Positions 1 through 64,000 of a stretch of DNA of 64,000 nt are shown here, one piece after another. The translations under genes were made by a program, and so were the position numbers. Below the pieces are notes generated by a model, which was not told the origin of the DNA, made no database searches, and saw only the letters and a program-made list of their open reading frames with translations. The number at the start of each line of letters is the position of its first letter. The stretch's first letter is position 1. This DNA comes from a virus. The stretch spans positions 146,209-210,208 of IMG/VR virus record IMGVR_UViG_3300035698_022190, one strand, 5' to 3'.

Positions 1-67
1 GGTGGGTTGGCCAGCCCTAATATGCCCTCTTTTGGGGGCATTTGTGGGTAACTGACATTGTTGGGCA

Positions 68-97
68 GTTAAACTGAAGTTAAACTGTAGTTAAACT
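68..97. repeat. three GTTAAACT direct repeats, 11-bp period
   Basis: GTTAAACT occurs at 68-75, 79-86 and 90-97, exactly 11 bp apart, so the copies sit on one face of the helix. A degenerate copy follows near 181. Iterons or an operator array would look like this. Confidence 0.7.
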
Positions 98-207
98 CTG
101 ACGTGACCTGTAAGTTTCTAGATAAATTCTCTAAGCTGGTCGCTGGGGTATGTAGCTATCAATTAGGAACTTAGACAGTTTAGTTAAAGTGCGGGTAGTT
201 TTACCCA

Positions 208-225
208 CAAAAAAAACGTTTTTTG
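208..225. repeat. A-tract/T-tract palindrome
   Basis: A run of eight A, then CG, then six T, flanked by C and G, forms a self-complementary element. A near-identical palindrome lies at 847-863. Confidence 0.5.
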
Positions 226-324
226 TTGCTTAAAATGTTCTCTGAACACTGTTAATATTGAAAGTATCACTTGAAGTCTTTTTAGGTTAAGTTGTTGGTA
301 TTGTTAGAAGTTAGGTTGTTTTCT

Positions 325-746
325 CGACTACCGTAACTACTTTTTCGACTACTTTTTTGAACAGCATGTAAATGTCTGATAGATAGAGAGATAGAGAAGT
401 TCATTCCGTTTTCGACTACAATCAATTGTAGTCGTGTTAACTTCTTATATAATAGTATGTTAGATAGGGTAAATCAGTCGTAACTACCAAAAGCGCACAT
501 AAACCCCCTGTACAGATACGCATTTCGTTTTTAAATTAAAAATGTGAAATATTCAGTTACATAGGGGTCTTATACGGCTTTTTGGTAGTTAGGGGTCGTT
601 TTTGGCTGTAAGTCTTGATATTGCTTGATTTGTTCGACTACAATTGTTGGTAGTCGTGTTTTTGAAAATCTCTTGTAAGTTATTGATAAATAAGGTAGTT
701 GCTCGACTACAATTTTTTGTAGTCGAAACGGCTCTTTTTGTAGTCG
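325..746. repeat. CGACTAC / GTAGTCG inverted-repeat family
   Basis: CGACTAC occurs at 325-331, 346-352, 413-419, 635-641 and 704-710. Its complement GTAGTCG occurs at 428-434, 650-656, 719-725 and 740-746. Three pairs face each other across 8-bp spacers (413-434, 635-656, 704-725) and would form hairpins with an A/T-rich loop. The repetition of one short arm over 420 bp points to a protein-binding array or a family of structured transcripts. Confidence 0.75.
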
Positions 747-1022
747 AGATGGCTTAAGTACTGTGTTATCAATATGATTAACACTGTTCAGAAAATTTAA
801 GTAAGAAAAAACGCTTAGCCGTAGGCAATGAAAGTGCCATAGCAAACAAAAAAACGTTTTTTCTATCTTATTCTCAAAGATTTTTCCAGAGACCCCACTC
901 GACCAGTAGAGCATAGATGGACAATTGCTAGAAGGAGGTAGCCCAACCTCATAATTTATATGTGCCATCGGTAACCGATCCTACCCCTGCGGGAGCCGGT
1001 TATTCCGAATAGCTATACTGCT

Positions 1023-1364
1023 TTACTGACCTATTTTACTTATTAGATCAAGTGCTTCTTCATTAGCAGCTAGTCTATGTGCGGCATCAACTTTTCTCAT
1101 ATCTTGTCCACATCCACATGGACACTCAAAGAATGTAGCCCATACTTCAGGGAAACACCTTTGACAAAAACTATAGCCTGTGTAGATCCTACGTACTTCG
1201 TCGTAACCTCGCTCGGTAACCTCATGATCTTGATCATGAAGTCTCCGGCCACAACAGGTCGTGCCTAAGTGATCTTCATCTCTACTTAGCATTGTAGCGG
1301 GCGTAGATTTATGTACTTTTCTTAATCCGAAAGGTATCCAGAGTCTGTCAAGAGGTTGCTTCAT
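1023..1364 (-). CDS. putative zinc-binding protein, 113 aa
   Basis: Unknown function. The C-terminal half has cysteine pairs (CQRC near residue 68, CPCGC near residue 83) and a TTCC motif near residue 37, which suggests a metal-binding ribbon. Its ATG overlaps the TGA stop of the upstream gene as ATGA, typical of translational coupling. It is the last gene of a four-gene minus-strand operon. Confidence 0.75.
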   Translation of the reverse strand: MKQPLDRLWIPFGLRKVHKSTPATMLSRDEDHLGTTCCGRRLHDQDHEVTERGYDEVRRIYTGYSFCQRCFPEVWATFFECPCGCGQDMRKVDAAHRLAANEEALDLISKIGQ

Positions 1365-1618
1365 AATGGCAATCTATTCTTTTGATATTCATCATAGCTC
1401 TCTTTCCATCCTAAGGCTTCTTTAGTAGTTTTAGCCTCCAGGTAAGTATTAAGGAATGATTCAATATCTTGCATCAATCCTGATTCGCCTTTAATGTCAT
1501 CTTCGAAACCGCTCTCCATAACTATATGAAGGACACTCTGGTTATTTGTGGAGAGCATTAAGTTATATATGTCTATGTGATCGATATTAACAAATGTGCC
1601 GGCTAAGTTAACTATCAT
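1361..1618 (-). CDS. hypothetical protein, 85 aa, TGA stop
   Basis: Acidic small protein of unknown function. It starts within the end of the upstream gene (11-base overlap). It ends at TGA inside an ATGA junction with the next gene, one of the pieces of evidence that TGA is a stop in the minus-strand operons. Confidence 0.75.
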   Translation of the reverse strand: MIVNLAGTFVNIDHIDIYNLMLSTNNQSVLHIVMESGFEDDIKGESGLMQDIESFLNTYLEAKTTKEALGWKESYDEYQKNRLPL

Positions 1619-1973
1619 CTCTTAACTCCTTCAGCAGCATATCTGTAATGTTAATAACATCTCGTCTCTCTGCGTCTACATATATAATTTGATGTTCCAT
1701 CTCAATAATGCTCGGACAAGTGAATTGTAGTATACCAAATCCTTTGTCTACCATTTCTTCAATATCTTTGACCGAGAACCAGGATAATAGGCCAGCTTTA
1801 TCAGCTACTGCGGTTTTCCAGTTCTTGCCATCAGTTTGGTGGATTGGATCATAAGGCATTGGCAAATTAAGCAATCTGTCATCTGACAACTGCTCAAGTA
1901 CCAGTTTACCATCAATTTTTGTAGTCCACATTCCATTTGATTCATCTAAATGTTCTATTCTACACAACCTCAT
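1608..1973 (-). CDS. hypothetical protein, 121 aa
   Basis: No family recognised. A soluble mixed-composition protein whose ATG lies inside the end of the gene before it, so the four genes 1960-2328 to 1023-1364 form one overlapping operon. Confidence 0.75.
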   Translation of the reverse strand: MRLCRIEHLDESNGMWTTKIDGKLVLEQLSDDRLLNLPMPYDPIHQTDGKNWKTAVADKAGLLSWFSVKDIEEMVDKGFGILQFTCPSIIEMEHQIIYVDAERRDVINITDMLLKELRDDS

Positions 1974-2328
1974 CTCGTAATTCCTTATATTTACCGGCTA
2001 TTACTCCTAAGCGTTGCTTTTCAAGAGTAAAGCCATGTTCAGCAGGATTTTCTGTCATATATGTAGCTGCTAACTGCTCAGTAGCAAATACCTGAAAATC
2101 TGTATCTATTCCGTCCCAGCCCATATCAATATAGACTAACCATACTTCTTGGTGATAGGCTAATTGATGACTAGCACCAATTAATGCTACGTTTAGGCTG
2201 GATAAAGCTTTATCTTTGGCGTCTTTTAGTCTTTTATCACTCATACATTTTAAGCAAAGATCTTCAGACCACCACACTGCATTAGATATTGTACTGCTGC
2301 ATTCTCTGCAGATCTTTTCTTCTGCCAT
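1960..2328 (-). CDS. zinc-ribbon protein, 122 aa
   Basis: The N-terminus carries two cysteine pairs (CREC near residue 7 and CLKC near residue 25), spaced as in a treble-clef or zinc-ribbon module. The rest is unassigned. I chose the ATG at 2328 because AAAGGAG lies directly upstream; the longer open frame runs back through a tRNA-like element and is unlikely to be coding. Confidence 0.75.
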   Translation of the reverse strand: MAEEKICRECSSTISNAVWWSEDLCLKCMSDKRLKDAKDKALSSLNVALIGASHQLAYHQEVWLVYIDMGWDGIDTDFQVFATEQLAATYMTENPAEHGFTLEKQRLGVIAGKYKELRDEVV

Positions 2329-2349
2329 TTGCGTCTCCTTTAAAATTGC

Positions 2350-2414
2350 TAAGTATGCCGGAATCGAACCGGCGTCACTCGTTTGTGAGTATATTACCCC
2401 TCTACCAATACTTA
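2350..2414 (-). tRNA. short tRNA-like element (65 nt)
   Basis: Seven perfect acceptor pairs (2408-2414 with 2350-2356) sit next to a perfect five-pair T-arm whose loop is TTCGATT. A D-like arm with three pairs follows the 5' strand. Only 15 nt remain for the anticodon arm and variable region, and that loop has no U33, so it does not fold as a normal tRNA. It may be a degenerate tRNA or a processing signal. Confidence 0.45.
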
Positions 2415-2420
2415 GGTTCA

Positions 2421-2437
2421 TCTGGTCGCGAACCAGA
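2421..2437 (-). other. isolated T-arm-like hairpin
   Basis: A perfect five-pair stem (TCTGG/CCAGA) encloses the seven-base loop TTCGCGA, matching a tRNA T-arm. It directly abuts the neighbouring 65-nt element. A partner acceptor strand with one mismatch exists near 2537-2543, which would give an oversized 130-nt RNA. A canonical anticodon arm was not found. Confidence 0.35.
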
Positions 2438-2601
2438 GTCTTCTTTGACGTCAGTCAAAATTTTACGAGCATGCAAGTATGTGTTGGATCAGGGCACATT
2501 TAGCCGACATCCTAGGTCTCGACGTATTCTATCCGATGCACCTTGGATACATTGTATCCACGGCACTTGCGCCCGTAATAAGGCTATATTCCAAAATTTG
2601 T

Positions 2602-2766
2602 GACCAGTGGAGGATTTGAACCCCCGATTATAGAGACTAGTGAGTTTCGCTCTATTAGCCTGCTGCTTACTACGCAGCGCTACACTTGAATACCCGGCTC
2701 ACTACTATCGAATATTACCGTGCGAATGTTTTAAAGAGTCTCGCCCTCTAAAACATAAAACTGGTC
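2602..2766 (-). tRNA. oversized tRNA-like element (165 nt)
   Basis: Seven perfect acceptor pairs (2760-2766 with 2602-2608) and an adjacent T-arm with loop TTCAAAT bracket 165 nt. Inside is a perfect five-pair stem with a seven-base loop GTAGTAA (2662-2678), which would read as anticodon AGU (Thr). Long hairpins stand where the D-arm and variable arm should be. It could be an insertion-bearing tRNA, a pseudo-tRNA or a tRNA-like processing signal. Confidence 0.35.
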
Positions 2767-2777
2767 ATTGCAATGTA

Positions 2778-2999
2778 TTATTTCTTCGGAGGAAGTCCAA
2801 GACTATCTTGACGCTCAAGATAATGTTCAAGGGCCTCCGTTACTACCCAGGAGAATCTTTTTGTGGTAAGACGTTTCCATCCGAATAGTCTCTTTAAAGA
2901 ATTCTTTAGAGCAGGCTCAATAGTACATTCCCACTCAACGAAGTCTCCATCGATCTCTACTTCTTTGATAATTTTAAAACTTCCTAACTTTTTCTCCAT
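2778..2999 (-). CDS. hypothetical protein, 73 aa
   Basis: Basic small protein with no family I recognise. AAAGGA stands nine bases before the ATG. It sits alone between two tRNA-like/structured stretches. Confidence 0.7.
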   Translation of the reverse strand: MEKKLGSFKIIKEVEIDGDFVEWECTIEPALKNSLKRLFGWKRLTTKRFSWVVTEALEHYLERQDSLGLPPKK

Positions 3000-3437
3000 A
3001 TGAATATCCTTTAATTTAAAGTATTAGGAATAAGGCTTAACTTTTCACCGGCGACTTTCAGGATTCGAGTATGAAATGTCCCGCCCGACTTAGAGGGGCC
3101 TCCTTGCAATGATCAACCTGCACGAGCTATCTGGGTTAAGCCATAAGTTCCTACGAAATTAATTGAGACTGTCCCCGCCTGTCGGTCTTGGGTACAGTTG
3201 GACCGGCCTAGTTAGTGGCTAACTCGTAATACAGTATCGGCAATACCCCATCAGGGGTATCTGCTCTCTTCGGGTTCTCTATATAGGCTCAGTGTACAGC
3301 TATCTTCCGGACTCTGTACTCGATTACTCTATATATTTCCATCCCCGTCCTGTTAACTGAACAAAGGGGATCTGCACTAGGTTAGTATCTTACGGCCAGA
3401 TTCTGTTAGGCTACAATGCCTACAGTCTCAAATTTGA

Positions 3438-3528
3438 TGAATAGACAGGGTTCGAACCTGCATAGTACCGTTCAAAGCGGCGACATTTCCGAATGCACCT
3501 GCATAGTGCCATTTTATGCTACTATTCA
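3438..3528 (-). tRNA. tRNA-like element, possible Gln (anticodon UUG)
   Basis: The acceptor stem TGAATAG/CTATTCA (3522-3528 with 3438-3444) is perfect and abuts a T-arm with loop TTCGAAC. A D-arm with GCAT/ATGC and a GG-containing loop is present. The stem GCCG/CGGT with loop CTTTGAA has U33 and anticodon UUG. About 17 extra bases lie between the D-arm and anticodon arm, so it is non-standard. This is the most tRNA-like of the set. Confidence 0.5.
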
Positions 3529-3970
3529 TTTTGGTATATGGGCCGCGTTGCAACCTCATGCATGCATACATGTGTATCCAAGCACAGGGACACATCCTTA
3601 CATATACCGAGTTCGGGGCAGGCATTGAATGGACGAGTCCACTCTTACCGCCTCCACCATTCTCACCGAAGTGAAAATTTATTTGTAAATTATTGTAGTG
3701 GGCAATCTGAGCTGCTCCGCTGTCACGGACACAGGCATATAATGTTCAGGGTGAATAATATACCAACAGGGTCTTATCCTATACTATGACCGACTCCCTT
3801 AATGAAACCGGCTTTTGTCCGCTGCAGAGTTAACTCGTTGCGGTTCTTGGCGGAAAATAGATTGACATTATAATATTGCTAGGGCACAACCCCTGCAGCT
3901 CGTACGATCGCTAGGAAGAGCGGCCTGCCGTTGGCCTATGAAGGTCCATTAATTGAATAGCGGACCCGCA

Positions 3971-3987
3971 ACTGGGATCGAACCAGT
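3971..3987 (-). other. T-arm-like hairpin
   Basis: A perfect five-pair stem (ACTGG/CCAGT) with loop TTCGATC matches a T-arm. A convincing acceptor partner was not found upstream on the minus strand, so no tRNA is called. Confidence 0.3.
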
Positions 3988-4219
3988 GTCTCTCTTTTGA
4001 TCGGAATGACCTTTTGTGAGTTATTACATTCCTGATCCCATTTTCATGGGTGTCTCATCCTGCTCTAGTCACTAGGATAATGCTGTCGGAAGCAATTCCC
4101 AACATTTTGACTACGTGAATTTTGTTTCCATATTAACATCCGTAGGTTTGTTCCTGGGCACGTATAAGTTTTACAAAATATACAGTGATTTGATGTTGCT
4201 CCTATTAGTGCGATACCTT

Positions 4220-4534
4220 TTACGCAAAGCGCCATGTTAATAAAACTATTCTTGATGAGATACGCTCATCTATTCTTTCTAACGTAGTAGTTGGTAGCCC
4301 GGTATACTTAATTGCTTCCAAGTTTGAAATTGTTCGCGAGGGCGGATTGATTCCCGAAGGGGTCACCGCCAACCTCCACCTCACCATACAGTCGCGTGAA
4401 CTGTACTTATGGTAAGACTTTGGATTCAAGTCGCCACCTGAATGCATGTGCTGCACTAGTTTGTTGCCAGCCAGCTTCTGCTTCTCACTTACGTTTAATA
4501 AAGGTTTTGTTCCGGTCTGTTGTTCAGTAGACAT
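4220..4534 (-). CDS. hypothetical protein, 104 aa
   Basis: No recognised family. The GGTATAAGAA promoter motif lies only 12 bp upstream of the ATG, which supports transcription from here with a very short leader. The C-terminal half overlaps structured DNA and looks less protein-like than the first 40 residues, so the true length is uncertain. Confidence 0.5.
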   Translation of the reverse strand: MSTEQQTGTKPLLNVSEKQKLAGNKLVQHMHSGGDLNPKSYHKYSSRDCMVRWRLAVTPSGINPPSRTISNLEAIKYTGLPTTTLERIDERISSRIVLLTWRFA

Positions 4535-4546
4535 TATGGAACAGTT

Positions 4547-4556
4547 TTCTTATACC
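4547..4556 (-). promoter_or_regulatory. GGTATAAGAA promoter motif
   Basis: Exact copy of the minus-strand motif, 12 bp before the ATG of the 104-aa gene. Confidence 0.55.
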
Positions 4557-4563
4557 AAAAAGA

Positions 4564-4623
4564 GCCCATAAAATTGAAAAACCCACTTCTAAGAAATGGG
4601 TGAAAGGAGGTCATTTTATGGGC
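4564..4623. terminator. nested hairpin between operons
   Basis: A 10-bp outer stem (GCCCATAAAA/TTTTATGGGC) encloses an inner ACCCA/TGGGT stem. It lies just past the end of the 62-aa gene and before the next promoter motif, as expected of a terminator, although it lacks a classic T-run. Confidence 0.5.
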
Positions 4624-4632
4624 CCAATAAAT

Positions 4633-4821
4633 CTAATGTTGTATAAGTTGATCCATAGTGAACTCGGTGTGGTGTTCACAGGTTCCTGCTTGTTTGCAGC
4701 TAGGGGGCAATGGAACTTTGCAATCCTTTGTAGTACATCTCAAACGACGTTTAAATTCTGCCTGTGTCATTATGTATACTATTACTTTTTCTTTCGGTTC
4801 GTTTGTAAATATATTAGTCAT
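4633..4821 (-). CDS. small zinc-ribbon paralogue, 62 aa
   Basis: It shares a pattern with the upstream 133-aa protein: a hydrophobic stretch, TQ/EFK(R/N)R, then C-x4-C-x-PLP and further Cys/His. The two are tandem paralogues. Function unknown; a four-residue zinc site is likely. Confidence 0.65.
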   Translation of the reverse strand: MTNIFTNEPKEKVIVYIMTQAEFKRRLRCTTKDCKVPLPPSCKQAGTCEHHTEFTMDQLIQH

Positions 4822-4843
4822 TCACTAGTGTTGATTTGTCTGT

Positions 4844-5245
4844 TTATATGTTGCTGAGAACTTGGTTACTTGACTCTGGTTGTAATAGAGTTTCTGTAAT
4901 AGGTTTATCATCAACTACGCCGACCTTGACTTTAGGGCCGGATTCTTTTAATTTTGCCTTCGAAGCTGTTTTAGTCTTCTTAGCGTCACGCTTTGTAATT
5001 AGATTGTCAAGAAAATCATTTATGTTAACTCCTTCTTTCTTTGGAGTGCCTAAAGTTTTGGCACGCCATTTATCAATAGCAGCTTGCGTGTGTAGATTTT
5101 GCGTGTCTTGACAGTTGAAACACAGCGTATCAGAAAGACCCATGGGTAGGGGTGATGTACACCCCGGTGCAATACATATATCGCGATTCTTGAACTCTGT
5201 CTGTGTCTCCACGTTAATTAATATGCGTTTTGGCTTATCGCTCAT
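4844..5245 (-). CDS. zinc-ribbon protein, 133 aa
   Basis: N-terminal zinc-ribbon pattern C-x4-C then C-x2-C (residues about 24-45) followed by a lysine-rich, probably flexible tail. It is paralogous to the 62-aa neighbour. A purine-rich AGGAAACAGGA precedes the ATG. Such ribbons often bind nucleic acid or RNA polymerase, but no specific role can be given. Confidence 0.75.
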   Translation of the reverse strand: MSDKPKRILINVETQTEFKNRDICIAPGCTSPLPMGLSDTLCFNCQDTQNLHTQAAIDKWRAKTLGTPKKEGVNINDFLDNLITKRDAKKTKTASKAKLKESGPKVKVGVVDDKPITETLLQPESSNQVLSNI

Positions 5246-5267
5246 TTTCCTGTTTCCTGTTTTATAA

Positions 5268-5651
5268 TTATTTGTTTCCCAATACTAAATCTGGATGTGT
5301 TAAAAGGCTACTTAGACTTACGCTTGGTCGTGGGTCTATCTTTCCCCACGTCGTTAGTCCTGGTAGTTGTTTTAGCGTTGCTGCTATTATTACTCCTTCT
5401 TTTATTGGAATCGCTTGCCACGGAATTCCCTTTCGTCCTTGCGCTTTTCGACACTCGTTTATTTGGTGTCTTATTAATCCTATCCTCTTCCGAGCGTTTC
5501 CGCACTCTGGGCAATACTTTGCGTATGGTCCCTTCTTTTGACGAGGGCACCCTCTTGCTTCGCACAATGGGCTTCCTTTTTTCGCCTGTCTTTGTCGGCG
5601 TTGCTCTCGAAGGTATGCTTTTGCGCCCTTCTTTGATCCGAATAGTGCCAT
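5268..5651 (-). CDS. zinc-ribbon protein overprinted on lipoprotein gene
   Basis: This frame begins at an ATG at 5651 and runs in a different frame through the 3' half of the lipoprotein gene. It encodes a basic N-terminus, then C-x4-C and C-x2-C near residues 35-58, resembling the neighbouring 133-aa ribbon protein. Its third codon positions are A-rich like genuine genes here, whereas the overlapping lipoprotein frame has G/C-rich third positions. That favours this frame as the real gene in the overlap. No clear Shine-Dalgarno sequence precedes the start. Confidence 0.5.
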   Translation of the reverse strand: MALFGSKKGAKAYLREQRRQRQAKKGSPLCEARGCPRQKKGPYAKYCPECGNARKRIGLIRHQINECRKAQGRKGIPWQAIPIKEGVIIAATLKQLPGLTTWGKIDPRPSVSLSSLLTHPDLVLGNK

Positions 5652-6054
5652 TATTGTTTTCTGGTTTATTTGTTGTCGATCGTTTGTAAGGACTACGCTT
5701 AGTCCAGCTGCGATCATATCTATTTTTATAAGGTTTCTTCTTTTTATACTTAAAGTAATGGTTATCATACCTATTGTAGGTGTTCCAATTGTAGTAACTT
5801 GAGGAATACCAAGGATAATTCCAGTCCCAACCATAATAGTTCACATAATAATAGCCATAGTGAGGGTTAAACTGGTAATAATTGTATGAATATCCCGGAT
5901 TAAAAGATAACGTAAAAGAATAGGACCCCAAATCGTAATCGACATAGTCATAGTGAGGTTTCTCTACGTATAGTCTATGTCGTGTGTTCATATTAGTGTA
6001 GCAACCCGTTAAAAACAGTATTGCCATCATAAGTGTAATTAGTCTGTATTTCAT
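5308..6054 (-). CDS. tyrosine-rich lipoprotein, 248 aa
   Basis: The signal peptide ends in the lipobox LTGC (residues 15-18), so the mature protein should be lipid-anchored. Residues 30-110 are very rich in Tyr/Asn/Trp. The last 110 residues are a low-complexity Lys/Arg/Ser/Thr tail that overlaps another plausible gene in a second frame, so the true C-terminus may lie near 5650. A surface or superinfection-exclusion role is conceivable but unsupported. Confidence 0.65.
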   Translation of the reverse strand: MKYRLITLMMAILFLTGCYTNMNTRHRLYVEKPHYDYVDYDLGSYSFTLSFNPGYSYNYYQFNPHYGYYYVNYYGWDWNYPWYSSSYYNWNTYNRYDNHYFKYKKKKPYKNRYDRSWTKRSPYKRSTTNKPENNNGTIRIKEGRKSIPSRATPTKTGEKRKPIVRSKRVPSSKEGTIRKVLPRVRKRSEEDRINKTPNKRVSKSARTKGNSVASDSNKRRSNNSSNAKTTTRTNDVGKDRPTTKRKSK

Positions 6055-6093
6055 ATATATGTGTCCTGATTTATATCATAATATACTATATAT

Positions 6094-6114
6094 AGTACAA
6101 AAACTGTGCCAAAT
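6094..6114 (-). promoter_or_regulatory. shared 21-bp promoter-like element
   Basis: Read on the minus strand, 21 bases starting TGGCACAGTTTTTG and ending in ACTATA are identical to 30228-30248, upstream of the Hsp20 gene. Here the element precedes the lipoprotein start by about 40 bp. It resembles a -24/-12 site (TGGCAC-N5-TTG) but lacks the usual GC at -12. Confidence 0.5.
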
Positions 6115-6233
6115 ACTTAAATATAATAATATCAGTATATTCAGATTAAAATTCCAAGATTAGTGTCTAAATAGTATACATTAAATTGTATACTAAGTAA
6201 ACAGTGACGAATTTTAACGAGATTAGTGCGTAC

Positions 6234-6243
6234 TTCTTATACC
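6234..6243 (-). promoter_or_regulatory. GGTATAAGAA promoter motif
   Basis: Exact copy, 179 bp upstream of the lipoprotein ATG. Confidence 0.45.
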
Positions 6244-6333
6244 GGAAAGTGTAAAAAAATTGGCGTGTAATAACAAGTATTACTAATGGCTTATCTTGTA
6301 TCAGCCCTCTTACTCTAGTCGTTACCTCATAAT

Positions 6334-6353
6334 AATAAGAACCCCTTCTTATT
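6334..6353. terminator. 8-bp hairpin terminator
   Basis: AATAAGAA/TTCTTATT arms around a four-base loop overlap the stop of the small TTG-start gene and precede the next promoter motif. Confidence 0.5.
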
Positions 6354-6456
6354 AATTAAAGTAATATAGCTCCTGTATTAAGGGAATTATATGACTGGAA
6401 AGATTGTTCTCCTTCGTGGAAAACAAGTCTAGTTGTTCTTCGTGTTTATCATCCAA
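6352..6456 (-). CDS. possible small acidic protein, 34 aa, TTG start
   Basis: A frame starting at TTG (6456) with AGGTGG five to six bases upstream encodes an acidic 34-residue peptide and ends at TAA in a hairpin. A promoter motif lies 44 bp upstream. The promoter-RBS-ORF-hairpin order supports it; no homology is apparent. Confidence 0.4.
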   Translation of the reverse strand: MDDKHEEQLDLFSTKENNLSSHIIPLIQELYYFN

Positions 6457-6500
6457 GACGCCACCTGATAATTTTGAAGGTCGTTAACCTTCTTGCACAA

Positions 6501-6510
6501 TTCTTATACC
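6501..6510 (-). promoter_or_regulatory. GGTATAAGAA promoter motif
   Basis: Exact copy immediately past the RNase HII stop, 44 bp before the small TTG-start frame. Confidence 0.5.
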
Positions 6511-6517
6511 AGAATAC

Positions 6518-7156
6518 CTACTTTTTACGCTTTTTTGAGGGCTTAGAGGTGTTGAAGACTTTTTTCCACCAATTATTGGCGTATCCCCGTCTTCTGTGGA
6601 AGGGCGTGGGTCCCACTGTGTTGAGGAGCTTCTTGTCATGAGCCCTGATTAACCCTTTACTAAAGTTGGGCGCAAAATCAGGGTAAAGTGCGGCAAAGCC
6701 ATGAAACAGGGCATCAGCGGTTACTTTAGCATGAATTGATGCTGCCCATACCCAAGCATCTCCACCGGTTATGCTTTTTACGCTGAAATTGGGGTGAAAT
6801 TCGCTAGAAAAGGGTTTAGCTAAGGATTCATCAGCATGAAGCTCTATTTTGCCCGTACGAAGCCGCCTAGGCAGGGATTGAATAATTCTACGTACTGCTT
6901 CAGCTGCAGCCTGATTACGAGCGCGATATACCCCGAATCGCTCAATATCTGAGGGCATTGCTAAAGAAATTACATAATGACCTATTTGAGTAAGGCTATT
7001 AAATAATTCTACTCTAGCTGCTGAGTTGATAGCCTTTGAGTCTCTGATGTTTGATGGAAGTGTGGTGCGAGTTGGACGAAGGATATATGCCGCACATACA
7101 CAGGGGCCTGCCATAGATGGGCTATAGTTTGCTTCATCGAGTCCTATAATTACCAT
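6518..7156 (-). CDS. rnhB: ribonuclease HII
   Basis: Removes RNA from RNA-DNA hybrids, including primers and misincorporated ribonucleotides. The signature GLDEANYSPSMAGP (residues 5-18) corresponds to the RNase HII GxDEAGRGxxAGP motif, with changes after DEA. RDSKAI near residue 38 and the AKVTAD segment near residue 142 supply other conserved acidic and active-site positions. At 212 aa the length is normal. It is a single-gene unit in the minus-strand cluster. Confidence 0.85.
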   Translation of the reverse strand: MVIIGLDEANYSPSMAGPCVCAAYILRPTRTTLPSNIRDSKAINSAARVELFNSLTQIGHYVISLAMPSDIERFGVYRARNQAAAEAVRRIIQSLPRRLRTGKIELHADESLAKPFSSEFHPNFSVKSITGGDAWVWAASIHAKVTADALFHGFAALYPDFAPNFSKGLIRAHDKKLLNTVGPTPFHRRRGYANNWWKKVFNTSKPSKKRKK

Positions 7157-7171
7157 ACCTAAATATAAGTT

Positions 7172-7197
7172 AAAAGAATAGTATTACCTATTCTTTT
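7172..7197. terminator. intrinsic terminator
   Basis: AAAAGAATAG/CTATTCTTTT stem follows the 69-aa gene on the minus strand, with T-runs usable in both directions. Confidence 0.7.
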
Positions 7198-7204
7198 TTA
7201 GTCG

Positions 7205-7414
7205 CTAGGTGAGGTCTAGACGTCGAGAAGGCTTTTGCATATACTGCCATACATCTGGCGTAGTGTGCTTTACAGCCCCTTTACAGTCACAACATACTTT
7301 AGCATCAGACTCACGAGTAAAAAAGGGTGAATCTCCGCTACACACTGGGTCCGGTTCTTTATAAAACGGTTCTCCGCAAGATGTGCAGATATTTACTTTT
7401 GTGTTATTAGCCAT
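7205..7414 (-). CDS. zinc-finger protein, 69 aa
   Basis: Two cysteine pairs, CTSC near residue 10 and CCDC near residue 41, frame a compact ribbon. Function unknown. The AAGGAG ribosome site precedes the ATG. Confidence 0.75.
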   Translation of the reverse strand: MANNTKVNICTSCGEPFYKEPDPVCSGDSPFFTRESDAKVCCDCKGAVKHTTPDVWQYMQKPSRRLDLT

Positions 7415-7446
7415 GGGGAAAACTCCTTTACTAGTTTAGGTTACTG

Positions 7447-7456
7447 TTCTTATCCC
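7447..7456 (-). promoter_or_regulatory. GGGATAAGAA promoter motif variant
   Basis: Variant with GGG for GGT, 32 bp before the 69-aa gene and directly preceded by the TTTTAGCTTAAAA element seen at other copies. Confidence 0.5.
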
Positions 7457-7520
7457 AAATTTTAAGCTAAAAGAGTCAAGTTCCCAGAGGGAATTATGTG
7501 ACTTACGTTCTACGTTATTG

Positions 7521-7530
7521 TTCTTATACC
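7521..7530 (-). promoter_or_regulatory. GGTATAAGAA promoter motif
   Basis: Exact copy downstream of the 139-aa membrane protein gene, forming a tandem pair with the copy at 7447. Confidence 0.45.
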
Positions 7531-7558
7531 AATAACTTATATGTAAGCCACATAATAA

Positions 7559-7978
7559 TTAACTTGAGAGCTTTTCCTTTTCAACGTCCCATTTATGCTT
7601 CAACACAATCTTATAATGGTTAAACTGTTCATGACAATATGTACCCAGATTCATAATACCCCACCCTAAGAAAGGCCAGACACATGATCCTATAACTAAT
7701 AACATTATTAACGCTAATGTTAGGTCCTCTACCCTGTGTGAATGTAGGCTTGGATCTGTGTTTATTTCGATCATCTTAGCTACGCCCCAAATAAAAACTA
7801 GACCCGCAAAAATTCCACCAAAGGCTGTTCCTGTTCGCATATTGCGTTGGTCTTTGGAACCTCTCTGGTAGTTTCCGTCAGGCTTCCAAAGCCAAGCATG
7901 AATAGTGTGAAACCACTCTACCACAAGGGTAAGAGCTAAGTTCTTTGCTACATCTGTATTAGTCGGAGTTGCTGTCAT
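7559..7978 (-). CDS. membrane protein, two TM helices, 139 aa
   Basis: Two hydrophobic segments (about residues 52-70 and 85-108) are separated by a short polar loop, with cytosolic charged ends. Trp-rich. It overlaps the preceding gene by 20 bases and shares its layout, so the two may be distant paralogues or partners in an envelope complex. All nine Trp codons are TGG. Confidence 0.75.
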   Translation of the reverse strand: MTATPTNTDVAKNLALTLVVEWFHTIHAWLWKPDGNYQRGSKDQRNMRTGTAFGGIFAGLVFIWGVAKMIEINTDPSLHSHRVEDLTLALIMLLVIGSCVWPFLGWGIMNLGTYCHEQFNHYKIVLKHKWDVEKEKLSS

Positions 7979-8342
7979 GGAAGCTCTCCTTTAACTTTTC
8001 CCAAGACTCTTTGGCCTCGTCCCATTTACGTTCGCACCACCATATAAAACGTCCGGTAAGAAAGCCTATAACTCCCACACAAAACATAAGCAGCATAGCT
8101 AAGCATATCCATAGACAGAGGGTAAATATTCCCATTATAAATCCTGCCCAGTTAGGGATATCATTAGGAACTATGCCAAAGACAATAGCCCCAAAGAAGG
8201 GAAGTGATATCAATAGACCAACAACACCACCAACTGCTCCTCCTTGGTCTTCAAGATCTGAAGAGCCCCATTCATATACTATACTATCCCAGAAGTTACT
8301 TAAAGCATGCTTTAGAATTGCACCTGTTTCTGATTTATCCAT
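7959..8342 (-). CDS. membrane protein, two TM helices, 127 aa
   Basis: Hydrophobic segments at about residues 36-62 and 68-95 are followed by a charged, probably helical C-terminal tail. Function unknown. Its ATG overlaps the end of a small basic peptide gene upstream. Confidence 0.75.
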   Translation of the reverse strand: MDKSETGAILKHALSNFWDSIVYEWGSSDLEDQGGAVGGVVGLLISLPFFGAIVFGIVPNDIPNWAGFIMGIFTLCLWICLAMLLMFCVGVIGFLTGRFIWWCERKWDEAKESWEKLKESFHDSNSD

Positions 8343-8451
8343 CTTTCTTCTTCTTCCTTATATGTAGTAAGTGTAAGTTATACTTACGTTGACTTAAGCG
8401 TTTACGTAAGGGAATCAGCCCTCTACCATTACGCTTAGAATTATTATGCAT
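8335..8451 (-). CDS. small basic peptide, 38 aa
   Basis: AAAGGAG precedes the ATG at 8451. The product is strongly basic (many Arg/Lys, ending in a KKKK run). The TAA overlaps the start of the next gene, as in a coupled operon. A nucleic-acid-binding role is conceivable. Confidence 0.6.
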   Translation of the reverse strand: MHNNSKRNGRGLIPLRKRLSQRKYNLHLLHIRKKKKDG

Positions 8452-8493
8452 AATATCTCCTTTAATTAATACTTAATATTAAGTATACTAGAT

Positions 8494-8503
8494 TTCTTAT
8501 ACC
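8494..8503 (-). promoter_or_regulatory. GGTATAAGAA promoter motif
   Basis: Exact copy 42 bp before the 38-aa peptide gene, heading the three-gene membrane operon. Confidence 0.55.
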
Positions 8504-8514
8504 AAGAATTACCT

Positions 8515-8543
8515 TTGCTATTTGCCAAGGAAATGCTTATATT
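8515..8543 (+). promoter_or_regulatory. TTG-N20-TATATT promoter
   Basis: TTG at 8515 and TATATTTAAG at 8538 are separated by 20 bp. The start codon of the spike gene follows 8 bp after TATATT. Confidence 0.65.
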
Positions 8544-8551
8544 TAAGTGTT

Positions 8552-10438
8552 ATGAAAAAACGTAATGTATATTCTCCTTATTTAAAGGATAGTTTGGGCG
8601 CCAACATATCTCGAGTATTTAGAGCTGTTGTAGTTGCCATACCAAAAGAAGAGGGCACAAATCGTCGCACTATCAAGGTACGTGATCTGTCTTCGACTAT
8701 TGGACAGCTGTCTGAAACATTTACAGCATACCCCCCAAACCCCATACCGCACTCTGATACAGGGAGTGGTTTTTACTCTGTACCTGATGTAGGAACAGAA
8801 TGTGTAGTCACAGACACCCATGAAGACGGGATAGTCCAAATTTTGACATATACACCACATACGAAGACAAGTGCTTCAACCCCCCAAGGCGTTCGCCATG
8901 CTGAGAACACAGAGCCAGGGGATTTCTATTTAAAGTCAGGGGGACATATTAAAGGGGTATTGCAGCTTTCACGAGGGGGTCTTGCGAGTTTATTCGCTGG
9001 GCATTTTGCACGCTTATCTGTGAATGGCACGGATAAACTGGTTACAATAGGAAATAAGCGGTTTAAACACTTTAGTGCTGTAGGCAGGCATCTTAATACA
9101 TACCAAGAGTCAGATGATTATACCGGAGAAGATGAGTTTACTACTCACGAGGCTAGTTTTGCACGGACATTTGAACATCCGGGAAGTAGCGATCTTGATT
9201 ATGAAACTGAGATTCAACCTAAAATTATTACTACCAAGTATGTAGACAAAGCATTAGTGCGTGCCGGCGGTATACCAAACCGTAATCACGCCACAAAGTT
9301 TTACCCACAACATACTTACCAGATTGAAACTCGTCAATCAACTGGCGAGAACCCTCAAAAGAAAGATACTATAACCATCTTACGTTTAGGACACCAGGCA
9401 GGCCGTAATTTAGGAGTTTATAAGTACGGTACAGATTTATTCAACCCACCGGGGACCATGGTCGAGCTAGAAAGTAAGCGGGTGACAGCGTCTTCCTCTA
9501 GTTCGATGCTCTGGAGGTATGGAAAGTTTACAAAAGATATACAAACACGAAACCCTGATTTAGCAGCAGGAGCACCAGGCACTGACACAGATTATGTGAG
9601 TGGTGAAGTATTTCGTCATCAAGTATATGAAGGTATAACTCCGGGAGGGGGGTCCGTCTTAAACCCAATGGCAGACTCTAAGCATTATGATTTTGAATTC
9701 CCCAAAAATAAGGCTACAGAGCAACTGACTACCAGTTTCGGCACATTAACTAGTAATTTTGCGTCCGCAGATTTAAAAGGCAGTATTTGGCGTAAGCATA
9801 TTCATAGATATGATACCCCACTCACTGCAGCACCAAAAGGTTTGTCGCGAACGGAAATCTTAGGAAGAGCCTCTGAAGAATACTTGTATTCTGATGTAAT
9901 TTCACATTCACTGGGGACTACTACAGTAGATTATGAACATTATATAAAAAAAGATTTATATCAACGTATATGGACACGAGTAGCCGGGGGAACATCTAAG
10001 CTAAAGGAACAGGTGTCCGGCACAGATGATATTACTTACACCCTTACTCGATCGGACGATGACAATAGCGAAAAAATTACCTTAGAGAAGGATAAAGCTT
10101 TAATAAAAGTATTAACTAAGAGCACTACATATTTAGTTAAGCTGAATGAGGAGGCATTGACCATTTCTATTGAGGATGACACAGATAGTGGGTCAATAGA
10201 GCTAACATCGGGCGGAATCACCATAGACGCTGGAACTAGCCCTGCAAATATTATTAAGTTAGGCGGATCAGGTGGAGAGCAGCAATTAGTAACGAAGTCT
10301 TGGGTAACCAATATATTTATGAAACACATGCATCCAACAGCAGCAACCGGACCACCCTCTACACCTATCCCTTTGCCAGCAATAACTATTCCAGACTCAT
10401 CTAACTCACCCTATACTAAACAAACCAAGGCTGAATAA
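8552..10438 (+). CDS. baseplate spike protein (gp5/VgrG-like)
   Basis: The N-terminal 100 residues resemble the OB-fold of phage gp5/baseplate V proteins, with the GSGFYSVPDVGTECVV segment near residue 70. The long middle is a virion-type region. The C-terminus contains a KHMHPTAATGPPSTP stretch typical of the end of spike proteins that load a tip. I chose ATG 8552 because it follows the promoter by 8 bp; the longer frame starts at a TTG inside the promoter. First gene of a tail operon with TAATG junctions. All four Trp codons are TGG. Confidence 0.75.
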   Translation: MKKRNVYSPYLKDSLGANISRVFRAVVVAIPKEEGTNRRTIKVRDLSSTIGQLSETFTAYPPNPIPHSDTGSGFYSVPDVGTECVVTDTHEDGIVQILTYTPHTKTSASTPQGVRHAENTEPGDFYLKSGGHIKGVLQLSRGGLASLFAGHFARLSVNGTDKLVTIGNKRFKHFSAVGRHLNTYQESDDYTGEDEFTTHEASFARTFEHPGSSDLDYETEIQPKIITTKYVDKALVRAGGIPNRNHATKFYPQHTYQIETRQSTGENPQKKDTITILRLGHQAGRNLGVYKYGTDLFNPPGTMVELESKRVTASSSSSMLWRYGKFTKDIQTRNPDLAAGAPGTDTDYVSGEVFRHQVYEGITPGGGSVLNPMADSKHYDFEFPKNKATEQLTTSFGTLTSNFASADLKGSIWRKHIHRYDTPLTAAPKGLSRTEILGRASEEYLYSDVISHSLGTTTVDYEHYIKKDLYQRIWTRVAGGTSKLKEQVSGTDDITYTLTRSDDDNSEKITLEKDKALIKVLTKSTTYLVKLNEEALTISIEDDTDSGSIELTSGGITIDAGTSPANIIKLGGSGGEQQLVTKSWVTNIFMKHMHPTAATGPPSTPIPLPAITIPDSSNSPYTKQTKAE

Positions 10439-10701
10439 TGCAGACAGTAACAGAAGATAAAATATTTGAGACCTTTAAGTCTTTATATGAGTCCCAAAAC
10501 CATGAGGAAGAGGTAACGATATCGCACACCTTCAATGATGAGACGGGACAAATAACAGATGAGACAGAAGTTCAGGCATTTGATGTAAATGCAGATCTTG
10601 AAGCATTAGTACGCTCTATTATAAAAGCAATGCTAAGTGAAATTAGAAAGAATGGTATAGCTATGGGTGATTCAACTGCTACGAAAATTGAGGTCGGTTA
10701 A
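10438..10701 (+). CDS. hypothetical tail-operon protein, 87 aa
   Basis: Acidic, probably helical small protein with no recognised family. It overlaps its neighbours at TAATG junctions, placing it between the spike and the putative tip protein. Confidence 0.75.
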   Translation: MQTVTEDKIFETFKSLYESQNHEEEVTISHTFNDETGQITDETEVQAFDVNADLEALVRSIIKAMLSEIRKNGIAMGDSTATKIEVG

Positions 10702-11114
10702 TGAAGAGCTATATAGTCCATGGAGATAAGATTATATTTGAGCCTATGGCTGGGGCAGCAATAGTTACAGCCCCTCCTGCAGCATTTATTGTTACCAGCA
10801 ACATTGGGGTAGCTATGGGTAGTAAAAAGAATTTAGCAATAGAAGATGATTTAAAAAATGTAAAGGTAAGTGCTACATATATTAGTTCTGCCTTTGTTGG
10901 GGGTACGGGATTAGTTACTTTAATTAATTGGCCCAAAGTATCTAGCAAGACGACTAAGAAAAAGAAGGGGGTACTGACACATGGAGGTAAAGGAAAGTAT
11001 AAACTTAGTGTTGTAACGCCGGCTATCAATCCTTCGGGCGTGGTTGATCCAACACCTATATATAATGGGTCATTTACATCCGTTCCATCACAATTTGTAT
11101 TTACTGAGAAATAA
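10701..11114 (+). CDS. possible PAAR-like spike-tip protein, 137 aa
   Basis: Rich in Gly/Ala/Val with short beta-like repeats and a conserved-looking GTGLVTLINWP segment. Size, position next to the spike and composition resemble PAAR-like or DUF4280-type tip proteins, but the family match is weak and no metal ligands stand out. Confidence 0.45.
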   Translation: MKSYIVHGDKIIFEPMAGAAIVTAPPAAFIVTSNIGVAMGSKKNLAIEDDLKNVKVSATYISSAFVGGTGLVTLINWPKVSSKTTKKKKGVLTHGGKGKYKLSVVTPAINPSGVVDPTPIYNGSFTSVPSQFVFTEK

Positions 11115-11115
11115 C

Positions 11116-11144
11116 TTGACTAAAAGGTCAAACAAGGATATATT
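11116..11144 (+). promoter_or_regulatory. TTG-N20-TATATT promoter
   Basis: TTGACT and TATATTTAGG with 20-bp spacing lie upstream of the large 726-aa gene. The leader is about 60 bases and contains a 13-codon frame. Confidence 0.7.
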
Positions 11145-11152
11145 TAGGTATA

Positions 11153-11194
11153 ATGAAACAATTAACATCATATAACACGAGCACACGTTCATAA
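11153..11194 (+). CDS. possible leader peptide, 13 aa
   Basis: ATG 8 bp after TATATT opens a 13-codon frame (MKQLTSYNTSTRS) ending in TAA 15 bases before the next ATG. It could be a regulatory upstream frame or chance. Confidence 0.3.
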   Translation: MKQLTSYNTSTRS

Positions 11195-11209
11195 GGCTGG
11201 GAGACGCAA

Positions 11210-13390
11210 ATGAATAACTTATTTCTAGACAATGTTGAGTTTGAAAAGATCGGGGAGCTGATATACTTAGACAAAGATTCAACTAAGTGGATTAAAACAA
11301 TAGTAGGTGCATTCTTGGAACAATACCCAATGATGCAAGACTTGCCTATTACCCTTTCTTGGAAAAAGAAAGATACTAATAAGGGTTACGGCGTTGGTAC
11401 ACTAAACATAGCAGGAGCACAGGTTCCCGTTATTGCAAACCAATGGCAGGTATCACCTTTTGATATCATTCTTGTTTCTGGACAAACATATCCATTAAAC
11501 ACAGACATCTTACAAACTTTAATGACTGAGGCTTCACCTTTTAAAGGTGTTGCTGGGTCTGGAAAGAAACAATCTATGGCTATCTTTGGAGAACAGCTAC
11601 AGATTTCACCACAAGATGTAGGACAAACACCTATTAAATATGCGTCAGCCAATTCTTTTATTGATGCGATAGAAAATGTAGATAAGCAGGCCGTTATAAA
11701 TATTCTTAGAACTGTACAAGATAATCCTACAATTAAGCAAGGCTTTGTTGATAATGACACATATGACATAATTGAGAAAATAGCTACAAAGAAGGTAACT
11801 GACTTACAATCAACGGTGGACACATTTACTCGTGGATTAGAGATGGATCGCCAATTTGTAGCCTCAGATGCTTATGGCAATAAAATTTTAAAGCAAGCTA
11901 ATTCAGCAGTGGATGTGACATGGGATACATCCATTACTCCAGCCGAGGGTGAAACTTATGAATTGAAAACAGCTACACTACCAGAGATTGAAGATGTTAA
12001 GGTTAAAAAACCTGTCGCTATCTTTGGAACGGATACAGACACAGTCTTGCATATATATGAAGACAGATCATGGGAAATAAAAGAAGCAGAATTAAATGAA
12101 GAGCTGGAGAGTACACTTGAAAGTGATCAGCCACACACCGGTGACTTCGGAGTTTGGGCACTACATAATAAGGTAACTGCTCCTTTTGAGGTTTCTCGTA
12201 TTTACAAAACAGCTGAAGTTGATGCTGTAAATAAATATCATATTACAGATTCAGATGACTCTCTATATTTAACAAAAGAGGGTGAATGGTTCAGAACACA
12301 GGAAGAGCGCGAACAGCCACTAACATCTAATTTTGAAGCTGAAGGTGTCGACCCCAAAGTTCATGACTTTGGTGTATGGATCACTAACGATAATGTTACT
12401 GAGCCTTTTGAAATAGTTTCAATGGAAAAGATTGCTGAAATTGGTCAGTGGGAAATCACCGGACATTCAGGTCTAAAGATGACACGTTACTATCCCATTC
12501 GTACCAAGTCGGAAGAATTAGTAGAGAAAGAAAAAAATGCATACTACGTACCAGGAAATGCTAAATTTGTCAAACTAGGTGCTCAGGTAACTGAGGCTGA
12601 TACTGCAGATGTATATAAACAAGCAGCGGAACTAGCAGCTGAAACTAGCGCTGTGTGTATTGAAGGAACAGCTGATTTTCGCAAAGTTTCTTATTATCTT
12701 GAAAAAGATTGTGAGAATAAATCCTTTGTGAATCATCAAATGTATCTGGATGCAAAAGTCGTACCTGAAAAGGCAAGGTTCATTAAATTAGGCGAAAAAG
12801 CCACATATAAATTGCCCAATAGAATAAAAGAAAATGTACACAATATCCATAAAGATTCTGCAGGGCTATACAGATTAAGTGGTAGAGAGTTTGATAAATA
12901 TGCAGATAAACACGAAACTCGTGATCTGAACCATGATAGTGCTTTTTGGGCAATGGTTCACTGTGGAGTAGCCAAAGAAGATCTTCGTAAAATAGCATCA
13001 ATGCACAATGGAGAGACTATTGCGTTGATATCTAACCCAAAAGCTCCATTATCTGTAAAAGATGTGGTTGGCGCAGTAGAACGCAATTATGAAAAGCATG
13101 CAGAAACTATTGGTAAGCTAAAGATCAATTTAGTGAAGGAAGCTTCTGTGTTAAATAATAAAGGTAGTGTAGATGCTGTATTATCTTTAGGATTACTAAA
13201 GAAAAGTAATGCATTAGAATATTCTAACCTTGTACCTCAATATGAGAGTGTAATGTCAGATATGGCAAAATTACTATTAGCCACACGTCTGGGAATGCAG
13301 CAAGTTCCAGAGGAAGCAGTAAAGACGGCTATGTTATCTCTAGCTGATGTAGTGGCGGTATTAAAACAAATTGGAGCCGTAAATAAATAA
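11210..13390 (+). CDS. large structural protein, 726 aa
   Basis: No named family recognised. Residues about 270-470 contain imperfectly repeated segments of the type GDFGVWALHNKVTAPFEVSRI and HDFGVWITNDNVTEPFEIVSM, a tandem duplication. The C-terminal 130 residues look helical. Position in the tail operon and size suggest a virion component. GGGAG upstream of the ATG can serve as ribosome site. All ten Trp codons are TGG. Confidence 0.7.
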   Translation: MNNLFLDNVEFEKIGELIYLDKDSTKWIKTIVGAFLEQYPMMQDLPITLSWKKKDTNKGYGVGTLNIAGAQVPVIANQWQVSPFDIILVSGQTYPLNTDILQTLMTEASPFKGVAGSGKKQSMAIFGEQLQISPQDVGQTPIKYASANSFIDAIENVDKQAVINILRTVQDNPTIKQGFVDNDTYDIIEKIATKKVTDLQSTVDTFTRGLEMDRQFVASDAYGNKILKQANSAVDVTWDTSITPAEGETYELKTATLPEIEDVKVKKPVAIFGTDTDTVLHIYEDRSWEIKEAELNEELESTLESDQPHTGDFGVWALHNKVTAPFEVSRIYKTAEVDAVNKYHITDSDDSLYLTKEGEWFRTQEEREQPLTSNFEAEGVDPKVHDFGVWITNDNVTEPFEIVSMEKIAEIGQWEITGHSGLKMTRYYPIRTKSEELVEKEKNAYYVPGNAKFVKLGAQVTEADTADVYKQAAELAAETSAVCIEGTADFRKVSYYLEKDCENKSFVNHQMYLDAKVVPEKARFIKLGEKATYKLPNRIKENVHNIHKDSAGLYRLSGREFDKYADKHETRDLNHDSAFWAMVHCGVAKEDLRKIASMHNGETIALISNPKAPLSVKDVVGAVERNYEKHAETIGKLKINLVKEASVLNNKGSVDAVLSLGLLKKSNALEYSNLVPQYESVMSDMAKLLLATRLGMQQVPEEAVKTAMLSLADVVAVLKQIGAVNK

Positions 13391-13400
13391 CGGAAATATT

Positions 13401-13694
13401 ATGAGTGAATATACAGTATACAGTAAATCAGCTACGCGTTTAAATTCTTTAGACTTAAACATAACTTATATGAGTAGCCCGGGATATACTACTAGTGGGT
13501 TACTTGAACCTGACACTTATGTTACTGAATACTCTGGTAATGTAGTAGCTACCTTCGATACTAATCTAGAAAGAGAGAATTTAACTATCCGAAAAGATTT
13601 AATGCCATTTCTTACATCGGCAGAGAAAGCAGGGATAGTTGCTATTATAACACGACTAAAGACATTAGCCGAAGGAACTATAGACAATGGGTAA
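13401..13694 (+). CDS. hypothetical tail-operon protein, 97 aa
   Basis: Ser/Thr-rich N-terminus and a charged C-terminal helix; no family recognised. It follows the 726-aa gene by 10 bp and is probably co-transcribed. Confidence 0.65.
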   Translation: MSEYTVYSKSATRLNSLDLNITYMSSPGYTTSGLLEPDTYVTEYSGNVVATFDTNLERENLTIRKDLMPFLTSAEKAGIVAIITRLKTLAEGTIDNG

Positions 13695-13737
13695 ATTCTT
13701 TAAAAAAGTCTGGGATAACGTTAGTGCCAAGAAAGTC
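13687..13737 (+). CDS. possible micropeptide, 16 aa
   Basis: An ATG overlapping the previous stop opens a frame for MGKFFKKVWDNVSAKKV-like cationic amphipathic sequence ending at TAG. The composition resembles a membrane-active helix, but the length gives little statistical support. Confidence 0.25.
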
Positions 13738-13855
13738 TAGCCAATATGAACCAGGATCTGCGCAGAGAGACAGAATTTCAGAATCTTCTTCATTTTACTT
13801 AAATTAATTAAGCAAATTAACCAATATACCTAAAATATTTAAGCACACACAAAAT

Positions 13856-14203
13856 ATGGCAAAACTTAATGCTAACCCTCCTCTAACAATATCAAAAGAG
13901 GCACATCAGGTTATAGAATCCACCCGATTGAACGCTCACAAGAAGAAAAGTGATTTTTTGCGTGTTAAGGCTACTGTTAGACCTGACACACCCACAGTAT
14001 CCTTCGATATGTTCTTCGATGATGTACTTATGAAGGGAGATATGGCATATAAGACAGAGGGAACAAAACTTTTGTTGGATAATGACACTGCATACTTACT
14101 TGTAGGGTCAAAGCTAGTCCAACTAGACTCAGGAGAGTTAAAATTCGTACATTTAGACACCACAGCATGCTTTGACATGACAGATACACCCATTATGAAC
14201 TAG
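13856..14203 (+). CDS. possible HesB/IscA-fold protein, 115 aa
   Basis: Length and the order LTISKEA, LRVKATV, VSFDMFFDD, then alternating hydrophobics resemble the A-type iron-sulfur carrier fold found in some marine phages. The conserved cysteines of true carriers are absent (only one Cys near residue 107), so if the fold is right, cluster binding is doubtful. Last gene before the GC-rich island. Confidence 0.35.
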   Translation: MAKLNANPPLTISKEAHQVIESTRLNAHKKKSDFLRVKATVRPDTPTVSFDMFFDDVLMKGDMAYKTEGTKLLLDNDTAYLLVGSKLVQLDSGELKFVHLDTTACFDMTDTPIMN

Positions 14204-14226
14204 ACACAGACAACATATTCCTTCAT

Positions 14227-14255
14227 AAGGCCTAGACCTAATAAGTTTAGGCCTT
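14227..14255. terminator. intrinsic terminator
   Basis: AAGGCCTA/TAGGCCTT stem follows the 115-aa gene. Confidence 0.65.
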
Positions 14256-14860
14256 TCTGTATCTAGACCTTACTATATTAGGCAAATACCCAAGTTTTTC
14301 ACGGAACAACAACCCAAGCCTCCGGCTTCGGCCTTCGGCCTCCGCCTCGGACGGTAAAGCACCGTCCTCGGACTGCCTACGGCACCGGGGGACCGTCGCG
14401 TGTGTGCAATGTGCGCAATGTGCGCTGTTGAGCGGGTGTGTGCTGTTGAGCGGGTGTTTTACCCGCGAGAGTTTTTCGAGCTGTTGCGAGCTGTATGTGC
14501 GAGCTGTGTTTTACAGCGAAGCTTGGGTTTTATGGTGCTTATGGGCAACATTAATTGCCAATATGACGCATAACAGTGCTTATAGCCAACATGCTAATAA
14601 CCAATATATGGCCGGTTACGTCATGATATAGGCCTTAACAACCAATAAATTACCTATTAACAATCCAAACTTTTCGACAAGGATGTAGGGTCCCCTATCG
14701 GCCCCCCATAGAGTACCTAGATGTGGCCGACAAAATTACCAGGGTACTTGGTATCGCAATCTGTGATCTCAAATTTTTTTAATTTAAATTTCACAAAGGT
14801 CTCTATAGAAATTTTTAAGCTAAAGAAAAGGCTTCTTAAAATAAGCCCTTTCTATAAATG
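14256..14860. other. non-coding GC-rich repeat island and flank
   Basis: No gene is evident. 14311-14529 is much richer in G+C than the rest of the window. It is bounded by 9-bp inverted repeats (AACCCAAGC at 14311-14319, GCTTGGGTT at 14521-14529) and contains the 16-bp direct repeat GCTGTTGAGCGGGTGT at 14424 and 14442, three GCGAGCTGT copies near 14477-14507, and a GGACGGT/ACCGTCC hairpin. The following 14530-14640 carries repeated CCAAT/CCAACAT motifs. Confidence 0.6.
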
Positions 14861-15367
14861 CTATAGAAATTCCATTTTTGTTTGTACTGATTTGAAACGG
14901 TTCCCCAGTACTTGTGCTAGCCATATTCTATTACTGAAGAATTGGTATTCATTATAAACAATATAATCCACATCTATATTTCCAAGACGTTGCGCAGCCT
15001 CTACAAACATACCAGCAACTTCAAAAATATCATCTGTAGGGATGGCTGCCCCTGTAACATATTGTCCAATTAGTAGTACACGATCACCGGGTTGGTGCAT
15101 ATCTTCTACAATGCGGCGTATCTCGGGCACGCAACAGCTGTCCAGATGGAAGTTACCCAGGGTACCACATTCAACTCCCTTTCCCATTTTTCGAGCAACA
15201 AGAGTGGCTACAGTATCTTCGGCGAAATCCGGCTCAGTAAAACGTCTGTGTAAAAAATGACGCACAGCCTTTTCTGGCGTAAGTGAAGTTTCTCCCTCAA
15301 AGGAAGCTAGTAATGGCACATTTAGATCTAAAGCTTGTACAAATCCATGTAATTCTTGAGGATTCAT
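14861..15367 (-). CDS. hypothetical protein, 168 aa
   Basis: Soluble alpha/beta-looking protein with no recognised family. It has an AAGGAG ribosome site and a promoter motif 40 bp upstream, and is the only minus-strand gene between the tail operon and the carbohydrate cluster. Confidence 0.65.
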   Translation of the reverse strand: MNPQELHGFVQALDLNVPLLASFEGETSLTPEKAVRHFLHRRFTEPDFAEDTVATLVARKMGKGVECGTLGNFHLDSCCVPEIRRIVEDMHQPGDRVLLIGQYVTGAAIPTDDIFEVAGMFVEAAQRLGNIDVDYIVYNEYQFFSNRIWLAQVLGNRFKSVQTKMEFL

Positions 15368-15407
15368 TTTTTGTCTCCTTTTATTTAGTTAGTAAATTAA
15401 GTTACTG

Positions 15408-15417
15408 TTCTTATACC
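15408..15417 (-). promoter_or_regulatory. GGTATAAGAA promoter motif
   Basis: Exact copy 40 bp before the 168-aa gene, back to back with a plus-strand promoter. Confidence 0.55.
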
Positions 15418-15439
15418 TAATTTTTTTAAGATTTTGAAG

Positions 15440-15468
15440 TTGCCCTTTTGATTTTTTTACCTTATATT
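15440..15468 (+). promoter_or_regulatory. TTG-N20-TATATT promoter
   Basis: TTG at 15440 and TATATTTAAAC at 15463; the ATG is 21 bp further on. Confidence 0.6.
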
Positions 15469-15489
15469 TAAACATAACCATAAAATTAT

Positions 15490-16842
15490 ATGCCTGAATC
15501 ATTTGATCTTTTTAAAAAAGAAGTCACAGAATGGCTTCTAGACAACGTTCCACAAAATGCTCGAATCCTTGATGTAGGTCCTGGTAAAGGAACCTATAGT
15601 CAGCTCCTTAAACCATATGGCTATCGCCTAGATTGTGTAGAAATATGGCAACCTTACATAGACAAGTATGAGCTATCCAGCCAATACGATCATGTATATA
15701 ATCAAGATATAATGGATTTTGAGGGCCTAGCTTTATATGATTTCATAATTCTAGGGGACGTCCTTGAACACATACCTACGATGCAGGCACAGCAACTTAT
15801 AAATAGTATAATTCAGAAAGGTATAGGATGTCTTGTAGCGGTACCATATAGTATGGAACAGGGAGAATACGATGGCAATATTTATGAGACACACCATCAA
15901 CCAGATTTAACAGAAGATGTTATGAACTATAGATATCCGAGCTTGACGCTTATATATGGTAATCAGTACTACGCATACTACACTAACAAATCTTGGAAAT
16001 ATGAAAAGGCATACGTACTCTTTACAACTGAGTCCTACTCTGATCTGGCTGATATATGTTGCCAATCAATTCGGGCTGTTAGCAAACACCCTATACTTGT
16101 ATATATGGCAAATTCTGATAAACAACTGGCGTCAGCTACCGAAACTATTCGGTGGGATTGTGATGCTAAAATTTTAGTTAATCGAGATGATTTTATACAT
16201 CGTCGAGATAAAAATATATATTTACTTCTGAAAGAAAGACCTTCAATAATGTTAGATGCTTTAAAGCGAACTGAGGTTGCAGCATATGTTGATACGGACT
16301 CTATTGCTAGTAAGCATGCGGATAGAATGTTTGCTTTTTATGATCCAACAGAGGCTTACCCCCATTTTACTAAAGGGATTTATGAGTTTCTGATGGTTGA
16401 TGGAAAAGGCGGGGTTGAGAATAGAGATGAACTTCACAAATCCTTAGAACATAATGCGTGTGATTTGTTTTCTATAGATCAAAGCACACGAAAAGATTAT
16501 AGACAAACAGGTTATTTTGTGTGTGGACAAAATACTACAGGCTTTCTTAAGGAGTGGTATTGGATGTGCCTACACCCGACAATTTTGGGAAATACTTTTA
16601 AGTATTGTCCTTTTCATGAAGAGACCATCGTAAATGTCTTATTATGGAAATATGACCTCACGTGCGGGCTCCCCTTAGTTTATGTAAACGGACTCCATAA
16701 GGATCTTACTTTTAATGGACAAGAACAGCTTTTAGAGGACTGGGTAAAGATTCCAACGCATGAGGAAAATTTACTATTCTACCATGGCGAAAAAGATATA
16801 AAGAAATTAAAGAAATTTCTGCAATATTTGAGGACTTTTTAA
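15490..16842 (+). CDS. methyltransferase-glycosyltransferase fusion, 450 aa
   Basis: Residues 15-150 form a class I SAM-dependent methyltransferase: glycine-rich motif ILDVGPGKGTYS near residue 25, acidic LDCVEIW near 49, and FIILGDVLEH near 85. Residues 170-445 resemble a nucleotide-sugar transferase, with a DxD-like YVDTDS near residue 260. It probably modifies a glycan. Two sulfotransferases follow on the same strand, so the set may decorate surface polysaccharide or a virion glycan. Confidence 0.7.
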   Translation: MPESFDLFKKEVTEWLLDNVPQNARILDVGPGKGTYSQLLKPYGYRLDCVEIWQPYIDKYELSSQYDHVYNQDIMDFEGLALYDFIILGDVLEHIPTMQAQQLINSIIQKGIGCLVAVPYSMEQGEYDGNIYETHHQPDLTEDVMNYRYPSLTLIYGNQYYAYYTNKSWKYEKAYVLFTTESYSDLADICCQSIRAVSKHPILVYMANSDKQLASATETIRWDCDAKILVNRDDFIHRRDKNIYLLLKERPSIMLDALKRTEVAAYVDTDSIASKHADRMFAFYDPTEAYPHFTKGIYEFLMVDGKGGVENRDELHKSLEHNACDLFSIDQSTRKDYRQTGYFVCGQNTTGFLKEWYWMCLHPTILGNTFKYCPFHEETIVNVLLWKYDLTCGLPLVYVNGLHKDLTFNGQEQLLEDWVKIPTHEENLLFYHGEKDIKKLKKFLQYLRTF

Positions 16843-16845
16843 TAG

Positions 16846-16874
16846 TTGCTATTCTGGGTTTTTTTAGTTATATT
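16846..16874 (+). promoter_or_regulatory. TTG-N20-TATATT promoter
   Basis: TTG at 16846, TATATT at 16869, then only five bases before ATG 16880. Confidence 0.7.
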
Positions 16875-16879
16875 TAAAC

Positions 16880-17488
16880 ATGAGTTATATACTACCAAAA
16901 CACGAATCCATCTTTATTCATATTCCGAAAACAGGTGGAGGAGCAATCAAAAGATGGCTTGCATCGGAACTTCCGGGTATCCAAGTGCAAAACCATGATA
17001 CACCAGAATCACTGGTACGGTATCAAAAAGTAAGTAGAGATCTCGTTGCAGAATATTGGACGTGGGGAGTAATAAGAGACCCTTGGGCACGATTTGTTTC
17101 AGCCTGGACCTCTCGAAGTAGCACCCCAAATTTGGAGAGATATAAAAGAGGAGACACTTTTGAAGAACATCTTCTTAGTTGTTATGAAACTCCTATGGAC
17201 GAACTAATTCGGTTCGACATAATCCTAAAACCACAAATTGACTATATACGTTCTTTAGAGGATTCAAGCCTAGATATGGACTTTCTTATCAATCATGAGA
17301 ATTTTACAAAAGGTTTGAAAAAGGTAACCGATCACTTAGACATACCATTTCCAGTATTACCGAAATATAATGTTTCCGCCGATCCGGATAAACACTTTAG
17401 TACATATTACACCCCTGAAACCAGAGACATGATTGCAGAGATGTATGCTGAAGATATAGAATACGGAAAGTATACTTTCGAAATTTAA
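16880..17488 (+). CDS. sulfotransferase family protein (copy 1), 202 aa
   Basis: Transfers sulfate from PAPS to a carbohydrate or similar acceptor. The 5'-phosphosulfate loop HIPKTGGG lies near residue 13, and the 3'-phosphate motif RDPWARFVSAW near residue 66. The family is sulfotransferase family 2-like, and the protein is short but complete. The ATG is five bases after the promoter box, implying a leaderless mRNA. A paralogue follows directly. Confidence 0.8.
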   Translation: MSYILPKHESIFIHIPKTGGGAIKRWLASELPGIQVQNHDTPESLVRYQKVSRDLVAEYWTWGVIRDPWARFVSAWTSRSSTPNLERYKRGDTFEEHLLSCYETPMDELIRFDIILKPQIDYIRSLEDSSLDMDFLINHENFTKGLKKVTDHLDIPFPVLPKYNVSADPDKHFSTYYTPETRDMIAEMYAEDIEYGKYTFEI

Positions 17489-17491
17489 AAT

Positions 17492-17521
17492 AAAAAAAGG
17501 GAACTAATACTTCCCTTTTTT
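17492..17521. terminator. intrinsic terminator
   Basis: A7GGGAA/TTCCCT6 hairpin between the two sulfotransferase genes. Confidence 0.75.
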
Positions 17522-17526
17522 CTTCT

Positions 17527-18147
17527 ATGCCTTTTATAATGCCAAAACAAAAAGCAATCTTTCACCACATACCAAAGACAGGTGGAACTAGTATTCGTGC
17601 ATACCTAGAAAATTATACCCATGGCAAAGATGTATATCGTCACAGACCCCCGAGCAAATGTATAGAAGATGGGCGTATCCATCCAAAATGGTTTTTCGAA
17701 TCTTTTAAATTTGCCTTTGTCAGAAACCCATTTGCGCGGGCCGTATCAGTCTGGGAATTTCGAGGACGAACGGATATTAAACGTCGGCACAACTGCGCAA
17801 CTTTTGAGGAATTTATAAAATACTATTACCCACATATGCCACTACAAGATTGGGATCCAGTAGAAGCAACTATGTGCCCACAACATCATTTTGTGATTAA
17901 TAAAAAAGATTCTCGCCTAAGTATGGATTTTGTGGGATATTATGAAAATTTACAGAAACACTTTAATAAGGTCTGTACCCGCTTGAAACTTCCTGTAGGA
18001 ACTTTAGAACACCGCAATAAAGCCTGGTCTTTAAAAAAGTATCCCCATTACAGTACCTATTACACTACAGAACTAAAACAAATGGTTACGGAAATGTACG
18101 AAGAAGATCTAGATACTTTTAAGTACACCTTTGAAAATTTAAGTTAA
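17527..18147 (+). CDS. sulfotransferase family protein (copy 2), 206 aa
   Basis: Paralogue of the gene before it: HIPKTGGTS near residue 14 binds the 5'-phosphosulfate, RNPFARAVSVWE near residue 65 binds the 3'-phosphate, and the C-terminal Y-Y-T-x-E-L/T-R segments are shared. No promoter of the usual type separates it from the terminator upstream, so expression may rely on readthrough. Confidence 0.8.
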   Translation: MPFIMPKQKAIFHHIPKTGGTSIRAYLENYTHGKDVYRHRPPSKCIEDGRIHPKWFFESFKFAFVRNPFARAVSVWEFRGRTDIKRRHNCATFEEFIKYYYPHMPLQDWDPVEATMCPQHHFVINKKDSRLSMDFVGYYENLQKHFNKVCTRLKLPVGTLEHRNKAWSLKKYPHYSTYYTTELKQMVTEMYEEDLDTFKYTFENLS

Positions 18148-18168
18148 AAGAAGGGTTAACCCTTCTTT
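18147..18168. terminator. bidirectional terminator
   Basis: Palindromic AAAGAAGGGTT/AACCCTTCTTT between convergent genes. Confidence 0.75.
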
Positions 18169-18177
18169 ATATTTTAC

Positions 18178-18507
18178 CTACCATTGTTCGTGAGCGTGCT
18201 CTTCTGCGTAACGCATTAGTTCTTCATCAGGCCATTTGTCCATTTGTGAAAAGCGTTGCTCTTTTAATCTTTTAAGCTCTTGCTCCTCTAAAATAACTTC
18301 AAGCGCATCTCGGGTTGACATACTATGGCTAAGTATGTGTAGGTCTTCATAAACTTTGGGATAGCTATAATCAATATTAGCATTCAATATGTGGATAGCA
18401 TGTGTATCGCTAAACAATTGAGGCCCATAATTTATGAGTAGCAAGGTAAGGAAAAGGCTGCCTATAAAAGCAACCCCAAAATGTTTTCCCTTTATCGATT
18501 TGTCCAT
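18178..18507 (-). CDS. membrane-anchored protein, 109 aa
   Basis: A single N-terminal TM segment (residues 9-30) is followed by a polar, helical, Glu-rich domain, probably extracytoplasmic. Function unknown. AAAGGAG precedes the ATG. Confidence 0.7.
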   Translation of the reverse strand: MDKSIKGKHFGVAFIGSLFLTLLLINYGPQLFSDTHAIHILNANIDYSYPKVYEDLHILSHSMSTRDALEVILEEQELKRLKEQRFSQMDKWPDEELMRYAEEHAHEQW

Positions 18508-18532
18508 AAGTTTTAATCTCCTTTAATTATAT

Positions 18533-18542
18533 TTCTTATACC
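18533..18542 (-). promoter_or_regulatory. GGTATAAGAA promoter motif
   Basis: Exact copy 25 bp before the 109-aa gene. Confidence 0.55.
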
Positions 18543-18559
18543 TTTTTCGGTATTAAAAC

Positions 18560-18588
18560 TTGCTTTTAATACCTTTAAACGCTATATT
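18560..18588 (+). promoter_or_regulatory. TTG-N20-TATATT promoter
   Basis: TTGCTTTT at 18560, TATATT at 18583, five bases before ATG 18594. Confidence 0.7.
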
Positions 18589-18593
18589 TAAGT

Positions 18594-19256
18594 ATGATAA
18601 ATAAAAAATTTCGAGAAAATTACTTTCAGAATATAAACACTCAGAACAAGGGCTATCATCTTGGCTGGATGTATGCAGATGGAAATGTAGCAGCAACGAG
18701 TAATCAAATAGGTTTTACTATAAACCCTAAAGATATAGAACAAGTTGAAAAATTTAAGGCTGATATGGCTATTTCAAATAATCCAACTTTTCATCGTAAA
18801 GATGACAAATATGATATGGTAAGTTTTCATTTTAGTAGTAAAATTATGCGTGGAGATTTAATTAAATTGGGGTGTACTCCAAAGAAAAGTCTTACGCTTC
18901 AAGCACCCATAGATATGGATCCCCGACTTAGGCGGCACAATATTAGAGGTTATTTTGACGGAGATGGGTCAATAGGATATATGGGCAAGAATAAACAGCC
19001 CCAGGTAACTTTTGTCGGTACGGAGAAAATGCTAAAATGGATTCAAAATGAATTACCGGTACCCTCACACATTTATGCTTTTACCCATGCTCATGTAAAT
19101 ACACGCAGACTTGTTGTTACTAAACAGAAAGATGTTATAGATTTATATGACTATTTATATAAAGGAGAAACACGTTCTCTATCTCGAAAGAAAAGTAAGT
19201 TCGCAGAAATTAAGACCGACTTACAAGCTCGACACCGTAACAAGAAAAATTCTTAA
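18594..19256 (+). CDS. free-standing LAGLIDADG homing endonuclease, 220 aa
   Basis: Two LAGLIDADG-type helices are visible: YHLGWMYADGN near residue 19 and IRGYFDGDGSIG near residue 117, each with its acidic catalytic residue. A single-chain two-motif layout is typical. It is inserted between minus-strand operons with its own promoter and terminator, as expected of a mobile endonuclease gene. It has no TGA codons, unlike the two intein endonucleases further right. Confidence 0.8.
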   Translation: MINKKFRENYFQNINTQNKGYHLGWMYADGNVAATSNQIGFTINPKDIEQVEKFKADMAISNNPTFHRKDDKYDMVSFHFSSKIMRGDLIKLGCTPKKSLTLQAPIDMDPRLRRHNIRGYFDGDGSIGYMGKNKQPQVTFVGTEKMLKWIQNELPVPSHIYAFTHAHVNTRRLVVTKQKDVIDLYDYLYKGETRSLSRKKSKFAEIKTDLQARHRNKKNS

Positions 19257-19259
19257 TAT

Positions 19260-19290
19260 AAAAAGAGGCTTTAATCGGCCTCTTTTTTTT
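19260..19290. terminator. intrinsic terminator
   Basis: AAAAGAGGC/GCCTCTTTT hairpin with a long T-run after the endonuclease gene. Confidence 0.8.
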
Positions 19291-19296
19291 GTCTTT

Positions 19297-19401
19297 TCAA
19301 TGAAGACATGCATTGTCCACCCAAGTTATAACTGCTGCAAAGATTAAAATTAATACACCAATTATGTAGGGCCTACGTTTTGGAATCGACCAAAGTTTCA
19401 A
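19297..19401 (-). CDS. small TM peptide, 34 aa, TTG start, TGA stop
   Basis: A TTG start overlaps the TGA of the upstream gene (TTGA). The peptide has a basic N-terminus and one hydrophobic helix (YIIGVLILIFAAVITW). It ends at TGA. Reading TGA as Trp would carry the frame through the terminator and into the opposite-strand gene, so TGA must be a stop here. Confidence 0.55.
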   Translation of the reverse strand: MKLWSIPKRRPYIIGVLILIFAAVITWVDNACLH

Positions 19402-19901
19402 CTATCTACCCAAGTAATCTCAGTAGGATCCGGTTTAACAACAATAATTATAGTGCTTTTCTTTATCAAGTTGCCCCATAAGAAACTTTTTTGTTGTTCC
19501 TGTTTTTTACTCACTTTATAATTGTAACTGTCTACCCTTTCATGTAAGCTGCGAAGGGTAGTGGTCATAAACTGATCAGTCGAATCCACTGCGGGTGTAA
19601 ACAACACCCAATGTGCTGAATCTGGTTCGAATAGCATCGAATCGTCGTAACTGCTTTCTATACTCATGAACTCCATAGCTAGGTTATTATCGCTAACGTT
19701 TGATAGTCCCGAAACACCTAGTACAGTAAAACTACTTACGATTAACGCTATTAGTAACACAAACTCAAAACCAAAGAACCCCTTGCTCCACGATCTAGGT
19801 TTGTCAAACATTGCAGCACCTGCCGAGTTATCGGTTACAAATCTATATATCCACAATAGTGTTGCAAAGCTCATAATGACAAATAGTGTAGTTAATATCA
19901 T
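19398..19901 (-). CDS. membrane protein, two TM helices, 167 aa, TGA stop
   Basis: TM segments at residues 2-20 and about 41-65 precede an extracytoplasmic-looking domain and a third, weaker hydrophobic segment near the end. Function unknown. It ends at TGA overlapping the TTG start of the next peptide. Confidence 0.7.
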   Translation of the reverse strand: MILTTLFVIMSFATLLWIYRFVTDNSAGAAMFDKPRSWSKGFFGFEFVLLIALIVSSFTVLGVSGLSNVSDNNLAMEFMSIESSYDDSMLFEPDSAHWVLFTPAVDSTDQFMTTTLRSLHERVDSYNYKVSKKQEQQKSFLWGNLIKKSTIIIVVKPDPTEITWVDS

Positions 19902-19924
19902 GTTAATTTCCTTTTTCTAGTTTG

Positions 19925-20323
19925 TTAATATCGATAAAGTCGTATTGACCTTGTGGACCAATTTGCTGAGGATAGGTCTACCGTGTCTCTGTCTATCCTT
20001 CGAACGGCCACTGCTTCCCGCATAGTATTGTCGTTTGTAGTAAGGGTGAATATATAATCACCAGCGCTATGGGACTTCCATGTTCCTTTTTTACATACAG
20101 GTACATCACAATATACGTTTTGCCAGAAACCTCTATCATCTATAATGATTTTGGTTTCCCAACTAATTGGTTCTGACATGGCGTAAAAAGTCATGGTTGG
20201 ATATCCCACACGATCGGGATTAGCATACCATGAACCTATTAAATAGTTCTCTATGTCTTGGCCAAACAGTGGTACTAACATTATTGTCAGTAGTACAGTA
20301 AAAAACATTTTTTTGTTTTTCAT
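19925..20323 (-). CDS. secreted lipocalin-like protein, 132 aa
   Basis: The signal peptide (residues 1-21) ends in FGQ, the usual Bacteroidota cleavage context. The mature part begins with a G-x-W signature (LIGSWYAN) followed by beta strands, as in small lipocalin-like proteins. Two cysteines near residues 72-77 may pair. Probably exported to the periplasm or surface of the host. Confidence 0.65.
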   Translation of the reverse strand: MKNKKMFFTVLLTIMLVPLFGQDIENYLIGSWYANPDRVGYPTMTFYAMSEPISWETKIIIDDRGFWQNVYCDVPVCKKGTWKSHSAGDYIFTLTTNDNTMREAVAVRRIDRDTVDLSSANWSTRSIRLYRY

Positions 20324-20358
20324 GTGTTTCCTTTTTTTTTAATTAGATTATCATACAA

Positions 20359-20368
20359 TTCTTATACC
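20359..20368 (-). promoter_or_regulatory. GGTATAAGAA promoter motif
   Basis: Exact copy 35 bp before the lipocalin-like gene. Confidence 0.55.
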
Positions 20369-20421
20369 TCAAAAACACCTTCAAAACTTAAGCTAAAAAA
20401 GTGCTTAAGTAAACTTAAGCT

Positions 20422-20443
20422 AAAAGAAGACCGAAGTCTTCTT
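20422..20443. terminator. intrinsic terminator
   Basis: AAAGAAGAC-CGAA-GTCTTCTTT hairpin after the 94-aa zinc protein gene. Confidence 0.7.
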
Positions 20444-20448
20444 TGTGT

Positions 20449-20733
20449 TTACGGAGCTATATTCCTATTTAGCTCAGGCAAATCCCTGATATGAATCTTT
20501 TGATACATTTTTTTAAGCTCTGCGCGCTTAACGGGAGCAGTGCCGACCCAGGGATGACTGGTTAAGTGCCAATGCTGACAATACTTGCACCAGTAGTAAA
20601 ATAAGAAATGTGTATGTAGTTCACCGTTTCTTGTTTGATAAAAAATGGCGTCCTTTGCATCTTTTCTATTTCTATACTTTACTTTTGTGCAAGTGTCAGT
20701 TATTTTTTTAGGAATATAATTTTTTGTAATCAT
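20449..20733 (-). CDS. zinc-finger protein with CxxC-WHLTS motif, 94 aa
   Basis: It contains YWCKYCQHWHLTSHPW near residue 47, closely matching FYHCKHCGLWHLTSVPW in the 78-aa protein at 21787-22023. The two are dispersed paralogues. The C-x2-C-x2-WH pattern suggests a small metal site; role unknown. Confidence 0.7.
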   Translation of the reverse strand: MITKNYIPKKITDTCTKVKYRNRKDAKDAIFYQTRNGELHTHFLFYYWCKYCQHWHLTSHPWVGTAPVKRAELKKMYQKIHIRDLPELNRNIAP

Positions 20734-20772
20734 AGTATTCCTCTTTTAGTTAATTAAAAATTACTTACATAT

Positions 20773-20782
20773 TACTTATACC
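20773..20782 (-). promoter_or_regulatory. GGTATAAGTA promoter motif variant
   Basis: One-base variant 39 bp before the 94-aa gene. Confidence 0.5.
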
Positions 20783-20821
20783 AATTCTTAACCTAAAAGA
20801 GCGCTTAAATAAATTTAAGCT

Positions 20822-20850
20822 AAAAGAAAGACCAAGGCCTTTCTTTTTTT
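20822..20850. terminator. intrinsic terminator
   Basis: AAAGAAAG/CTTTCTTTT hairpin after the RadC-like gene. Confidence 0.7.
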
Positions 20851-20861
20851 AGTAAACCTGC

Positions 20862-21305
20862 TTACAGAATGCCAGTATCACTGAAGCTGTAGTAACCATT
20901 CTTACCGGCTATTATGATATGATCATGTAGCATAACATCAATTGCTCTGCAAGTAATTGCAATTCTTGTTGTAGCATTAATATCATCCTGAGAAGGTTCG
21001 GTTGAATTGCTTGGATGGTTGTGTCCAACTATTATAGCGGCTGCATCTAGTTCTAGAGCTCTCTTGGCTATTTCTCTTGATGAAATAACAATAGAGGTTA
21101 AACTTCCTTTGAACATTACTTGACTAGTAATGATACGATTTTTAGCATCAAGAAAGATAACTGCAAATTGTTCTATATTTGTATCGCCGGATAGCACAAC
21201 TCTTAAGTGCTTAGATGTATCTCGAGATCCTACCAACTTATCGCCATGTAGCTTAAAAACTCTTTCTGGATTATCTTGAGGTAACGATTGAATATGTTGT
21301 TGCAT
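20862..21305 (-). CDS. RadC-like JAB/MPN domain protein, 147 aa
   Basis: It contains the RadC metal site: GHNHPSNSTEPSQDD near residue 95, that is HxHP followed by S and D ligands, in a JAB1/MPN fold. The N-terminal helix-hairpin-helix of full-length RadC is missing. RadC-domain proteins occur on mobile elements and anti-restriction loci, but their activity is not settled. AAGGAG precedes the ATG. Confidence 0.8.
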   Translation of the reverse strand: MQQHIQSLPQDNPERVFKLHGDKLVGSRDTSKHLRVVLSGDTNIEQFAVIFLDAKNRIITSQVMFKGSLTSIVISSREIAKRALELDAAAIIVGHNHPSNSTEPSQDDINATTRIAITCRAIDVMLHDHIIIAGKNGYYSFSDTGIL

Positions 21306-21328
21306 GTTAACTCCTTATTTAGTTATTC

Positions 21329-21338
21329 TTCTTATACC
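21329..21338 (-). promoter_or_regulatory. GGTATAAGAA promoter motif
   Basis: Exact copy 23 bp before the RadC-like gene. Confidence 0.55.
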
Positions 21339-21406
21339 TAAAAACCTCCCCAAAAGCTTCTCAAAACCTATTAATTTTTAAGCTAAAAAGCTCTTATTAA
21401 AAAACT

Positions 21407-21436
21407 AGCAGGGTAGCTTATACTTCCTACCCTGCT
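21407..21436. terminator. hairpin AGCAGGGTAG/CTACCCTGCT
   Basis: Perfect 10-bp stem. With the similar hairpin at 21475 it fills the gap between the RadC promoter and the 42-aa gene; tandem terminators or an RNA element are possible. Confidence 0.55.
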
Positions 21437-21474
21437 CTCGGTTTGAATAAACATGAAAATTTTATTTTTAAAAT

Positions 21475-21506
21475 GAGCAGGGCGGATATTGTGGTCTACC
21501 CTGCTC
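21475..21506. terminator. hairpin GAGCAGGG/CCCTGCTC
   Basis: Second hairpin with the same GCAGGG/CCCTGC core as the one at 21407, 68 bp away. Confidence 0.5.
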
Positions 21507-21628
21507 GGTAACTAGTAAAAAACATTTTTGTTTTTCTTAGCTTCGTTAGTTGTCCTAGTAGTGAATTAACTGTATGACAGTTCTAGCTAGCCCCCGTGTA
21601 AACAAAACTGTTTTTTCGTCGTTAAATT

Positions 21629-21757
21629 TTATCTGCGTCTTCCGCCACGTCCGTTGCCATGCCCGTCTTTACGATTTGGCTTGTCGTCGCCTTTTTTACC
21701 AGTGCGTGGATTATCTCCACAGTCGCCTTTTTTAGGCGTTTCTTTTTTGTCTGCCAT
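21629..21757 (-). CDS. small Lys/Gly/Arg-rich peptide, 42 aa
   Basis: Very hydrophilic and basic, ending in a GRGGRRR tail, with a single Cys. AGGA precedes the ATG. Disordered nucleic-acid-binding peptide is the simplest reading. Confidence 0.55.
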   Translation of the reverse strand: MADKKETPKKGDCGDNPRTGKKGDDKPNRKDGHGNGRGGRRR

Positions 21758-21786
21758 GTTTATAGCGTCCTTTTTTTATTGATTGA

Positions 21787-22023
21787 TTACAGTCCTCTTT
21801 TTCTTTTTCTTTTCATTGTAGGCTGCTTGGTATGGTGATAGTTATTTTTTTCCCTTTCTGGGCTTCCCCATGGGACTGATGTTAAATGCCACAATCCGCA
21901 GTGTTTGCAATGATAAAAAAACATTTTTATTCGTCTTTCACTCCTATGAGCGTTGTTGTGTTGAAAAAGAATGGTAGCCTGCTTAGCCTTTCCAGCTGAG
22001 TTGTATGGTATCTTATAGCACAT
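21787..22023 (-). CDS. zinc-finger protein with CxxC-WHLTS motif, 78 aa
   Basis: Paralogue of the 94-aa protein at 20449-20733 (shared C-K-x-C-x2-WHLTS-x-PW core), with a basic C-terminal tail. Function unknown. Confidence 0.7.
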   Translation of the reverse strand: MCYKIPYNSAGKAKQATILFQHNNAHRSERRIKMFFYHCKHCGLWHLTSVPWGSPEREKNNYHHTKQPTMKRKRKRGL

Positions 22024-22058
22024 TTTACTTCCTTTCTTTTAAAAAACGTTTTTGTTGT

Positions 22059-22250
22059 TTACATTAAACTAATACCTTCTGACATCTTTAATTCAACAAT
22101 GAGTGCAATGGCTACAGCCATTTGACAAATTAAAGCTATTGCCAAAAGCATCATAACTACCTTCCAATATTCACCGTCCCATTGATCCCACATTACAAAC
22201 CCCAGCGCAAGCAAAACAGCAACTAGGGCAATTACTGATATTATTGCCAT
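22059..22250 (-). CDS. small membrane protein, 63 aa
   Basis: Two hydrophobic helices (residues 2-20 and 31-52) with a short acidic turn. The ATG directly follows the TAA of the upstream gene. Confidence 0.65.
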   Translation of the reverse strand: MAIISVIALVAVLLALGFVMWDQWDGEYWKVVMMLLAIALICQMAVAIALIVELKMSEGISLM

Positions 22251-22649
22251 TTAAAATTCCTTCCCGTCGCTTTCGATCCAGCGTTGATTGCTCACAGCAG
22301 CATGCCGAACTATAGCTTCCTGAGCTTCTTCACGGGTATTATAACGCACTTCATCAACAGCGTTATTAGTATATTTAACTAATACCTTAAAAGTACCGTT
22401 GCCGAATTCATGTATGCTATACCCGTTGACGCTACAGTATGATGGTCGCTTTTTACTACCTTCGTTAACCGGGCCTTTTAAAATCCTGTGTACAGGATCA
22501 TTTACAGGATCATTTACAGTATCCTTTACAATATTATTGGGTTTATTAAATCGTCCGCTGTTGCCCTCGAAACCAGTAGGTGGTCCATAAAACAACATTG
22601 TTAGTCCCATTATTGCAAGCATTACAATAATCACTGTGCTTGTTTTCAT
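22251..22649 (-). CDS. membrane-anchored protein, 132 aa
   Basis: N-terminal TM anchor (residues 5-22), a low-complexity linker with DPVNDPVH-type repeats, and a compact C-terminal domain. Its ATG overlaps the TGA of the gene before (ATGA). Function unknown. Confidence 0.7.
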   Translation of the reverse strand: MKTSTVIIVMLAIMGLTMLFYGPPTGFEGNSGRFNKPNNIVKDTVNDPVNDPVHRILKGPVNEGSKKRPSYCSVNGYSIHEFGNGTFKVLVKYTNNAVDEVRYNTREEAQEAIVRHAAVSNQRWIESDGKEF

Positions 22650-22849
22650 ATAGTTTTTCCTTTCTGTAGTATGCCATGTTTTTTAGCTAGGTTTAAAGCT
22701 TCGCCTGGACGAAACCGGGCCAACCGACTAACTCTGCCTAACAAATTTCGATTCAAATCATATTCATAGACCCTTCCATCGATTGAAAACTTAACGGCAT
22801 CTAGACCTAAATTGTGTTTTGCGGTGCCTATTAATACTATCTTAGTCAT
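22646..22849 (-). CDS. hypothetical protein, 67 aa, TGA stop
   Basis: Basic small soluble protein of unknown function. It ends at TGA in an ATGA overlap with the next gene. Confidence 0.65.
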   Translation of the reverse strand: MTKIVLIGTAKHNLGLDAVKFSIDGRVYEYDLNRNLLGRVSRLARFRPGEALNLAKKHGILQKGKTI

Positions 22850-22861
22850 AAGGCCTCCTTG

Positions 22862-23002
22862 TTATTTTGTCAGTTCTGAAATAGCGCGTTCATGACGTAA
22901 ACGTGCGATCCCCCGCTCTTTTGGTGTAAGCTTCCAATTAGTCATGCGTTTTTTATTGTCACGCATTTGCTTCATTAACCGTGCAATTTTTTCCCTAGTC
23001 AT
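22862..23002 (-). CDS. small basic helical protein, 46 aa
   Basis: Starts at ATG 23002 within the end of the previous gene and ends at TAA. The product is Arg/Lys-rich and probably helical, with a single Trp. Coupled position in a run of overlapping genes supports it. Confidence 0.55.
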   Translation of the reverse strand: MTREKIARLMKQMRDNKKRMTNWKLTPKERGIARLRHERAISELTK

Positions 23003-23213
23003 GTCTGTCCACCATTTCCAACTTTACATTACTTAAAACTCTGTTTGTATCTTCCCCATCAACTAACACACAAACGCTAAAGTATCCATCGCCTTTGTCC
23101 CGATAAACATTTCGGACCAAAGCTTCTTTCCCAATTAATCCGGTGCGTTCTGTATTGTTGGAAACATCTTTTTCTTCCAGTACTAAGAGAATAGCCTTAT
23201 CATTTCTTTTCAT
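22995..23213 (-). CDS. hypothetical protein, 72 aa
   Basis: Beta-rich small protein. A TTG 12 codons upstream would lengthen it, but I chose ATG 23213 because a short membrane-peptide frame with a strong ribosome site ends three bases before it. Confidence 0.55.
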   Translation of the reverse strand: MKRNDKAILLVLEEKDVSNNTERTGLIGKEALVRNVYRDKGDGYFSVCVLVDGEDTNRVLSNVKLEMVDRHD

Positions 23214-23215
23214 GA

Positions 23216-23275
23216 CTAGTCTGTTAAAACTGCAACGAGTATTATACAAAGTATAATTAGCATTATCAATTGCAT
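23216..23275 (-). CDS. possible TM micropeptide, 19 aa
   Basis: AAAAGGAG stands at ideal distance from ATG 23275, giving an almost wholly hydrophobic 19-residue peptide that ends at TAG just before the next ATG. The promoter motif is 37 bp upstream. It may be a real membrane peptide or a translational leader. Confidence 0.45.
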   Translation of the reverse strand: MQLIMLIILCIILVAVLTD

Positions 23276-23312
23276 ATTTGCTCCTTTTGCTTTTAATTAA
23301 AGTTTCACATGT

Positions 23313-23322
23313 TTCTTATACC
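23313..23322 (-). promoter_or_regulatory. GGTATAAGAA promoter motif
   Basis: Exact copy with the AGCTTAAAAATT element upstream, heading the operon that runs down to 22059. Confidence 0.6.
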
Positions 23323-23359
23323 TAAAAACTCTTTAAATCAACACAATTTTTAAGCTAAA

Positions 23360-23387
23360 AAAAAGGACCGACTAGCGATCCTTTTTT
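23360..23387. terminator. intrinsic terminator
   Basis: AAAAGGATCG/CGGTCCTTTT-type hairpin (read on the minus strand) after the 113-aa gene. Confidence 0.7.
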
Positions 23388-23400
23388 AAACTAAAATTAA

Positions 23401-23742
23401 TTAGTAGCGGCTATCTACACCACAAAGCCTGTTGAACTCGGCAATAACAATTTTCTTGCCGGCGAATTCGCGTGCTTCTTCTAGGTAACCTTCAACGATT
23501 GGAATATGGGAAAGCATATCTCTTGAAAGAGGTATCGTTGTATAATTCAATGCACCCTTAATATTGAGGGTAGGTAGCTCTTCAATTTCTTTTGCAGCAT
23601 ACCAGCTTTCGATATCACGGGTTGACAGCTCACCACTGGAAATTCTCAGTGCGTCTGATAATACGGTGTTTTCACCTTCGTCTAGGTGTCCGAGGTAAGT
23701 CTTACCACTTACTTCGACTATAATAAGATTTTTTTTGGCCAT
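23401..23742 (-). CDS. hypothetical protein, 113 aa
   Basis: Acidic soluble protein, no family recognised. AAAGGA precedes the ATG. Confidence 0.65.
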   Translation of the reverse strand: MAKKNLIIVEVSGKTYLGHLDEGENTVLSDALRISSGELSTRDIESWYAAKEIEELPTLNIKGALNYTTIPLSRDMLSHIPIVEGYLEEAREFAGKKIVIAEFNRLCGVDSRY

Positions 23743-23768
23743 CTTATATATCCTTTTATTTTATTGTT

Positions 23769-24443
23769 TTAGAATGTTTGTTTTCTAGGCGGTCTTTTGC
23801 TACCGGGCCTAGTTGGTCTTTGTTTGATGTCTCCTGCGAAGCGTATAGTATCGCGTGGCGCAATTTTCATGTCAAGTAGATGATCAATGTCTTTTTTGCA
23901 ATAAGCTTCCATAGATTCCATGGCAGCTCTACTTGGGCTTGGTGGATAGGGCATTCCGTCCGGATCCATTTCAAATCCACCAGCATGCTTTTGTAAAAGT
24001 TCGAAAGAATTTTCGCCAATAAAGCCGCCGTATTCGCCTGATTTAGAGTTTCCTATTTTAGGGGTTACTTTGTATCCGGGCTGTGAATGTCCCCCGAATC
24101 CTCCATTGTACTCACCGCGACATACAATCCTAACTTGAACATTAAAGTCCCTGCTAGCAATGCCTGAGCCACCATGCATACCCCTTACAATATCTCCTAC
24201 TTCAAACTCATAATCCAAATCGGGCTCATTGTTACGGCCTATAGAACGTATGTGCTCTTCGGATACGTAGAAACTATCATCATCATCATCTTCCCGTACT
24301 CCGTTTGAATCGCATGCATAACAAAGGTATTCGTCGTCTCCGTCTTTTTCTTCATTAATAATAACGAAATCGCCCTCATAATATATCTGATCATCATGTT
24401 CCTCAATGACCTCACAAACATCTCCAATATCAAATTTATCCAT
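23769..24443 (-). CDS. acidic protein with SH3-like barrels, 224 aa
   Basis: Residues 1-70 and 75-150 each begin with a (F/Y)(D/E)(I/V)GD(V/I) segment, as in KOW/SH3-like barrels, suggesting two related small beta domains separated by a very acidic DDDDDS stretch. The C-terminal 40 residues are basic and Pro-rich. No function known. Confidence 0.6.
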   Translation of the reverse strand: MDKFDIGDVCEVIEEHDDQIYYEGDFVIINEEKDGDDEYLCYACDSNGVREDDDDDSFYVSEEHIRSIGRNNEPDLDYEFEVGDIVRGMHGGSGIASRDFNVQVRIVCRGEYNGGFGGHSQPGYKVTPKIGNSKSGEYGGFIGENSFELLQKHAGGFEMDPDGMPYPPSPSRAAMESMEAYCKKDIDHLLDMKIAPRDTIRFAGDIKQRPTRPGSKRPPRKQTF

Positions 24444-24480
24444 ATGGTTTTATCCTTAATTTAGATATTAAATAGATACT

Positions 24481-24491
24481 TTCCTTATACC
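24481..24491 (-). promoter_or_regulatory. GGTATAAGGAA promoter motif variant
   Basis: Variant 38 bp before the 224-aa gene. Confidence 0.45.
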
Positions 24492-24549
24492 CTAAAATTT
24501 AAAATTTAGTATAGGATACCTTAGACATTTTAAGATCCCGTCTAAGCTA

Positions 24550-24574
24550 AAAAACGGGCCAACTTCGACCCGTT
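24550..24574. terminator. intrinsic terminator
   Basis: AAACGGG/CCCGTTT hairpin after the 168-aa gene on the minus strand. Confidence 0.7.
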
Positions 24575-24588
24575 TAATAATGATATCC

Positions 24589-25095
24589 CTAATGTAAGGG
24601 GAATGGCGATACAACAATTTCTGGTTCTAAATAAACTAACCGTGGGTTACTCTCGGCATCAAGCATCATCAACCAAGTTGCACTAGAGCTCGTTGGCATG
24701 AAGAGCCCATTAGGATCGGCCTGTGGTAGTATTTCAAAACCACCCTGGTAAGATCTTTTGGTTCTCATAGGGTTTGTGAACTGCGCGGAGAAAGGAACGC
24801 CATATCCTAGGCATTTACCAATATACATAAGTTTTCCCTGGTAATCGCTTTTGATATAAGCATAGCAAACTATATCTTCTTGATCTTGTAATTCATAGAT
24901 CATTTTCATTAGTTTACGTTGCTGGAAATTTACAATATTTGGCATCCCAATCTGACGTTGAGATTCGGCAAGTAATAATTCTGTTGCCTCTTCTTGGATT
25001 GAATCTGTATCTGAACTCATTTCGCATGTTTCTGCAGTGAATACAAAGTAACACAGTGTTACAAGCAGTACTGCATATAATGGACGTACCCTCAT
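24589..25095 (-). CDS. exported or membrane-anchored protein, 168 aa
   Basis: A hydrophobic N-terminal segment (residues 6-22) is a signal or anchor. The rest resembles a widespread but uncharacterised phage/bacterial type with VCYAYIKS then CLGYGVPFSAQFTNP near residues 75-108. The two cysteines may be redox or metal ligands. Confidence 0.65.
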   Translation of the reverse strand: MRVRPLYAVLLVTLCYFVFTAETCEMSSDTDSIQEEATELLLAESQRQIGMPNIVNFQQRKLMKMIYELQDQEDIVCYAYIKSDYQGKLMYIGKCLGYGVPFSAQFTNPMRTKRSYQGGFEILPQADPNGLFMPTSSSATWLMMLDAESNPRLVYLEPEIVVSPFPLH

Positions 25096-25427
25096 TAATA
25101 GCCTCTTGTTTTTACTAAGAAATCTCTTAGTGTTTCATTGGAAATGTCTTCAGCGTTTACATCTGCAATTTGCATTTTGATTGTCGCTTCAATGGCTTTC
25201 TTGCCATCATAATCAGTATCTTGCCATTCGCCATATAGCTTTCCTAGCAATTGTTGCTGACCATGAACATATGATTTTGTATTTTCGAAAACTTCTCTAC
25301 GGATGTTTTCTTTCTTTGGAGCATACCATTTAGTAAAACTTAGGTCCATGGCTCCTGAAATGAATAGTATAAGAAATAGGCCTACAATACAAAGTAGGAC
25401 AATTACCGTGATTTTAAACGGGCTCAT
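25095..25427 (-). CDS. membrane-anchored protein, 110 aa
   Basis: N-terminal TM helix (residues 5-27) followed by a charged helical region that could form a coiled coil. It lies between two overlapping genes. Confidence 0.7.
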   Translation of the reverse strand: MSPFKITVIVLLCIVGLFLILFISGAMDLSFTKWYAPKKENIRREVFENTKSYVHGQQQLLGKLYGEWQDTDYDGKKAIEATIKMQIADVNAEDISNETLRDFLVKTRGY

Positions 25428-25660
25428 CTATTTTCCTTTTTAATTAAGTTTCTTTTTGCACCTTCACAGAAAGGATGGTCTTGATTGCCGTGACACATTA
25501 CCCGCCAGAAACTGTGCGGATAGTCTTCATCATCCTTCATGTCTATTAATTTACAATAACTTCCTGCACCATCTCGTAGATAGTGTGGACAGCTCTCTAA
25601 ATTTAAAACTTTAGGCCGACGACCACCGGCCCTACTGTTTAAATTCCTGTGGTTTCCCAT
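25424..25660 (-). CDS. Cys/His-rich protein, 78 aa, TGA stop
   Basis: Cysteines and histidines at residues about 23-25, 35, 54-56 and 62-65 suggest one zinc site. It ends at TGA in an ATGA overlap with the next gene. Confidence 0.65.
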   Translation of the reverse strand: MGNHRNLNSRAGGRRPKVLNLESCPHYLRDGAGSYCKLIDMKDDEDYPHSFWRVMCHGNQDHPFCEGAKRNLIKKENR

Positions 25661-25667
25661 AGTTCTC

Positions 25668-26171
25668 CTACTTTATAGTTATTATATCTTTTTCTAATAA
25701 TTCTTTCTGATACATCTTTACTCGATCATCCATCTTCCATTTGTCATATCTTCTGAGATAACTACTATTAAGCTGATTAGGCCCTATCTTTATCTCGGAA
25801 GCCACTACCACCTCTATATAATTACCAGGAATCATATATCCTTTTGTATGGCCCCCACGATAGTCGACGGCCAGGATATAATATTCTAGATCTATGCGTC
25901 TTAAATTTATCCAATCCTCGGCATCCTGTACATTAGTAAATATATGCCAACCCATCGGGTATTCAAGTTTTGACAGAAGGACGTCTATAGTGCTTTTTTT
26001 GGAATTAGCATTGGTTCTAAAATCTTTTTCATGTAGCCACCGTTGTATAAAAAGGGGCTTATTTATATCATAGTAAATTTCTGGAAAAGGTCGACCATGA
26101 CATGACCAAAAGACTTTAACACCAAAACCACTTATATTCATTCTGGTTTCAGTAATACTTTTTAAACTCAT
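25668..26171 (-). CDS. hypothetical protein, 167 aa
   Basis: Soluble, aromatic-rich protein of unknown function. I chose ATG 26171 over the start 11 codons upstream because AGGAAAT lies before it. Confidence 0.65.
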   Translation of the reverse strand: MSLKSITETRMNISGFGVKVFWSCHGRPFPEIYYDINKPLFIQRWLHEKDFRTNANSKKSTIDVLLSKLEYPMGWHIFTNVQDAEDWINLRRIDLEYYILAVDYRGGHTKGYMIPGNYIEVVVASEIKIGPNQLNSSYLRRYDKWKMDDRVKMYQKELLEKDIITIK

Positions 26172-26223
26172 TTTATTTCCTATGAAATGCGGCGCCCACA
26201 TCATTGACGTAAGCGCCTGTTAA

Positions 26224-26658
26224 TTAATTAGTTATGATTTTACCGCCACGTACTAGATCAAGAAAATCTACGCTCAAGGGCACTTCCCCGGGATAGTCTT
26301 CCCAACGATCGGCCATTAAGGTAAGATGCTCTTCAGGAATATCGTGAACTCCTTGAAATTGTCCGGTACATTTCAAAACTTTAAGATTTGCATCATACTT
26401 TTTAGCGAGATCAATATATGTCTGCATTTCCCAAATTCTTGTAAAGGTGTTTGACACTACTACGTCCATATTAAATCTCAGGGCGGTTTCACAGGCCACG
26501 ATGCAAGCTTCTGCAACGTCTTTAATCTGTGAAGGGTCGAATTCATAAACACCGTCTCTGATAAAAAACATGTCCATCTCTAAGTGTAAACATTCAAAAG
26601 ATTTAGCCATTGTAGTTTTTCCACTACCAGATAATCCCCTGATGAGTGATAACTTCAT
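26224..26658 (-). CDS. P-loop kinase (AAA_33 / polynucleotide-kinase-like), 144 aa
   Basis: The Walker A motif GLSGSGKTTMAKS is at residues 8-20, followed by a DMFF acidic site near residue 33 and a second strand VVVSNTF near residue 75 as in zeta/AAA_33 kinases. It lacks the phosphatase domain of T4 Pnkp. The substrate could be nucleic-acid 5' ends or a small molecule. Confidence 0.75.
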   Translation of the reverse strand: MKLSLIRGLSGSGKTTMAKSFECLHLEMDMFFIRDGVYEFDPSQIKDVAEACIVACETALRFNMDVVVSNTFTRIWEMQTYIDLAKKYDANLKVLKCTGQFQGVHDIPEEHLTLMADRWEDYPGEVPLSVDFLDLVRGGKIITN

Positions 26659-26666
26659 GCAACCTC

Positions 26667-26783
26667 CTATGCTACAAAAGGTCCAAGAAAAAGCTTAGCG
26701 GCTAATATTATCAATCCCACAATTGTTACTAGAATCATAATATCTATAAAACCACGCCACTTTGTTGATTTTGGTTGTCCCAC
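26667..26783 (-). CDS. small TM protein, 38 aa, GTG start
   Basis: GTG start with AGGAGGATAT before it; basic N-terminus (PKSTKWRG) then one long hydrophobic helix and TAG. Too short to assign. Confidence 0.55.
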   Translation of the reverse strand: MGQPKSTKWRGFIDIMILVTIVGLIILAAKLFLGPFVA

Positions 26784-26791
26784 ATATCCTC

Positions 26792-27199
26792 CTATTTTCT
26801 AATCATTGCAAAATATACTTTTATTTCATGTTGAAATATTTCAATTTTTGTAACAACATGGCCTTTATTTTTTATGTTAGCTAAAGCTCCAACATCTTCC
26901 CAGCTCAGTGCTTTGGAATAATCTCCATTAGTATTAAAGAGATTTGTCTTACAAATTACTTCACCAAGTTTGGCAGTTTTAGCAATTTCAATTTCGTCCA
27001 GGCTCGTCCATTTTCCTTGAAAATATAGCCCAAATAGGCCACATAGAATGGCAACACCCATGCCCCACCAAAGTACTGCAGGAAGCGGAGTAAAAGAATT
27101 TTCTACATGTGTCCAAACATATAAGATTATTCCAGTTGCTATGGCCACCATCGTTCCAATAAAGATATATTCATATTTTTTATATTGCTTTATAGTCAT
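26792..27199 (-). CDS. membrane protein, two TM helices, 135 aa
   Basis: TM helices at residues 10-30 and 41-60, followed by a soluble C-terminal domain. Function unknown. Confidence 0.7.
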   Translation of the reverse strand: MTIKQYKKYEYIFIGTMVAIATGIILYVWTHVENSFTPLPAVLWWGMGVAILCGLFGLYFQGKWTSLDEIEIAKTAKLGEVICKTNLFNTNGDYSKALSWEDVGALANIKNKGHVVTKIEIFQHEIKVYFAMIRK

Positions 27200-27223
27200 T
27201 TTTATTCCTTTTTTGTTATACCA

Positions 27224-27233
27224 TTCTTATCCC
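27224..27233 (-). promoter_or_regulatory. GGGATAAGAA promoter motif variant
   Basis: Variant 24 bp before the 135-aa gene, with AACTTAAAAATT directly upstream. Confidence 0.5.
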
Positions 27234-27245
27234 AATTTTTAAGTT

Positions 27246-27272
27246 AAAAAAAAGGGAGCGAGGCCCCCTTTA
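27246..27272. terminator. intrinsic terminator
   Basis: AAAGGG/CCCTTT hairpin after the 82-aa gene. Confidence 0.6.
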
Positions 27273-27274
27273 AT

Positions 27275-27523
27275 TTATTGTTCTTCTTTGGCTGCAGCTA
27301 TTATTTCTTCCCTGTTTTCCCACATGATTGGTGCCCAGGTTAAAGTATATCTACAAAAAGTTCTTACAAATTTGTCGATACAGTTCCATCTTGTTTGTTC
27401 AATTCCACATTTTACCATTTCTCTGCGCACTATGGATCTCATGGATTTTTCGGATTGAAGCAACAATATCCAACCTAAGAGGACGTAAAGTATTACTATT
27501 GATAACAATATGTGTATTATCAT
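27275..27523 (-). CDS. membrane-anchored protein, 82 aa
   Basis: N-terminal TM helix (residues 3-22) and a basic cytosolic-type remainder. I chose ATG 27523 because AAAGGAAAT precedes it and a promoter motif lies 26 bp upstream; the longer frame would start upstream of the promoter. Confidence 0.6.
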   Translation of the reverse strand: MIIHILLSIVILYVLLGWILLLQSEKSMRSIVRREMVKCGIEQTRWNCIDKFVRTFCRYTLTWAPIMWENREEIIAAAKEEQ

Positions 27524-27549
27524 TTTAATTTCCTTTCTATTAAGTATTC

Positions 27550-27559
27550 TTCTTATACC
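27550..27559 (-). promoter_or_regulatory. GGTATAAGAA promoter motif
   Basis: Exact copy 26 bp before the 82-aa gene. Confidence 0.55.
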
Positions 27560-27571
27560 CAATCTTAACGT

Positions 27572-27597
27572 AAAAGAGAGCATCACTGCTCTCTTTA
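27572..27597. terminator. intrinsic terminator
   Basis: AAAGAGAGC-ATCACT-GCTCTCTTT hairpin upstream of the promoter copy at 27550. Confidence 0.7.
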
Positions 27598-27679
27598 ATT
27601 TGTAAATATCTCACCAATATTTACAGAGTTCCCCATAATAACAAACAAAGACTATATATAACTATATAGCTTTACATAA

Positions 27680-27689
27680 TTCTTATACC
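27680..27689 (-). promoter_or_regulatory. GGTATAAGAA promoter motif
   Basis: Exact copy just past the 48-aa gene with no obvious gene before the terminator at 27572; possibly a small RNA start. Confidence 0.4.
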
Positions 27690-27708
27690 TAATTGCGGTT
27701 AAAAGTGT

Positions 27709-27855
27709 CTAATGAAAATAAAAGAAATATACAATAATAAAACTCAGGAGGGCGCATACCAAACATGGTAGAAGATGGGTGTATATAAATTTACGTCGGT
27801 CCCCAGTTCGGCGGCCGAAGTGTAAGTCAATGAACTTACATAAATAGTTCTTCAT
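27709..27855 (-). CDS. small membrane protein, 48 aa
   Basis: Basic N-terminal half (many Arg/Lys) and a C-terminal hydrophobic helix. The ATG is five bases after a TATATT box that itself lies 20 bp from TTGCTTTT, exactly the arrangement of the leaderless plus-strand genes. That promoter match is the main evidence for the gene. Confidence 0.55.
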   Translation of the reverse strand: MKNYLCKFIDLHFGRRTGDRRKFIYTHLLPCLVCALLSFIIVYFFYFH

Positions 27856-27860
27856 AATTT

Positions 27861-27889
27861 AATATACACTTTAAATAAAATAAAAGCAA
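27861..27889 (-). promoter_or_regulatory. TTG-N20-TATATT promoter (minus strand)
   Basis: TTGCTTTT and TATATT with 20-bp spacing, the only copy of this class found on the minus strand. Confidence 0.6.
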
Positions 27890-27908
27890 GTTTAAACGTT
27901 CTTAAACT

Positions 27909-27933
27909 AAAAGAAGAGTTTAACCTCTTCCTT
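27909..27933. terminator. intrinsic terminator
   Basis: GAAGAG/CTCTTC hairpin after the 93-aa gene. Confidence 0.6.
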
Positions 27934-27946
27934 TAAGATACATCTT

Positions 27947-28228
27947 CTAAAGTACTGGTGCATTACAATCTGGGCAGTGTTTCTTTGTCAAGCCCAGTCC
28001 AGATAGCCCATTCAAAAACTTATGTGTTTTTTCATGTTTTACCGTAATGGGCTGCCATGCGGTCGTACATAGCGTGCAAAAGAAAGCGTTTGCTCCCCTG
28101 TTAGTTTTTCTTGTACTCGATTTATTTTGTAAAATAGCCTTTGATGTGTTTTTCATACTTATAAGAAATTGACAAATTGTATTATTTGTGTCTACATTTT
28201 GTGGAAAGTGTTTTGCTTGTAAAGCCAT
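27947..28228 (-). CDS. zinc-binding protein, 93 aa
   Basis: Two cysteine pairs (CTLC near residue 52 and CPDC near residue 86) with intervening His suggest a zinc ribbon. AGGAG precedes the ATG. It is second in a two-gene operon. Confidence 0.7.
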   Translation of the reverse strand: MALQAKHFPQNVDTNNTICQFLISMKNTSKAILQNKSSTRKTNRGANAFFCTLCTTAWQPITVKHEKTHKFLNGLSGLGLTKKHCPDCNAPVL

Positions 28229-28243
28229 GTTATCTCCTGTTTG

Positions 28244-28492
28244 TTATTTATGGGCAATTTGCTGTCCCGGACTTAGTTTTAATTGGGAAAGCTTTTCTTG
28301 TAACTTAATAAATTCTACATCTGTGAGATGGATATCTATCTCTCGATCAGCGGTAAGAACTGATAAAACAATGGCCGATCCTGTTACTTTGCAAACTTCT
28401 CGGCTGGTATTAATCTTTATTTTGTCAGCACAAATCAGTTCTTCTTTTCTTGTAATGACAGCACTTGGGGATTTTTTCTTGGACATAGGCAT
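28244..28492 (-). CDS. hypothetical protein, 82 aa
   Basis: Basic soluble protein, no family recognised. AAAGGAG immediately precedes the ATG. Confidence 0.65.
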   Translation of the reverse strand: MPMSKKKSPSAVITRKEELICADKIKINTSREVCKVTGSAIVLSVLTADREIDIHLTDVEFIKLQEKLSQLKLSPGQQIAHK

Positions 28493-28527
28493 GCTCCTTT
28501 TAGGTTAATTTAAATGACTAGTTATAA

Positions 28528-28537
28528 TTCTTATACC
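28528..28537 (-). promoter_or_regulatory. GGTATAAGAA promoter motif
   Basis: Exact copy 35 bp before the 82-aa gene, the rightmost copy found. Confidence 0.55.
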
Positions 28538-28567
28538 ATTTATATTTTAAGAAAAAATAAAGAAAAG

Positions 28568-28596
28568 TTGCTTTTAAAGGTATTGTATGCTATATT
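28568..28596 (+). promoter_or_regulatory. TTG-N20-TATATT promoter
   Basis: TTGCTTTT and TATATTTAGG, five bases before ATG 28602. Confidence 0.7.
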
Positions 28597-28601
28597 TAGG
28601 T

Positions 28602-28793
28602 ATGAAACCATCAGAAAAAATTTATAACGATTTGATTCGAGAGTGGAATGCCTTTGAATTAGATTACGAAAAATACTTAGAATTTGGTAACCAAGCAGCA
28701 GCACGACGTGCACGACTCTCTTTAATCAGGCTGAGAAAATTGGTGACCCCTTTTCGTTTAATAAGTGTAGCTGAATCACAAAAAAAGGGTTAG
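28602..28793 (+). CDS. histone H1-like (Hc1-type) DNA-binding protein, 63 aa
   Basis: The order GNQAAARRARLS followed by LIRLRKLVTPFR-LIS resembles the GNKAAGTRARK...LEKLLKEFRKES pattern of Hc1-like histone proteins common in Bacteroidota. Basic, helical, short. A DNA-condensing role during packaging or in host takeover would fit. I chose ATG 28602, five bases after the promoter box, over an ATG inside the promoter. Confidence 0.55.
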   Translation: MKPSEKIYNDLIREWNAFELDYEKYLEFGNQAAARRARLSLIRLRKLVTPFRLISVAESQKKG

Positions 28794-28794
28794 A

Positions 28795-29601
28795 ATGAAT
28801 TCATCAAAATATAAGCTTACATTAAGAAAATCTTTATTAGATTACAGAGATTGGCGTGCTGAAACAATATATAGTGCCGGACCGCTTCCTACTAAGTTTA
28901 GTTTAGAAAAGACCTTATCAAGAATAAAAGACCAAGGTAGTTTTGGGACCTGCGCAGCACAGACAGCTGCCTGCATAAAAGAAAGTCAGGAATATATAGA
29001 AGATGGCTTACTTGAGGACTTTAGTCCTATGTTTGTTTATGCACACAGAACTCCAACCAGCATAGCCGGGATGTACCCTAGAGATGTAATGAAGATTATG
29101 CAAAACTTGGGGGGCGTTGCTGAACAAGATTACCCCTACAAAGCGGCTAATAGAAATAAACAAAATATCACCACCGCTATTTACGAAGACGCCAAAAATT
29201 ATACTATTAAAAGTTATGCAAGCATATCAACAATCGATGCAGTAAAAAGAGCTTTAATAGCAGATGGCCCTGTCTTTGTAGGGCTCCCAGTATTTAATTT
29301 TGGAAATACTTTCTGGAAGGCTAATTTTGGTGACGATTCTCTTGGAGGGCATGCGGTTGCTATAGTTGGGTATGATAAAAAAGGATTTACTTTACGCAAC
29401 AGTTGGGGAACTTCTTGGGGCGATTATGGTTACGGATTCTTTCCTTATAAAGATTGGGGTGTACAATGGGAAGCATGGACAACAATTGATGACAGCTCCT
29501 TTATTATAGATAATTATAAATATAAAGCCAGCCAATCAGAGAATACAAAAAACTTTGTTTTGTTAATTCTTGAATGGATCCTAAACATTTTTAAAAAGTA
29601 A
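28795..29601 (+). CDS. papain-like (C1A) cysteine peptidase, 268 aa
   Basis: Complete catalytic set: Cys53 in DQGSFGTCAAQT, His in GGHAVAIVGYD near residue 185, and Asn in RNSWGTSWGDYGYGFF near residue 202. A C-terminal hydrophobic stretch (FVLLILEWILNIF) may anchor it in the membrane. It is followed at once by a small two-TM protein, so a lysis or envelope role is possible; processing of virion or host proteins is the alternative. Confidence 0.85.
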   Translation: MNSSKYKLTLRKSLLDYRDWRAETIYSAGPLPTKFSLEKTLSRIKDQGSFGTCAAQTAACIKESQEYIEDGLLEDFSPMFVYAHRTPTSIAGMYPRDVMKIMQNLGGVAEQDYPYKAANRNKQNITTAIYEDAKNYTIKSYASISTIDAVKRALIADGPVFVGLPVFNFGNTFWKANFGDDSLGGHAVAIVGYDKKGFTLRNSWGTSWGDYGYGFFPYKDWGVQWEAWTTIDDSSFIIDNYKYKASQSENTKNFVLLILEWILNIFKK

Positions 29602-29879
29602 TGAAATTAAAAAATATTAAATTAAGATATTTCTTTCTTCCTTCAATAGCTTTTATCGTAGCACTTTGGTTTGTTCCTACCCAAGCACATATGGCCGTGG
29701 GACCTGAAATAGAAGTTATGGAGATGCGCTCCTTATCTCCAGATGGAGAAGAACCACAAGTGGTTCATTTTGAAACAGAAGAATTTTCCTGGCAAAAATG
29801 GATTACTTGGATAGTAGCTACTGGTAATGGTTTATTGGGAACTGCTGTGCAAATAAAAAGAATTAAAGATAAAAAATAA
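29601..29879 (+). CDS. small membrane protein, possible holin, 92 aa
   Basis: Two hydrophobic segments (residues 11-26 and about 67-85) flank an acidic loop, and the C-terminus is Lys-rich. Size and topology allow a class II holin. It overlaps the peptidase gene by one base (TAATG). Confidence 0.5.
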   Translation: MKLKNIKLRYFFLPSIAFIVALWFVPTQAHMAVGPEIEVMEMRSLSPDGEEPQVVHFETEEFSWQKWITWIVATGNGLLGTAVQIKRIKDKK

Positions 29880-29892
29880 CCAACTAATATAG

Positions 29893-30171
29893 ATGAAACG
29901 TACTAGAGAAGAAGTATATGCATTAATAGACCAAGAAAGGGCATATCAAACAAAATGGGATTTGACCAATTATCCCGGCAGGGTAAAAGATGCCGATAAA
30001 GAGGTTGAATCTTGGCTATCCTCTATGAGAGTATATCTCAGAAAATCAGAAGAAGCTGCGCTTTCAGTTGACAAAACAGAAGCATTAGAAAATATTAGAA
30101 AAGTTTTAGGTCTTGGGGTTGCTTGCTTAGAACATCACGGCGGACCATCACGAGAACAACCTGTCATATAG
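29893..30171 (+). CDS. conserved phage protein, 92 aa
   Basis: Begins with a Y-x2-I/D-x-ERAYQ motif, then VKDADKEVESWL and a helical region with ALENIRK. This is a pattern I associate with small uncharacterised phage proteins found in many tailed phages. Soluble and helical; no biochemical role known. Confidence 0.65.
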   Translation: MKRTREEVYALIDQERAYQTKWDLTNYPGRVKDADKEVESWLSSMRVYLRKSEEAALSVDKTEALENIRKVLGLGVACLEHHGGPSREQPVI

Positions 30172-30196
30172 ACAGACCAAACTTTTGAGTAATAAA

Positions 30197-30240
30197 AAAC
30201 TGTGCCAAAATGACAATTCCTGGATTCTGGCACAGTTTTT
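30197..30240. terminator. 13-bp perfect hairpin terminator
   Basis: AAAAACTGTGCCA and its exact complement surround an 18-base loop, ending in a T-run. The right arm is also part of the 21-bp element shared with 6094-6114, so it may combine a terminator and a promoter. Confidence 0.7.
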
Positions 30241-30248
30241 GTACTATA
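30228..30248 (+). promoter_or_regulatory. shared 21-bp promoter-like element
   Basis: Identical to the element upstream of the tyrosine-rich lipoprotein (minus strand, 6094-6114). Here it precedes the Hsp20 start by about 43 bp. Confidence 0.5.
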
Positions 30249-30291
30249 ATAAGCAACTAATTACATAAACAATAATATGGAGATACAAAAA

Positions 30292-30633
30292 ATGTACTAC
30301 TTTTCAGAACTATTCGAAAACCGCGGTTTTGATTATGATTGGGAAAGCCGAACTAGTATGTCGGTAGAGACCCTTGATGATCATTTCGAAGCATATATAG
30401 CATTACCAGGGATAAAGAAAAAAGATATCAAGGCAACAGTAGATAATAATCTTTTGACCATTGAAACAGAGCAAAATGAAAAATATAAAATTAATACAGC
30501 TTACAAAAAAACATGGCGCCTTGGCGATAGTATTGATACGAGTAAAATTGATTTAAAACTTGATGCGGGAATTCTTATAATCACATTACCAAAGAAGGAA
30601 GAATCCAAGTCTATTACATTAACTGTTAAATAG
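30292..30633 (+). CDS. small heat-shock protein (Hsp20/alpha-crystallin)
   Basis: Chaperone that holds unfolded proteins. The alpha-crystallin core is visible: EAYIALPGIKKKDIKATV near residue 30, LLTIETE, and the LDAGILIITLPKKEE strand-turn near residue 93 matching the GxLxxxLPK signature. GGAG lies nine bases before ATG 30292; an ATG five codons earlier is possible. Expressed from its own regulatory element. Confidence 0.85.
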   Translation: MYYFSELFENRGFDYDWESRTSMSVETLDDHFEAYIALPGIKKKDIKATVDNNLLTIETEQNEKYKINTAYKKTWRLGDSIDTSKIDLKLDAGILIITLPKKEESKSITLTVK

Positions 30634-30653
30634 CCGTCAGTTTTTTTTAATTT

Positions 30654-30685
30654 AAAAACAGGGAATGTTGGTTCCCTGTTTTTTT
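30654..30685. terminator. intrinsic terminator
   Basis: AAAAACAGGGAA/TTCCCTGTTTTT hairpin after the Hsp20 gene. Confidence 0.8.
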
Positions 30686-30699
30686 ATGCCCGAAACCAC

Positions 30700-30729
30700 T
30701 TGACTTTCTGCAAGTAAAAACGTTATATT
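30700..30729 (+). promoter_or_regulatory. TTG-N21-TATATT promoter
   Basis: TTGACT and TATATT with 21-bp spacing, five bases before ATG 30735. Confidence 0.65.
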
Positions 30730-30734
30730 TAGAT

Positions 30735-30944
30735 ATGACTAAAGCACAGAAAATATTTTTTAAGTATGCCCAAACAGCACCTTTAAAAACCATAATTAAG
30801 GCAACTACAAAAGTTGTACAAAAAGGTGTAGGGACTGTTCCCCCAAAAGGAATTAAGAGTGTTGGTTTTAAAGGAAAACACTTGCCCAATAAAAATGCTT
30901 TTGAAGGGGCAGATAAAATTGGAAAAGGCGCTCCACGCCCCTAA
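30735..30944 (+). CDS. basic hypothetical protein, 69 aa
   Basis: Lys-rich (pI high), probably flexible, no recognised family. First gene of the long plus-strand late transcript that uses TGA as Trp. Confidence 0.65.
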   Translation: MTKAQKIFFKYAQTAPLKTIIKATTKVVQKGVGTVPPKGIKSVGFKGKHLPNKNAFEGADKIGKGAPRP

Positions 30945-30946
30945 GT

Positions 30947-32302
30947 ATGTCGTCTAAAGCCAAAGGCATTCCCGATAGATCTAAGTATCTACAAATGCCG
31001 GTTACTAAGAATAATGAGTGGCTTGGCAATATTCAGTCCCACAAGGCAAACAAGGCAGGGCAACATTTTGATTTACGTATAAATGATCCAAAAACTTCGC
31101 ATGCATATTCTTGAGCACTTCGTAGTTTACCAGAACCTGGACAAAAGGTATTAGCCGTTGAACAGCCCACTCATACAAAATCTTATATGGGGTGGTCTGG
31201 TATAATAGAATCCGGCTACGGGGCAGGGACAGTAGAAAGTACTTTTCATGATAAAATAGAAGTGCTAGAATCTGGCACAGATAGAGTCACCTTTAATATG
31301 TATGGACCGGGACAAAAAGTACATCGTTATATGCTTATGCGGATGGATAACAAAGATTGGCTACTTTATAACTATACTGCTACAACAGACACACCATTAA
31401 TACCAAAACATAAACGTTCTTATAAAGAAATATCATATGATAAAGTTGAAACTAATAGAGATAATGAGTGGATGGCGCCCAAGATGGACGGTGCCCACAA
31501 TACAGTTCTTCTTAGACCTGAAAAACGCATTGACGTATATTCTCATAGGCTAAGTAAAAAAGGCTCAGAAAGAATTGATCATTCATATAGAACAGATTTA
31601 TATAAAACGAAAAGTCCTAAGGAATTAGGAGTAACGGTAGTTCGTTCTGAATTATATTTACCAAAACAAGATAGTTCTATAGTAGGAAGTTTGTTGACTC
31701 CTACTGTTTGGAAATCAAGACTAAAGCAAAGAACTCTTGGTAAATTACAAAATGTTATTTTTGATGTGGATCGTTATAAAGGACAAGACATGACTGACGC
31801 GCCATACAGTGAAAAATGGCGAATATTGCAAAAAATTAATAAACTTATTCCTGCGCTACATTTACCCGAACTGGCTAAAACTCCAGAGCAAAAAAAAGCT
31901 ATGTTAAGATCGGTTCGTGATAATACCCATTCAGAAACAGGCGAAGGTATTGTTATTTATAAACTTAACAAATCTATTCCTATCAAAGCAAAAGCTGTAA
32001 GTGACTACGATGTAAAAATAACCGGAACTTATCCAGCACTTCCTGGATCAAAATATGATGGAAAAGCTGTTGGAGGTTTCACGGCTACCCCAGAGTATGA
32101 CAGCAATGTTGAGATTAGAGTGGGTACTGGCTTAAAAGATGTAGAACGAATGGAAGTTTATAAGCATCCTGAAAAATATATAGGCCAATGGGCTAAAGTC
32201 CAGGGACTAAAAAAAACGAAATCGGGCAAGATTAGAATGCCCGTATATAAAGGACTTCGTTTTGAAAAATATCTTGGCAAATTTTTTAACCAAAAAACAT
32301 AA
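30947..32302 (+). CDS. ATP-dependent DNA ligase with N-terminal LigD-type phosphoesterase domain, 451 aa
   Basis: Seals nicks using ATP. Residues 35-110 match the LigD 3'-phosphoesterase domain: QHFDLRI near residue 40, SWALRSLP near residue 55 and GYGAGTVE near residue 93. The Trp of SWAL is encoded by TGA (31112-31114). The ligase core follows: adenylated Lys179 in KMDG, FDVDRY, EGIVIY, and KAKAVSDYDVK. The OB-fold is C-terminal. LigD usually joins these domains with a polymerase; here only phosphoesterase and ligase are fused. Under the standard code this gene looks truncated. Confidence 0.85.
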
Positions 32303-32754
32303 TGGAAAACATAGCAAACTACTTTTATTCTGAAATGCTTGCAAATATGATATCACAAGCACGATATACTGTTAAAAGCTTAAAAAAACAGAACTATTTA
32401 TATTCCCCATCTTCGGCGGCGTGGGAGTATCAAACTATTCACTTTGGAGGGATGCGCGGATCTGGCCATAACACAGCTATGGAAGCCTTGTCCCATGTTT
32501 TTAAATGTGAAATTGTTTGCGCAATCGCCGCACATACCAAGCTTTTTCCTGAGGCAAAAAAAGGTACGTCAATTACTTGGCTTGACCATGTGCTACAGCC
32601 GGGAACTCATAGACATAAATTTGAAGTAGTGTTTCTAGATAACTGGGCCACCATGATGTTACAGGCATACCCAGATGTGGAAAGCATGATTCACCAACTA
32701 GAGCCCATATATAGAGCATACACAAATAGCACTATTTTTGTATTAATACACTAG
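32302..32754 (+). CDS. hypothetical protein with P-loop-like motif, 150 aa
   Basis: GGMRGSGHNTAM near residue 49 resembles a Walker A loop in which the Lys is replaced by His or Asn. It ends in a hydrophobic strand. It may be a degenerate NTPase. It overlaps the ligase stop by TAATG. Confidence 0.5.
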   Translation: MENIANYFYSEMLANMISQARYTVKSLKKQNYLYSPSSAAWEYQTIHFGGMRGSGHNTAMEALSHVFKCEIVCAIAAHTKLFPEAKKGTSITWLDHVLQPGTHRHKFEVVFLDNWATMMLQAYPDVESMIHQLEPIYRAYTNSTIFVLIH

Positions 32755-32773
32755 AGGATGAAATAAAAAATAT

Positions 32774-34936
32774 ATGAGTTTTAATTTAAATAAAGTTGAG
32801 TATAAAGACCATTTAAAAGGGTTTTGAGCGGGCAATTTAATAGCTAATTGGAAAGCGTTGCCGAGCGAGTTCAAGAAATTTGAGCCACCATTTTTTACCA
32901 CAAAGGATGATATACTGTTTCCCTATAACTGGCAAGTGAACTGGAAAGCTGACGACGACAATGATATTGAGTATATGTATTTACACTTAATGAATAAACA
33001 TAAAACATTGCAGCTGTCAGCAAATCAAATTCGAGATGGATGATTAGAACATATAAACGATGATTATTTGTGGGTTGCCAATCAGCGTGCTTATGATTTA
33101 ATGAAAACAGGCATGGTTCCCCCAAGCACAGGAATGGCGTGTAATAATGAGTTTTCTGACAAGATTGATGCCCAAATAGAGTGTGAAATCTTTGGTGTAT
33201 TTTATCCCGATGAGCCACACAAGGCATTAAATATAGCAGATTTGCCAATTAGAACAGTTGGCGAAGGTATTGCTTATCACGCCTCAAGAGTTTATGTGGC
33301 GATGTATTCTTTAGCTTTAAACAGTCAATCGCCATTAGAGTTGTTAGATAAAGCAATCCAATATGGGAATGATAAAACAAGTGAGATTTATAATTCAATA
33401 AGAGTAAGTTTCAAAAATAGTTATACTTGGGAAGAAGCGAGAGATTTCTTTTATGAAGAATATCAAAAGAACAACTCTGACTACGATTGGGCGTTAGATG
33501 CTGAGATTAATTTTGGTGCTGTTCTAATTGCTCTGTTATGGGGTGAAATGGATTACAAAAAGACTGTGATGATTGGTACTCTTGCAGGATGGGATTCAGA
33601 TTGTAATGCAGTTACAGCAGGGTCATTGGTTGGATATGTAAAAGGATTCAAACATCTTGAACAGGTTTTTGGTAGAAAGATTTATACTAATTATAATATA
33701 GCAAGAACTCGTAAGAATATGCCTGATTATTTACCTAATGTAAGTGGCGCTGAAGATACTTTTGAGTTCATGGCAGATAGAATGATTAATTTTATGACAA
33801 TAGATAATGGAGATAAAATGAAAAAAGTAATATTTTGTATTGGAGACAGTAGAACTGCTGCAGGACACAGTCCTTGGTACACACCAGCTCCCGATAGTTA
33901 TCCTTTTTTCTTACAGCAAGAAATGGGGAATGGGTATGATGTTAGACAGTGGGGACAAGGTGGCACTTCTGTAACTAAGGGAGTCCATTGGAGTATCTGG
34001 GATGGTTTTGAAGGTAACCCGGCTTTGTCTTTTCAGCATTTAAAAAATGTTCAGCAAATAGAGAGTTTCTGGGATAAAGCTTTTCCTGGAATGCCTTTTA
34101 ATGAAACTGAGATAATTAACATCGTCAATTATGGTACTAATGATGCGATGAATAATAGATGGCCTACAACTAAAGCGAACTTTAAAAGGGATTACAAAGC
34201 ATTAACTTGGCTACTAAAAGGTAAAACATACCTTTGTTTACCACAGCCAACTTTTGGTACAGGTGAAGACCATGTTTATAACTCGTCAATTTTAGAAGTG
34301 CACGCATTAATAAATGAGCTTTCCAAAGAAACAGGATGCCCCACAATAGACTTTTATACAGGTACAACAGCTAGTATGTCGCCTGTTGATGGGCTACATT
34401 TCGGAGCATTAGGCAATATGCACTTTGCTAATGCAGCAAGTAAAGAATTAAAAAATGACTCACCAATAATACCACCAATAATCGGAGAACCTATGGAAAC
34501 ACCAATAATTAAAATTGAAAATAATAAACTATCCGTAACTAATTTTGATCCAACTGTTACAAATTATAGCTGGCAGTATAGTAAAACATTGCATGGTTAT
34601 GATGAATGGCTTGGTTTTGGAACAGAAATGGACATTAAGCCGAGATTCCAAATAGATGGACATTATTTCTTTTGTTACGCAAGAGATAATACCACTGATG
34701 GTAGAACACCTGATTCTAAGAGGGTGATATATAAATCAGGCGCCCCGGCCCCAATATGCGGATGCACAGATTCGGAAGCAACAAATTATAATCCAAACGC
34801 CACAGAAGATGACGGCACATGCATATACTCTAACCCCACCAATAATGATAAAGTTGTTTTAGAGATGCGAGCACATCTTTTAACTGCTACAAATGCATTA
34901 ACTGCCATTGAAGACTTATTTGATGATATTGAGTAA
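32774..34936 (+). CDS. ADP-ribosylglycohydrolase / SGNH-hydrolase / TSP3-repeat fusion, 720 aa
   Basis: Residues about 10-340 resemble ADP-ribosylglycohydrolase (GWDSDCNAVTAGSLVGYVKG near residue 278, with the acidic metal ligands). Residues about 355-565 form an SGNH/GDSL esterase: CIGDSRTAAG, GQGGTS, NYGTND and DGLHFGALGN supply Ser, Gly, Asn and Asp/His. After a beta domain, CGCTDSEATNYNPNATEDDG near residue 660 is a calcium-binding thrombospondin-3-like repeat seen in Flavobacteriia. Two TGA codons (32825, 33041) encode Trp. A fibre or host-envelope enzyme is likely. Confidence 0.7.
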
Positions 34937-34949
34937 AATTTAAGGAGAC

Positions 34950-35225
34950 ATGATGAAAAAAATAGCTAATAGATTTGTGCCCTCAAGAGATTTCGTTAAG
35001 CTTTGAAACAGGCGTAGTCGTATTGCAGCACAGCTCACAAAACAGGTAGCTGAAATAGCAACTAAACGAGTAGCACCTGGACCAGAGCCATTGGGAAAAT
35101 TTATGAAAGCAATAAAAGTTCCAAGCCAACGAATCACAAAAGTTGATCAAGATATTTCTAAAGTCCAGTCAATAATAAATAAAAAAAGATATTCAAAATT
35201 ATACAAACAGTATCATGGAGCTTAA
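34950..35225 (+). CDS. small basic helical protein, 91 aa, one TGA-Trp
   Basis: AAGGAGAC precedes tandem ATGs. The product is Lys/Arg-rich and helical. A TGA 18 codons in is read as Trp; stopping there would leave a 19-residue fragment. Its stop overlaps the next start. Confidence 0.65.
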
Positions 35226-35586
35226 ATTAAAATATATTTTCACTACCGAGACAGATCGTCAAGAGGGGCTTATGCAGAAGGCCCCTCTTGCACAGAACGA
35301 AGGTGCTTTATTTATCTGGCAAAAGCCCGTTGTAAATTATGTTTGGAATAAGAACGTATCCTTTCCAATAGATGTCGGATTTTTTTCTGAATCACACTCT
35401 CTTATTAATATAGAGCATTTAAGAGCTTATCAAGAAAGTCCAGTATATTCAGTTGGGCGCTATCAATTTATCTTAGAAACCCCTCATAGTTGGTTTATTA
35501 AACACAAAATAAAAGTGTTTACCAACTTAATTAAACTTTTAGACCCTATACCCAAAGAATTATCTTGACAAACTGCTAAAAATTAA
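35215..35586 (+). CDS. DUF192 family protein, 123 aa
   Basis: DUF192 signature: RQEGLMQKAPLAQNEGALFIW near residue 16, then PIDVGFF and a C-terminal YSVGRYQFILE strand pattern. The family is often periplasmic and of unknown function; no signal peptide is seen here. A TGA near the end reads as Trp and the frame closes at TAA five codons later. The TTG of the next gene's promoter overlaps that TGA. Confidence 0.7.
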
Positions 35587-35593
35587 CTATCTT
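35565..35593 (+). promoter_or_regulatory. TTG-N20-TATCTT promoter
   Basis: TTGACA at 35565 and TATCTT at 35588, five bases before ATG 35599. Confidence 0.6.
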
Positions 35594-35598
35594 AAAGT

Positions 35599-36096
35599 AT
35601 GTTAAATCCTGCGACTGATAAGACACAACCTTCCGAATATACGAAGGCCCTCAAACTAAAAAATAAACTTGATATTGCTATACGCAATAAAGAGCTCCAA
35701 AACATTTCTCATAATGTTCGAGCAATGGTTGATGGAAAAGAAAGTAACAAATCTTTTGCTAAGAGTGTTAGCAAACATACCGCCACAGGTGCTGTAGTAG
35801 GCGCTGCCGCTGGTGGGGTTGCCTCTGTTCCCCTATCTTTAATATCAAAAGGTTTTAGAGGTTTAAGACATAAGCCCATTGGCATGGCTACAGTGGCTGC
35901 CTCAACTGCAATCGGTGCAGTTGCGCTTGGCGGAAATCGCCTTAGACAGGGAAAACGTCCAATTCAAATTAGACAACACGACGCAGATTTAATGCATTTA
36001 AAAGGCTTAAGACAAGAATTAAAAAACACAGAATCACCTGCTTATACAGCATATGTTAAACATAACAGAAAGTTGAGCAGGACTGTGGATGTTTAA
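35599..36096 (+). CDS. glycine-rich membrane-inserting protein, 165 aa
   Basis: A central Ala/Gly-rich hydrophobic region (residues about 58-115) contains helix-packing glycines (GAVVGAAAGG, IGAVALGG), flanked by basic helices. Similar segments recur in at least five later genes of this operon, which suggests virion-internal or membrane-penetration proteins. Confidence 0.6.
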   Translation: MLNPATDKTQPSEYTKALKLKNKLDIAIRNKELQNISHNVRAMVDGKESNKSFAKSVSKHTATGAVVGAAAGGVASVPLSLISKGFRGLRHKPIGMATVAASTAIGAVALGGNRLRQGKRPIQIRQHDADLMHLKGLRQELKNTESPAYTAYVKHNRKLSRTVDV

Positions 36097-36556
36097 AGTC
36101 AATGCTGTTTCACATAAAAATTTTTCAGAAATACAAAAAGAAGTTTTAGATCAAACGATTGTTAAGCTCGAAACGGTATTTAATAGTCAAAAATTTAAAG
36201 AACAAGTAGTAAACTTTAAATGTCCTTTAACAGGAAAGGAAGAATTTCTTGAAAATTTAGGACATTCAAATGAACAGTTGTATGACAAGTTGATGAGCGG
36301 AGCCACACTCCACGTAGAAATTGATACCGACCTACCCAGTCGCAGGGTTATCGGATATACATATCCCAAAGGGGTTACAATTTATACATATAAGTGGTGG
36401 TTTGATAAATATGCAAAAAAATATTATGCTGCTCATTTAGCGCATGAATGGTGCCATAAACTAAACTTTGACCATACAGCACGTCGTAAGAAACGGTGGA
36501 AGTATACTGTACCATATATGATAGGAAATATAGTAGAAGAGTTAACTAATGAGTAA
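36089..36556 (+). CDS. HExxH metallopeptidase-like protein, 155 aa
   Basis: HEWCHKLNFDHT near residue 119 is a zinc-peptidase HExxH motif with a downstream His. The N-terminal half is unassigned. Possible virion or envelope protease. Confidence 0.65.
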   Translation: MFKVNAVSHKNFSEIQKEVLDQTIVKLETVFNSQKFKEQVVNFKCPLTGKEEFLENLGHSNEQLYDKLMSGATLHVEIDTDLPSRRVIGYTYPKGVTIYTYKWWFDKYAKKYYAAHLAHEWCHKLNFDHTARRKKRWKYTVPYMIGNIVEELTNE

Positions 36557-39200
36557 AGCCAAAGATATTTGATCTAAGACTAAAAAACAAGTTGGACAGA
36601 AAGTCGAACAGATTGAGAAAAAAGATATAGCTATTGGTACTGGTGTAGGACTTGGCGCTGGGACAATAGCCCAGAAAATAGACAAACCTAAACGTTTGTT
36701 TGCCGGTGGAGTCCATCAAGGTAAAAAATTAGTCTACTATAATCCTTTTGTAGCAAAGTATCCTTTTAAAATACAAGGTAAGTTCAAAGAGACAAAGCGA
36801 AAAATTAATCGAGCAGCTACATTTATTTCCAGAAAAAAGGCTCAGATTAGACACCCCGCAATTCCCGTTTACACAGATTCCCAAAAAATACCAAAAGGCT
36901 CGGTCGCTTATAATTACTCTGAATTAGACCTTAAGGGCGGGGGCCCAAATAGGGCTCCTGTGCATAAAAGTGTATCTGTAATTAATAATATAAAAGATTC
37001 TTCTACCTTTACTGATAAGTATAATTTACAATCTAGTAAGGCTTTTTATTCACGGGGTATTTCAACAAAAACAGAAATGTTTGATGACTATGTATCACGC
37101 AAAGTAGGGAAACCCATAAAAGATATTAGCCAGCTAGAGGCTCAAAAAGTCTTTGAAAGTGCCTCTCACAAATTTGTAAAACCACGAGTCGGAACCATGA
37201 GCCAAGGAACTTATACTTCTGGTGAGAAACTTTTAACTGAATTTGATGAGACCATCGGAAAGGGTACTAACAAAAAATCAGGTAAACCAGCTTTCTTAAA
37301 GGTTTGAAATAATAAAAAGAATTTTATTGTACAAGACAAATTAGATTTTGCTGGCAAAAAAGAATATCGTATCCATGTGGGACCAGAAGGTGTAGAGCAG
37401 ACCGGTTTTAAACGTTTTGGAAGAAGAAACCCTGTAAATGCCTTTAAACATGTGGATCAAGAATTTTTAGGAAATCTTGGGGCTGCTCATAAAGAATTTC
37501 TGAAAACTAAGGGTGAGTCAAAGAACATGGTTATTGGTTATGACGTCGCGCAGACCAAAAAAGGATGGAAGGTGGTCGAAGGTAATATTATGTCAGACTT
37601 TAAAGCAGGCGGACACTGAAGAGCAAAAAATTTAAAATTTAGACATGCTGTAACAGGAAAAGGTCTTACAGGTAAAGCTATAGGTGTAGGAGCTTTAGCA
37701 GCTGTAGGCGTAACAGCATACTCTGCATTAAAGAAAGAGGCTGCAAAGAAACGGAAAGTTTCCGGAGAAACAAAAGCCACGGCATTAATGGCAGGCGGAG
37801 CAACCACTGCTGGAACATATATTCATCTTCGTAAGCCTGATTATCACACATCAAGAAACATAGCCGCACTTCAAAGAGAATCAAAAGGTAAAGTTACTTC
37901 TTTACATTATAATACTTCAAGTAAATTCCATCAATTAGCTAATAAGGCTGTATTTGGTGGATCTATGAAACATCTTGATTCTCATAAGCTGTGGTCCCAA
38001 AGAAAAGGACCTTGAAAAAAAGGAAAGAAAAAACAAATTGAAGGTACATTATATCTTAGATCACAGAAGGGGACTGCAACAAAATGAGTACCAGATGTGG
38101 GAATTAATTTAGATCCGGGACAGCACGCAAAAAAGGGCGGCAAAGGATCAGCCTGAGGTCGTTTAATAAAAAAAGAAACATTATCTGATACCCCTGCATT
38201 GAAAGGTCTGGCAGTTGAGAATTGAGATGCTGATAGGTTTCTTGAATCGAGAGGTACTACTCGAAAAGAATTTTTGTCAAAAACAAACGATGAGTGGGAA
38301 CCGCTATTTAAAAAGTGGCATAAAGAAAAGCCAGTATTTGTTAAACAAGACAGTTCCAATATGAAGGGAGTATATGGTGATTTAGATAAAATTAGACGAC
38401 ACCAAATGAAAGACATTGGGGGAAAGAAAGTATATACCCCAATCAAAACTGACAATTATGATATTCTTAGAAAGCAATTAACTAACCCACCTAAGGCAGT
38501 AAAAGGGGCTGTTAATAGAGGCACTTTCTTTTTTGGCGCAAAGATTCCAAAGGAAATGAAAGAATATCGTGTTCACACTCTTAATGGAAAGTTTTTAAAT
38601 GCTTCTCCTCGTTGGGGTGACAAAGCTCTAACAAAATGAGAAACCAATCCAGCTAAAATTAATGAAAAATCCATTCGACAGCTTGAAGCTGGTGTAACAA
38701 AGCTCCAATATGAAGAGCTCCCCAAAGAACTAAAAAAGCATAGACAGCATAAAAGATTTAAAACCTCGCCTGCTCGAATTCGTCACAAATATTTAGGGAT
38801 GGACGTTTTTATAGACCCATCTGGAAAGCATGCTCCAAAAATAGTAGAAATTAATTCTAGTCCTATGACTGCTGGTATGCCTATGACTAATTTAAGGAAG
38901 GATCAGGTAGAAGATATATTACAACAAAATAAAAGAATTAAAGGGCCTTTACCTGATACTAAAAGCAAAGCTTATAAAAAAATTGTGCGAAAGCCAAAAA
39001 ACTTCTTACTTTTAACGAAATCTCGTTTAGGTAAAATGAAAGCACAGCATAGTGAAGCAAAAGCTTTTTATACTTCTTTGACTGGAAGAAAAGAATTTAG
39101 AAATGTAGCGGTAGCCAAAGCTGGCGTAGCTGGTTTAGCAACAATTGGATTAACAGGAGCGGCAATTCATGGCCTCAAAAAAAGAAAAAAGAACAGATAA
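36549..39200 (+). CDS. two-module ATP-grasp-like membrane protein, 883 aa, eight TGA-Trp
   Basis: With TGA as Trp this is one open frame that the standard code splits into six pieces. It holds two modules. Each starts with an Ala/Gly-rich hydrophobic stretch, then a domain with FVK(P/Q), then KEYR(I/V)H, then a DV...K(V/I)VE.N metal-site strand (IGYDVAQTKKGWKVVEGN near residue 330; LGMDVFIDPSG with KIVEINSSP near residue 755). These are the nucleotide- and metal-binding elements of ATP-grasp ligases. Ligation of an amino acid or peptide to a carboxylate is the family activity; the substrate is unknown. It ends with another Gly-rich hydrophobic stretch. Confidence 0.65.
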
Positions 39201-40359
39201 TTTAATTTCTGCAGCAGGCGGCACGGGTGTGGGGACAGCTGCATACTTAGGTAGCAGGTCTATTGACATCTCAAATCACTCAGATGCGACACAGCAGCGT
39301 TTAATTTCTGCTCATAAAAAACGTGGTACAGGCATTGGTTTTAGAAATAAGCCTAGAGCCCTGCTAGCTAAAGTTATATATGAGCCTAAATTTAAGTATT
39401 ATACTTTAAAGTCACAGGTACGGAAAAACCCACCAGGGGTAATGTTTAGTAAATTACTTACTAAAACTGAGGGCGGTATTACTATTAATGGCCCTAAGTT
39501 ATTTAAATCTTATCGCAAAACTTTAAGTAATAAAAAGAATTACCAAAACCTTCCGCATATTGGAAAATATTTTCCGAAAACAATGGAAATGACGGATGCC
39601 TTTGCAGAAGTTGGTATTTCAAATGTATCTAAAACCACCGATAAACAGCTTTTAAAAGGCGTAGCTGATATTGAAAAGAAACACGGTAAGTTCTTTTATA
39701 AACAAAAACCAGACTTTGATAGAAATCTAGGGCACTCAATGCGTGGAGCATACGGCCATAGTGAGGATATACCTAAGGGTGTAAAACGTACAGATATTAC
39801 TCTTTGAGACCGCGTACGAAATAAAGATGTAAGATATAAAAAAGCTCCTGACATATTAAAAACAATTAGAAAAGAAGCCCCTAATGTACTAATCAGCAAT
39901 GATTGGGGAACAGGACACAAAGAATACCGTTTAGAAATTTTGGGAGATAAGCCCACACTTCTACACCGTTTTGGTCGTAAAAAAGGAATGAAGGTTAAGA
40001 TAGACAAAGAATTAAGTGAGTCTGGAAGAGCCGGGTTAAACACATTTATTGGTGACTATAAAAAATATTTAACCAACAAAGGGGCATACAAGCATCTAGA
40101 TGAAGTTCCTTTTGTTGGCGCAGATATAATTATTCCTAAGAAAGGAAGGGTAAAAGGAGTAGAGTTACAATGGAATTCAGGTTTCCCCTTCCATGCTAAG
40201 GCAATGAAACATATGGTATCTAAACCCTATGGATCAACCGGACGCATGGCCGAATATATAACGGGACGTATTTCACATCCAAAGGCATTAGCTATAGGAG
40301 GTACTGCAGCCTTAGCAGTTGGCGGCGGAATCAAAGCGTGGAGAAGACGTAACGATTAA
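39169..40359 (+). CDS. third ATP-grasp-like module, 396 aa, one TGA-Trp
   Basis: Same architecture as the two modules before it: Gly-rich start, FFYKQ with SMRGAYG near residue 170, HKEYRLEIL near residue 250, VGADIIIP with GVELQWNSG near residue 320, and a Gly/Ala-rich hydrophobic end (ALAIGGTAALAVGGG). The catalytic Glu/Asn strand is less canonical (VELQWN), so activity is less certain. It starts within the 3' end of the preceding gene. Confidence 0.6.
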
Positions 40360-41246
40360 TGAAAACTTTAGTTAAATTAGGTTTTGAGGCTGCTAAACCA
40401 CGTACGCGTCTTAGACGTGTCACGGATGTAGGCACAGCGGCCTTTGCTGGGGCCTTAACGTCACTTGTACCCGGAGTCCCTATAGGAACCGGTATAGTAG
40501 CTGGGATAGCTCCTAAGGGCCATAAAACAGAAGTGGCGGCTAAAACAACAGCTGGAGGTATACTTGCCTCAGCACCCGCAGCAATGTATGGTGTGCATAG
40601 GTTAGCTAAAGATGTCAGTAATACTAATAAAGCTGATTATATGCGCTTAATAGATCGCGGACAAGAATTATATAAAGATGTAAAGACCGGGAAAGCAGGT
40701 AAGTGAAAAACGTTAAAGTATATGATGCGTCGAAGTAAAGGGGCAACTAAGAAAATGTATGCAGCCAACATTGCCTTAGGAACAATAGGAACTGGGCTAT
40801 CATATGCTGCAGCAACAAAAAATTATTATAAAAAAGCAGAACTAACTAAGCTTGGTTTCCATCCTGAGTCTTTTACGCAACCATCTCATGAAAAAGATCA
40901 GGCCTTTCTAAATTCTTTTTCGCGTGCGGGGATTAGTGGCAAAACAAGAAAAACTTTAAATAATCCACTGACTTGGGCTTTAGGTGGTATAAGTTTATTT
41001 ATGAATCATAAAAAACGTTCAGATAATCCAGAGTCAATGTGGCCTTATTTAACTGGTGGTTTGTTAGCAGCAATATCAATAAAAAGATGAAGCAACGCAA
41101 GCAAAAGAGAAAAACAAAAATTTGTAAAAGAATATAATGCTACAATGGGCACCACTTTTACTTTAAAGCATCCTAAGATGCAATCACTTTGGAATATGAC
41201 AAATGCCCATGCAAATAGGGTAGACAGGTTTAAAGGTAATGGCTAA
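40359..41246 (+). CDS. glycine-rich membrane protein, 295 aa, two TGA-Trp
   Basis: Several Ala/Gly-rich hydrophobic segments (residues about 25-50, 60-85, 130-150, 220-245) alternate with basic loops. No family recognised. Two in-frame TGAs (40704, 41088) are read as Trp. Starts at a TAATG junction. Confidence 0.6.
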
Positions 41247-42048
41247 ATTTTTTAAAAAAGCTGAGTATGATCCAACTAAAGTACGTCAGGCCCCTGGCTA
41301 TGATGCCGGAGCTCAATATAAACATAATAGAAACACGCCTACATCACATGCTATTAGACAATTAGGGGCAGAGTGAATTTATAGAAAACCCCCAAAAGGA
41401 GTTTTTAAAGAAAGTAAAATTCCTGTAAATCAGGGATCCCATTTAAAAACAGCCGGGGTATGGGGAAAATTTACTAATGCCTTGTCAGAAGGTTTTAAAG
41501 AAAGCGACGCTGAATTAAAACAAAGTATGAATCATGGTTGAGAGACTTTAAAAGCTCATGGTAGGTATGGTAAGCATTTGAGTAAACATAAATTTTATGT
41601 TTATAAAACGGGTCGAGAGTATGGAACGCCTCGTATTCCTTTATTAAAGCACGACATGTCAAAATTTTTACCAAGTGAATGAGTTCCCTATACTAATTTT
41701 TGAGAAGGCCCTGAGGGAGTTAAAGGTACATCAAAATCTAGAACATTAAAAACTAGATATGGTCTAGCAGCTCCAGCAGTTTACGATCGTTTTCGATCTG
41801 CAGTAGACAAACATTATAGGCGTAATCCGCACCATTATCATAAAATTGGTAGAGAACGAGAACAAGATTTTAACACCAAACTTGAGATGATAGCGGATTG
41901 ATATAGTACAAGTAGGGGCATACACGAGCAAGCCTCAGATAAACCTTTTCCGGGATTTAGAGATTGGTATGGTGGAAGACGAGCGAGTTTAAAGATTGGT
42001 CCTGAAGTCATTGCTTATATTGACAATTATCTTCTCAATTCAAAATAA
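41239..42048 (+). CDS. DUF5662 family protein, 269 aa, five TGA-Trp
   Basis: The conserved core is clear once TGA is Trp: LKHDMSKFLPSEW near residue 138, HYRRNPHHYHK near residue 195, a MIADWY segment near residue 215, and a C-terminal YGGRRASLKIGP. His/Asp positions suggest a metal site, but the function is unknown. The five TGAs (one every 50 codons) make the gene invisible to standard callers. Confidence 0.7.
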
Positions 42049-42049
42049 C

Positions 42050-42078
42050 TTGTAATTATGATTAAAAACATTTATATT
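42050..42078 (+). promoter_or_regulatory. TTG-N20-TATATT promoter
   Basis: TTG at 42050 and TATATT at 42073; a 21-base leader precedes ATG 42100. Confidence 0.6.
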
Positions 42079-42099
42079 AAATTAAAACGAGGTTAAAGT

Positions 42100-43059
42100 A
42101 TGAAAAAAGAAGCAGGAGTAGCACAAATCGCGTCAACCGCTGTAGGATCTTTAAGTGGTGGGATAGCTGGTGGTGCAATCCAAGATAAAAGATATAGAGA
42201 TTTAAGACGAAAAGGAATTATGGTTCCTCCGGAAAAGCATACGATTAAAATAATGCAAGGTATGTTGGCCGGTGGAATGGTTGGGGCCGGTGTAGGTGCC
42301 GGGGCTGCTTCTAAAGTAACAAAGGTAGTGGCAAAAAAAGTTTCTTTAAAAGCTTTGGCAGATACAGAAGATATGTTTAAAGGATTAAAATTCAAACAGC
42401 GTAAGATTGAAAAAGAAATTTTTAATACAGCTACGAAGCAATTTAGTGGTGTTTTTCCAGAAGTAAAGGATTATAAAATGAGTAAGAGTATTAAAATGAC
42501 TCCAGAAAGGATTATAAAAGATTTTACTTCGACTACTGGCGTTAGCGCAAAAAAAATGGAAAGAGAAATGATGAATGATTTTACTGACCAAACTCTCAGA
42601 CGTATCCAAAAGAATACTGCCTTATTTAGTAAGGGAGACAGAAAAAGGTCATTCAAAGCAGCACTAAAACATCAACGAATAGAAGACATAGACAATTCTA
42701 ATATGTTGACACACATTCAGGGAAGATCAAAAAAGATTTTTGGATTTGATAAAGTTGGTCAAATTACAGAAGACCAAATAATAGAGCTAATGGCTAAAAC
42801 TGCCGCACGTTATGGAGATCAAAAGTTTAAATCACAAGTACGGGAGGTTCCAGTTTCTAAACGTATTAGTAGAGCAGCGAAAACAGTTGGGATACCATCA
42901 GCAGTAGGAACAGCTGTTCTAAATACAGCCACACTTGGCAGACATTCAATAAAATGGGGTCTTGGGGTAGGTGCAGTAGCGACTGCTTTTACCGCAGCAG
43001 TAACATCGAAGAACCAACGTGTTTTTGTTCCAGTAAATGAAAAAAAGGATTTAAAATAA
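42100..43059 (+). CDS. glycine-rich membrane-associated protein, 319 aa
   Basis: Gly/Ala-rich hydrophobic segments at residues 8-28, 50-72 and about 268-305 flank a long basic helical middle. It resembles the other Gly-rich products of this operon. Function unknown; virion-internal protein is a guess. Confidence 0.6.
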   Translation: MKKEAGVAQIASTAVGSLSGGIAGGAIQDKRYRDLRRKGIMVPPEKHTIKIMQGMLAGGMVGAGVGAGAASKVTKVVAKKVSLKALADTEDMFKGLKFKQRKIEKEIFNTATKQFSGVFPEVKDYKMSKSIKMTPERIIKDFTSTTGVSAKKMEREMMNDFTDQTLRRIQKNTALFSKGDRKRSFKAALKHQRIEDIDNSNMLTHIQGRSKKIFGFDKVGQITEDQIIELMAKTAARYGDQKFKSQVREVPVSKRISRAAKTVGIPSAVGTAVLNTATLGRHSIKWGLGVGAVATAFTAAVTSKNQRVFVPVNEKKDLK

Positions 43060-43466
43060 TGAATAAACATGTACAACAAGGATTTACCGCTGCACTTATA
43101 AAAGAGGCAGTAGATACAGTGAATATTTTAGAAAAAGAAGCCCAGAAAAAAAGTAAGGGTGTTGCATCAAGTGCAGCAACGGGCGCAGCAGCTATAGGAA
43201 TTCCTGCAGCAGCAATTATGGCAGGAATAGCTTTTAAAACTAGAAAGGGCATTTTACAAAAAAGTATGAAAGGCTTACAAAACATACGTAAACATACAGC
43301 TCATGGTGGTAAACTACGGGCAACACAAATGGCTGAAAGGTCAACTGCAAAAGCCTTAAAGAGCGAAACTAAAGCACAAGCGTTAGCACTTACAGCTAAA
43401 GCCGGATTAGCTGGTATTGGCGTAGGTGGGGCTGGTGGAGCAGCAATAGGAGCTATAAAAAAATAA
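43059..43466 (+). CDS. glycine-rich membrane-associated protein, 135 aa
   Basis: Two Ala/Gly hydrophobic segments (residues 30-52 and 108-130) around a basic helix; start and stop overlap neighbours as TAATG. Confidence 0.6.
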   Translation: MNKHVQQGFTAALIKEAVDTVNILEKEAQKKSKGVASSAATGAAAIGIPAAAIMAGIAFKTRKGILQKSMKGLQNIRKHTAHGGKLRATQMAERSTAKALKSETKAQALALTAKAGLAGIGVGGAGGAAIGAIKK

Positions 43467-43690
43467 TGTTTCTAATTATAGAACATTCCGGAACTCCAGA
43501 TCATTGTAAAGTCGCTGAGTATATCCAACGATATGCTGAGGATGAATATGGCCTTACAGTTCAACCAATTGTAGGCGATGAGTCGAGTCCCATAACTATA
43601 TATAAAGAAAATCTAGAAAAAATAGCTGAGTTTCCTAAATACCCGGACGAGACTGAATTAAGCTATTATCTAAACGACTTGGAAGATTAA
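43466..43690 (+). CDS. acidic hypothetical protein, 74 aa
   Basis: Small alpha/beta acidic protein, unassigned, tightly packed in the operon. Confidence 0.65.
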   Translation: MFLIIEHSGTPDHCKVAEYIQRYAEDEYGLTVQPIVGDESSPITIYKENLEKIAEFPKYPDETELSYYLNDLED

Positions 43691-43691
43691 T

Positions 43692-43988
43692 ATGAAATCA
43701 GTAACAGTAAAAGACTTGGATATTAAAAAAGACGAAAAGGTTGAGACCTTTTTGAACTCAGATAGTGTATTTAAAGAAGCTTCTAAAACATATGACCTAA
43801 AAACAGATATGGGCTGTGATAGCCTTTTTTGTGACTTATATGAAGAATGGAAGCCAGAATCTTTTAAACACATGCAAGAGAAAGTTGCAGAAACTTTTGA
43901 TAAAAAATTAGACACTTCTTTTGATCGATGAACTAATCGTTTATCTTTAGATAGAAATAAACTAACTCAACTTACTCAGAACAAATAA
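43692..43988 (+). CDS. hypothetical protein, 98 aa, one TGA-Trp
   Basis: Charged helical protein. The TGA at 43929 is read as Trp and the frame closes at TAA 19 codons later. Confidence 0.55.
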
Positions 43989-44018
43989 CCAAAATACGTA
44001 TGAAGTATTTAATGAACA

Positions 44019-44450
44019 TTGGCTAATGAAAAGTACCATGAGCATGGATACTCATATCTAACACAGAATCCTGACTTAATATTTTGGGATTACTCATACA
44101 ATATACATAAAAATAATAATGGCACACATTTTGATTTACGGCTCTATTGTCCCTCAGGAAGCTCAGTTGTCTATTCCTGGAGTGCACGAACGCATCTTTT
44201 GGACAAAAACAGGCCAATCCCACTTCGACGTACAAAGGACCACGATAGGTCGTGGCTAACTTTTGAAGGAGAATATATTTCAAATGCAGGTCATAAAAAT
44301 AGGATTAAAATAATTGAGCGTGACATGGCAGAACTTATAAATTTAGAAAAAGACGGTTTTACTTTTAAAACCACTCTACGTAAATTTAAAATTAAACATA
44401 TAAAGGGAAAACAGTATATGTTTGTGCCAATGGCGGGTCTTATAAAATAG
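44019..44450 (+). CDS. LigD phosphoesterase-like domain protein, 143 aa
   Basis: THFDLRLYCPSG near residue 36 and VYSWSAR near residue 50 match the same positions as in the fused ligase (QHFDLRIND, YSWALR), so this is a stand-alone relative of the 3'-phosphoesterase domain. The start is probably TTG 44019, since a TAA lies three codons upstream and no ATG follows for a long stretch. It could heal 3' ends for the phage ligase. Confidence 0.65.
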   Translation: MANEKYHEHGYSYLTQNPDLIFWDYSYNIHKNNNGTHFDLRLYCPSGSSVVYSWSARTHLLDKNRPIPLRRTKDHDRSWLTFEGEYISNAGHKNRIKIIERDMAELINLEKDGFTFKTTLRKFKIKHIKGKQYMFVPMAGLIK

Positions 44451-44457
44451 GATAAAA

Positions 44458-44874
44458 ATGCACAAAAATTTAGATAATCTACGACAAATAACTGAGAAGT
44501 TACCTGATATAAAAGAGTTATCAAGTCTAATTGCCTATGAGACTCCTACGGAAACCTGGTATAATTCTGAAAAAGGTGAAAAACTTTATGCTAAAATGTT
44601 GCACAACAATGGGTGTGGTGCTGCAGTTTTGTCTGAGATACCAAAAGGTACACGAATAAAACGTCATTCTCATGCTGCACCTGTTCGTGAATGGCTTATA
44701 GTTCTTAGCGGGGCTATTAAGTGTTTTAATGGCCAAATTGAAGGTAAAATTATAAAATGTGGTGAATCAATTTGTTTTGAAAGTGGGCAGCCCCACAGAG
44801 TTGAGGCACTGAAAAATACGGTATTATATGCAATAACGGTACCAGCAGATAAAGGATATCCCGATGGACGATAA
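44458..44874 (+). CDS. cupin-fold protein, 138 aa
   Basis: Cupin motif 1 is seen in GTRIKRHSHAAPVREWLIVLSG near residue 63 and motif 2 in GESICFESGQPHRV near residue 100, giving His/Glu metal ligands. Substrate unknown. Confidence 0.7.
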   Translation: MHKNLDNLRQITEKLPDIKELSSLIAYETPTETWYNSEKGEKLYAKMLHNNGCGAAVLSEIPKGTRIKRHSHAAPVREWLIVLSGAIKCFNGQIEGKIIKCGESICFESGQPHRVEALKNTVLYAITVPADKGYPDGR

Positions 44875-45106
44875 TAGATTGCAGTTCCCTGTGAAAATAA
44901 ATGGAGAGGGTGATTGAAAAAAATGAGGTATGCACGTTTTACTTGAGCTTGAGCGTAATGAAAAAACTCACGAAAAGTTAGGGACTAAGTTAGATAAAAT
45001 TCACGACGACTTATTAATGTTAAAAACTAAAGCAGCAGTATGGGGTTCTATGACAGGAACTTTATTTGGTGTTTTAGGAGCACTGTTAATGAAAACATAT
45101 GGATAA
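44864..45106 (+). CDS. XhlA/holin-like small membrane protein, 80 aa, two TGA-Trp
   Basis: A charged helical part (LELERNEKTHEKLGTKLDKI) precedes a single C-terminal TM helix, as in XhlA-type lysis proteins. Two TGAs within four codons (DWKKWG) are read as Trp. It overlaps the cupin gene. Confidence 0.5.
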
Positions 45107-45108
45107 TA

Positions 45109-45927
45109 ATGCAGCTTCCCTATATTAAATATTTAGAGACATTGGTAGCTGGTAGACTATCTCCTAGCGCCATACACGATAAACTTCTGCAGGTAAATTT
45201 AAATCTTCCTTTGCCCGCAGTTCAGGTAGTATATACCACCCTATCAGCCCAAAAACCAGAATATTTTACTGATAAAACTATGCCCCCAGATATGGACTGG
45301 CTTATTGATTTAGAAATTGATAAGATGTATGGCTATATGTTTAAGGTCAATGTTCCTACTGGAATACTTGGCGTTAGTGGGGCTTTTAATGTGGTGGACG
45401 ACCCACTTATGTATCGCCTTATTACATCCTTAGCGATGGCACGAATTACCAACGAAGATATAGAATTAATAGTAAACGGTAAGTATAATATATCATATGC
45501 GGCCGAAGATATACAAGAATTTTTACATTACTTTTTTAATGTAAAAGACTGAGATCTTTCTGAGAAAAAAGAGTATGTGGAAACTATACAGGACAAACAA
45601 TTAAAAAGCTCGTACAAACTTGCCCTCAAGGGTGATAAAGATTATTTAGTTTGAAAGCTAGGAGCAGCGCCGGAAAAAAGTTTCACTAGTATGTTACGAG
45701 ACATGATGACAGATTCATATTTTAATTTCAAAGAACGGTCACGAATTGAGCCAGAGTTAGCTCAAAAATGGGGTACTCTTGCAATTCGTTTAACAGATCG
45801 TTTAGAAAAATTAGAGAAAGAGACAGAAGAAAAGAAAAATCTTTTTGATGATGTCCGCTTTAAAATACAAGAAATGACGGGAGAAGAGGACAAAAAACGA
45901 CATTTATCGGAGATAGAAAATGAGTAA
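45109..45927 (+). CDS. hypothetical protein, possible small terminase, 272 aa, two TGA-Trp
   Basis: Helical protein with an acidic coiled C-terminus. It lies four genes before the large terminase, where a small subunit could be, but no clear DNA-binding motif is seen. I chose ATG 45109, which overlaps the previous stop, over a longer frame. Confidence 0.5.
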
Positions 45928-46177
45928 GTTTTTTAAAACAGCAGTTTCAATTGAATTGGTAGATCGTGCTGGTGTAGCAGCTGTAAGAAAAAGTAAAGCG
46001 GTTAAAACTTTAGTGAAGAAGAAAAAATATTTAGATCAAGCTTGAAGGTTTGAAGATGTTGTTAGACAAAAGCAATATAAAGCTTTTGAGAAGACCCATA
46101 ATGTAAAGCCAGGTCAGTACCATATGTCTTATCAGGGCAAAGCATGAAAAGCCTTAACAGGATCTTCAATAGCATAA
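45920..46177 (+). CDS. basic hypothetical protein, 85 aa, two TGA-Trp
   Basis: Lys-rich helical protein whose frame contains two TGAs. The start overlaps the previous gene and the next begins two bases after its TAA. Confidence 0.55.
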
Positions 46178-46178
46178 A

Positions 46179-46976
46179 ATGTTCAATTTTTCTAAAATAG
46201 CAGGTTTATTAGATAAACCACAAAACCAACTGGCAGTGGATGTTTGGGATTCTAAGAAAAAACTTATACCACAACTAAAAGAGCATATACTTACAGAACT
46301 ATTCAAAATTTTACCAAAAAAGATAGTTAAGGCTGTTTATATTATTGGATCTATAACTGGATGGAAATACACCGATACCTCCGATATCGACATAAATGTA
46401 CACATCGACCCATTCGACGAAACAATGGATAAACAAAAATTAACCGGAGCAGTAAATGGTTTCTTGGGACTGGGTGGACGCCATCCTGTCAATTTCTTTG
46501 TGCAGCCATACAGAGAAGATACAGACTGGCAGGATGCTATGTTCGGTGTTTATGAAGCCCTAACAGACAAATGGATTAATGAGCCACCACAACGCTCAAC
46601 GGTTCGAGACCCAAAAAAACAGTTTGATGACGAAATAATTATGGCTAAAGCTGAAGCCAGAAGATTTGAAAGAAAAATTATAAAAGTTAAAAACGATTAT
46701 AAAAAGCTAAAAAACGTTTGTGTTTGTCCAGCACGTAGCTGGGAAATGGTATATTACCGTAGACAGCTCAAGCGTAACCTAATAAGAGATTTTCGTGATC
46801 TAGTGCGATTTGTAGATCGTGTAGAAAAAAACCGGAAAATGGTATATAGTGTTGGTTGGGGAGTGCCCCGACGCAATTACTATAATATAGTATTTAAATA
46901 TATTGAACATGGACCTAACGGAGATTTCTTCAAAAAACTACAACCACTCAATGTTGATGAAAAATTCATCCTATAA
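46179..46976 (+). CDS. nucleotidyltransferase-fold protein, 265 aa
   Basis: GSITGWKYTDTSDIDINVHID near residue 50 is the Pol-beta superfamily GS-x-DID signature, with a further Asp expected near residue 110. The C-terminal half is helical and basic. It may be a nucleotide-adding toxin-like or RNA-modifying enzyme; the substrate is not evident. Confidence 0.7.
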   Translation: MFNFSKIAGLLDKPQNQLAVDVWDSKKKLIPQLKEHILTELFKILPKKIVKAVYIIGSITGWKYTDTSDIDINVHIDPFDETMDKQKLTGAVNGFLGLGGRHPVNFFVQPYREDTDWQDAMFGVYEALTDKWINEPPQRSTVRDPKKQFDDEIIMAKAEARRFERKIIKVKNDYKKLKNVCVCPARSWEMVYYRRQLKRNLIRDFRDLVRFVDRVEKNRKMVYSVGWGVPRRNYYNIVFKYIEHGPNGDFFKKLQPLNVDEKFIL

Positions 46977-47211
46977 AAAATACACGACCACTAAAAAAGA
47001 CGACGACAGACCACAAGATTTTGGACTAAAAGTCCATGTACATTATAACGATATTGGTGCAGTTGATGGGGCCTTACGAAGGCTTCGTAAACGTATGGAT
47101 ACAGAACTGGTTATGGAAGAATTTTATGAGCACACTTATTTTACAAAAAAAAGTACAAAAATACGTGAAAGTAGAAAAAGAAGCAAACATTTAGCTGGAT
47201 ATAAAAAATAA
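46951..47211 (+). CDS. ribosomal protein bS21-like, 86 aa
   Basis: The middle matches the bS21 order: V-H-x5 then GALRRLRKRMDTELVMEEF, YEHTYF, and a basic tail with KSTKIRESRKRSKH, equivalent to ALRRFKR...EFYEKP..KRK. bS21 binds 30S near the anti-Shine-Dalgarno site. The start is uncertain (ATG 46951 or 46957), inside the end of the nucleotidyltransferase gene. Confidence 0.6.
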   Translation: MLMKNSSYKKYTTTKKDDDRPQDFGLKVHVHYNDIGAVDGALRRLRKRMDTELVMEEFYEHTYFTKKSTKIRESRKRSKHLAGYKK

Positions 47212-47214
47212 TTA

Positions 47215-49884
47215 ATGTCGGATAAAAAAACTTTAGAGCTGCGTAGAAGCGATTTTGCGGAGAACTTTTTATACTTAGATGGTAGTTCATTTTCTTTAGA
47301 TGACTATCCACATATGCGTGCAATCTACAATGAGTCTGCAAAAAACATTGTTTTAAAGTTCAGTAGACAGACTGCAAAATCAACCACGTTGGCAAACATA
47401 ATGGTTGCGAACAGTGCGCTTATTCCCCATTTCCGAACACTTTATGTAGCGCCGACCGTTGATCAAACAAAAGTTTTCTCACGAGATCGTGTGTCCCCAG
47501 TATTGGAAACTTCTCCTTTAATGAAGCAACACTATATTAATAGTGCAATGCCTCAAAACGTTTTTATGAAGCAGCTTCTAAATTATAGCAAGATGTACCT
47601 TCGATATGCGCTTCTCTCAGCAGATCACCTCAGAGGATATTGCCAAACGGAGTCAGCTGAATATAATACCTTGCGTGGTTGGTTACCTGTGAATAGACTT
47701 ACAACAGATGATTATGTTTTAACAAAAAATGAAGAAACAGGCGAATTACAATATCAAAAACCTACAGATATTATTATAGACGATTATGATGGACCTATAC
47801 AGATTTACAAAACTCGTGGTAAACCTATTTTAGAAGTTACACCAAAACATCGAATTCACGCATCAATTTTAAAGCAAAAACATGTTGGAGCTCCTTACGG
47901 ATCAAAATGGACTACTGATAATAGATCTTATCAAATGCAAGATAAGAATTTCAGAATGGGTATAGGGGAGCAAGATGAAATCTTTTTTAAAGATGCTTCC
48001 CCTAAATATTTTGAGTTGCCTGGTTTAAAAACTAATATAAAAGCAAATGGGCTTCCCTACGCTAATGGAAAAATTAGAGAGTTTCCTAGTATTAAGTTGC
48101 CTATAAAAGAGTTTATGATTTTTATGGGCTGATGGCTTTCTGAGGGATGAACGAGTTTAGATAAGTGTAACTTAGGTGTAGCACAAGATAAAAAACACAA
48201 TTTAGAATATTGAAATGAAATAAAATCTATTTTTGACAAGTTATTTAAAAATAAATATACACTTGGAAAGGACAATATGTGTTTTAATTTAAATAGTGAA
48301 TGACGCACTCTTTATGAATATCTAAAGCCTTTAGGTAAATCTGGCGATAAGTATATTCCCAGAGAATTATTAACATATATAAAGTATCTTCCTGGCCTTT
48401 TAAATGCACTCTACAAAGGAGATGGCGATAATCCTTCTGTTCAAAAATTAAACCAAAAAGAGTATTTACGTTTAAATACTAAATCTAAAAAATTAGCAGA
48501 CACGACACAAGAAGCATGACTGCGTCTAGGTAAACTTGCAACTATAAACCACAGAGATCGTGAGTTCGGAAGGATATATACTGTTGAAGTGAAAACCTTA
48601 ACATATGTTAATTTTCTTTTTAATAAATATAAAAAAAATAAAGAGACACAATTCGAAGAAATTAAATATAAGGGTAAAATTTATTGTGTAACAGTGCCAA
48701 ACGGGAATTTTGTTACAAGACATGCCGTTACAAAATTACCTTTAGTTACTGGCAACTCAGCTGATTTTAATTTGTTTGACGAGGCACAAGATTTAAAACA
48801 AGATATTATTCCTGTTGTACAGGAAACTATGTCAAGATCCTTATATAAGCGGTCACTATATTCAGGAACACCAAAACGTACTAAAGGCACCTTAGCTGAT
48901 TTGTGGTACATGTCTTCTCAAAATGAATATATGTTAAAGTGTCCGCACTGCAATCATTGAAATCTTTTAGATGAAAAAAATATTGGCCCATACTTTTTAG
49001 TTTGTAATAATCCTCAATGTGAAAAGGAGCTTCGCCCAGAATCAGCACAAGGAGAATGGGTTTCCACCTATTCAAATTTAAGTGACAAACCTAATTTAGA
49101 AGGATACAGGGTTTGTTTATTACATTTTGCAACAGCCCCTTGGGTAAGCTGAGAAAAAGATGTAATGGGCAAAATGAAGACTTACTCAAAAGCTGCCTTT
49201 TATAATGAAGTTCTTGCTTTAGAATATGATCATGGAGTTGCCCCAATTACAAGAAGTGAGGTTATGGCATGTGCAGATACAGATTGGCCCATGCAAGAGG
49301 AGCCCACAGCTTTAGATAAATCTTATAAGTCTGTAATGGGCATTGACTATGGACCTGTAAATTCAACTAACTCTTATACAGTAGTCAGCGTAGTACAGCT
49401 TCGCGGTGATGGAAAATTTTACAATGTTTTTAGTAAAAGATTTGTGGGTAAAGATGCTGATTACGCTTTTATACACGATGAGATACCAAAGCTAATGAAT
49501 AAATGGGATTGTGATATTTTAGCAGCTGACTATGGAATGGGAGAAGCACCAAATAGCGAGATTCAAAAACGTATAGGTAATAAAGCTGTTATTGCTTTCC
49601 AGCACAATGCAGCACAAAAAGATAAAATGCGCTGAAATAAGGCTATGCCGGCATATACGTTAAATAGAAATCAAGCAATGAATGATATTTTTAGTTTAAT
49701 AAAACAACAAAAGATTGTATTCCCAAGATGGGAAGAGTCTCAGACTTTTCTAGAAGATATTTTAAATATTCAAACAGAATATAATGAAGAATTAGGCAAA
49801 AGTAAATATATTAATGTTGGACCAGATGACTTTTTGCACGCAACTTTGTTTGCAATTTTGTCCGCCCAAATGGCGTATGTTTAA
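47215..49884 (+). CDS. terL: terminase large subunit with intein, 889 aa precursor
   Basis: DNA-packaging ATPase/nuclease. Walker A variant SRQTAKST (residues 50-57), then Walker B FNLFDEAQD directly after the intein, a CPHC zinc-like pair near residue 579, and the nuclease acidic residues in MGIDYG near 706 and DYGMG near 773. Eight in-frame TGAs are read as Trp, five inside the intein and three in the C-extein. Spliced length is 517 aa, normal for TerL. Ends at TAA. Confidence 0.9.
47641..48756 (+). other. intein with LAGLIDADG endonuclease in TerL
   Basis: Starts at Cys143 and ends in Gly-Asn before Ser515, 372 residues. A Hint-type N-block (TDDYVLTKNEETGELQYQ), a TPKHRIHAS block B-like segment and a VPNGNFVTRHAV C-block are visible. 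LAGLIDADG helices are FMGWWLSEGWT and LLNALYKGDGD. The penultimate residue is Gly instead of the usual His. It interrupts the extein just before Walker B. Confidence 0.8.
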
Positions 49885-49912
49885 CCTAAGTGTAAAAAAA
49901 ATAAAAAACTAC

Positions 49913-49941
49913 TTGACAAAATAAGATAAGGAGACTATATT
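49913..49941 (+). promoter_or_regulatory. TTG-N20-TATATT promoter
   Basis: TTGACA at 49913 and TATATT at 49936, five bases before ATG 49947. Confidence 0.65.
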
Positions 49942-49946
49942 AAGTT

Positions 49947-50975
49947 ATGTTTACTGCACACGATTTGGACAGTCTGGGCAAAAAACTTTCTCAAGATTAT
50001 ACCGAACATAAGATCGAATTAACAGACAATTTGGCAAAGACGGCTACGGCACAAGGATTAAATCAATATCAGACGAGCCGTGTCGCAGAAGCAGCCAATG
50101 TTGAATCTTATTTAGTATTAATGAAGACGGCAGAAGATAAATATATCGACTTCCCCTTAGCAAATGCTAAAAAAGCTTTCGAACTCAGTCAGGGTCTTGA
50201 AAAAGAAGCCTCATCTGTCGTTTCCAACGATTATCAAAGACCTCTTGTTGAGGTTACTATACCAGAAGTATTCAACAAATTTGCAAGCTTAGAGGGGATA
50301 GAACGATCAGAAGATCAGGCAATTCCTAAAAGTGAAAGTGAATGACGTAAAGAAGCTTCTGATTATAAGGGCACTGTCCAGTTTTTAAAAGATGCCTTAT
50401 ATGAAGCTAGTGCCTCCTTTGAAACAAATTATTTAGATTTAAAGTATCACACAAAACAAGCTATGCTCCAAAATACATCGTTTGCAGATATAAAAAACAT
50501 TGTTTGTGTTGCATCCAATCCAATAGGCGAGCCTCTAAGTGACCAAATTCACACTGATTTGAAAGATGATTTAAAATTTCATGATTTCGAAAAAGAAGCT
50601 GAACACCACACATCTCCAAACCCAGAGTCCAAAATTTTTAAGAGTGCTTTAAAAACAGCCGAAAGTATTAAACGACACGAAGATATAGCGAATGCCATAG
50701 AGCATTACATCAATAAATATGAAACTCTCACGAAAGAAGCTGGTTTCAAAATACCTCAGATTATAAAAAGAGACCCTATTACCAGGACCGGTAAAGCCTT
50801 AAAAGGTTTTCTCAATTTTCCAGCCAATCATCCTATAGGTGCTGTAGCATTACCGGGAATGGTTGGAACTTACTTCTATGGAAAATCAAAAGGTAAAAAA
50901 GAACAGGGCGCTTTCTTAGCACAGGGCTATGCAAAATTAGGTCCTACAAAAAATCAACAAAAAATATTTAGGTAG
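49947..50975 (+). CDS. hypothetical structural protein, 342 aa, one TGA-Trp
   Basis: Helical, acidic, with a weak hydrophobic segment near residue 290. It lies between terminase and protease, where a portal or its partner might be expected, but it is shorter than a typical portal and has no recognised signature. TGA at 50343 reads as Trp. Confidence 0.55.
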
Positions 50976-50984
50976 ATAATCAGT

Positions 50985-51470
50985 ATGATAAATTTGAAAG
51001 ATTTAAAAGGTTATTCTAAAAGTCCATTAGCAGTTGGTGCTATGATGGCGGCCGGCCTAACAATAAGTGCTAAAGCTATTGATGAAATAATTGCTTATGT
51101 AAAAGAGCGAAATATAAAAGCAAAAAGTACAAAATATTATGCAGAAATGTTAAACGCTCATCCAGAATTAAAAAAAGAGAAACCTATTGTAGTAGCACGA
51201 TACTGGGCTTCTCTTTATCATTTTGCTCCTTACATGGCACAAGATCCGTTAGCAGCTGGCGCTTTTATAAGACAGTCTTTAGCTAGAGGTCTTCCAGAAG
51301 AGTTTGGTGGTCCAGCTCCAGATACTTACAGTACTTTAACTGGTATAAATGAAAGTATCTTAAAAGCTAAAGGACAAAGTCCAGCAGGAATGGCGATGAG
51401 TGCTGGTTCTGCACGTGACACATTTGCTAACCAAGTAATTAAAGATTACATGGGTGCTAATAATAATTAA
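50985..51470 (+). CDS. hypothetical structural protein, 161 aa
   Basis: Helical protein with conserved-looking aromatic and Pro patterns (ARYWASLYHFAPYMAQDPLA). Unassigned; in the head gene block. Confidence 0.6.
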   Translation: MINLKDLKGYSKSPLAVGAMMAAGLTISAKAIDEIIAYVKERNIKAKSTKYYAEMLNAHPELKKEKPIVVARYWASLYHFAPYMAQDPLAAGAFIRQSLARGLPEEFGGPAPDTYSTLTGINESILKAKGQSPAGMAMSAGSARDTFANQVIKDYMGANNN

Positions 51471-54371
51471 ATGATTGAAAAAACCCTAAATTATATTTAC
51501 GGTGATAATGACACGGAAGTCTTCTCTGTTATGGATAATAACATGGAGAAGCGCGCGTCGTACTCATCAGAGGTTCAAGACTATCTTGATAAGTTAGCTG
51601 AGTCTCCCGATAAGACGTATGCGCTCGTAAACGCATTGTCAGCAGGTGAATATTATGGGTCTAATCGTAATGGTGACTACTTCCCCGAAAAGGCACTAAA
51701 AGATTATCACAAAACATTTGAAGCTTTAGGGCATGTATATACCCACCATGTAAATAAAGATCCAAAGAAATCCTTAGGTTCAGTAAAATTTGCTCATTAT
51801 AATCCAACTATGAAAAGGGTTGAACTGGTTCTAGAATTAGATAATGCTAAAGCTAAGCCAGTTATTGAGCGCCTTGATAAAGGGGAACTGCCAGCAGTCA
51901 GTATGGGTTGCTTTCAAGCTGGTGTAAATATTATACTTAGCGATTTTTCAAAAAAACCCATTGAGGATATTCAAGTTGGCGACGAAGTACTAACACATAC
52001 AGGGGAAATACATAAAGTAACTGAATTGCATCCAAGAGATTATGCGGGAATAATGTATACTATTAATCCTGTGGGTAAATATAGGCCTTCAATTACGGCG
52101 ACCAAAGAGCATCCGTGGCTTGTAATTGAGCCAGACAAGTTTTTTGAAAAAGACGAAAAAGCTCGATTAAGACGAAGAAAAAAACTTTCGTTAGCTGACG
52201 CTGTATGAAAAGTATCTGAAGATTTATCTACACAAGACCACCTTTTAATTCCAAAACCTAAGAACGCGGACGTGATTGACATGCCTGTAGCAAAGGCTAA
52301 GCTTTTAGGGTGGTATTTAGCAGAAGGCCACACACATATTAAAGATAATGGAGTTGAATTTACGGTAAACAGGGCAGACCAAATAGTTAAAGATATAGAC
52401 TCTGTTTTAAAAACCTTAGGCTTACCAGAAACAGTAGTTATGGCACATAATGTTTCTAAAGAAGCTTTACGGCTAATAGTTTTCTCTGCAGATTTAAAAA
52501 AAGATGTTTTATATTATTGTGGAAAGTATAGTCATAAAAAAAGATTACATAGAAAAGTTTTTTATTGGAGTGATGAAGCTAAATTAGCATTTCTAGGTGC
52601 GTATATTTCTGGAGATGGTTTTTTTCACGAAAATCAAGCATATATTAGTTCTTGTAATCGTGAACTTTTAGAACAAATTCAGTGGCTTGGTTTTTCTTTA
52701 GGAATAAACTCAACACTTGGAAAAAATGAACACAAAGCAGGAAATGGTTTTTCTTTTGAAGATACAACAGAGTATATTTTAAGGTTTAGAGGAACACATA
52801 ATAGTATACTATCTAAGTATGCTGAAAAAATTTCAACTGTAAATAAGCAAGCAGTTGGTGGCAAAGGTGGACCTTTTGAATATGAAAATTTTTATCTTTT
52901 AGCCATTGAAGAAATAAAAGGAAATGAATATACAGGTCCTGTATATAATTTTGAAGTAGATGTAGATAATTCTTATGTGGTAGAACAATATGCAGTACAT
53001 AACTGTAGAGTTCCAAAAGATACATGTAGTATATGTGGAAACGAAGCAACAAAAATCGCAAATTATTGCGAACATTTAAAAAACAACATGAACAAAGTAA
53101 TGCCAAATGGTAAAAAGGTTTATGCTATAAATAACCAACCGAAGTTTTTTGACATTAGTGTAGTAACAATCCCAGCCGAAAAGACAGCTAGTTTTATTAA
53201 AAGAATATCTAGTAAAATTAAAGCATCTTTTGCCAAATCAGCAAATGAAATAGATGTCCCATTAACGTGGGCGCAAAGCATTGCAAAAACAGCATCGCTG
53301 GAAACACAAGCAGATATTAAAAAGAAAATAGACGTAAAATTAGATGCGGTTTCTGAAGACCCAAAGAAGTTAATCTTACTGTCACAAAAAAGGTTATCTA
53401 AAGAAACTATTGAAAAGCTATCTGAACATCCATTGGGCGAAGTATTGTCCACTTTAATTGGTTTACGAATAGTACCCGTTAAAGAAGATTTTCAAAAATT
53501 AGCTTTATATAGTATGGGGAAAGCAGAGGGTGCGGAAGAGTTAGCTGAAGCAAAAGTATGTTTTGAAGTTAATCCTAAATTACGTCCTATAATACCTGCA
53601 GACGTTTCTCTTGATTATTTTAATGAAAAAATTGCCGGGTTGTTAATAGAGGATTTGCCTGGAATGGCTTTAACAAAGCCTAATATAATCTCACGCAGCT
53701 TTTATAAAGCAGCACAAGTGGGATTTACAGAGCCAATCGCTACATCGGAGGAATTAAATCAGGCTTTTCCTGAAAAATCCAAACGTGAACGGAGCATGAT
53801 TAGCAAAGTTTTCTTTGGCCAACAAGAAGATCCAAAACTTAATTCTGTTAAAAGCCCAATAATTCCTTTAGGAGTATTGGGTAGTCTATATTACGGGTAT
53901 ATAAAAACATTTAACAATGTTAATACAGGAGAGTTTAAGAAGTTTTTAGCGCGACATCCATGAGTATTTACAGCTATGTTAGGTACCGCAGCCGGTGCGT
54001 CTATATTAGCTCAGAAGCGCGCTCACGGAATACATGCTTTAGATAAGCAGGCAGGATTAGTAGAGAATGCGGGACACGTGATAGGTGGTTTACTTATTAC
54101 AGTTCCAGGTTCTTATTATGCTGCTTCGTTCCCAGAACAAAAAGCACAGCAGGGGATTCCAATCTCATCTAGTCAGAATTTTTTGAGAAAACATCCCGCA
54201 CTTGTTGCTTTAGGCGCGTCCATTCTTGGCGTAACCGGAATTGGAACAGTGACTAAACAAATGAATAAATTAAAAACTTTGAATTCTAACTGACTTAAGT
54301 TTGCCAGCGTTCTAAATCGTTTAGACGAGGAAGCTTTAAATGTTATTTATAAGGATTTAATCATAAACTAA
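51471..54371 (+). CDS. prohead protease-like protein with intein, 966 aa precursor
   Basis: The extein N-part resembles giant-phage prohead proteases: NRNGDYFPEKAL near residue 66, a VYTHHVNKDPKKS segment near residue 90 (catalytic His candidate) and AVSMG near residue 142 (Ser candidate). The C-part begins with CRVPKDTCSICG and YCEHL cysteines. Three TGAs (52206, 53961, 54291) are read as Trp, the last two in a C-terminal membrane-like tail. The spliced protein is 601 aa, long for a protease alone, so a fused second domain is likely. Confidence 0.7.
51909..53003 (+). other. intein with LAGLIDADG endonuclease in the protease
   Basis: Starts at Cys147 and ends in His-Asn before Cys512, 365 residues. 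Blocks seen: IEDIQVGDEVLTHTGE, TATKEHPWLV, LLGWYLAEGHT and FLGAYISGDGFF (LAGLIDADG helices), and VYNFEVDVDNSYVV before the terminal HN. It splits the SMG-C motif next to the presumed nucleophile. One TGA codes Trp inside it. Confidence 0.9.
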
Positions 54372-54386
54372 CGGAGGTATTACACA

Positions 54387-54965
54387 ATGCAAAAAGGTGT
54401 AAACATCGATCAAATTTTACTTGAGCTAGAGCAAGAGAAGAAAGCTGAAGATATCTTTAATGATTCCCTTCTAGAAGAGAAAAAGCCAGAAGAAGTTAAA
54501 GTAGAAGTTGAAAAAGAAGTAGAAAAAGAAGCTGAAAAAGAAGTAGAAGCTGAAGTTAAAGTAGAAGCTGAAGTTGAAAAAGAAGTAGAAGCTGAAGTTG
54601 AAAAAGAAGTAGAAGCTGAAGTTAAAGTAGAAGCTGAAGTTGAAAAAGAAGCTGAATTAACTGAAGAAGAAGCTGAAGTAAAAGCTAATCTTGAAAAACA
54701 AGGTCGTTATATGGCAAAGGGATTCTTAGCAGAATTAAATGAAGCCGCTAGTGATACTGTAGAAAAGGTTGCTGAAGAAGCTGAAAAAGAAGTAGAAAAA
54801 GAAGCTGAAAAAGAAGTAGAAGCTGAAGTAGAAGCTGAAGTAGAAGCTGAAGTTGAAAAAGAAGCTGAAGTAACCGAAGAAGAAGAAAAATGGGCAGCAT
54901 TAAGACCAGACCAACGCATTGTTCTGGGTTTATATGACCAATTTTTTCCAACGGAGGAAGAATAA
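54387..54965 (+). CDS. acidic repeat protein, scaffold-like, 192 aa
   Basis: Almost half the residues are Glu/Lys/Val in repeats of the KEVEAEVEKE type (residues 35-90 and 120-165), giving an elongated coiled or disordered protein. Position between protease and capsid gene suits a scaffold or core protein. GGAGG precedes the ATG. Confidence 0.6.
   Translation: MQKGVNIDQILLELEQEKKAEDIFNDSLLEEKKPEEVKVEVEKEVEKEAEKEVEAEVKVEAEVEKEVEAEVEKEVEAEVKVEAEVEKEAELTEEEAEVKANLEKQGRYMAKGFLAELNEAASDTVEKVAEEAEKEVEKEAEKEVEAEVEAEVEAEVEKEAEVTEEEEKWAALRPDQRIVLGLYDQFFPTEEE
54490..54885 (+). repeat. tandem imperfect GAA-rich repeats
   Basis: Units such as GAAGTTGAAAAAGAAGTA recur in two blocks (54490-54660 and 54770-54885) that encode the acidic repeats. 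Confidence 0.7.
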
Positions 54966-54968
54966 ATA

Positions 54969-55313
54969 ATGGCTAATCTATTAGAAATATATGATGACAT
55001 GGTTCAAGTTGAGCAAGAACAAGAAGCAGACGTTATCGAAAAAAACGCCGAGGCACAACTAACAACGGATCGCGTAGAAGTATTAGCAAAATATGCTACA
55101 CTTGCAGATAATATGTTAGGTGAAGAATACGGCGATGATTATAAAGAAGAAGATGTTCAAGAGTTAGCTAGCTATTTAATTGAAAATGACTCGGCTATTG
55201 AAGAACAACAAGAAAAAGTTGCTGAATATGTTCAGTTAGGAACAATCATGGCTAAAGCTTTTAAGAAAGAATTAGAAGCAGAAGCCGAAGTAGTAACAGA
55301 GGAAGAAAAATAA
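54969..55313 (+). CDS. acidic hypothetical protein, 114 aa
   Basis: Helical, Glu-rich, with its ATG four bases after the preceding TAA; perhaps a second scaffold or core component. Confidence 0.6.
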   Translation: MANLLEIYDDMVQVEQEQEADVIEKNAEAQLTTDRVEVLAKYATLADNMLGEEYGDDYKEEDVQELASYLIENDSAIEEQQEKVAEYVQLGTIMAKAFKKELEAEAEVVTEEEK

Positions 55314-55329
55314 CTCTTCTTTAATTATA

Positions 55330-55689
55330 ATGAGTGAACAAAGTTTAGAAAAACGAGCTGCTCTTGCTATTAGAGCTTTACAAACAGATTTGCAAGAAAG
55401 TGAACTAAGACAGCAAGAGCAGACCGCTCAGCTAGAGCACCAAAAACGTGCTCAAAAGCTGGCTACGTATTTTTTAAAAATTGGCCACATAACATTAGAA
55501 AAATTTGAGGACACAGTTGCGGACTTTTGCGAGCAACCCTCAGAACAATTAGATGTGATTGAAAAAGCAGCGGCTATGACGGAAAATGGAAATGGATCTT
55601 TTTTAGGCAAAGTTGCCGAAGATGTCGCATCTATATCACTGTCTCCAGAGGATCGCTTTATACAAAGAGCGTTGCTGGATGACGATTAA
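55330..55689 (+). CDS. hypothetical head-block protein, 119 aa
   Basis: Helical, with a Gln/Glu-rich stretch near residue 30. Unassigned. Confidence 0.6.
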   Translation: MSEQSLEKRAALAIRALQTDLQESELRQQEQTAQLEHQKRAQKLATYFLKIGHITLEKFEDTVADFCEQPSEQLDVIEKAAAMTENGNGSFLGKVAEDVASISLSPEDRFIQRALLDDD

Positions 55690-55719
55690 TAGTAATAACA
55701 TTACTGGAGGAAAGTAATA

Positions 55720-56163
55720 ATGCTTAGAATGTTAACAAACTTGAATTTGGTACACCGTTTTGACGTAACAGCCGCAGCCGGCTTGTTGGCGTCAGGTTAT
55801 ACCGGAACATGGGTTGGTGGAAATACCACGACATTGGACTATATTGCCTCAGCAGGCGATTGGGCAATGGGTGTTGTATGGAACGAATCTAATCGTGACG
55901 GTACTGCGGGATTCACACCAGATACAAGAGCAGTAGCATCAGGTGGAACAGGTAAATTAACCGCTGTATACGGAAAATTCCGTGCACTAACAGATCAGTT
56001 TACAGGGACCCCCGCAGTTGGAGCCGCATTATATGCAGGCACTGACGGTACATTAAGTACCACATCAGGCAGCGGTATAATCGTTGCTTATTGTACAAAA
56101 GCAAGTCATTCAATTACTCACTTACTAACCGCCCATACTGTGATCGAATACGTTACAGTTTAA
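55720..56163 (+). CDS. possible capsid decoration protein, 147 aa
   Basis: Gly/Thr/Ala-rich beta protein with a GGAGG ribosome site, directly before the major capsid gene, as head-decoration proteins often are. No sequence signature confirms it. Confidence 0.5.
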   Translation: MLRMLTNLNLVHRFDVTAAAGLLASGYTGTWVGGNTTTLDYIASAGDWAMGVVWNESNRDGTAGFTPDTRAVASGGTGKLTAVYGKFRALTDQFTGTPAVGAALYAGTDGTLSTTSGSGIIVAYCTKASHSITHLLTAHTVIEYVTV

Positions 56164-56179
56164 TAGGAGAAAAATAATA

Positions 56180-57076
56180 ATGGAAAACTTATCAGCAAGT
56201 ACTGTTAATGAGCTATTCATCCAGAAATTAGATTCTCCGGATGGATTAGAAAAAGTAGCAATGGAAGGATCTGCCTTTATTAGACAAAAGTTACGTGAAG
56301 TATCTTTTGCAAGAAAGGTTATTCAACCTCAGTATGTAACAAAAGCCGATTTAACGCGTTCAGTTAATCACGATGGTCTTGTAAAGATTGTTGATATTGA
56401 ACCTGATTCAAAAGCTATGACCGTTAACTTCCGTGGTGAACCCGACTGGAACTATATTGAAGGACCTCGTTATGAGATTCCTTTCTTTATGATCAGTTCA
56501 GAGGATTTCCAAAAAACCGAAGAAGAACTATTAGCTTACGAAATGCCTCTAACCGAGGTTATTGAAAAGAACTCAGTATTAGATATTCAAAAAATCGAAG
56601 ACACCTCGTTTTTAGCCCAAGTAGATGCAGCTGTTGAAACAGAAGCCAGCCAACTAGCGGAAGCTTATGGCACAGGTGGAATTATCAACAAAGAGGATTT
56701 CAAAGCTCTATTTGATGTGTTAGATGGTAATGAGTTACGTACCGAAATTATCTTAATGGATACAAAAATGTTTAATCGTCTGTTTTTATATGACGCTACA
56801 ACAGTCGGCGACGGCGTTGGATCAGAAACCCATGTAAATGGTTATTCTTATTCAACATTGTTCGGTCGTAGACTAATTGTATCTAATAAAGTTAGTTTAC
56901 TTGACAATAAAATCTACGGCTTCACAGCCCAAGAATTTATGGGTCAATTCTTAGTATTGAATGATGTAAAATTCTGGATCGAAAAGAAAAAGAATATTAT
57001 CTCATTTGCAGCCTATGAAAGTGTAGGTATGGGAATTGGTAATACCAAGTCCTGTGCTAGACTAACCTTAAGTTAG
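56180..57076 (+). CDS. major capsid protein, HK97-fold, 298 aa
   Basis: Gene order after protease and scaffold-like genes, size, and a C-terminal domain with GRRLIVSNKVSLLDNK and an N-terminal extended arm fit an HK97-type capsid protein. A strong AGGAG site and a following terminator suggest high expression. No propeptide is obvious. Confidence 0.7.
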   Translation: MENLSASTVNELFIQKLDSPDGLEKVAMEGSAFIRQKLREVSFARKVIQPQYVTKADLTRSVNHDGLVKIVDIEPDSKAMTVNFRGEPDWNYIEGPRYEIPFFMISSEDFQKTEEELLAYEMPLTEVIEKNSVLDIQKIEDTSFLAQVDAAVETEASQLAEAYGTGGIINKEDFKALFDVLDGNELRTEIILMDTKMFNRLFLYDATTVGDGVGSETHVNGYSYSTLFGRRLIVSNKVSLLDNKIYGFTAQEFMGQFLVLNDVKFWIEKKKNIISFAAYESVGMGIGNTKSCARLTLS

Positions 57077-57094
57077 ATAATAGTTACAGACTAT

Positions 57095-57126
57095 AAAAAA
57101 GGGACTTTTAACGAAGTCCCTTTTTT
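57095..57126. terminator. intrinsic terminator
   Basis: A6GGGACTT/AAGTCCCT6 hairpin after the major capsid gene. Confidence 0.85.
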
Positions 57127-57136
57127 GTTTAAATGC

Positions 57137-57165
57137 TTGACTACTTTTCGGTAAAAGCTTATATT
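57137..57165 (+). promoter_or_regulatory. TTG-N20-TATATT promoter
   Basis: TTGACT at 57137 and TATATTTAAG at 57160; a 38-base leader with AGGAAG precedes ATG 57203. Confidence 0.7.
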
Positions 57166-57202
57166 TAAGTATAATATAATTTAAATTTATAGGAAGATTA
57201 AA

Positions 57203-57685
57203 ATGGCCGACCCAATAGTACCAACGACATATCAAGCAAAAGTAGATCGTTTAAGACGATGGCTTGGAGATAATACAACTTTAAATCAATTATTAGGTGC
57301 TCAAGAAAGCTCAGATGTATTTTTATATGAGTGCATTGATGATGCTCTAGATAAAATTAATTATACCCCACCTAGCGACGGGACTACCTATACAATTTCT
57401 GATTTTCCCTCTTGGTCAACTTTAAAATTAGGAGCTACTTTACAAGTTTTAGTTGGAAAAGGAATTTTATCAGCACGCAATACCTTAACCTACAATGATA
57501 CGGGCGGCGTAACAATCCATGATTTTGACACTTATGGTCGATATATTAATTTCTTCAATGTTTTAGTTAATGAGTATAGAAGAGCTGTGCAAAATATGAA
57601 AATCGGCGCTAATATAGACGCTGTATATGGCGGAGTTGCTTCTGAATATTCTACTTTAATAGACGTGGACGAATACGATATTTAA
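57203..57685 (+). CDS. putative head-tail connector protein, 160 aa
   Basis: Helical protein immediately after the capsid gene, in the usual place for a head-completion or adaptor protein. No family match recognised. Confidence 0.5.
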   Translation: MADPIVPTTYQAKVDRLRRWLGDNTTLNQLLGAQESSDVFLYECIDDALDKINYTPPSDGTTYTISDFPSWSTLKLGATLQVLVGKGILSARNTLTYNDTGGVTIHDFDTYGRYINFFNVLVNEYRRAVQNMKIGANIDAVYGGVASEYSTLIDVDEYDI

Positions 57686-58890
57686 TGCTTATTTTAAACA
57701 GCCTTGATATCACATCTTATGATGTAAATAAATTAACTGTAAGTTGGGATCTTGATACCACCCCAGAAGCTTTGTCGGGATATTCTCTGAGTCTTTACAG
57801 ATCTGAAAATCCAGGTATTTCTGGAATTGTTGGTTTTGATTTAGTAGAATCGGGAATTGCTGCAACTACTTATCATTATGATGATTTTTCTGTTTCAGGA
57901 ATATGGGACCCACTAAGAACTTGGTATTATAAGATAAAATTTACAGAACTTGCTACTTTAGAAGAATCTGTACAACCAACTACACCCGCTTTTCGTAAAG
58001 CAACTACCACAGATAGAGCAGCAATTGAAATAGTTAGACGTAAAGGTATTGCCTTAGAAAGATATTCAGGCCGTGACTTTTTTGTTATTAAAAAACGTAC
58101 ATATGGAACACATTGTAGTGAGTGCTGGGATGCTACTTTACAAAGAATTGTAAATGATTCTTGCCCTATTTGTAAGGGTACTGGATGGGTAGACGGATAC
58201 TTTGGATCCATTTACTTAAAAGGAATGCTAAACCCAGCTCCGAAATATAACCAAATTACGATGTTTGGTGAATGGATGCCACACGATGCTTTATTTACGA
58301 TGTTAAATTTTCCGCCTATAAGAACTAGAGATATTATTATAGATGATCGGAACCAGAGGTGGATTGTAAAACAAATTAGAAAAACCGAAAAACTTGGTTA
58401 TACAATTGAACACAACGCACAATGTGCACTAATTTCATTTGACGATCAAATTTATGATTTGGAAAAAGATACTTTAGAAATTGCTTTAGCAGTTTTACAA
58501 ACTGACGTGGTTCAGGCCGCAGACCAACAAAGTGTATATGCGGTTGTGAAACAATTACTAGATAGCTATTGGTATGAATCAGATCAAGGAGAAACGGCCG
58601 TAGCGGTTCAATGGGTAAATAGTTTAAAAAGAGTAATCGGGAGCTACACGACAGCAAATACAGCAACTTTTGAAAATGTCAATATTACTGATATTTTTCA
58701 CAGCTATGGTACTGCAACCAATTTAAGTATGTGGTCTGTTTTTATTAATAGGATGGTAGCTACGAAGCAAACAATTACTTCTATTACAGATTCAGGTTCA
58801 AATATTGTAATAACTTTTAACAGTAATTTAGAATATGATTTAGTATCTGGAGATGAAATTGAGCTTTGGGGGCCAATTGATTCCTTATAA
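57685..58890 (+). CDS. zinc-ribbon and beta-domain virion protein, 401 aa
   Basis: Residues 5-110 look like a fibronectin-III-type domain. A zinc ribbon follows (HCSECW near residue 138 and CPICKGTGW near residue 158). Residues 290-400 form a repeat unit that is duplicated as the next gene (SNIVITFNSNLEYDLVSGDE). A tail or neck component is likely. Confidence 0.6.
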   Translation: MLILNSLDITSYDVNKLTVSWDLDTTPEALSGYSLSLYRSENPGISGIVGFDLVESGIAATTYHYDDFSVSGIWDPLRTWYYKIKFTELATLEESVQPTTPAFRKATTTDRAAIEIVRRKGIALERYSGRDFFVIKKRTYGTHCSECWDATLQRIVNDSCPICKGTGWVDGYFGSIYLKGMLNPAPKYNQITMFGEWMPHDALFTMLNFPPIRTRDIIIDDRNQRWIVKQIRKTEKLGYTIEHNAQCALISFDDQIYDLEKDTLEIALAVLQTDVVQAADQQSVYAVVKQLLDSYWYESDQGETAVAVQWVNSLKRVIGSYTTANTATFENVNITDIFHSYGTATNLSMWSVFINRMVATKQTITSITDSGSNIVITFNSNLEYDLVSGDEIELWGPIDSL

Positions 58891-59246
58891 TGCCTGATAA
58901 AATTAAGCATTTATTAGACGTATATTGAGGTAATCCAACAGAACAGGATACTGCAGTTTTAATTGAGTTTGTTGATTATATGACAAAGGCAACAGGCGGT
59001 TATACTAGCGCCGATTCGGCGACTATAGAAACTTATAATATTCATTCAGATTTTCATGTTAATGAAATTGCTTCAGATTTAAATTTATGGCACATAACAG
59101 TTAATAGACTCACCACTTTTAAAAATTGTATTGATTCCATTGCCAATGATGGAACAAATGTGATAATTACTTTTAATAGTAATTTAGGATATGATTTGAT
59201 AGCGGGAGATGAGATTGAACTATGGGGCCCTTTAGTAACAACATAA
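58890..59246 (+). CDS. paralogue of the preceding C-terminal domain, 118 aa, one TGA-Trp
   Basis: TNVIITFNSNLGYDLIAGDEIELWGP mirrors the end of the 401-aa protein, so this is a duplicated domain made into its own gene. TGA at 58926 encodes the Trp that aligns with DSYWYE in the upstream copy, a direct paralogue check of the recoding. Confidence 0.7.
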
Positions 59247-59258
59247 CCAGTTAGCTAT

Positions 59259-60218
59259 ATGCAAACACTTTTATTTATTACCCCGCACCTTTCAACGGGC
59301 GGTTTACCACAGTATCTGCTTAAGAAGATTGAAACTTTAAAAAACGATTTTGTTGTTTATGTTCTAGAATACGCAAATGTAACAACAAGTTATCGCGTTC
59401 AGAGAGATCAGATAGAAGCCTTACTAGGCGATAGGTTTATATCACTGCCTAACGAAAATAGGTCTGCATCCTTTATTGAAGCTGTTAAACAAGTCGATCC
59501 CGACATTGTTCATTTAGAAGAACATCCCGAATGTTTCTGGTATTTCTATGAAGATGCGCCATTCATCTGGTTATATAGAAATGAACGAAAATATACAATT
59601 TTAGAAACCTGTCACAACTCTACTTTCAATGTCTCACAAAAAAAGTTTTTACCAGATCGGTTTATTTTTGTGAGCCAAGGACAAGCAGATCGATATAAAG
59701 AGCTTGATGTCCCATTTAATGTAGTAGAGTACCCAATTGAAAAACAAACTAGAATTTATTCTAAAAAAGAGGCTTGCATCAAGTTAGGAATTGACCCTCA
59801 AAAGAAAAATGCAATTACTGTTGGGCTGTTTACTTCAGGAAAAAATCAGGGGGCTATTTGGCCTATTGCCAAAGACATGATTAATGAAAAACTTCATTTT
59901 CATTTTGTTGGTAACTTAGCTGTCAATTTTGAAAAATACTGGAAACCCTTACTAAATGATTTACCAAATAATTGTACAGTATGGGGTGAAAGAACTGATG
60001 TAGATATATTTTATCAGGCCGCAGATATACTGTTGTTCCCCTCTATTCTGGAAACTAATCCCCTTGTTGTACGTGAAGCCCTATCTTGGGACCTTCCAGT
60101 GCTTATGCGTAACTTACTTATATATAATGATGCATATACATCATTAAAAAATGTTTATTATTTTGAAGCGGATATCGCAAAAGATATAAATCAAATAAAA
60201 CAAATCTTACAAAATTAA
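59259..60218 (+). CDS. family 4-like glycosyltransferase, 319 aa
   Basis: GT-B fold: N-terminal FITPHLSTGGLPQYLL near residue 6, and the C-terminal nucleotide-sugar site PSILETNPLVVREALSWDLPVL near residue 265 with the E-x7-E motif. Probably adds a sugar in the same glycan pathway as the next gene. Confidence 0.8.
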   Translation: MQTLLFITPHLSTGGLPQYLLKKIETLKNDFVVYVLEYANVTTSYRVQRDQIEALLGDRFISLPNENRSASFIEAVKQVDPDIVHLEEHPECFWYFYEDAPFIWLYRNERKYTILETCHNSTFNVSQKKFLPDRFIFVSQGQADRYKELDVPFNVVEYPIEKQTRIYSKKEACIKLGIDPQKKNAITVGLFTSGKNQGAIWPIAKDMINEKLHFHFVGNLAVNFEKYWKPLLNDLPNNCTVWGERTDVDIFYQAADILLFPSILETNPLVVREALSWDLPVLMRNLLIYNDAYTSLKNVYYFEADIAKDINQIKQILQN

Positions 60219-60219
60219 T

Positions 60220-63009
60220 ATGAAACATGAACTAAAAACTGCTTATAAAAGTACGAACAAAACTGAACGAAAAATAACTCTAAAATCAGCAGACATATTC
60301 TGTAATTTTTCTTTTATAGGAGGACCTAGAGTAACCTTAGTGGGAACTGGTATTAAAAAGTATAGAGTAACCTTTATAGATTTAGATAAAAATAAAATAG
60401 TGTTTGCTACTGAAATCGCAGCAGGAGAATGGGCATCCGCTAATACAAAATATTTTGTAAATTGGAAGATTGATGTATACGACGGTAGTACGTTAATTGA
60501 TTCGCATACTTTAAATTTAAAAAATAAGAATGTTTATATTCAATTTAATAGTAGTGCTCTTGGAGATACTCTCGCGTGGATTCCTTATATGGACAAATTT
60601 AAAGAAAAACATGACTGTAATTTATTTGTATCTACATTTAAAAATAATTTATTTAATAAACGTTATGTTGACTTTACACTCGTAGAGCCAGGTACACCTG
60701 TTGGGGATATTTATGCTATTTATAATATAGGTGTTTTTAGTGATTTAAATAAATCTAAAGTAGATCCCCGCACAGTTTCTTTACAAAGACTTGCAACAAT
60801 TATTCTTGGTCTCCCAGACGGAGAAGTGCAGGCACGAGTAAACCCTGTTGTGAGCCCCAGACCCATTGAAGAAAAGTATGTTTGTATAGCTCCATATGCA
60901 ACTGCCCAAGCTAAACATTGGAATAATGTTATAGGGTGGCAAGCAGTTGTTAATTATTTAAATAAGAACGGCTATAAAGTACTTCACATATCCAGCCAAG
61001 GAAGCGGTTATATGGATAACCCTAAGATAACAGGAACTGAGTATGTTGGAAACCTTTCATTAAAAGCACTAATGCCTTATATTTATCATGCTGAGGCTGT
61101 AATCGGCGTGAGTTCCGGGTTATCATGGCTCTCTTGGGCTTTAAAGCAAAAAACAATTATGATCTCTGGCTTTACAGAAGCCTGGTATGAGTTTTCTAAA
61201 AATTGTCTTAGAGTAACTGCTCCTAATGTCTGTACCGGGTGTTTTAATGACAAAGAGATTGATTTTGATAAAGGTGACTGGAATTGGTGTCCTAGACATA
61301 AAGGCACAGATAGGCAGTTTGAATGCTCTAAACAAATTGATTTTGTTAAAGTTTTACAAGCTTTTAAGGATCGCCAGAAGCTTACCTTTGAGTTCCCCAA
61401 AGGAAAAGAAAAAGATTTTGAGTATCTTTGGAACGAAATATGGAATAGAAAAGAATATTATCATGAAGAATGTCACATAGAAAAAAACGATGTTGTTGTT
61501 GATATAGGAGCAAACATAGGTGTATTTAGTGCGTGGGCCTTAGATCAAGGTGCTAAGCAGGTCTATTCGGTAGAGCCTGATATGCTTAATTATAAATCAT
61601 TGCTGGAAAACATACCAATAGGTTATAAATCTAATATTGCTATATCAAATAAAACGGGTATAGTAGACTTATATGTTGATGGAACAATAGGCGGTCATTC
61701 TATTCTTACACCACCAGAAGGCCATCCCACACAAACGGGGGACACTTATAAAGTAAAAACAAAAAGTTTAAAAGATTACTTTGCTACAAATAATTTAAAA
61801 CATGTAGACTTTTTAAAAGTGGATACGGAAGGAGCAGAAGTGGATATTCTTGCTGACTTAAATGATCTAGATACAACCATAAATAAATTGGCGCTGGAAT
61901 TCCATCACCCACTACATTCCGATGAAGTTTTTAATTCCTTTATTTCTAATTTAGAAAAATATTTTAATAAAGTTCATTTTAATCGAGGACATTATGAGTC
62001 TTTAGTATCTGCTTGGGATAGAAAAGAAAAGATAAAAATTAAAAGTATGGTGTCTGAAAATGGTCCAGTTTTAGTAGTAGGATCGCCAGCTATGGGCGAT
62101 TCTCTTTGTGCTACACCAGTTTTAAATAAACTATTTAAAGCTTATCAAGAGGTTATAACAGTATTTAGTTATGTCCCTGAGATTTTTACAAATAATCCAA
62201 GGGTAAAAGAGGTTTTTAATTTACATGAATATGAGGGGCAAAAATTGAATGATAAGTTAAGTAAATACCCAAGAAAATATGTGCATGAAACTTTTGTTGA
62301 TATATTTGATTCTAAAAATATGGTACATAACCTAACGGATATTCGACAATACCATGCCTCTTTTTTAGGGTTTTCTTTGCTACCAAATGAAATGACTTGC
62401 AATTTTTATCCTGAAAAAGATAGTAATTTAGATTTACCTGAAAAATATGTAGTACTTCATCCGGCAGTTACTTGGGACTCAAGAACTTGAGGTAGGCAAC
62501 AATGGCAAGAATTAGCTGACACTTTAGCTACCCAAGACATAGCCAGCGTTTTAATTGGAAAGGAAACTTCTGAAATATTGGCCGATAATAAAGGAACTCT
62601 AAATAAACCTTTAATGAGCTTAGATTTAAAAAAGGGCAAGGAGTATATAAATAAAACCTCCCTTTCTGAAACGTGGCACATCTTAAACAAAGCTGTTGCA
62701 GTTGTTACGATGGATTCAGGGATATTACATTTAGCAGGCACAACTAATACCCATATTATACAATTAGGAAGCTCTATTAATCCATTATTAAGAGCTCCAT
62801 ACAGGGGAGGTACACAAAGGTATAAATACTCTTATATACCCGGTAAATGTGATATATTTTGTGGTTCAAATATGTCTTATGGATTGGCAGAACATCAAGA
62901 TATAACAGGGGTTCCACTAATTTCTGAATGTTTAGAAAATAAACCAACATTTGAATGCCATCCGACTGTAAAAAATGTTGTAAATGAACTTAAAAAGGTG
63001 TATATTTAA
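60220..63009 (+). CDS. heptosyltransferase / FkbM methyltransferase / heptosyltransferase fusion, 929 aa
   Basis: Residues about 105-400 resemble autotransporter-type O-heptosyltransferases, including the iron-binding-type cysteines CTGC, WNWCP and QFECSK near 340-375. Residues 415-610 are an FkbM methyltransferase (VVDIGANIGVFSAWA, HVDFLKVDTEGAEVDIL). Residues 615-925 form a second GT9-like domain (VGSPAMGDSLCATPVL, VVTMDSGILHLAGTT). TGA at 62488 encodes Trp in the last domain. Likely glycosylates a protein or surface glycan. Confidence 0.75.
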
Positions 63010-63390
63010 ATGAAGATAGAAATTTCAAACGGAGAGCTAGTTGATAAAGTTTGTATTTTAAAAATTAAGCTAAAAAATATTAAAGATCCTGATAAATTAA
63101 TTAATATTCAAAAAGAGTTCGATATGCTATCGAGTAAAATGATTTCCTTTTTACCTATGAATGCTTTTCAAAAAGAACTTATAGATCTAGAGAAAGTTAA
63201 TGAAGATTTATGGGTGATTGAAGATAAACTCCGTGTTAAAGAAAAAGAACAAGAATTTGATCAAGAGTTTACTGAGTTAGCGCGCTCAGTTTATTTTACT
63301 AATGATCGTCGTTCTGATGTTAAAAAGAAGATAAACCTAATAACCAAATCAGAACTTGTAGAAGAAAAAAGTTACCAAAAATATAATTAG
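63010..63390 (+). CDS. DUF6165 family protein, 126 aa
   Basis: Matches the family pattern: ISNGELVDK at the start, VNEDLWVIEDKLR near residue 68 and ELARSVYFTNDRR near residue 90. This family commonly accompanies glycosyltransferases. Mechanism unknown. Confidence 0.7.
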   Translation: MKIEISNGELVDKVCILKIKLKNIKDPDKLINIQKEFDMLSSKMISFLPMNAFQKELIDLEKVNEDLWVIEDKLRVKEKEQEFDQEFTELARSVYFTNDRRSDVKKKINLITKSELVEEKSYQKYN

Positions 63391-63398
63391 GAGATTTT

Positions 63399-64000
63399 AT
63401 GACACTTCCCAGAGCTGCACAGTTAAATATTGAAGTGCTGACGCACACTGAAGGTGATGCGGCATACAGCCCAAAAGATAATTTTGCTGGCCCTACTGCG
63501 CCCGTAGACCCACAAGATGGTTGAGAATGGTGGGATAGTGCTGAAGAAAAATTAAAAGTTTATAATGCCACAGACGTCCAATGGATACCTGTGGCTTCAA
63601 TATTTGTAGGAGAAGATCCACCTAATTTACCAAATGAAGGTGATTTATGATGGGACCCCGAGGACATATTAGGTGTTGGTAGTGGAACATCAGGAACTGA
63701 TGGTTCATCCGGTATTGGTGGTGGAGACGGCACAGACGGATCATCTGGCACTTCTGGAACATCGGGAACATCGGGAACATCCGGAACATCCGCCACAGAC
63801 GGAACATCCGCAACAGACGGAACATCAGGAACAAATGGCACATCCGGAACAGATGGAACTTCCGGAACAGATGGAACTTCCGGAACTTCAGGAACATCAG
63901 GAACATCGGGAACATCGGGAACATCCGCCACAGACGGAACATCAGGAACATCGGGAACATCCGCTACAGATGGGACATCAGGAACATCAGGAACATCCGC
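63399..64000 (+). CDS. collagen-like tail fibre, partial (200+ aa)
   Basis: AGGAG precedes the ATG. After an N-terminal domain of about 90 residues, GTSGTSGTD-type Gly-x-y triplets run to the window edge, as in collagen-like phage fibres. Two TGAs (near 63521 and 63648) are read as Trp in DGWEWWD and LWWDP. The gene continues beyond the window. Confidence 0.8.
63680..64000 (+). repeat. GGAACATC-type 9-bp tandem repeats
   Basis: Repeats of GGAACATCA, GGAACATCC and GGAACATCG (with GACGGAACA variants) encode the Gly-Thr-Ser triplets. The region is prone to length variation. Confidence 0.75.

Follow-up and report, generated by a model that had tools for sequence, protein, structure and literature searches.

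The late UGA codons of this phage are probably decoded by a tRNA carrying two anticodon arms in tandem, and this probable decoder is the new element here; late-gene recoding of this type has been published before. As a whole, the scheme that we consider quite probable is a timed switch in the meaning of UGA through the two-arm tRNA, with a UCA arm that would decode and a CCA arm that would serve charging.

TGA in early, replication, and late genes

The window analyzed here is the final 64 kb of a 210-kb virus record (G000). The initial annotation had suggested that early genes keep the standard code while late genes read TGA as tryptophan, and the genome-wide counts bear this out. Late plus-strand genes contain 115 in-frame TGA and 213 TGG codons, whereas all 468 tryptophan codons of non-late genes are TGG and none is TGA (Fisher p=3.7e-51). 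TGA stops are found in 1 of 75 late genes versus 25 of 183 other genes (p=0.0013). The split between late genes and the rest far exceeds chance, and, as had also been proposed, it follows a pattern already known in other recoded phages. The blocks of the window and the late genes that illustrate the split are as follows.

1023..28492, minus strand: early block; 66 TGG, 0 in-frame TGA; TGA acts as a stop
8522..19256, plus strand: block without TGA, with a methyltransferase and two sulfotransferases; 34 TGG, no TGA stops
28795..30633, plus strand: genes without TGA, with a papain-like protease at 28795-29601; 17 TGG
30947..63390, plus strand: late block, TGA read as Trp according to alignment; 42 in-frame TGA, 120 TGG
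36549..39200, plus strand: late gene, 883 aa; 8 in-frame TGA
47215..49884, plus strand: large terminase with an intein-like insertion; 8 in-frame TGA, with TGG or TGA at matching positions in relatives
51471..54371, plus strand: prohead-protease-like gene with an intein-like insertion; 3 in-frame TGA

Codon statistics per operon, which the initial annotation had called for, gave this split and two corrections. First, code use divides by operon and not by strand, because two blocks on the plus strand (8.5-19.3 and 28.8-30.6 kb) follow the minus-strand pattern. The lack of in-frame TGA noted earlier for the minus strand and for 8.5-19 kb holds in full (66 TGG/0 TGA and 34 TGG/0 TGA) and is shared by the plus-strand genes at 28.5-30.7 kb (17 TGG/0 TGA), and the plus-strand genes past 30.9 kb have 120 TGG and 42 TGA. 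Second, a third class is needed for the replication block, which lies beyond the window at genome 7.8-36.4 kb; in this block, TGA appears neither as a stop nor in frame. Its orthologues end in TGA in 4 of 97 cases in recoded phages versus 29 of 121 in standard-code phages (p=4e-5). That replication genes avoid TGA while standard-code orthologues use TGA stops freely fits a switch in time. The early/late split is also present in recoded relatives having both blocks sampled, and we consider it likely that the reading of TGA changes from stop to tryptophan as infection proceeds. It is scarcely credible that early genes lack TGA merely through recent acquisition or shortness, with no switch in time; many are short and some are cargo, but the tryptophan codons are TGG in 468 of 468 cases and the recoded relatives share this behavior in their conserved core replication genes.

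Five minus-strand genes had been described as ending at TGA. Four of these ends stand; that at 19297 closes just a 34-codon ORF with a TTG start and is probably not a gene end.

1361..1618, minus strand: early gene, 85 aa; TGA stop, ATGA overlap with the next gene, 1023-1364
19398..19901, minus strand: early gene, 167 aa; TGA stop (TTGA)
22646..22849, minus strand: early gene, 67 aa; TGA stop, ATGA overlap with gene 22251-22649
25424..25660, minus strand: possible early gene, 78 aa, coding score weak; TGA stop, ATGA overlap with gene 25095-25427

Reading past these stops would add only short extensions, as had been stated, of 12, 11, 7, and 6 codons to a TAA (at 1361, 19398, 22646, and 25424, respectively). 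Back-up stops behind early TGA codons stood at a median of 8 versus 12 codons, no significant difference (p=0.25). In late genes, alignment indicates that TGA is tryptophan, because standard-code relatives carry TGG at the same positions; the in-frame TGA codons of this phage aligned to TGG 56 times, to TGA 18 times, and to other residues or gaps 18 times.

A tRNA with two anticodon arms

ARAGORN gave a candidate suppressor tRNA at genome 65786-65883, outside the window, which it labels SeC under the bacterial code. The gene belongs to the late operon, where it immediately precedes the endolysin gene at a distance of less than 20 nt; it stands apart from the roughly 25 other phage tRNAs, which form an early minus-strand array. 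Its acceptor has tryptophan identity (A1-U72, G2-C71, G3-C70, G73, and an encoded CCA end). The first arm has the loop CUUCAAA with the anticodon UCA; the second, in tandem after it, is a 5-bp stem with the 7-nt loop GUCCAAA and the anticodon CCA, placed between the UCA arm and the T arm. The two-arm tRNA is very likely the UGA decoder in late genes, and, on balance, we favor the CCA arm serving charging by the host tryptophanyl-tRNA synthetase (TrpRS). Two other sources of a suppressor were rejected: a tRNA-like match at window 2349-2414 (minus strand) has a 6-nt anticodon loop, ACAAAC, and no UCA, and a relaxed ARAGORN search for an ordinary UCA tRNA elsewhere in the genome gave scattered low-quality matches only.

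An ordinary tRNA-Trp(CCA) is also encoded (genome 102186-102257, ARAGORN), and TGA could be read as a near-cognate by this tRNA or by a host tRNA, the two-arm tRNA being incidental. Trp(CCA) tRNAs with a 4-bp anticodon stem can read UGA (PMC13092985). However, the phage tRNA has a full 5-bp anticodon stem, the standard-code relatives G003 and G004 carry Trp(CCA) too, and it is the two-arm tRNA that tracks recoding, so we regard near-cognate reading as highly improbable.

Across other records, we found 52 distinct tRNAs with UCA and CCA arms, mostly in uncultivated phages; both arms covary, and G73 is present in 52/52. One further two-arm tRNA, in G026, has CUA in place of UCA. Both the sequence of the tRNA and its place are conserved in G015, a close relative, as well as in L185, L215, and L258, and in every case the tRNA immediately precedes the endolysin gene on the late strand; in G026 and G029 the two-arm tRNA lies within a tRNA array and not in a late operon. 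A covariance model scored two-arm tRNAs at 77-104 bits, while the best score in standard-code relatives (943 kb) was 49 bits, from ordinary tRNAs, and by this measure the two-arm tRNA is absent from those relatives. In the 448 genes flanking two-arm tRNAs, 553 in-frame TGA were counted along with 12 TGA stops; the 452 genes flanking other loci had 132 and 102, respectively. Among 50,697 records of named phages there was no full-length match, and 15 of 18 matches to the pattern in bacterial genomes were not accepted as two-arm Trp tRNAs, several from Alphaproteobacteria resembling genuine SelC genes whose UCCAAA loop arose by chance. A prophage within Bacteroides neonati MS4 carries a two-arm tRNA, which provides an isolate amenable to testing; the genes around this prophage use TGA stops. 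In a tail-sheath tree the recoded members are not one clade, though they may still share a single origin. A search of viral contigs with the fused RNA polymerase returned no confirmed relative, yet two retrieved records carry one.

The second hairpin might be only an inert long variable arm on a tRNA that decodes, with host TrpRS charging it through the acceptor stem and G73. Single-arm UCA Trp tRNAs do occur in two recoded phages, G030 and G044, and the D arm of some two-arm tRNAs (L179, L190, and L264) resembles that of long-arm tRNAs. Since G030 and G044 have a single-arm UCA tRNA, and G044 is without TrpRS in its 100-kb record, the second arm is not strictly required. However, a search for long UCA tRNAs that set no requirement for a second arm returned 39 distinct tRNAs, and the second loop was UCCAA in 37 of them (1.65% expected), mostly 7 nt long, with at least 4/5 stem pairs in 33 of those 37. 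Changes on both sides were seen in 9/9 tested pairs of the two arms, whereas UCCAA was found in 0/84 long variable arms of Ser, Leu, and Tyr tRNAs. The CCA arm is also kept beside a CUA anticodon in a phage whose alignments point to TAG=Trp. An inert arm is thus possible but doubtful.

That last case came from a prediction. From the CUA and CCA arms of its tRNA, we predicted that TAG would be read as tryptophan in G026. This phage has 67 ORFs containing TAG, and the aligned TAG columns were W in 37/72 and Q in 0/72, which agree with the prediction. Q is absent even though E. coli charges an amber (CUA) tRNATrp with Gln (PMC9976931). The literature searched gave no description of a TAG=Trp code.

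One arm could also be an intron-like insert that is cut out to give either Trp(CCA) or a suppressor Trp(UCA), in which case processing could be the switch. The phage does encode RtcB and RNA ligases, and recoded jumbo phages are reported to have tRNA introns (PMC13037316). However, an intron in the anticodon loop would bring the 5' half of one arm together with the 3' half of the other, and such halves pair at 2.9 and 2.8 of 5 positions versus 4.8 and 4.7 of 5 within the arms; a group I intron would have to be much longer than the insert; and an ordinary Trp(CCA) gene is already present in this phage, G029, and G026. We consider excision very unlikely.

Charging by the host synthetase through a CCA arm, the reading we prefer, is to be set beside the genes that the phages carry. 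We found no PF00579 (TrpRS) match in this phage, and TrpRS was present in 0/17 two-arm records; among 20 recoded records the sole TrpRS is in G030, which has the single-arm UCA tRNA. There was likewise no PF00472 match to a phage RF1 or RF2, and no release-factor gene was found that could take away competition from RF2.

Promoters, timing, and lysis

The following promoter-like sites were found in the window.

8537..8545 (genome 154745), plus strand: TTATATTTA, upstream of the plus block 8552-19256
30723..30731 (genome 176931), plus strand: TTATATTTA, just ahead of the late block start
57159..57167 (genome 203367), plus strand: TTG-N17-TTATATTTA, upstream of the late gene at 57203
28530..28537 (genome 174745), minus strand: GGTATAAG, early type, intergenic

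Early GGTATAAG sites number 24 between genes genome-wide, all on the minus strand, and a TTG-N17-TTATATTTAA promoter-like site lies about 200 nt upstream of the two-arm tRNA in the late operon. Although the two plus-strand blocks without TGA (8.5-19.3 and 28.8-30.6 kb) share the TTATATTTA motif with late genes, TGA makes up 0/51 of their Trp codons, so motif and code use are not one to one. Because the suppressor tRNA is in the late operon, the split would be a switch in time. Early in infection, genes would be transcribed from GGTATAAGAA-type promoters while host RF2 still terminates at UGA. The suppressor tRNA would be expressed afterwards from the late operon, and UGA in late messages would then be read as tryptophan; the UCA arm would pair with UGA on the ribosome, and the CCA arm would retain the anticodon needed by host TrpRS.

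The initial annotation had suggested that suppression may time late expression or lysis. Timing of lysis is not supported for this phage, in which the Amidase_2 endolysin gene (genome 65901-66503) contains 4 TGG and 0 TGA. In G015 the endolysin gene contains 5 TGA, including codon 2, and there may be a lysis gate in that phage. More generally, late TGA codons could be there by design to time lysis or late expression, given that the recoded genes are late and the suppressor tRNA adjoins the endolysin gene. We consider this unlikely, since the distribution of TGA along late genes is even, with no excess near their starts (KS p=0.19), which rejects N-terminal gating, and about half of late genes have none (36 of 75 have at least one). 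Late TGA looks more like drift tolerated once the suppressor appeared than a designed per-gene gate. Avoidance of TGA in well-adapted late genes was considered and rejected, as the correlation ran the other way (rho 0.40).

Relation to known systems

Single-arm tRNA-Trp(UCA), known from Mollicutes and found here in G030, shares with the two-arm tRNA the UCA anticodon, a 7-bp acceptor, G73, and UGA=Trp; the two-arm tRNA differs in its second, CCA arm and its lack of a short variable loop. The tRNA-Sec (SelC, RF01852) also combines a UCA anticodon with a long arm before the T arm, but that identity was rejected on an RF01852 score of 32.5 bits against a cut-off of 47, the 7-bp acceptor, and the alignment of TGA with TGG-coded Trp. 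In Blastocrithidia and some bacteria, a tRNA-Trp(CCA) with a 4-bp stem and a single CCA arm reads UGA as a near-cognate (PMC13092985). There, too, UGA becomes tryptophan through an altered Trp tRNA, but this phage has a cognate UCA arm and a 5-bp stem in its CCA tRNA.

TGA is recoded as in this phage in Table-4 phages, where a Sup-TCA tRNA was found in just 11/73 (PMC11210395). Because the two-arm tRNA of this phage falls below the Rfam cut-offs for tRNA and tRNA-Sec, genes like it may explain part of the missing suppressors. We lean towards a tRNA class that would separate decoding (UCA or CUA arm) from identity (CCA arm, host TrpRS), let phages reassign UGA, and at least once UAG, to tryptophan without a synthetase of their own, and account for some of those suppressors. 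If so, a tRNA may use different anticodons for ribosome and synthetase, a new route to genetic code change that would be useful for code engineering. The two-arm tRNA is also a concrete candidate decoder for phage code switching and hints at why standard searches miss many opal suppressors.

Late-gene stop-recoded phages are described as having in-frame stops in late genes, the standard code in early genes, and a suppressor tRNA, in the account of Borges et al. 2022 as cited in PMC10746230. Like them, this phage concentrates the recoded codon in late genes, still uses TGA as a stop in early genes (25/183 non-late genes), and encodes a cognate UCA suppressor tRNA. No phage release factor or TrpRS was found in it, which does not exclude membership, as these are reported in only some members. 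Unlike them, its suppressor has two arms and its replication genes avoid TGA altogether.

TGA usage divides the phage genes into three classes

The whole 210208-base virus record (G000), of which the window covers positions 146209-210208, was read with our own codon-usage gene caller, in which TGA was allowed as a stop or as a sense codon. In a relative, G007, its two ends adjoin, with approximately 2 kb separating the homologues of genes 209218 and 3615 (locus L018); the record is therefore probably close to complete. G000 is a contractile-tailed phage, and its replication block encodes Pol A, a sigma-70 factor, ribonucleotide reductase, primase, and helicase. Three further genes are:

G000:5511-7118, tail sheath
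Window 47215-49884, large terminase
G000:83406-89465, plus strand, fused beta/beta' RNA polymerase

Genome-wide, the late plus-strand genes contain 115 in-frame TGA and 213 TGG codons, while all other genes contain 0 and 468 (p=3.7e-51). As a stop codon, TGA ends one of 75 late genes and 25 of the remaining 183 (p=0.0013). The initial annotation had proposed an early/late code switch from five minus-strand TGA stops, of which four hold and the one at 19297 does not. The replication block (G000 7.8-36.4 kb) has no TGA stops in 36 genes, compared with 24/122 for the other early block on the minus strand (p=0.0025), and its orthologues end in TGA in 4 of 97 cases in recoded phages versus 29 of 121 in standard-code phages (p=3.8e-5). 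Gene classes by TGA use in G000 are three, not two. On the simplest reading, genes produced only early may end in TGA, those produced only late may use TGA as Trp, and those whose production spans the change keep clear of it.

Two promoter-like motifs agree roughly with these classes. GGTATAAG occurs in 24 intergenic copies, on the minus strand every time. TTG-N17-TTATATTTAA lies upstream of several late units, including the one bearing the two-arm tRNA described below, but it is also found before plus-strand blocks that lack TGA and before some of the replication genes. The fused RNA polymerase contains three in-frame TGA codons and is therefore apparently not produced until after the switch; it may be packaged in the virion.

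Where G000 was aligned with relatives at an identity of at least 30%, its TGA codons stood opposite TGG 56 times, TGA 18 times, and other residues or gaps 18 times. In the relatives G002, G003, and G006, the same genes are readable without any TGA. Judged from these alignments, TGA in the late genes is Trp.

Intein-like insertions, themselves containing TGA, were seen in the large terminase and a prohead-protease-like gene (window 51471-54371). A 2588-aa late protein (G000:56632-64398) has 32 TGA codons and combines a GDSL-lipase domain with a Hint-like domain at its C-terminus, and a phage papain-family cysteine protease gene is at window 28795-29601 (plus strand). An NAD-salvage-like early operon (L015:6723-9030, minus strand; isochorismatase, Nudix, and NAPRTase) shows three successive ATGA overlaps.

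A tRNA with two anticodon arms

The sole UCA tRNA found in G000 by ARAGORN (65786-65883) lies apart from the early-strand tRNA array (98.1-107.6 kb), with a small ORF a few bases 5' and an endolysin gene approximately 17 nt 3'; it is also directly upstream of endolysin in G015, a close recoded relative, and at loci L185, L215, and L258. It is a predicted Trp tRNA with tandem anticodon arms, whose 7-nt loops, CUUCAAA and GUCCAAA, each have a separate stem, and it is very likely the decoder of late-gene UGA. G015 has the same loops on different stems. Its acceptor stem, together with G73, agrees with the Trp identity elements of bacteria (as in PMC9976931). No two-arm tRNA was found in 943 kb of standard-code relatives. 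The phage also encodes a tmRNA (G000:95539-95943, minus strand; L005:15539-15943; 108 bits) and, at window 2349-2414 (minus strand), a tRNA-like gene, scoring 41.6 bits, whose 6-nt anticodon loop shows no clear anticodon, beside further tRNA-like remnants.

A two-loop pattern search of viral contigs returned 103 stretches. Requirements on the acceptor, the T stem, and the two arms, including a stem filter that favours paired arms, reduced these to 52 distinct two-arm tRNAs, three of which were seen in bacterial assemblies. All 52 have G73, the UCA arm directly follows the D arm, and in 44 a 4-nt linker joins the CCA arm to the T stem. The covariation score was 0.712, against 0.180 when shuffled and at most 0.143 when slid, with changes on both sides at every tested pair in both arms. 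A second search, guarding against circularity, fixed only the UCA loop, T loop, and UGCCA, giving a set free of stem-filter bias. Among its 46 distinct matches 39 were long, and in 37 of these the second loop contained UCCAA, against an expected 1.65%; this motif was absent from the 84 long-arm Ser, Leu, and Tyr tRNAs collected in the analysis.

The tRNA, recoding, and timing

Flanks of two-arm tRNAs held 553 in-frame TGA versus 922 TGG, with TGA stops in 12/448 genes; the remaining loci returned by these searches held 132 and 1631, with TGA stops in 102/452, and close two-arm variants occur at several TGA-bearing loci of this second group. In Bacteroides neonati MS4 (L321-L322, scaffold approximately 110-131 kb), a standard-code isolate, a prophage has a two-arm tRNA upstream of its late operon and approximately eight in-frame TGA in late genes, while neighbouring genes use TGA stops.

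The location of the tRNA may set when UGA changes meaning. In G000 it sits within the late operon and some early genes (25/183) still end in TGA; in G029 it belongs to a tRNA array, and hardly any TGA stops are left genome-wide (2/125); the direction is as expected, although two genomes are not proof. The earlier suggestion that suppression times lysis was not supported in G000; such lysis timing is possible in G015.

A phage TrpRS was found in one of 20 recoded records searched, G030 (trpS equivalog), which has a single-arm UCA tRNA and 397 in-frame TGA, and in none of 17 two-arm records. An association of the two-arm tRNA with the absence of phage TrpRS is suggestive only, because it was also not found in single-arm G044 and G045, which may be fragments.

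TAG as tryptophan and known recoding systems

In one viral contig, G026 (L335-L342), the sole CUA tRNA detected by ARAGORN has the two-arm architecture, its first arm carrying CUA and its second CCA. Were the CCA arm to determine the amino acid, TAG would be expected to mean Trp rather than the usual Gln. Opening TAG nearly doubled total long-ORF length (40.9 to 75.5 kb), and aligned TAG columns were W in 37 of 72 and Q in none, so that by alignment TAG reads as Trp. Since E. coli charges an amber tRNATrp with Gln (PMC9976931), this counts for the second arm.

Nothing relevant on two-anticodon-arm tRNAs or on UAG as Trp was found in the open-access literature, and earlier descriptions elsewhere are possible. 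Late-gene recoding with a suppressor tRNA, RF1, or TrpRS is already known, according to PMC10746230, citing Borges et al. 2022, and a detectable opal suppressor was reported in only 11 of 73 table-4 phages (PMC11210395).
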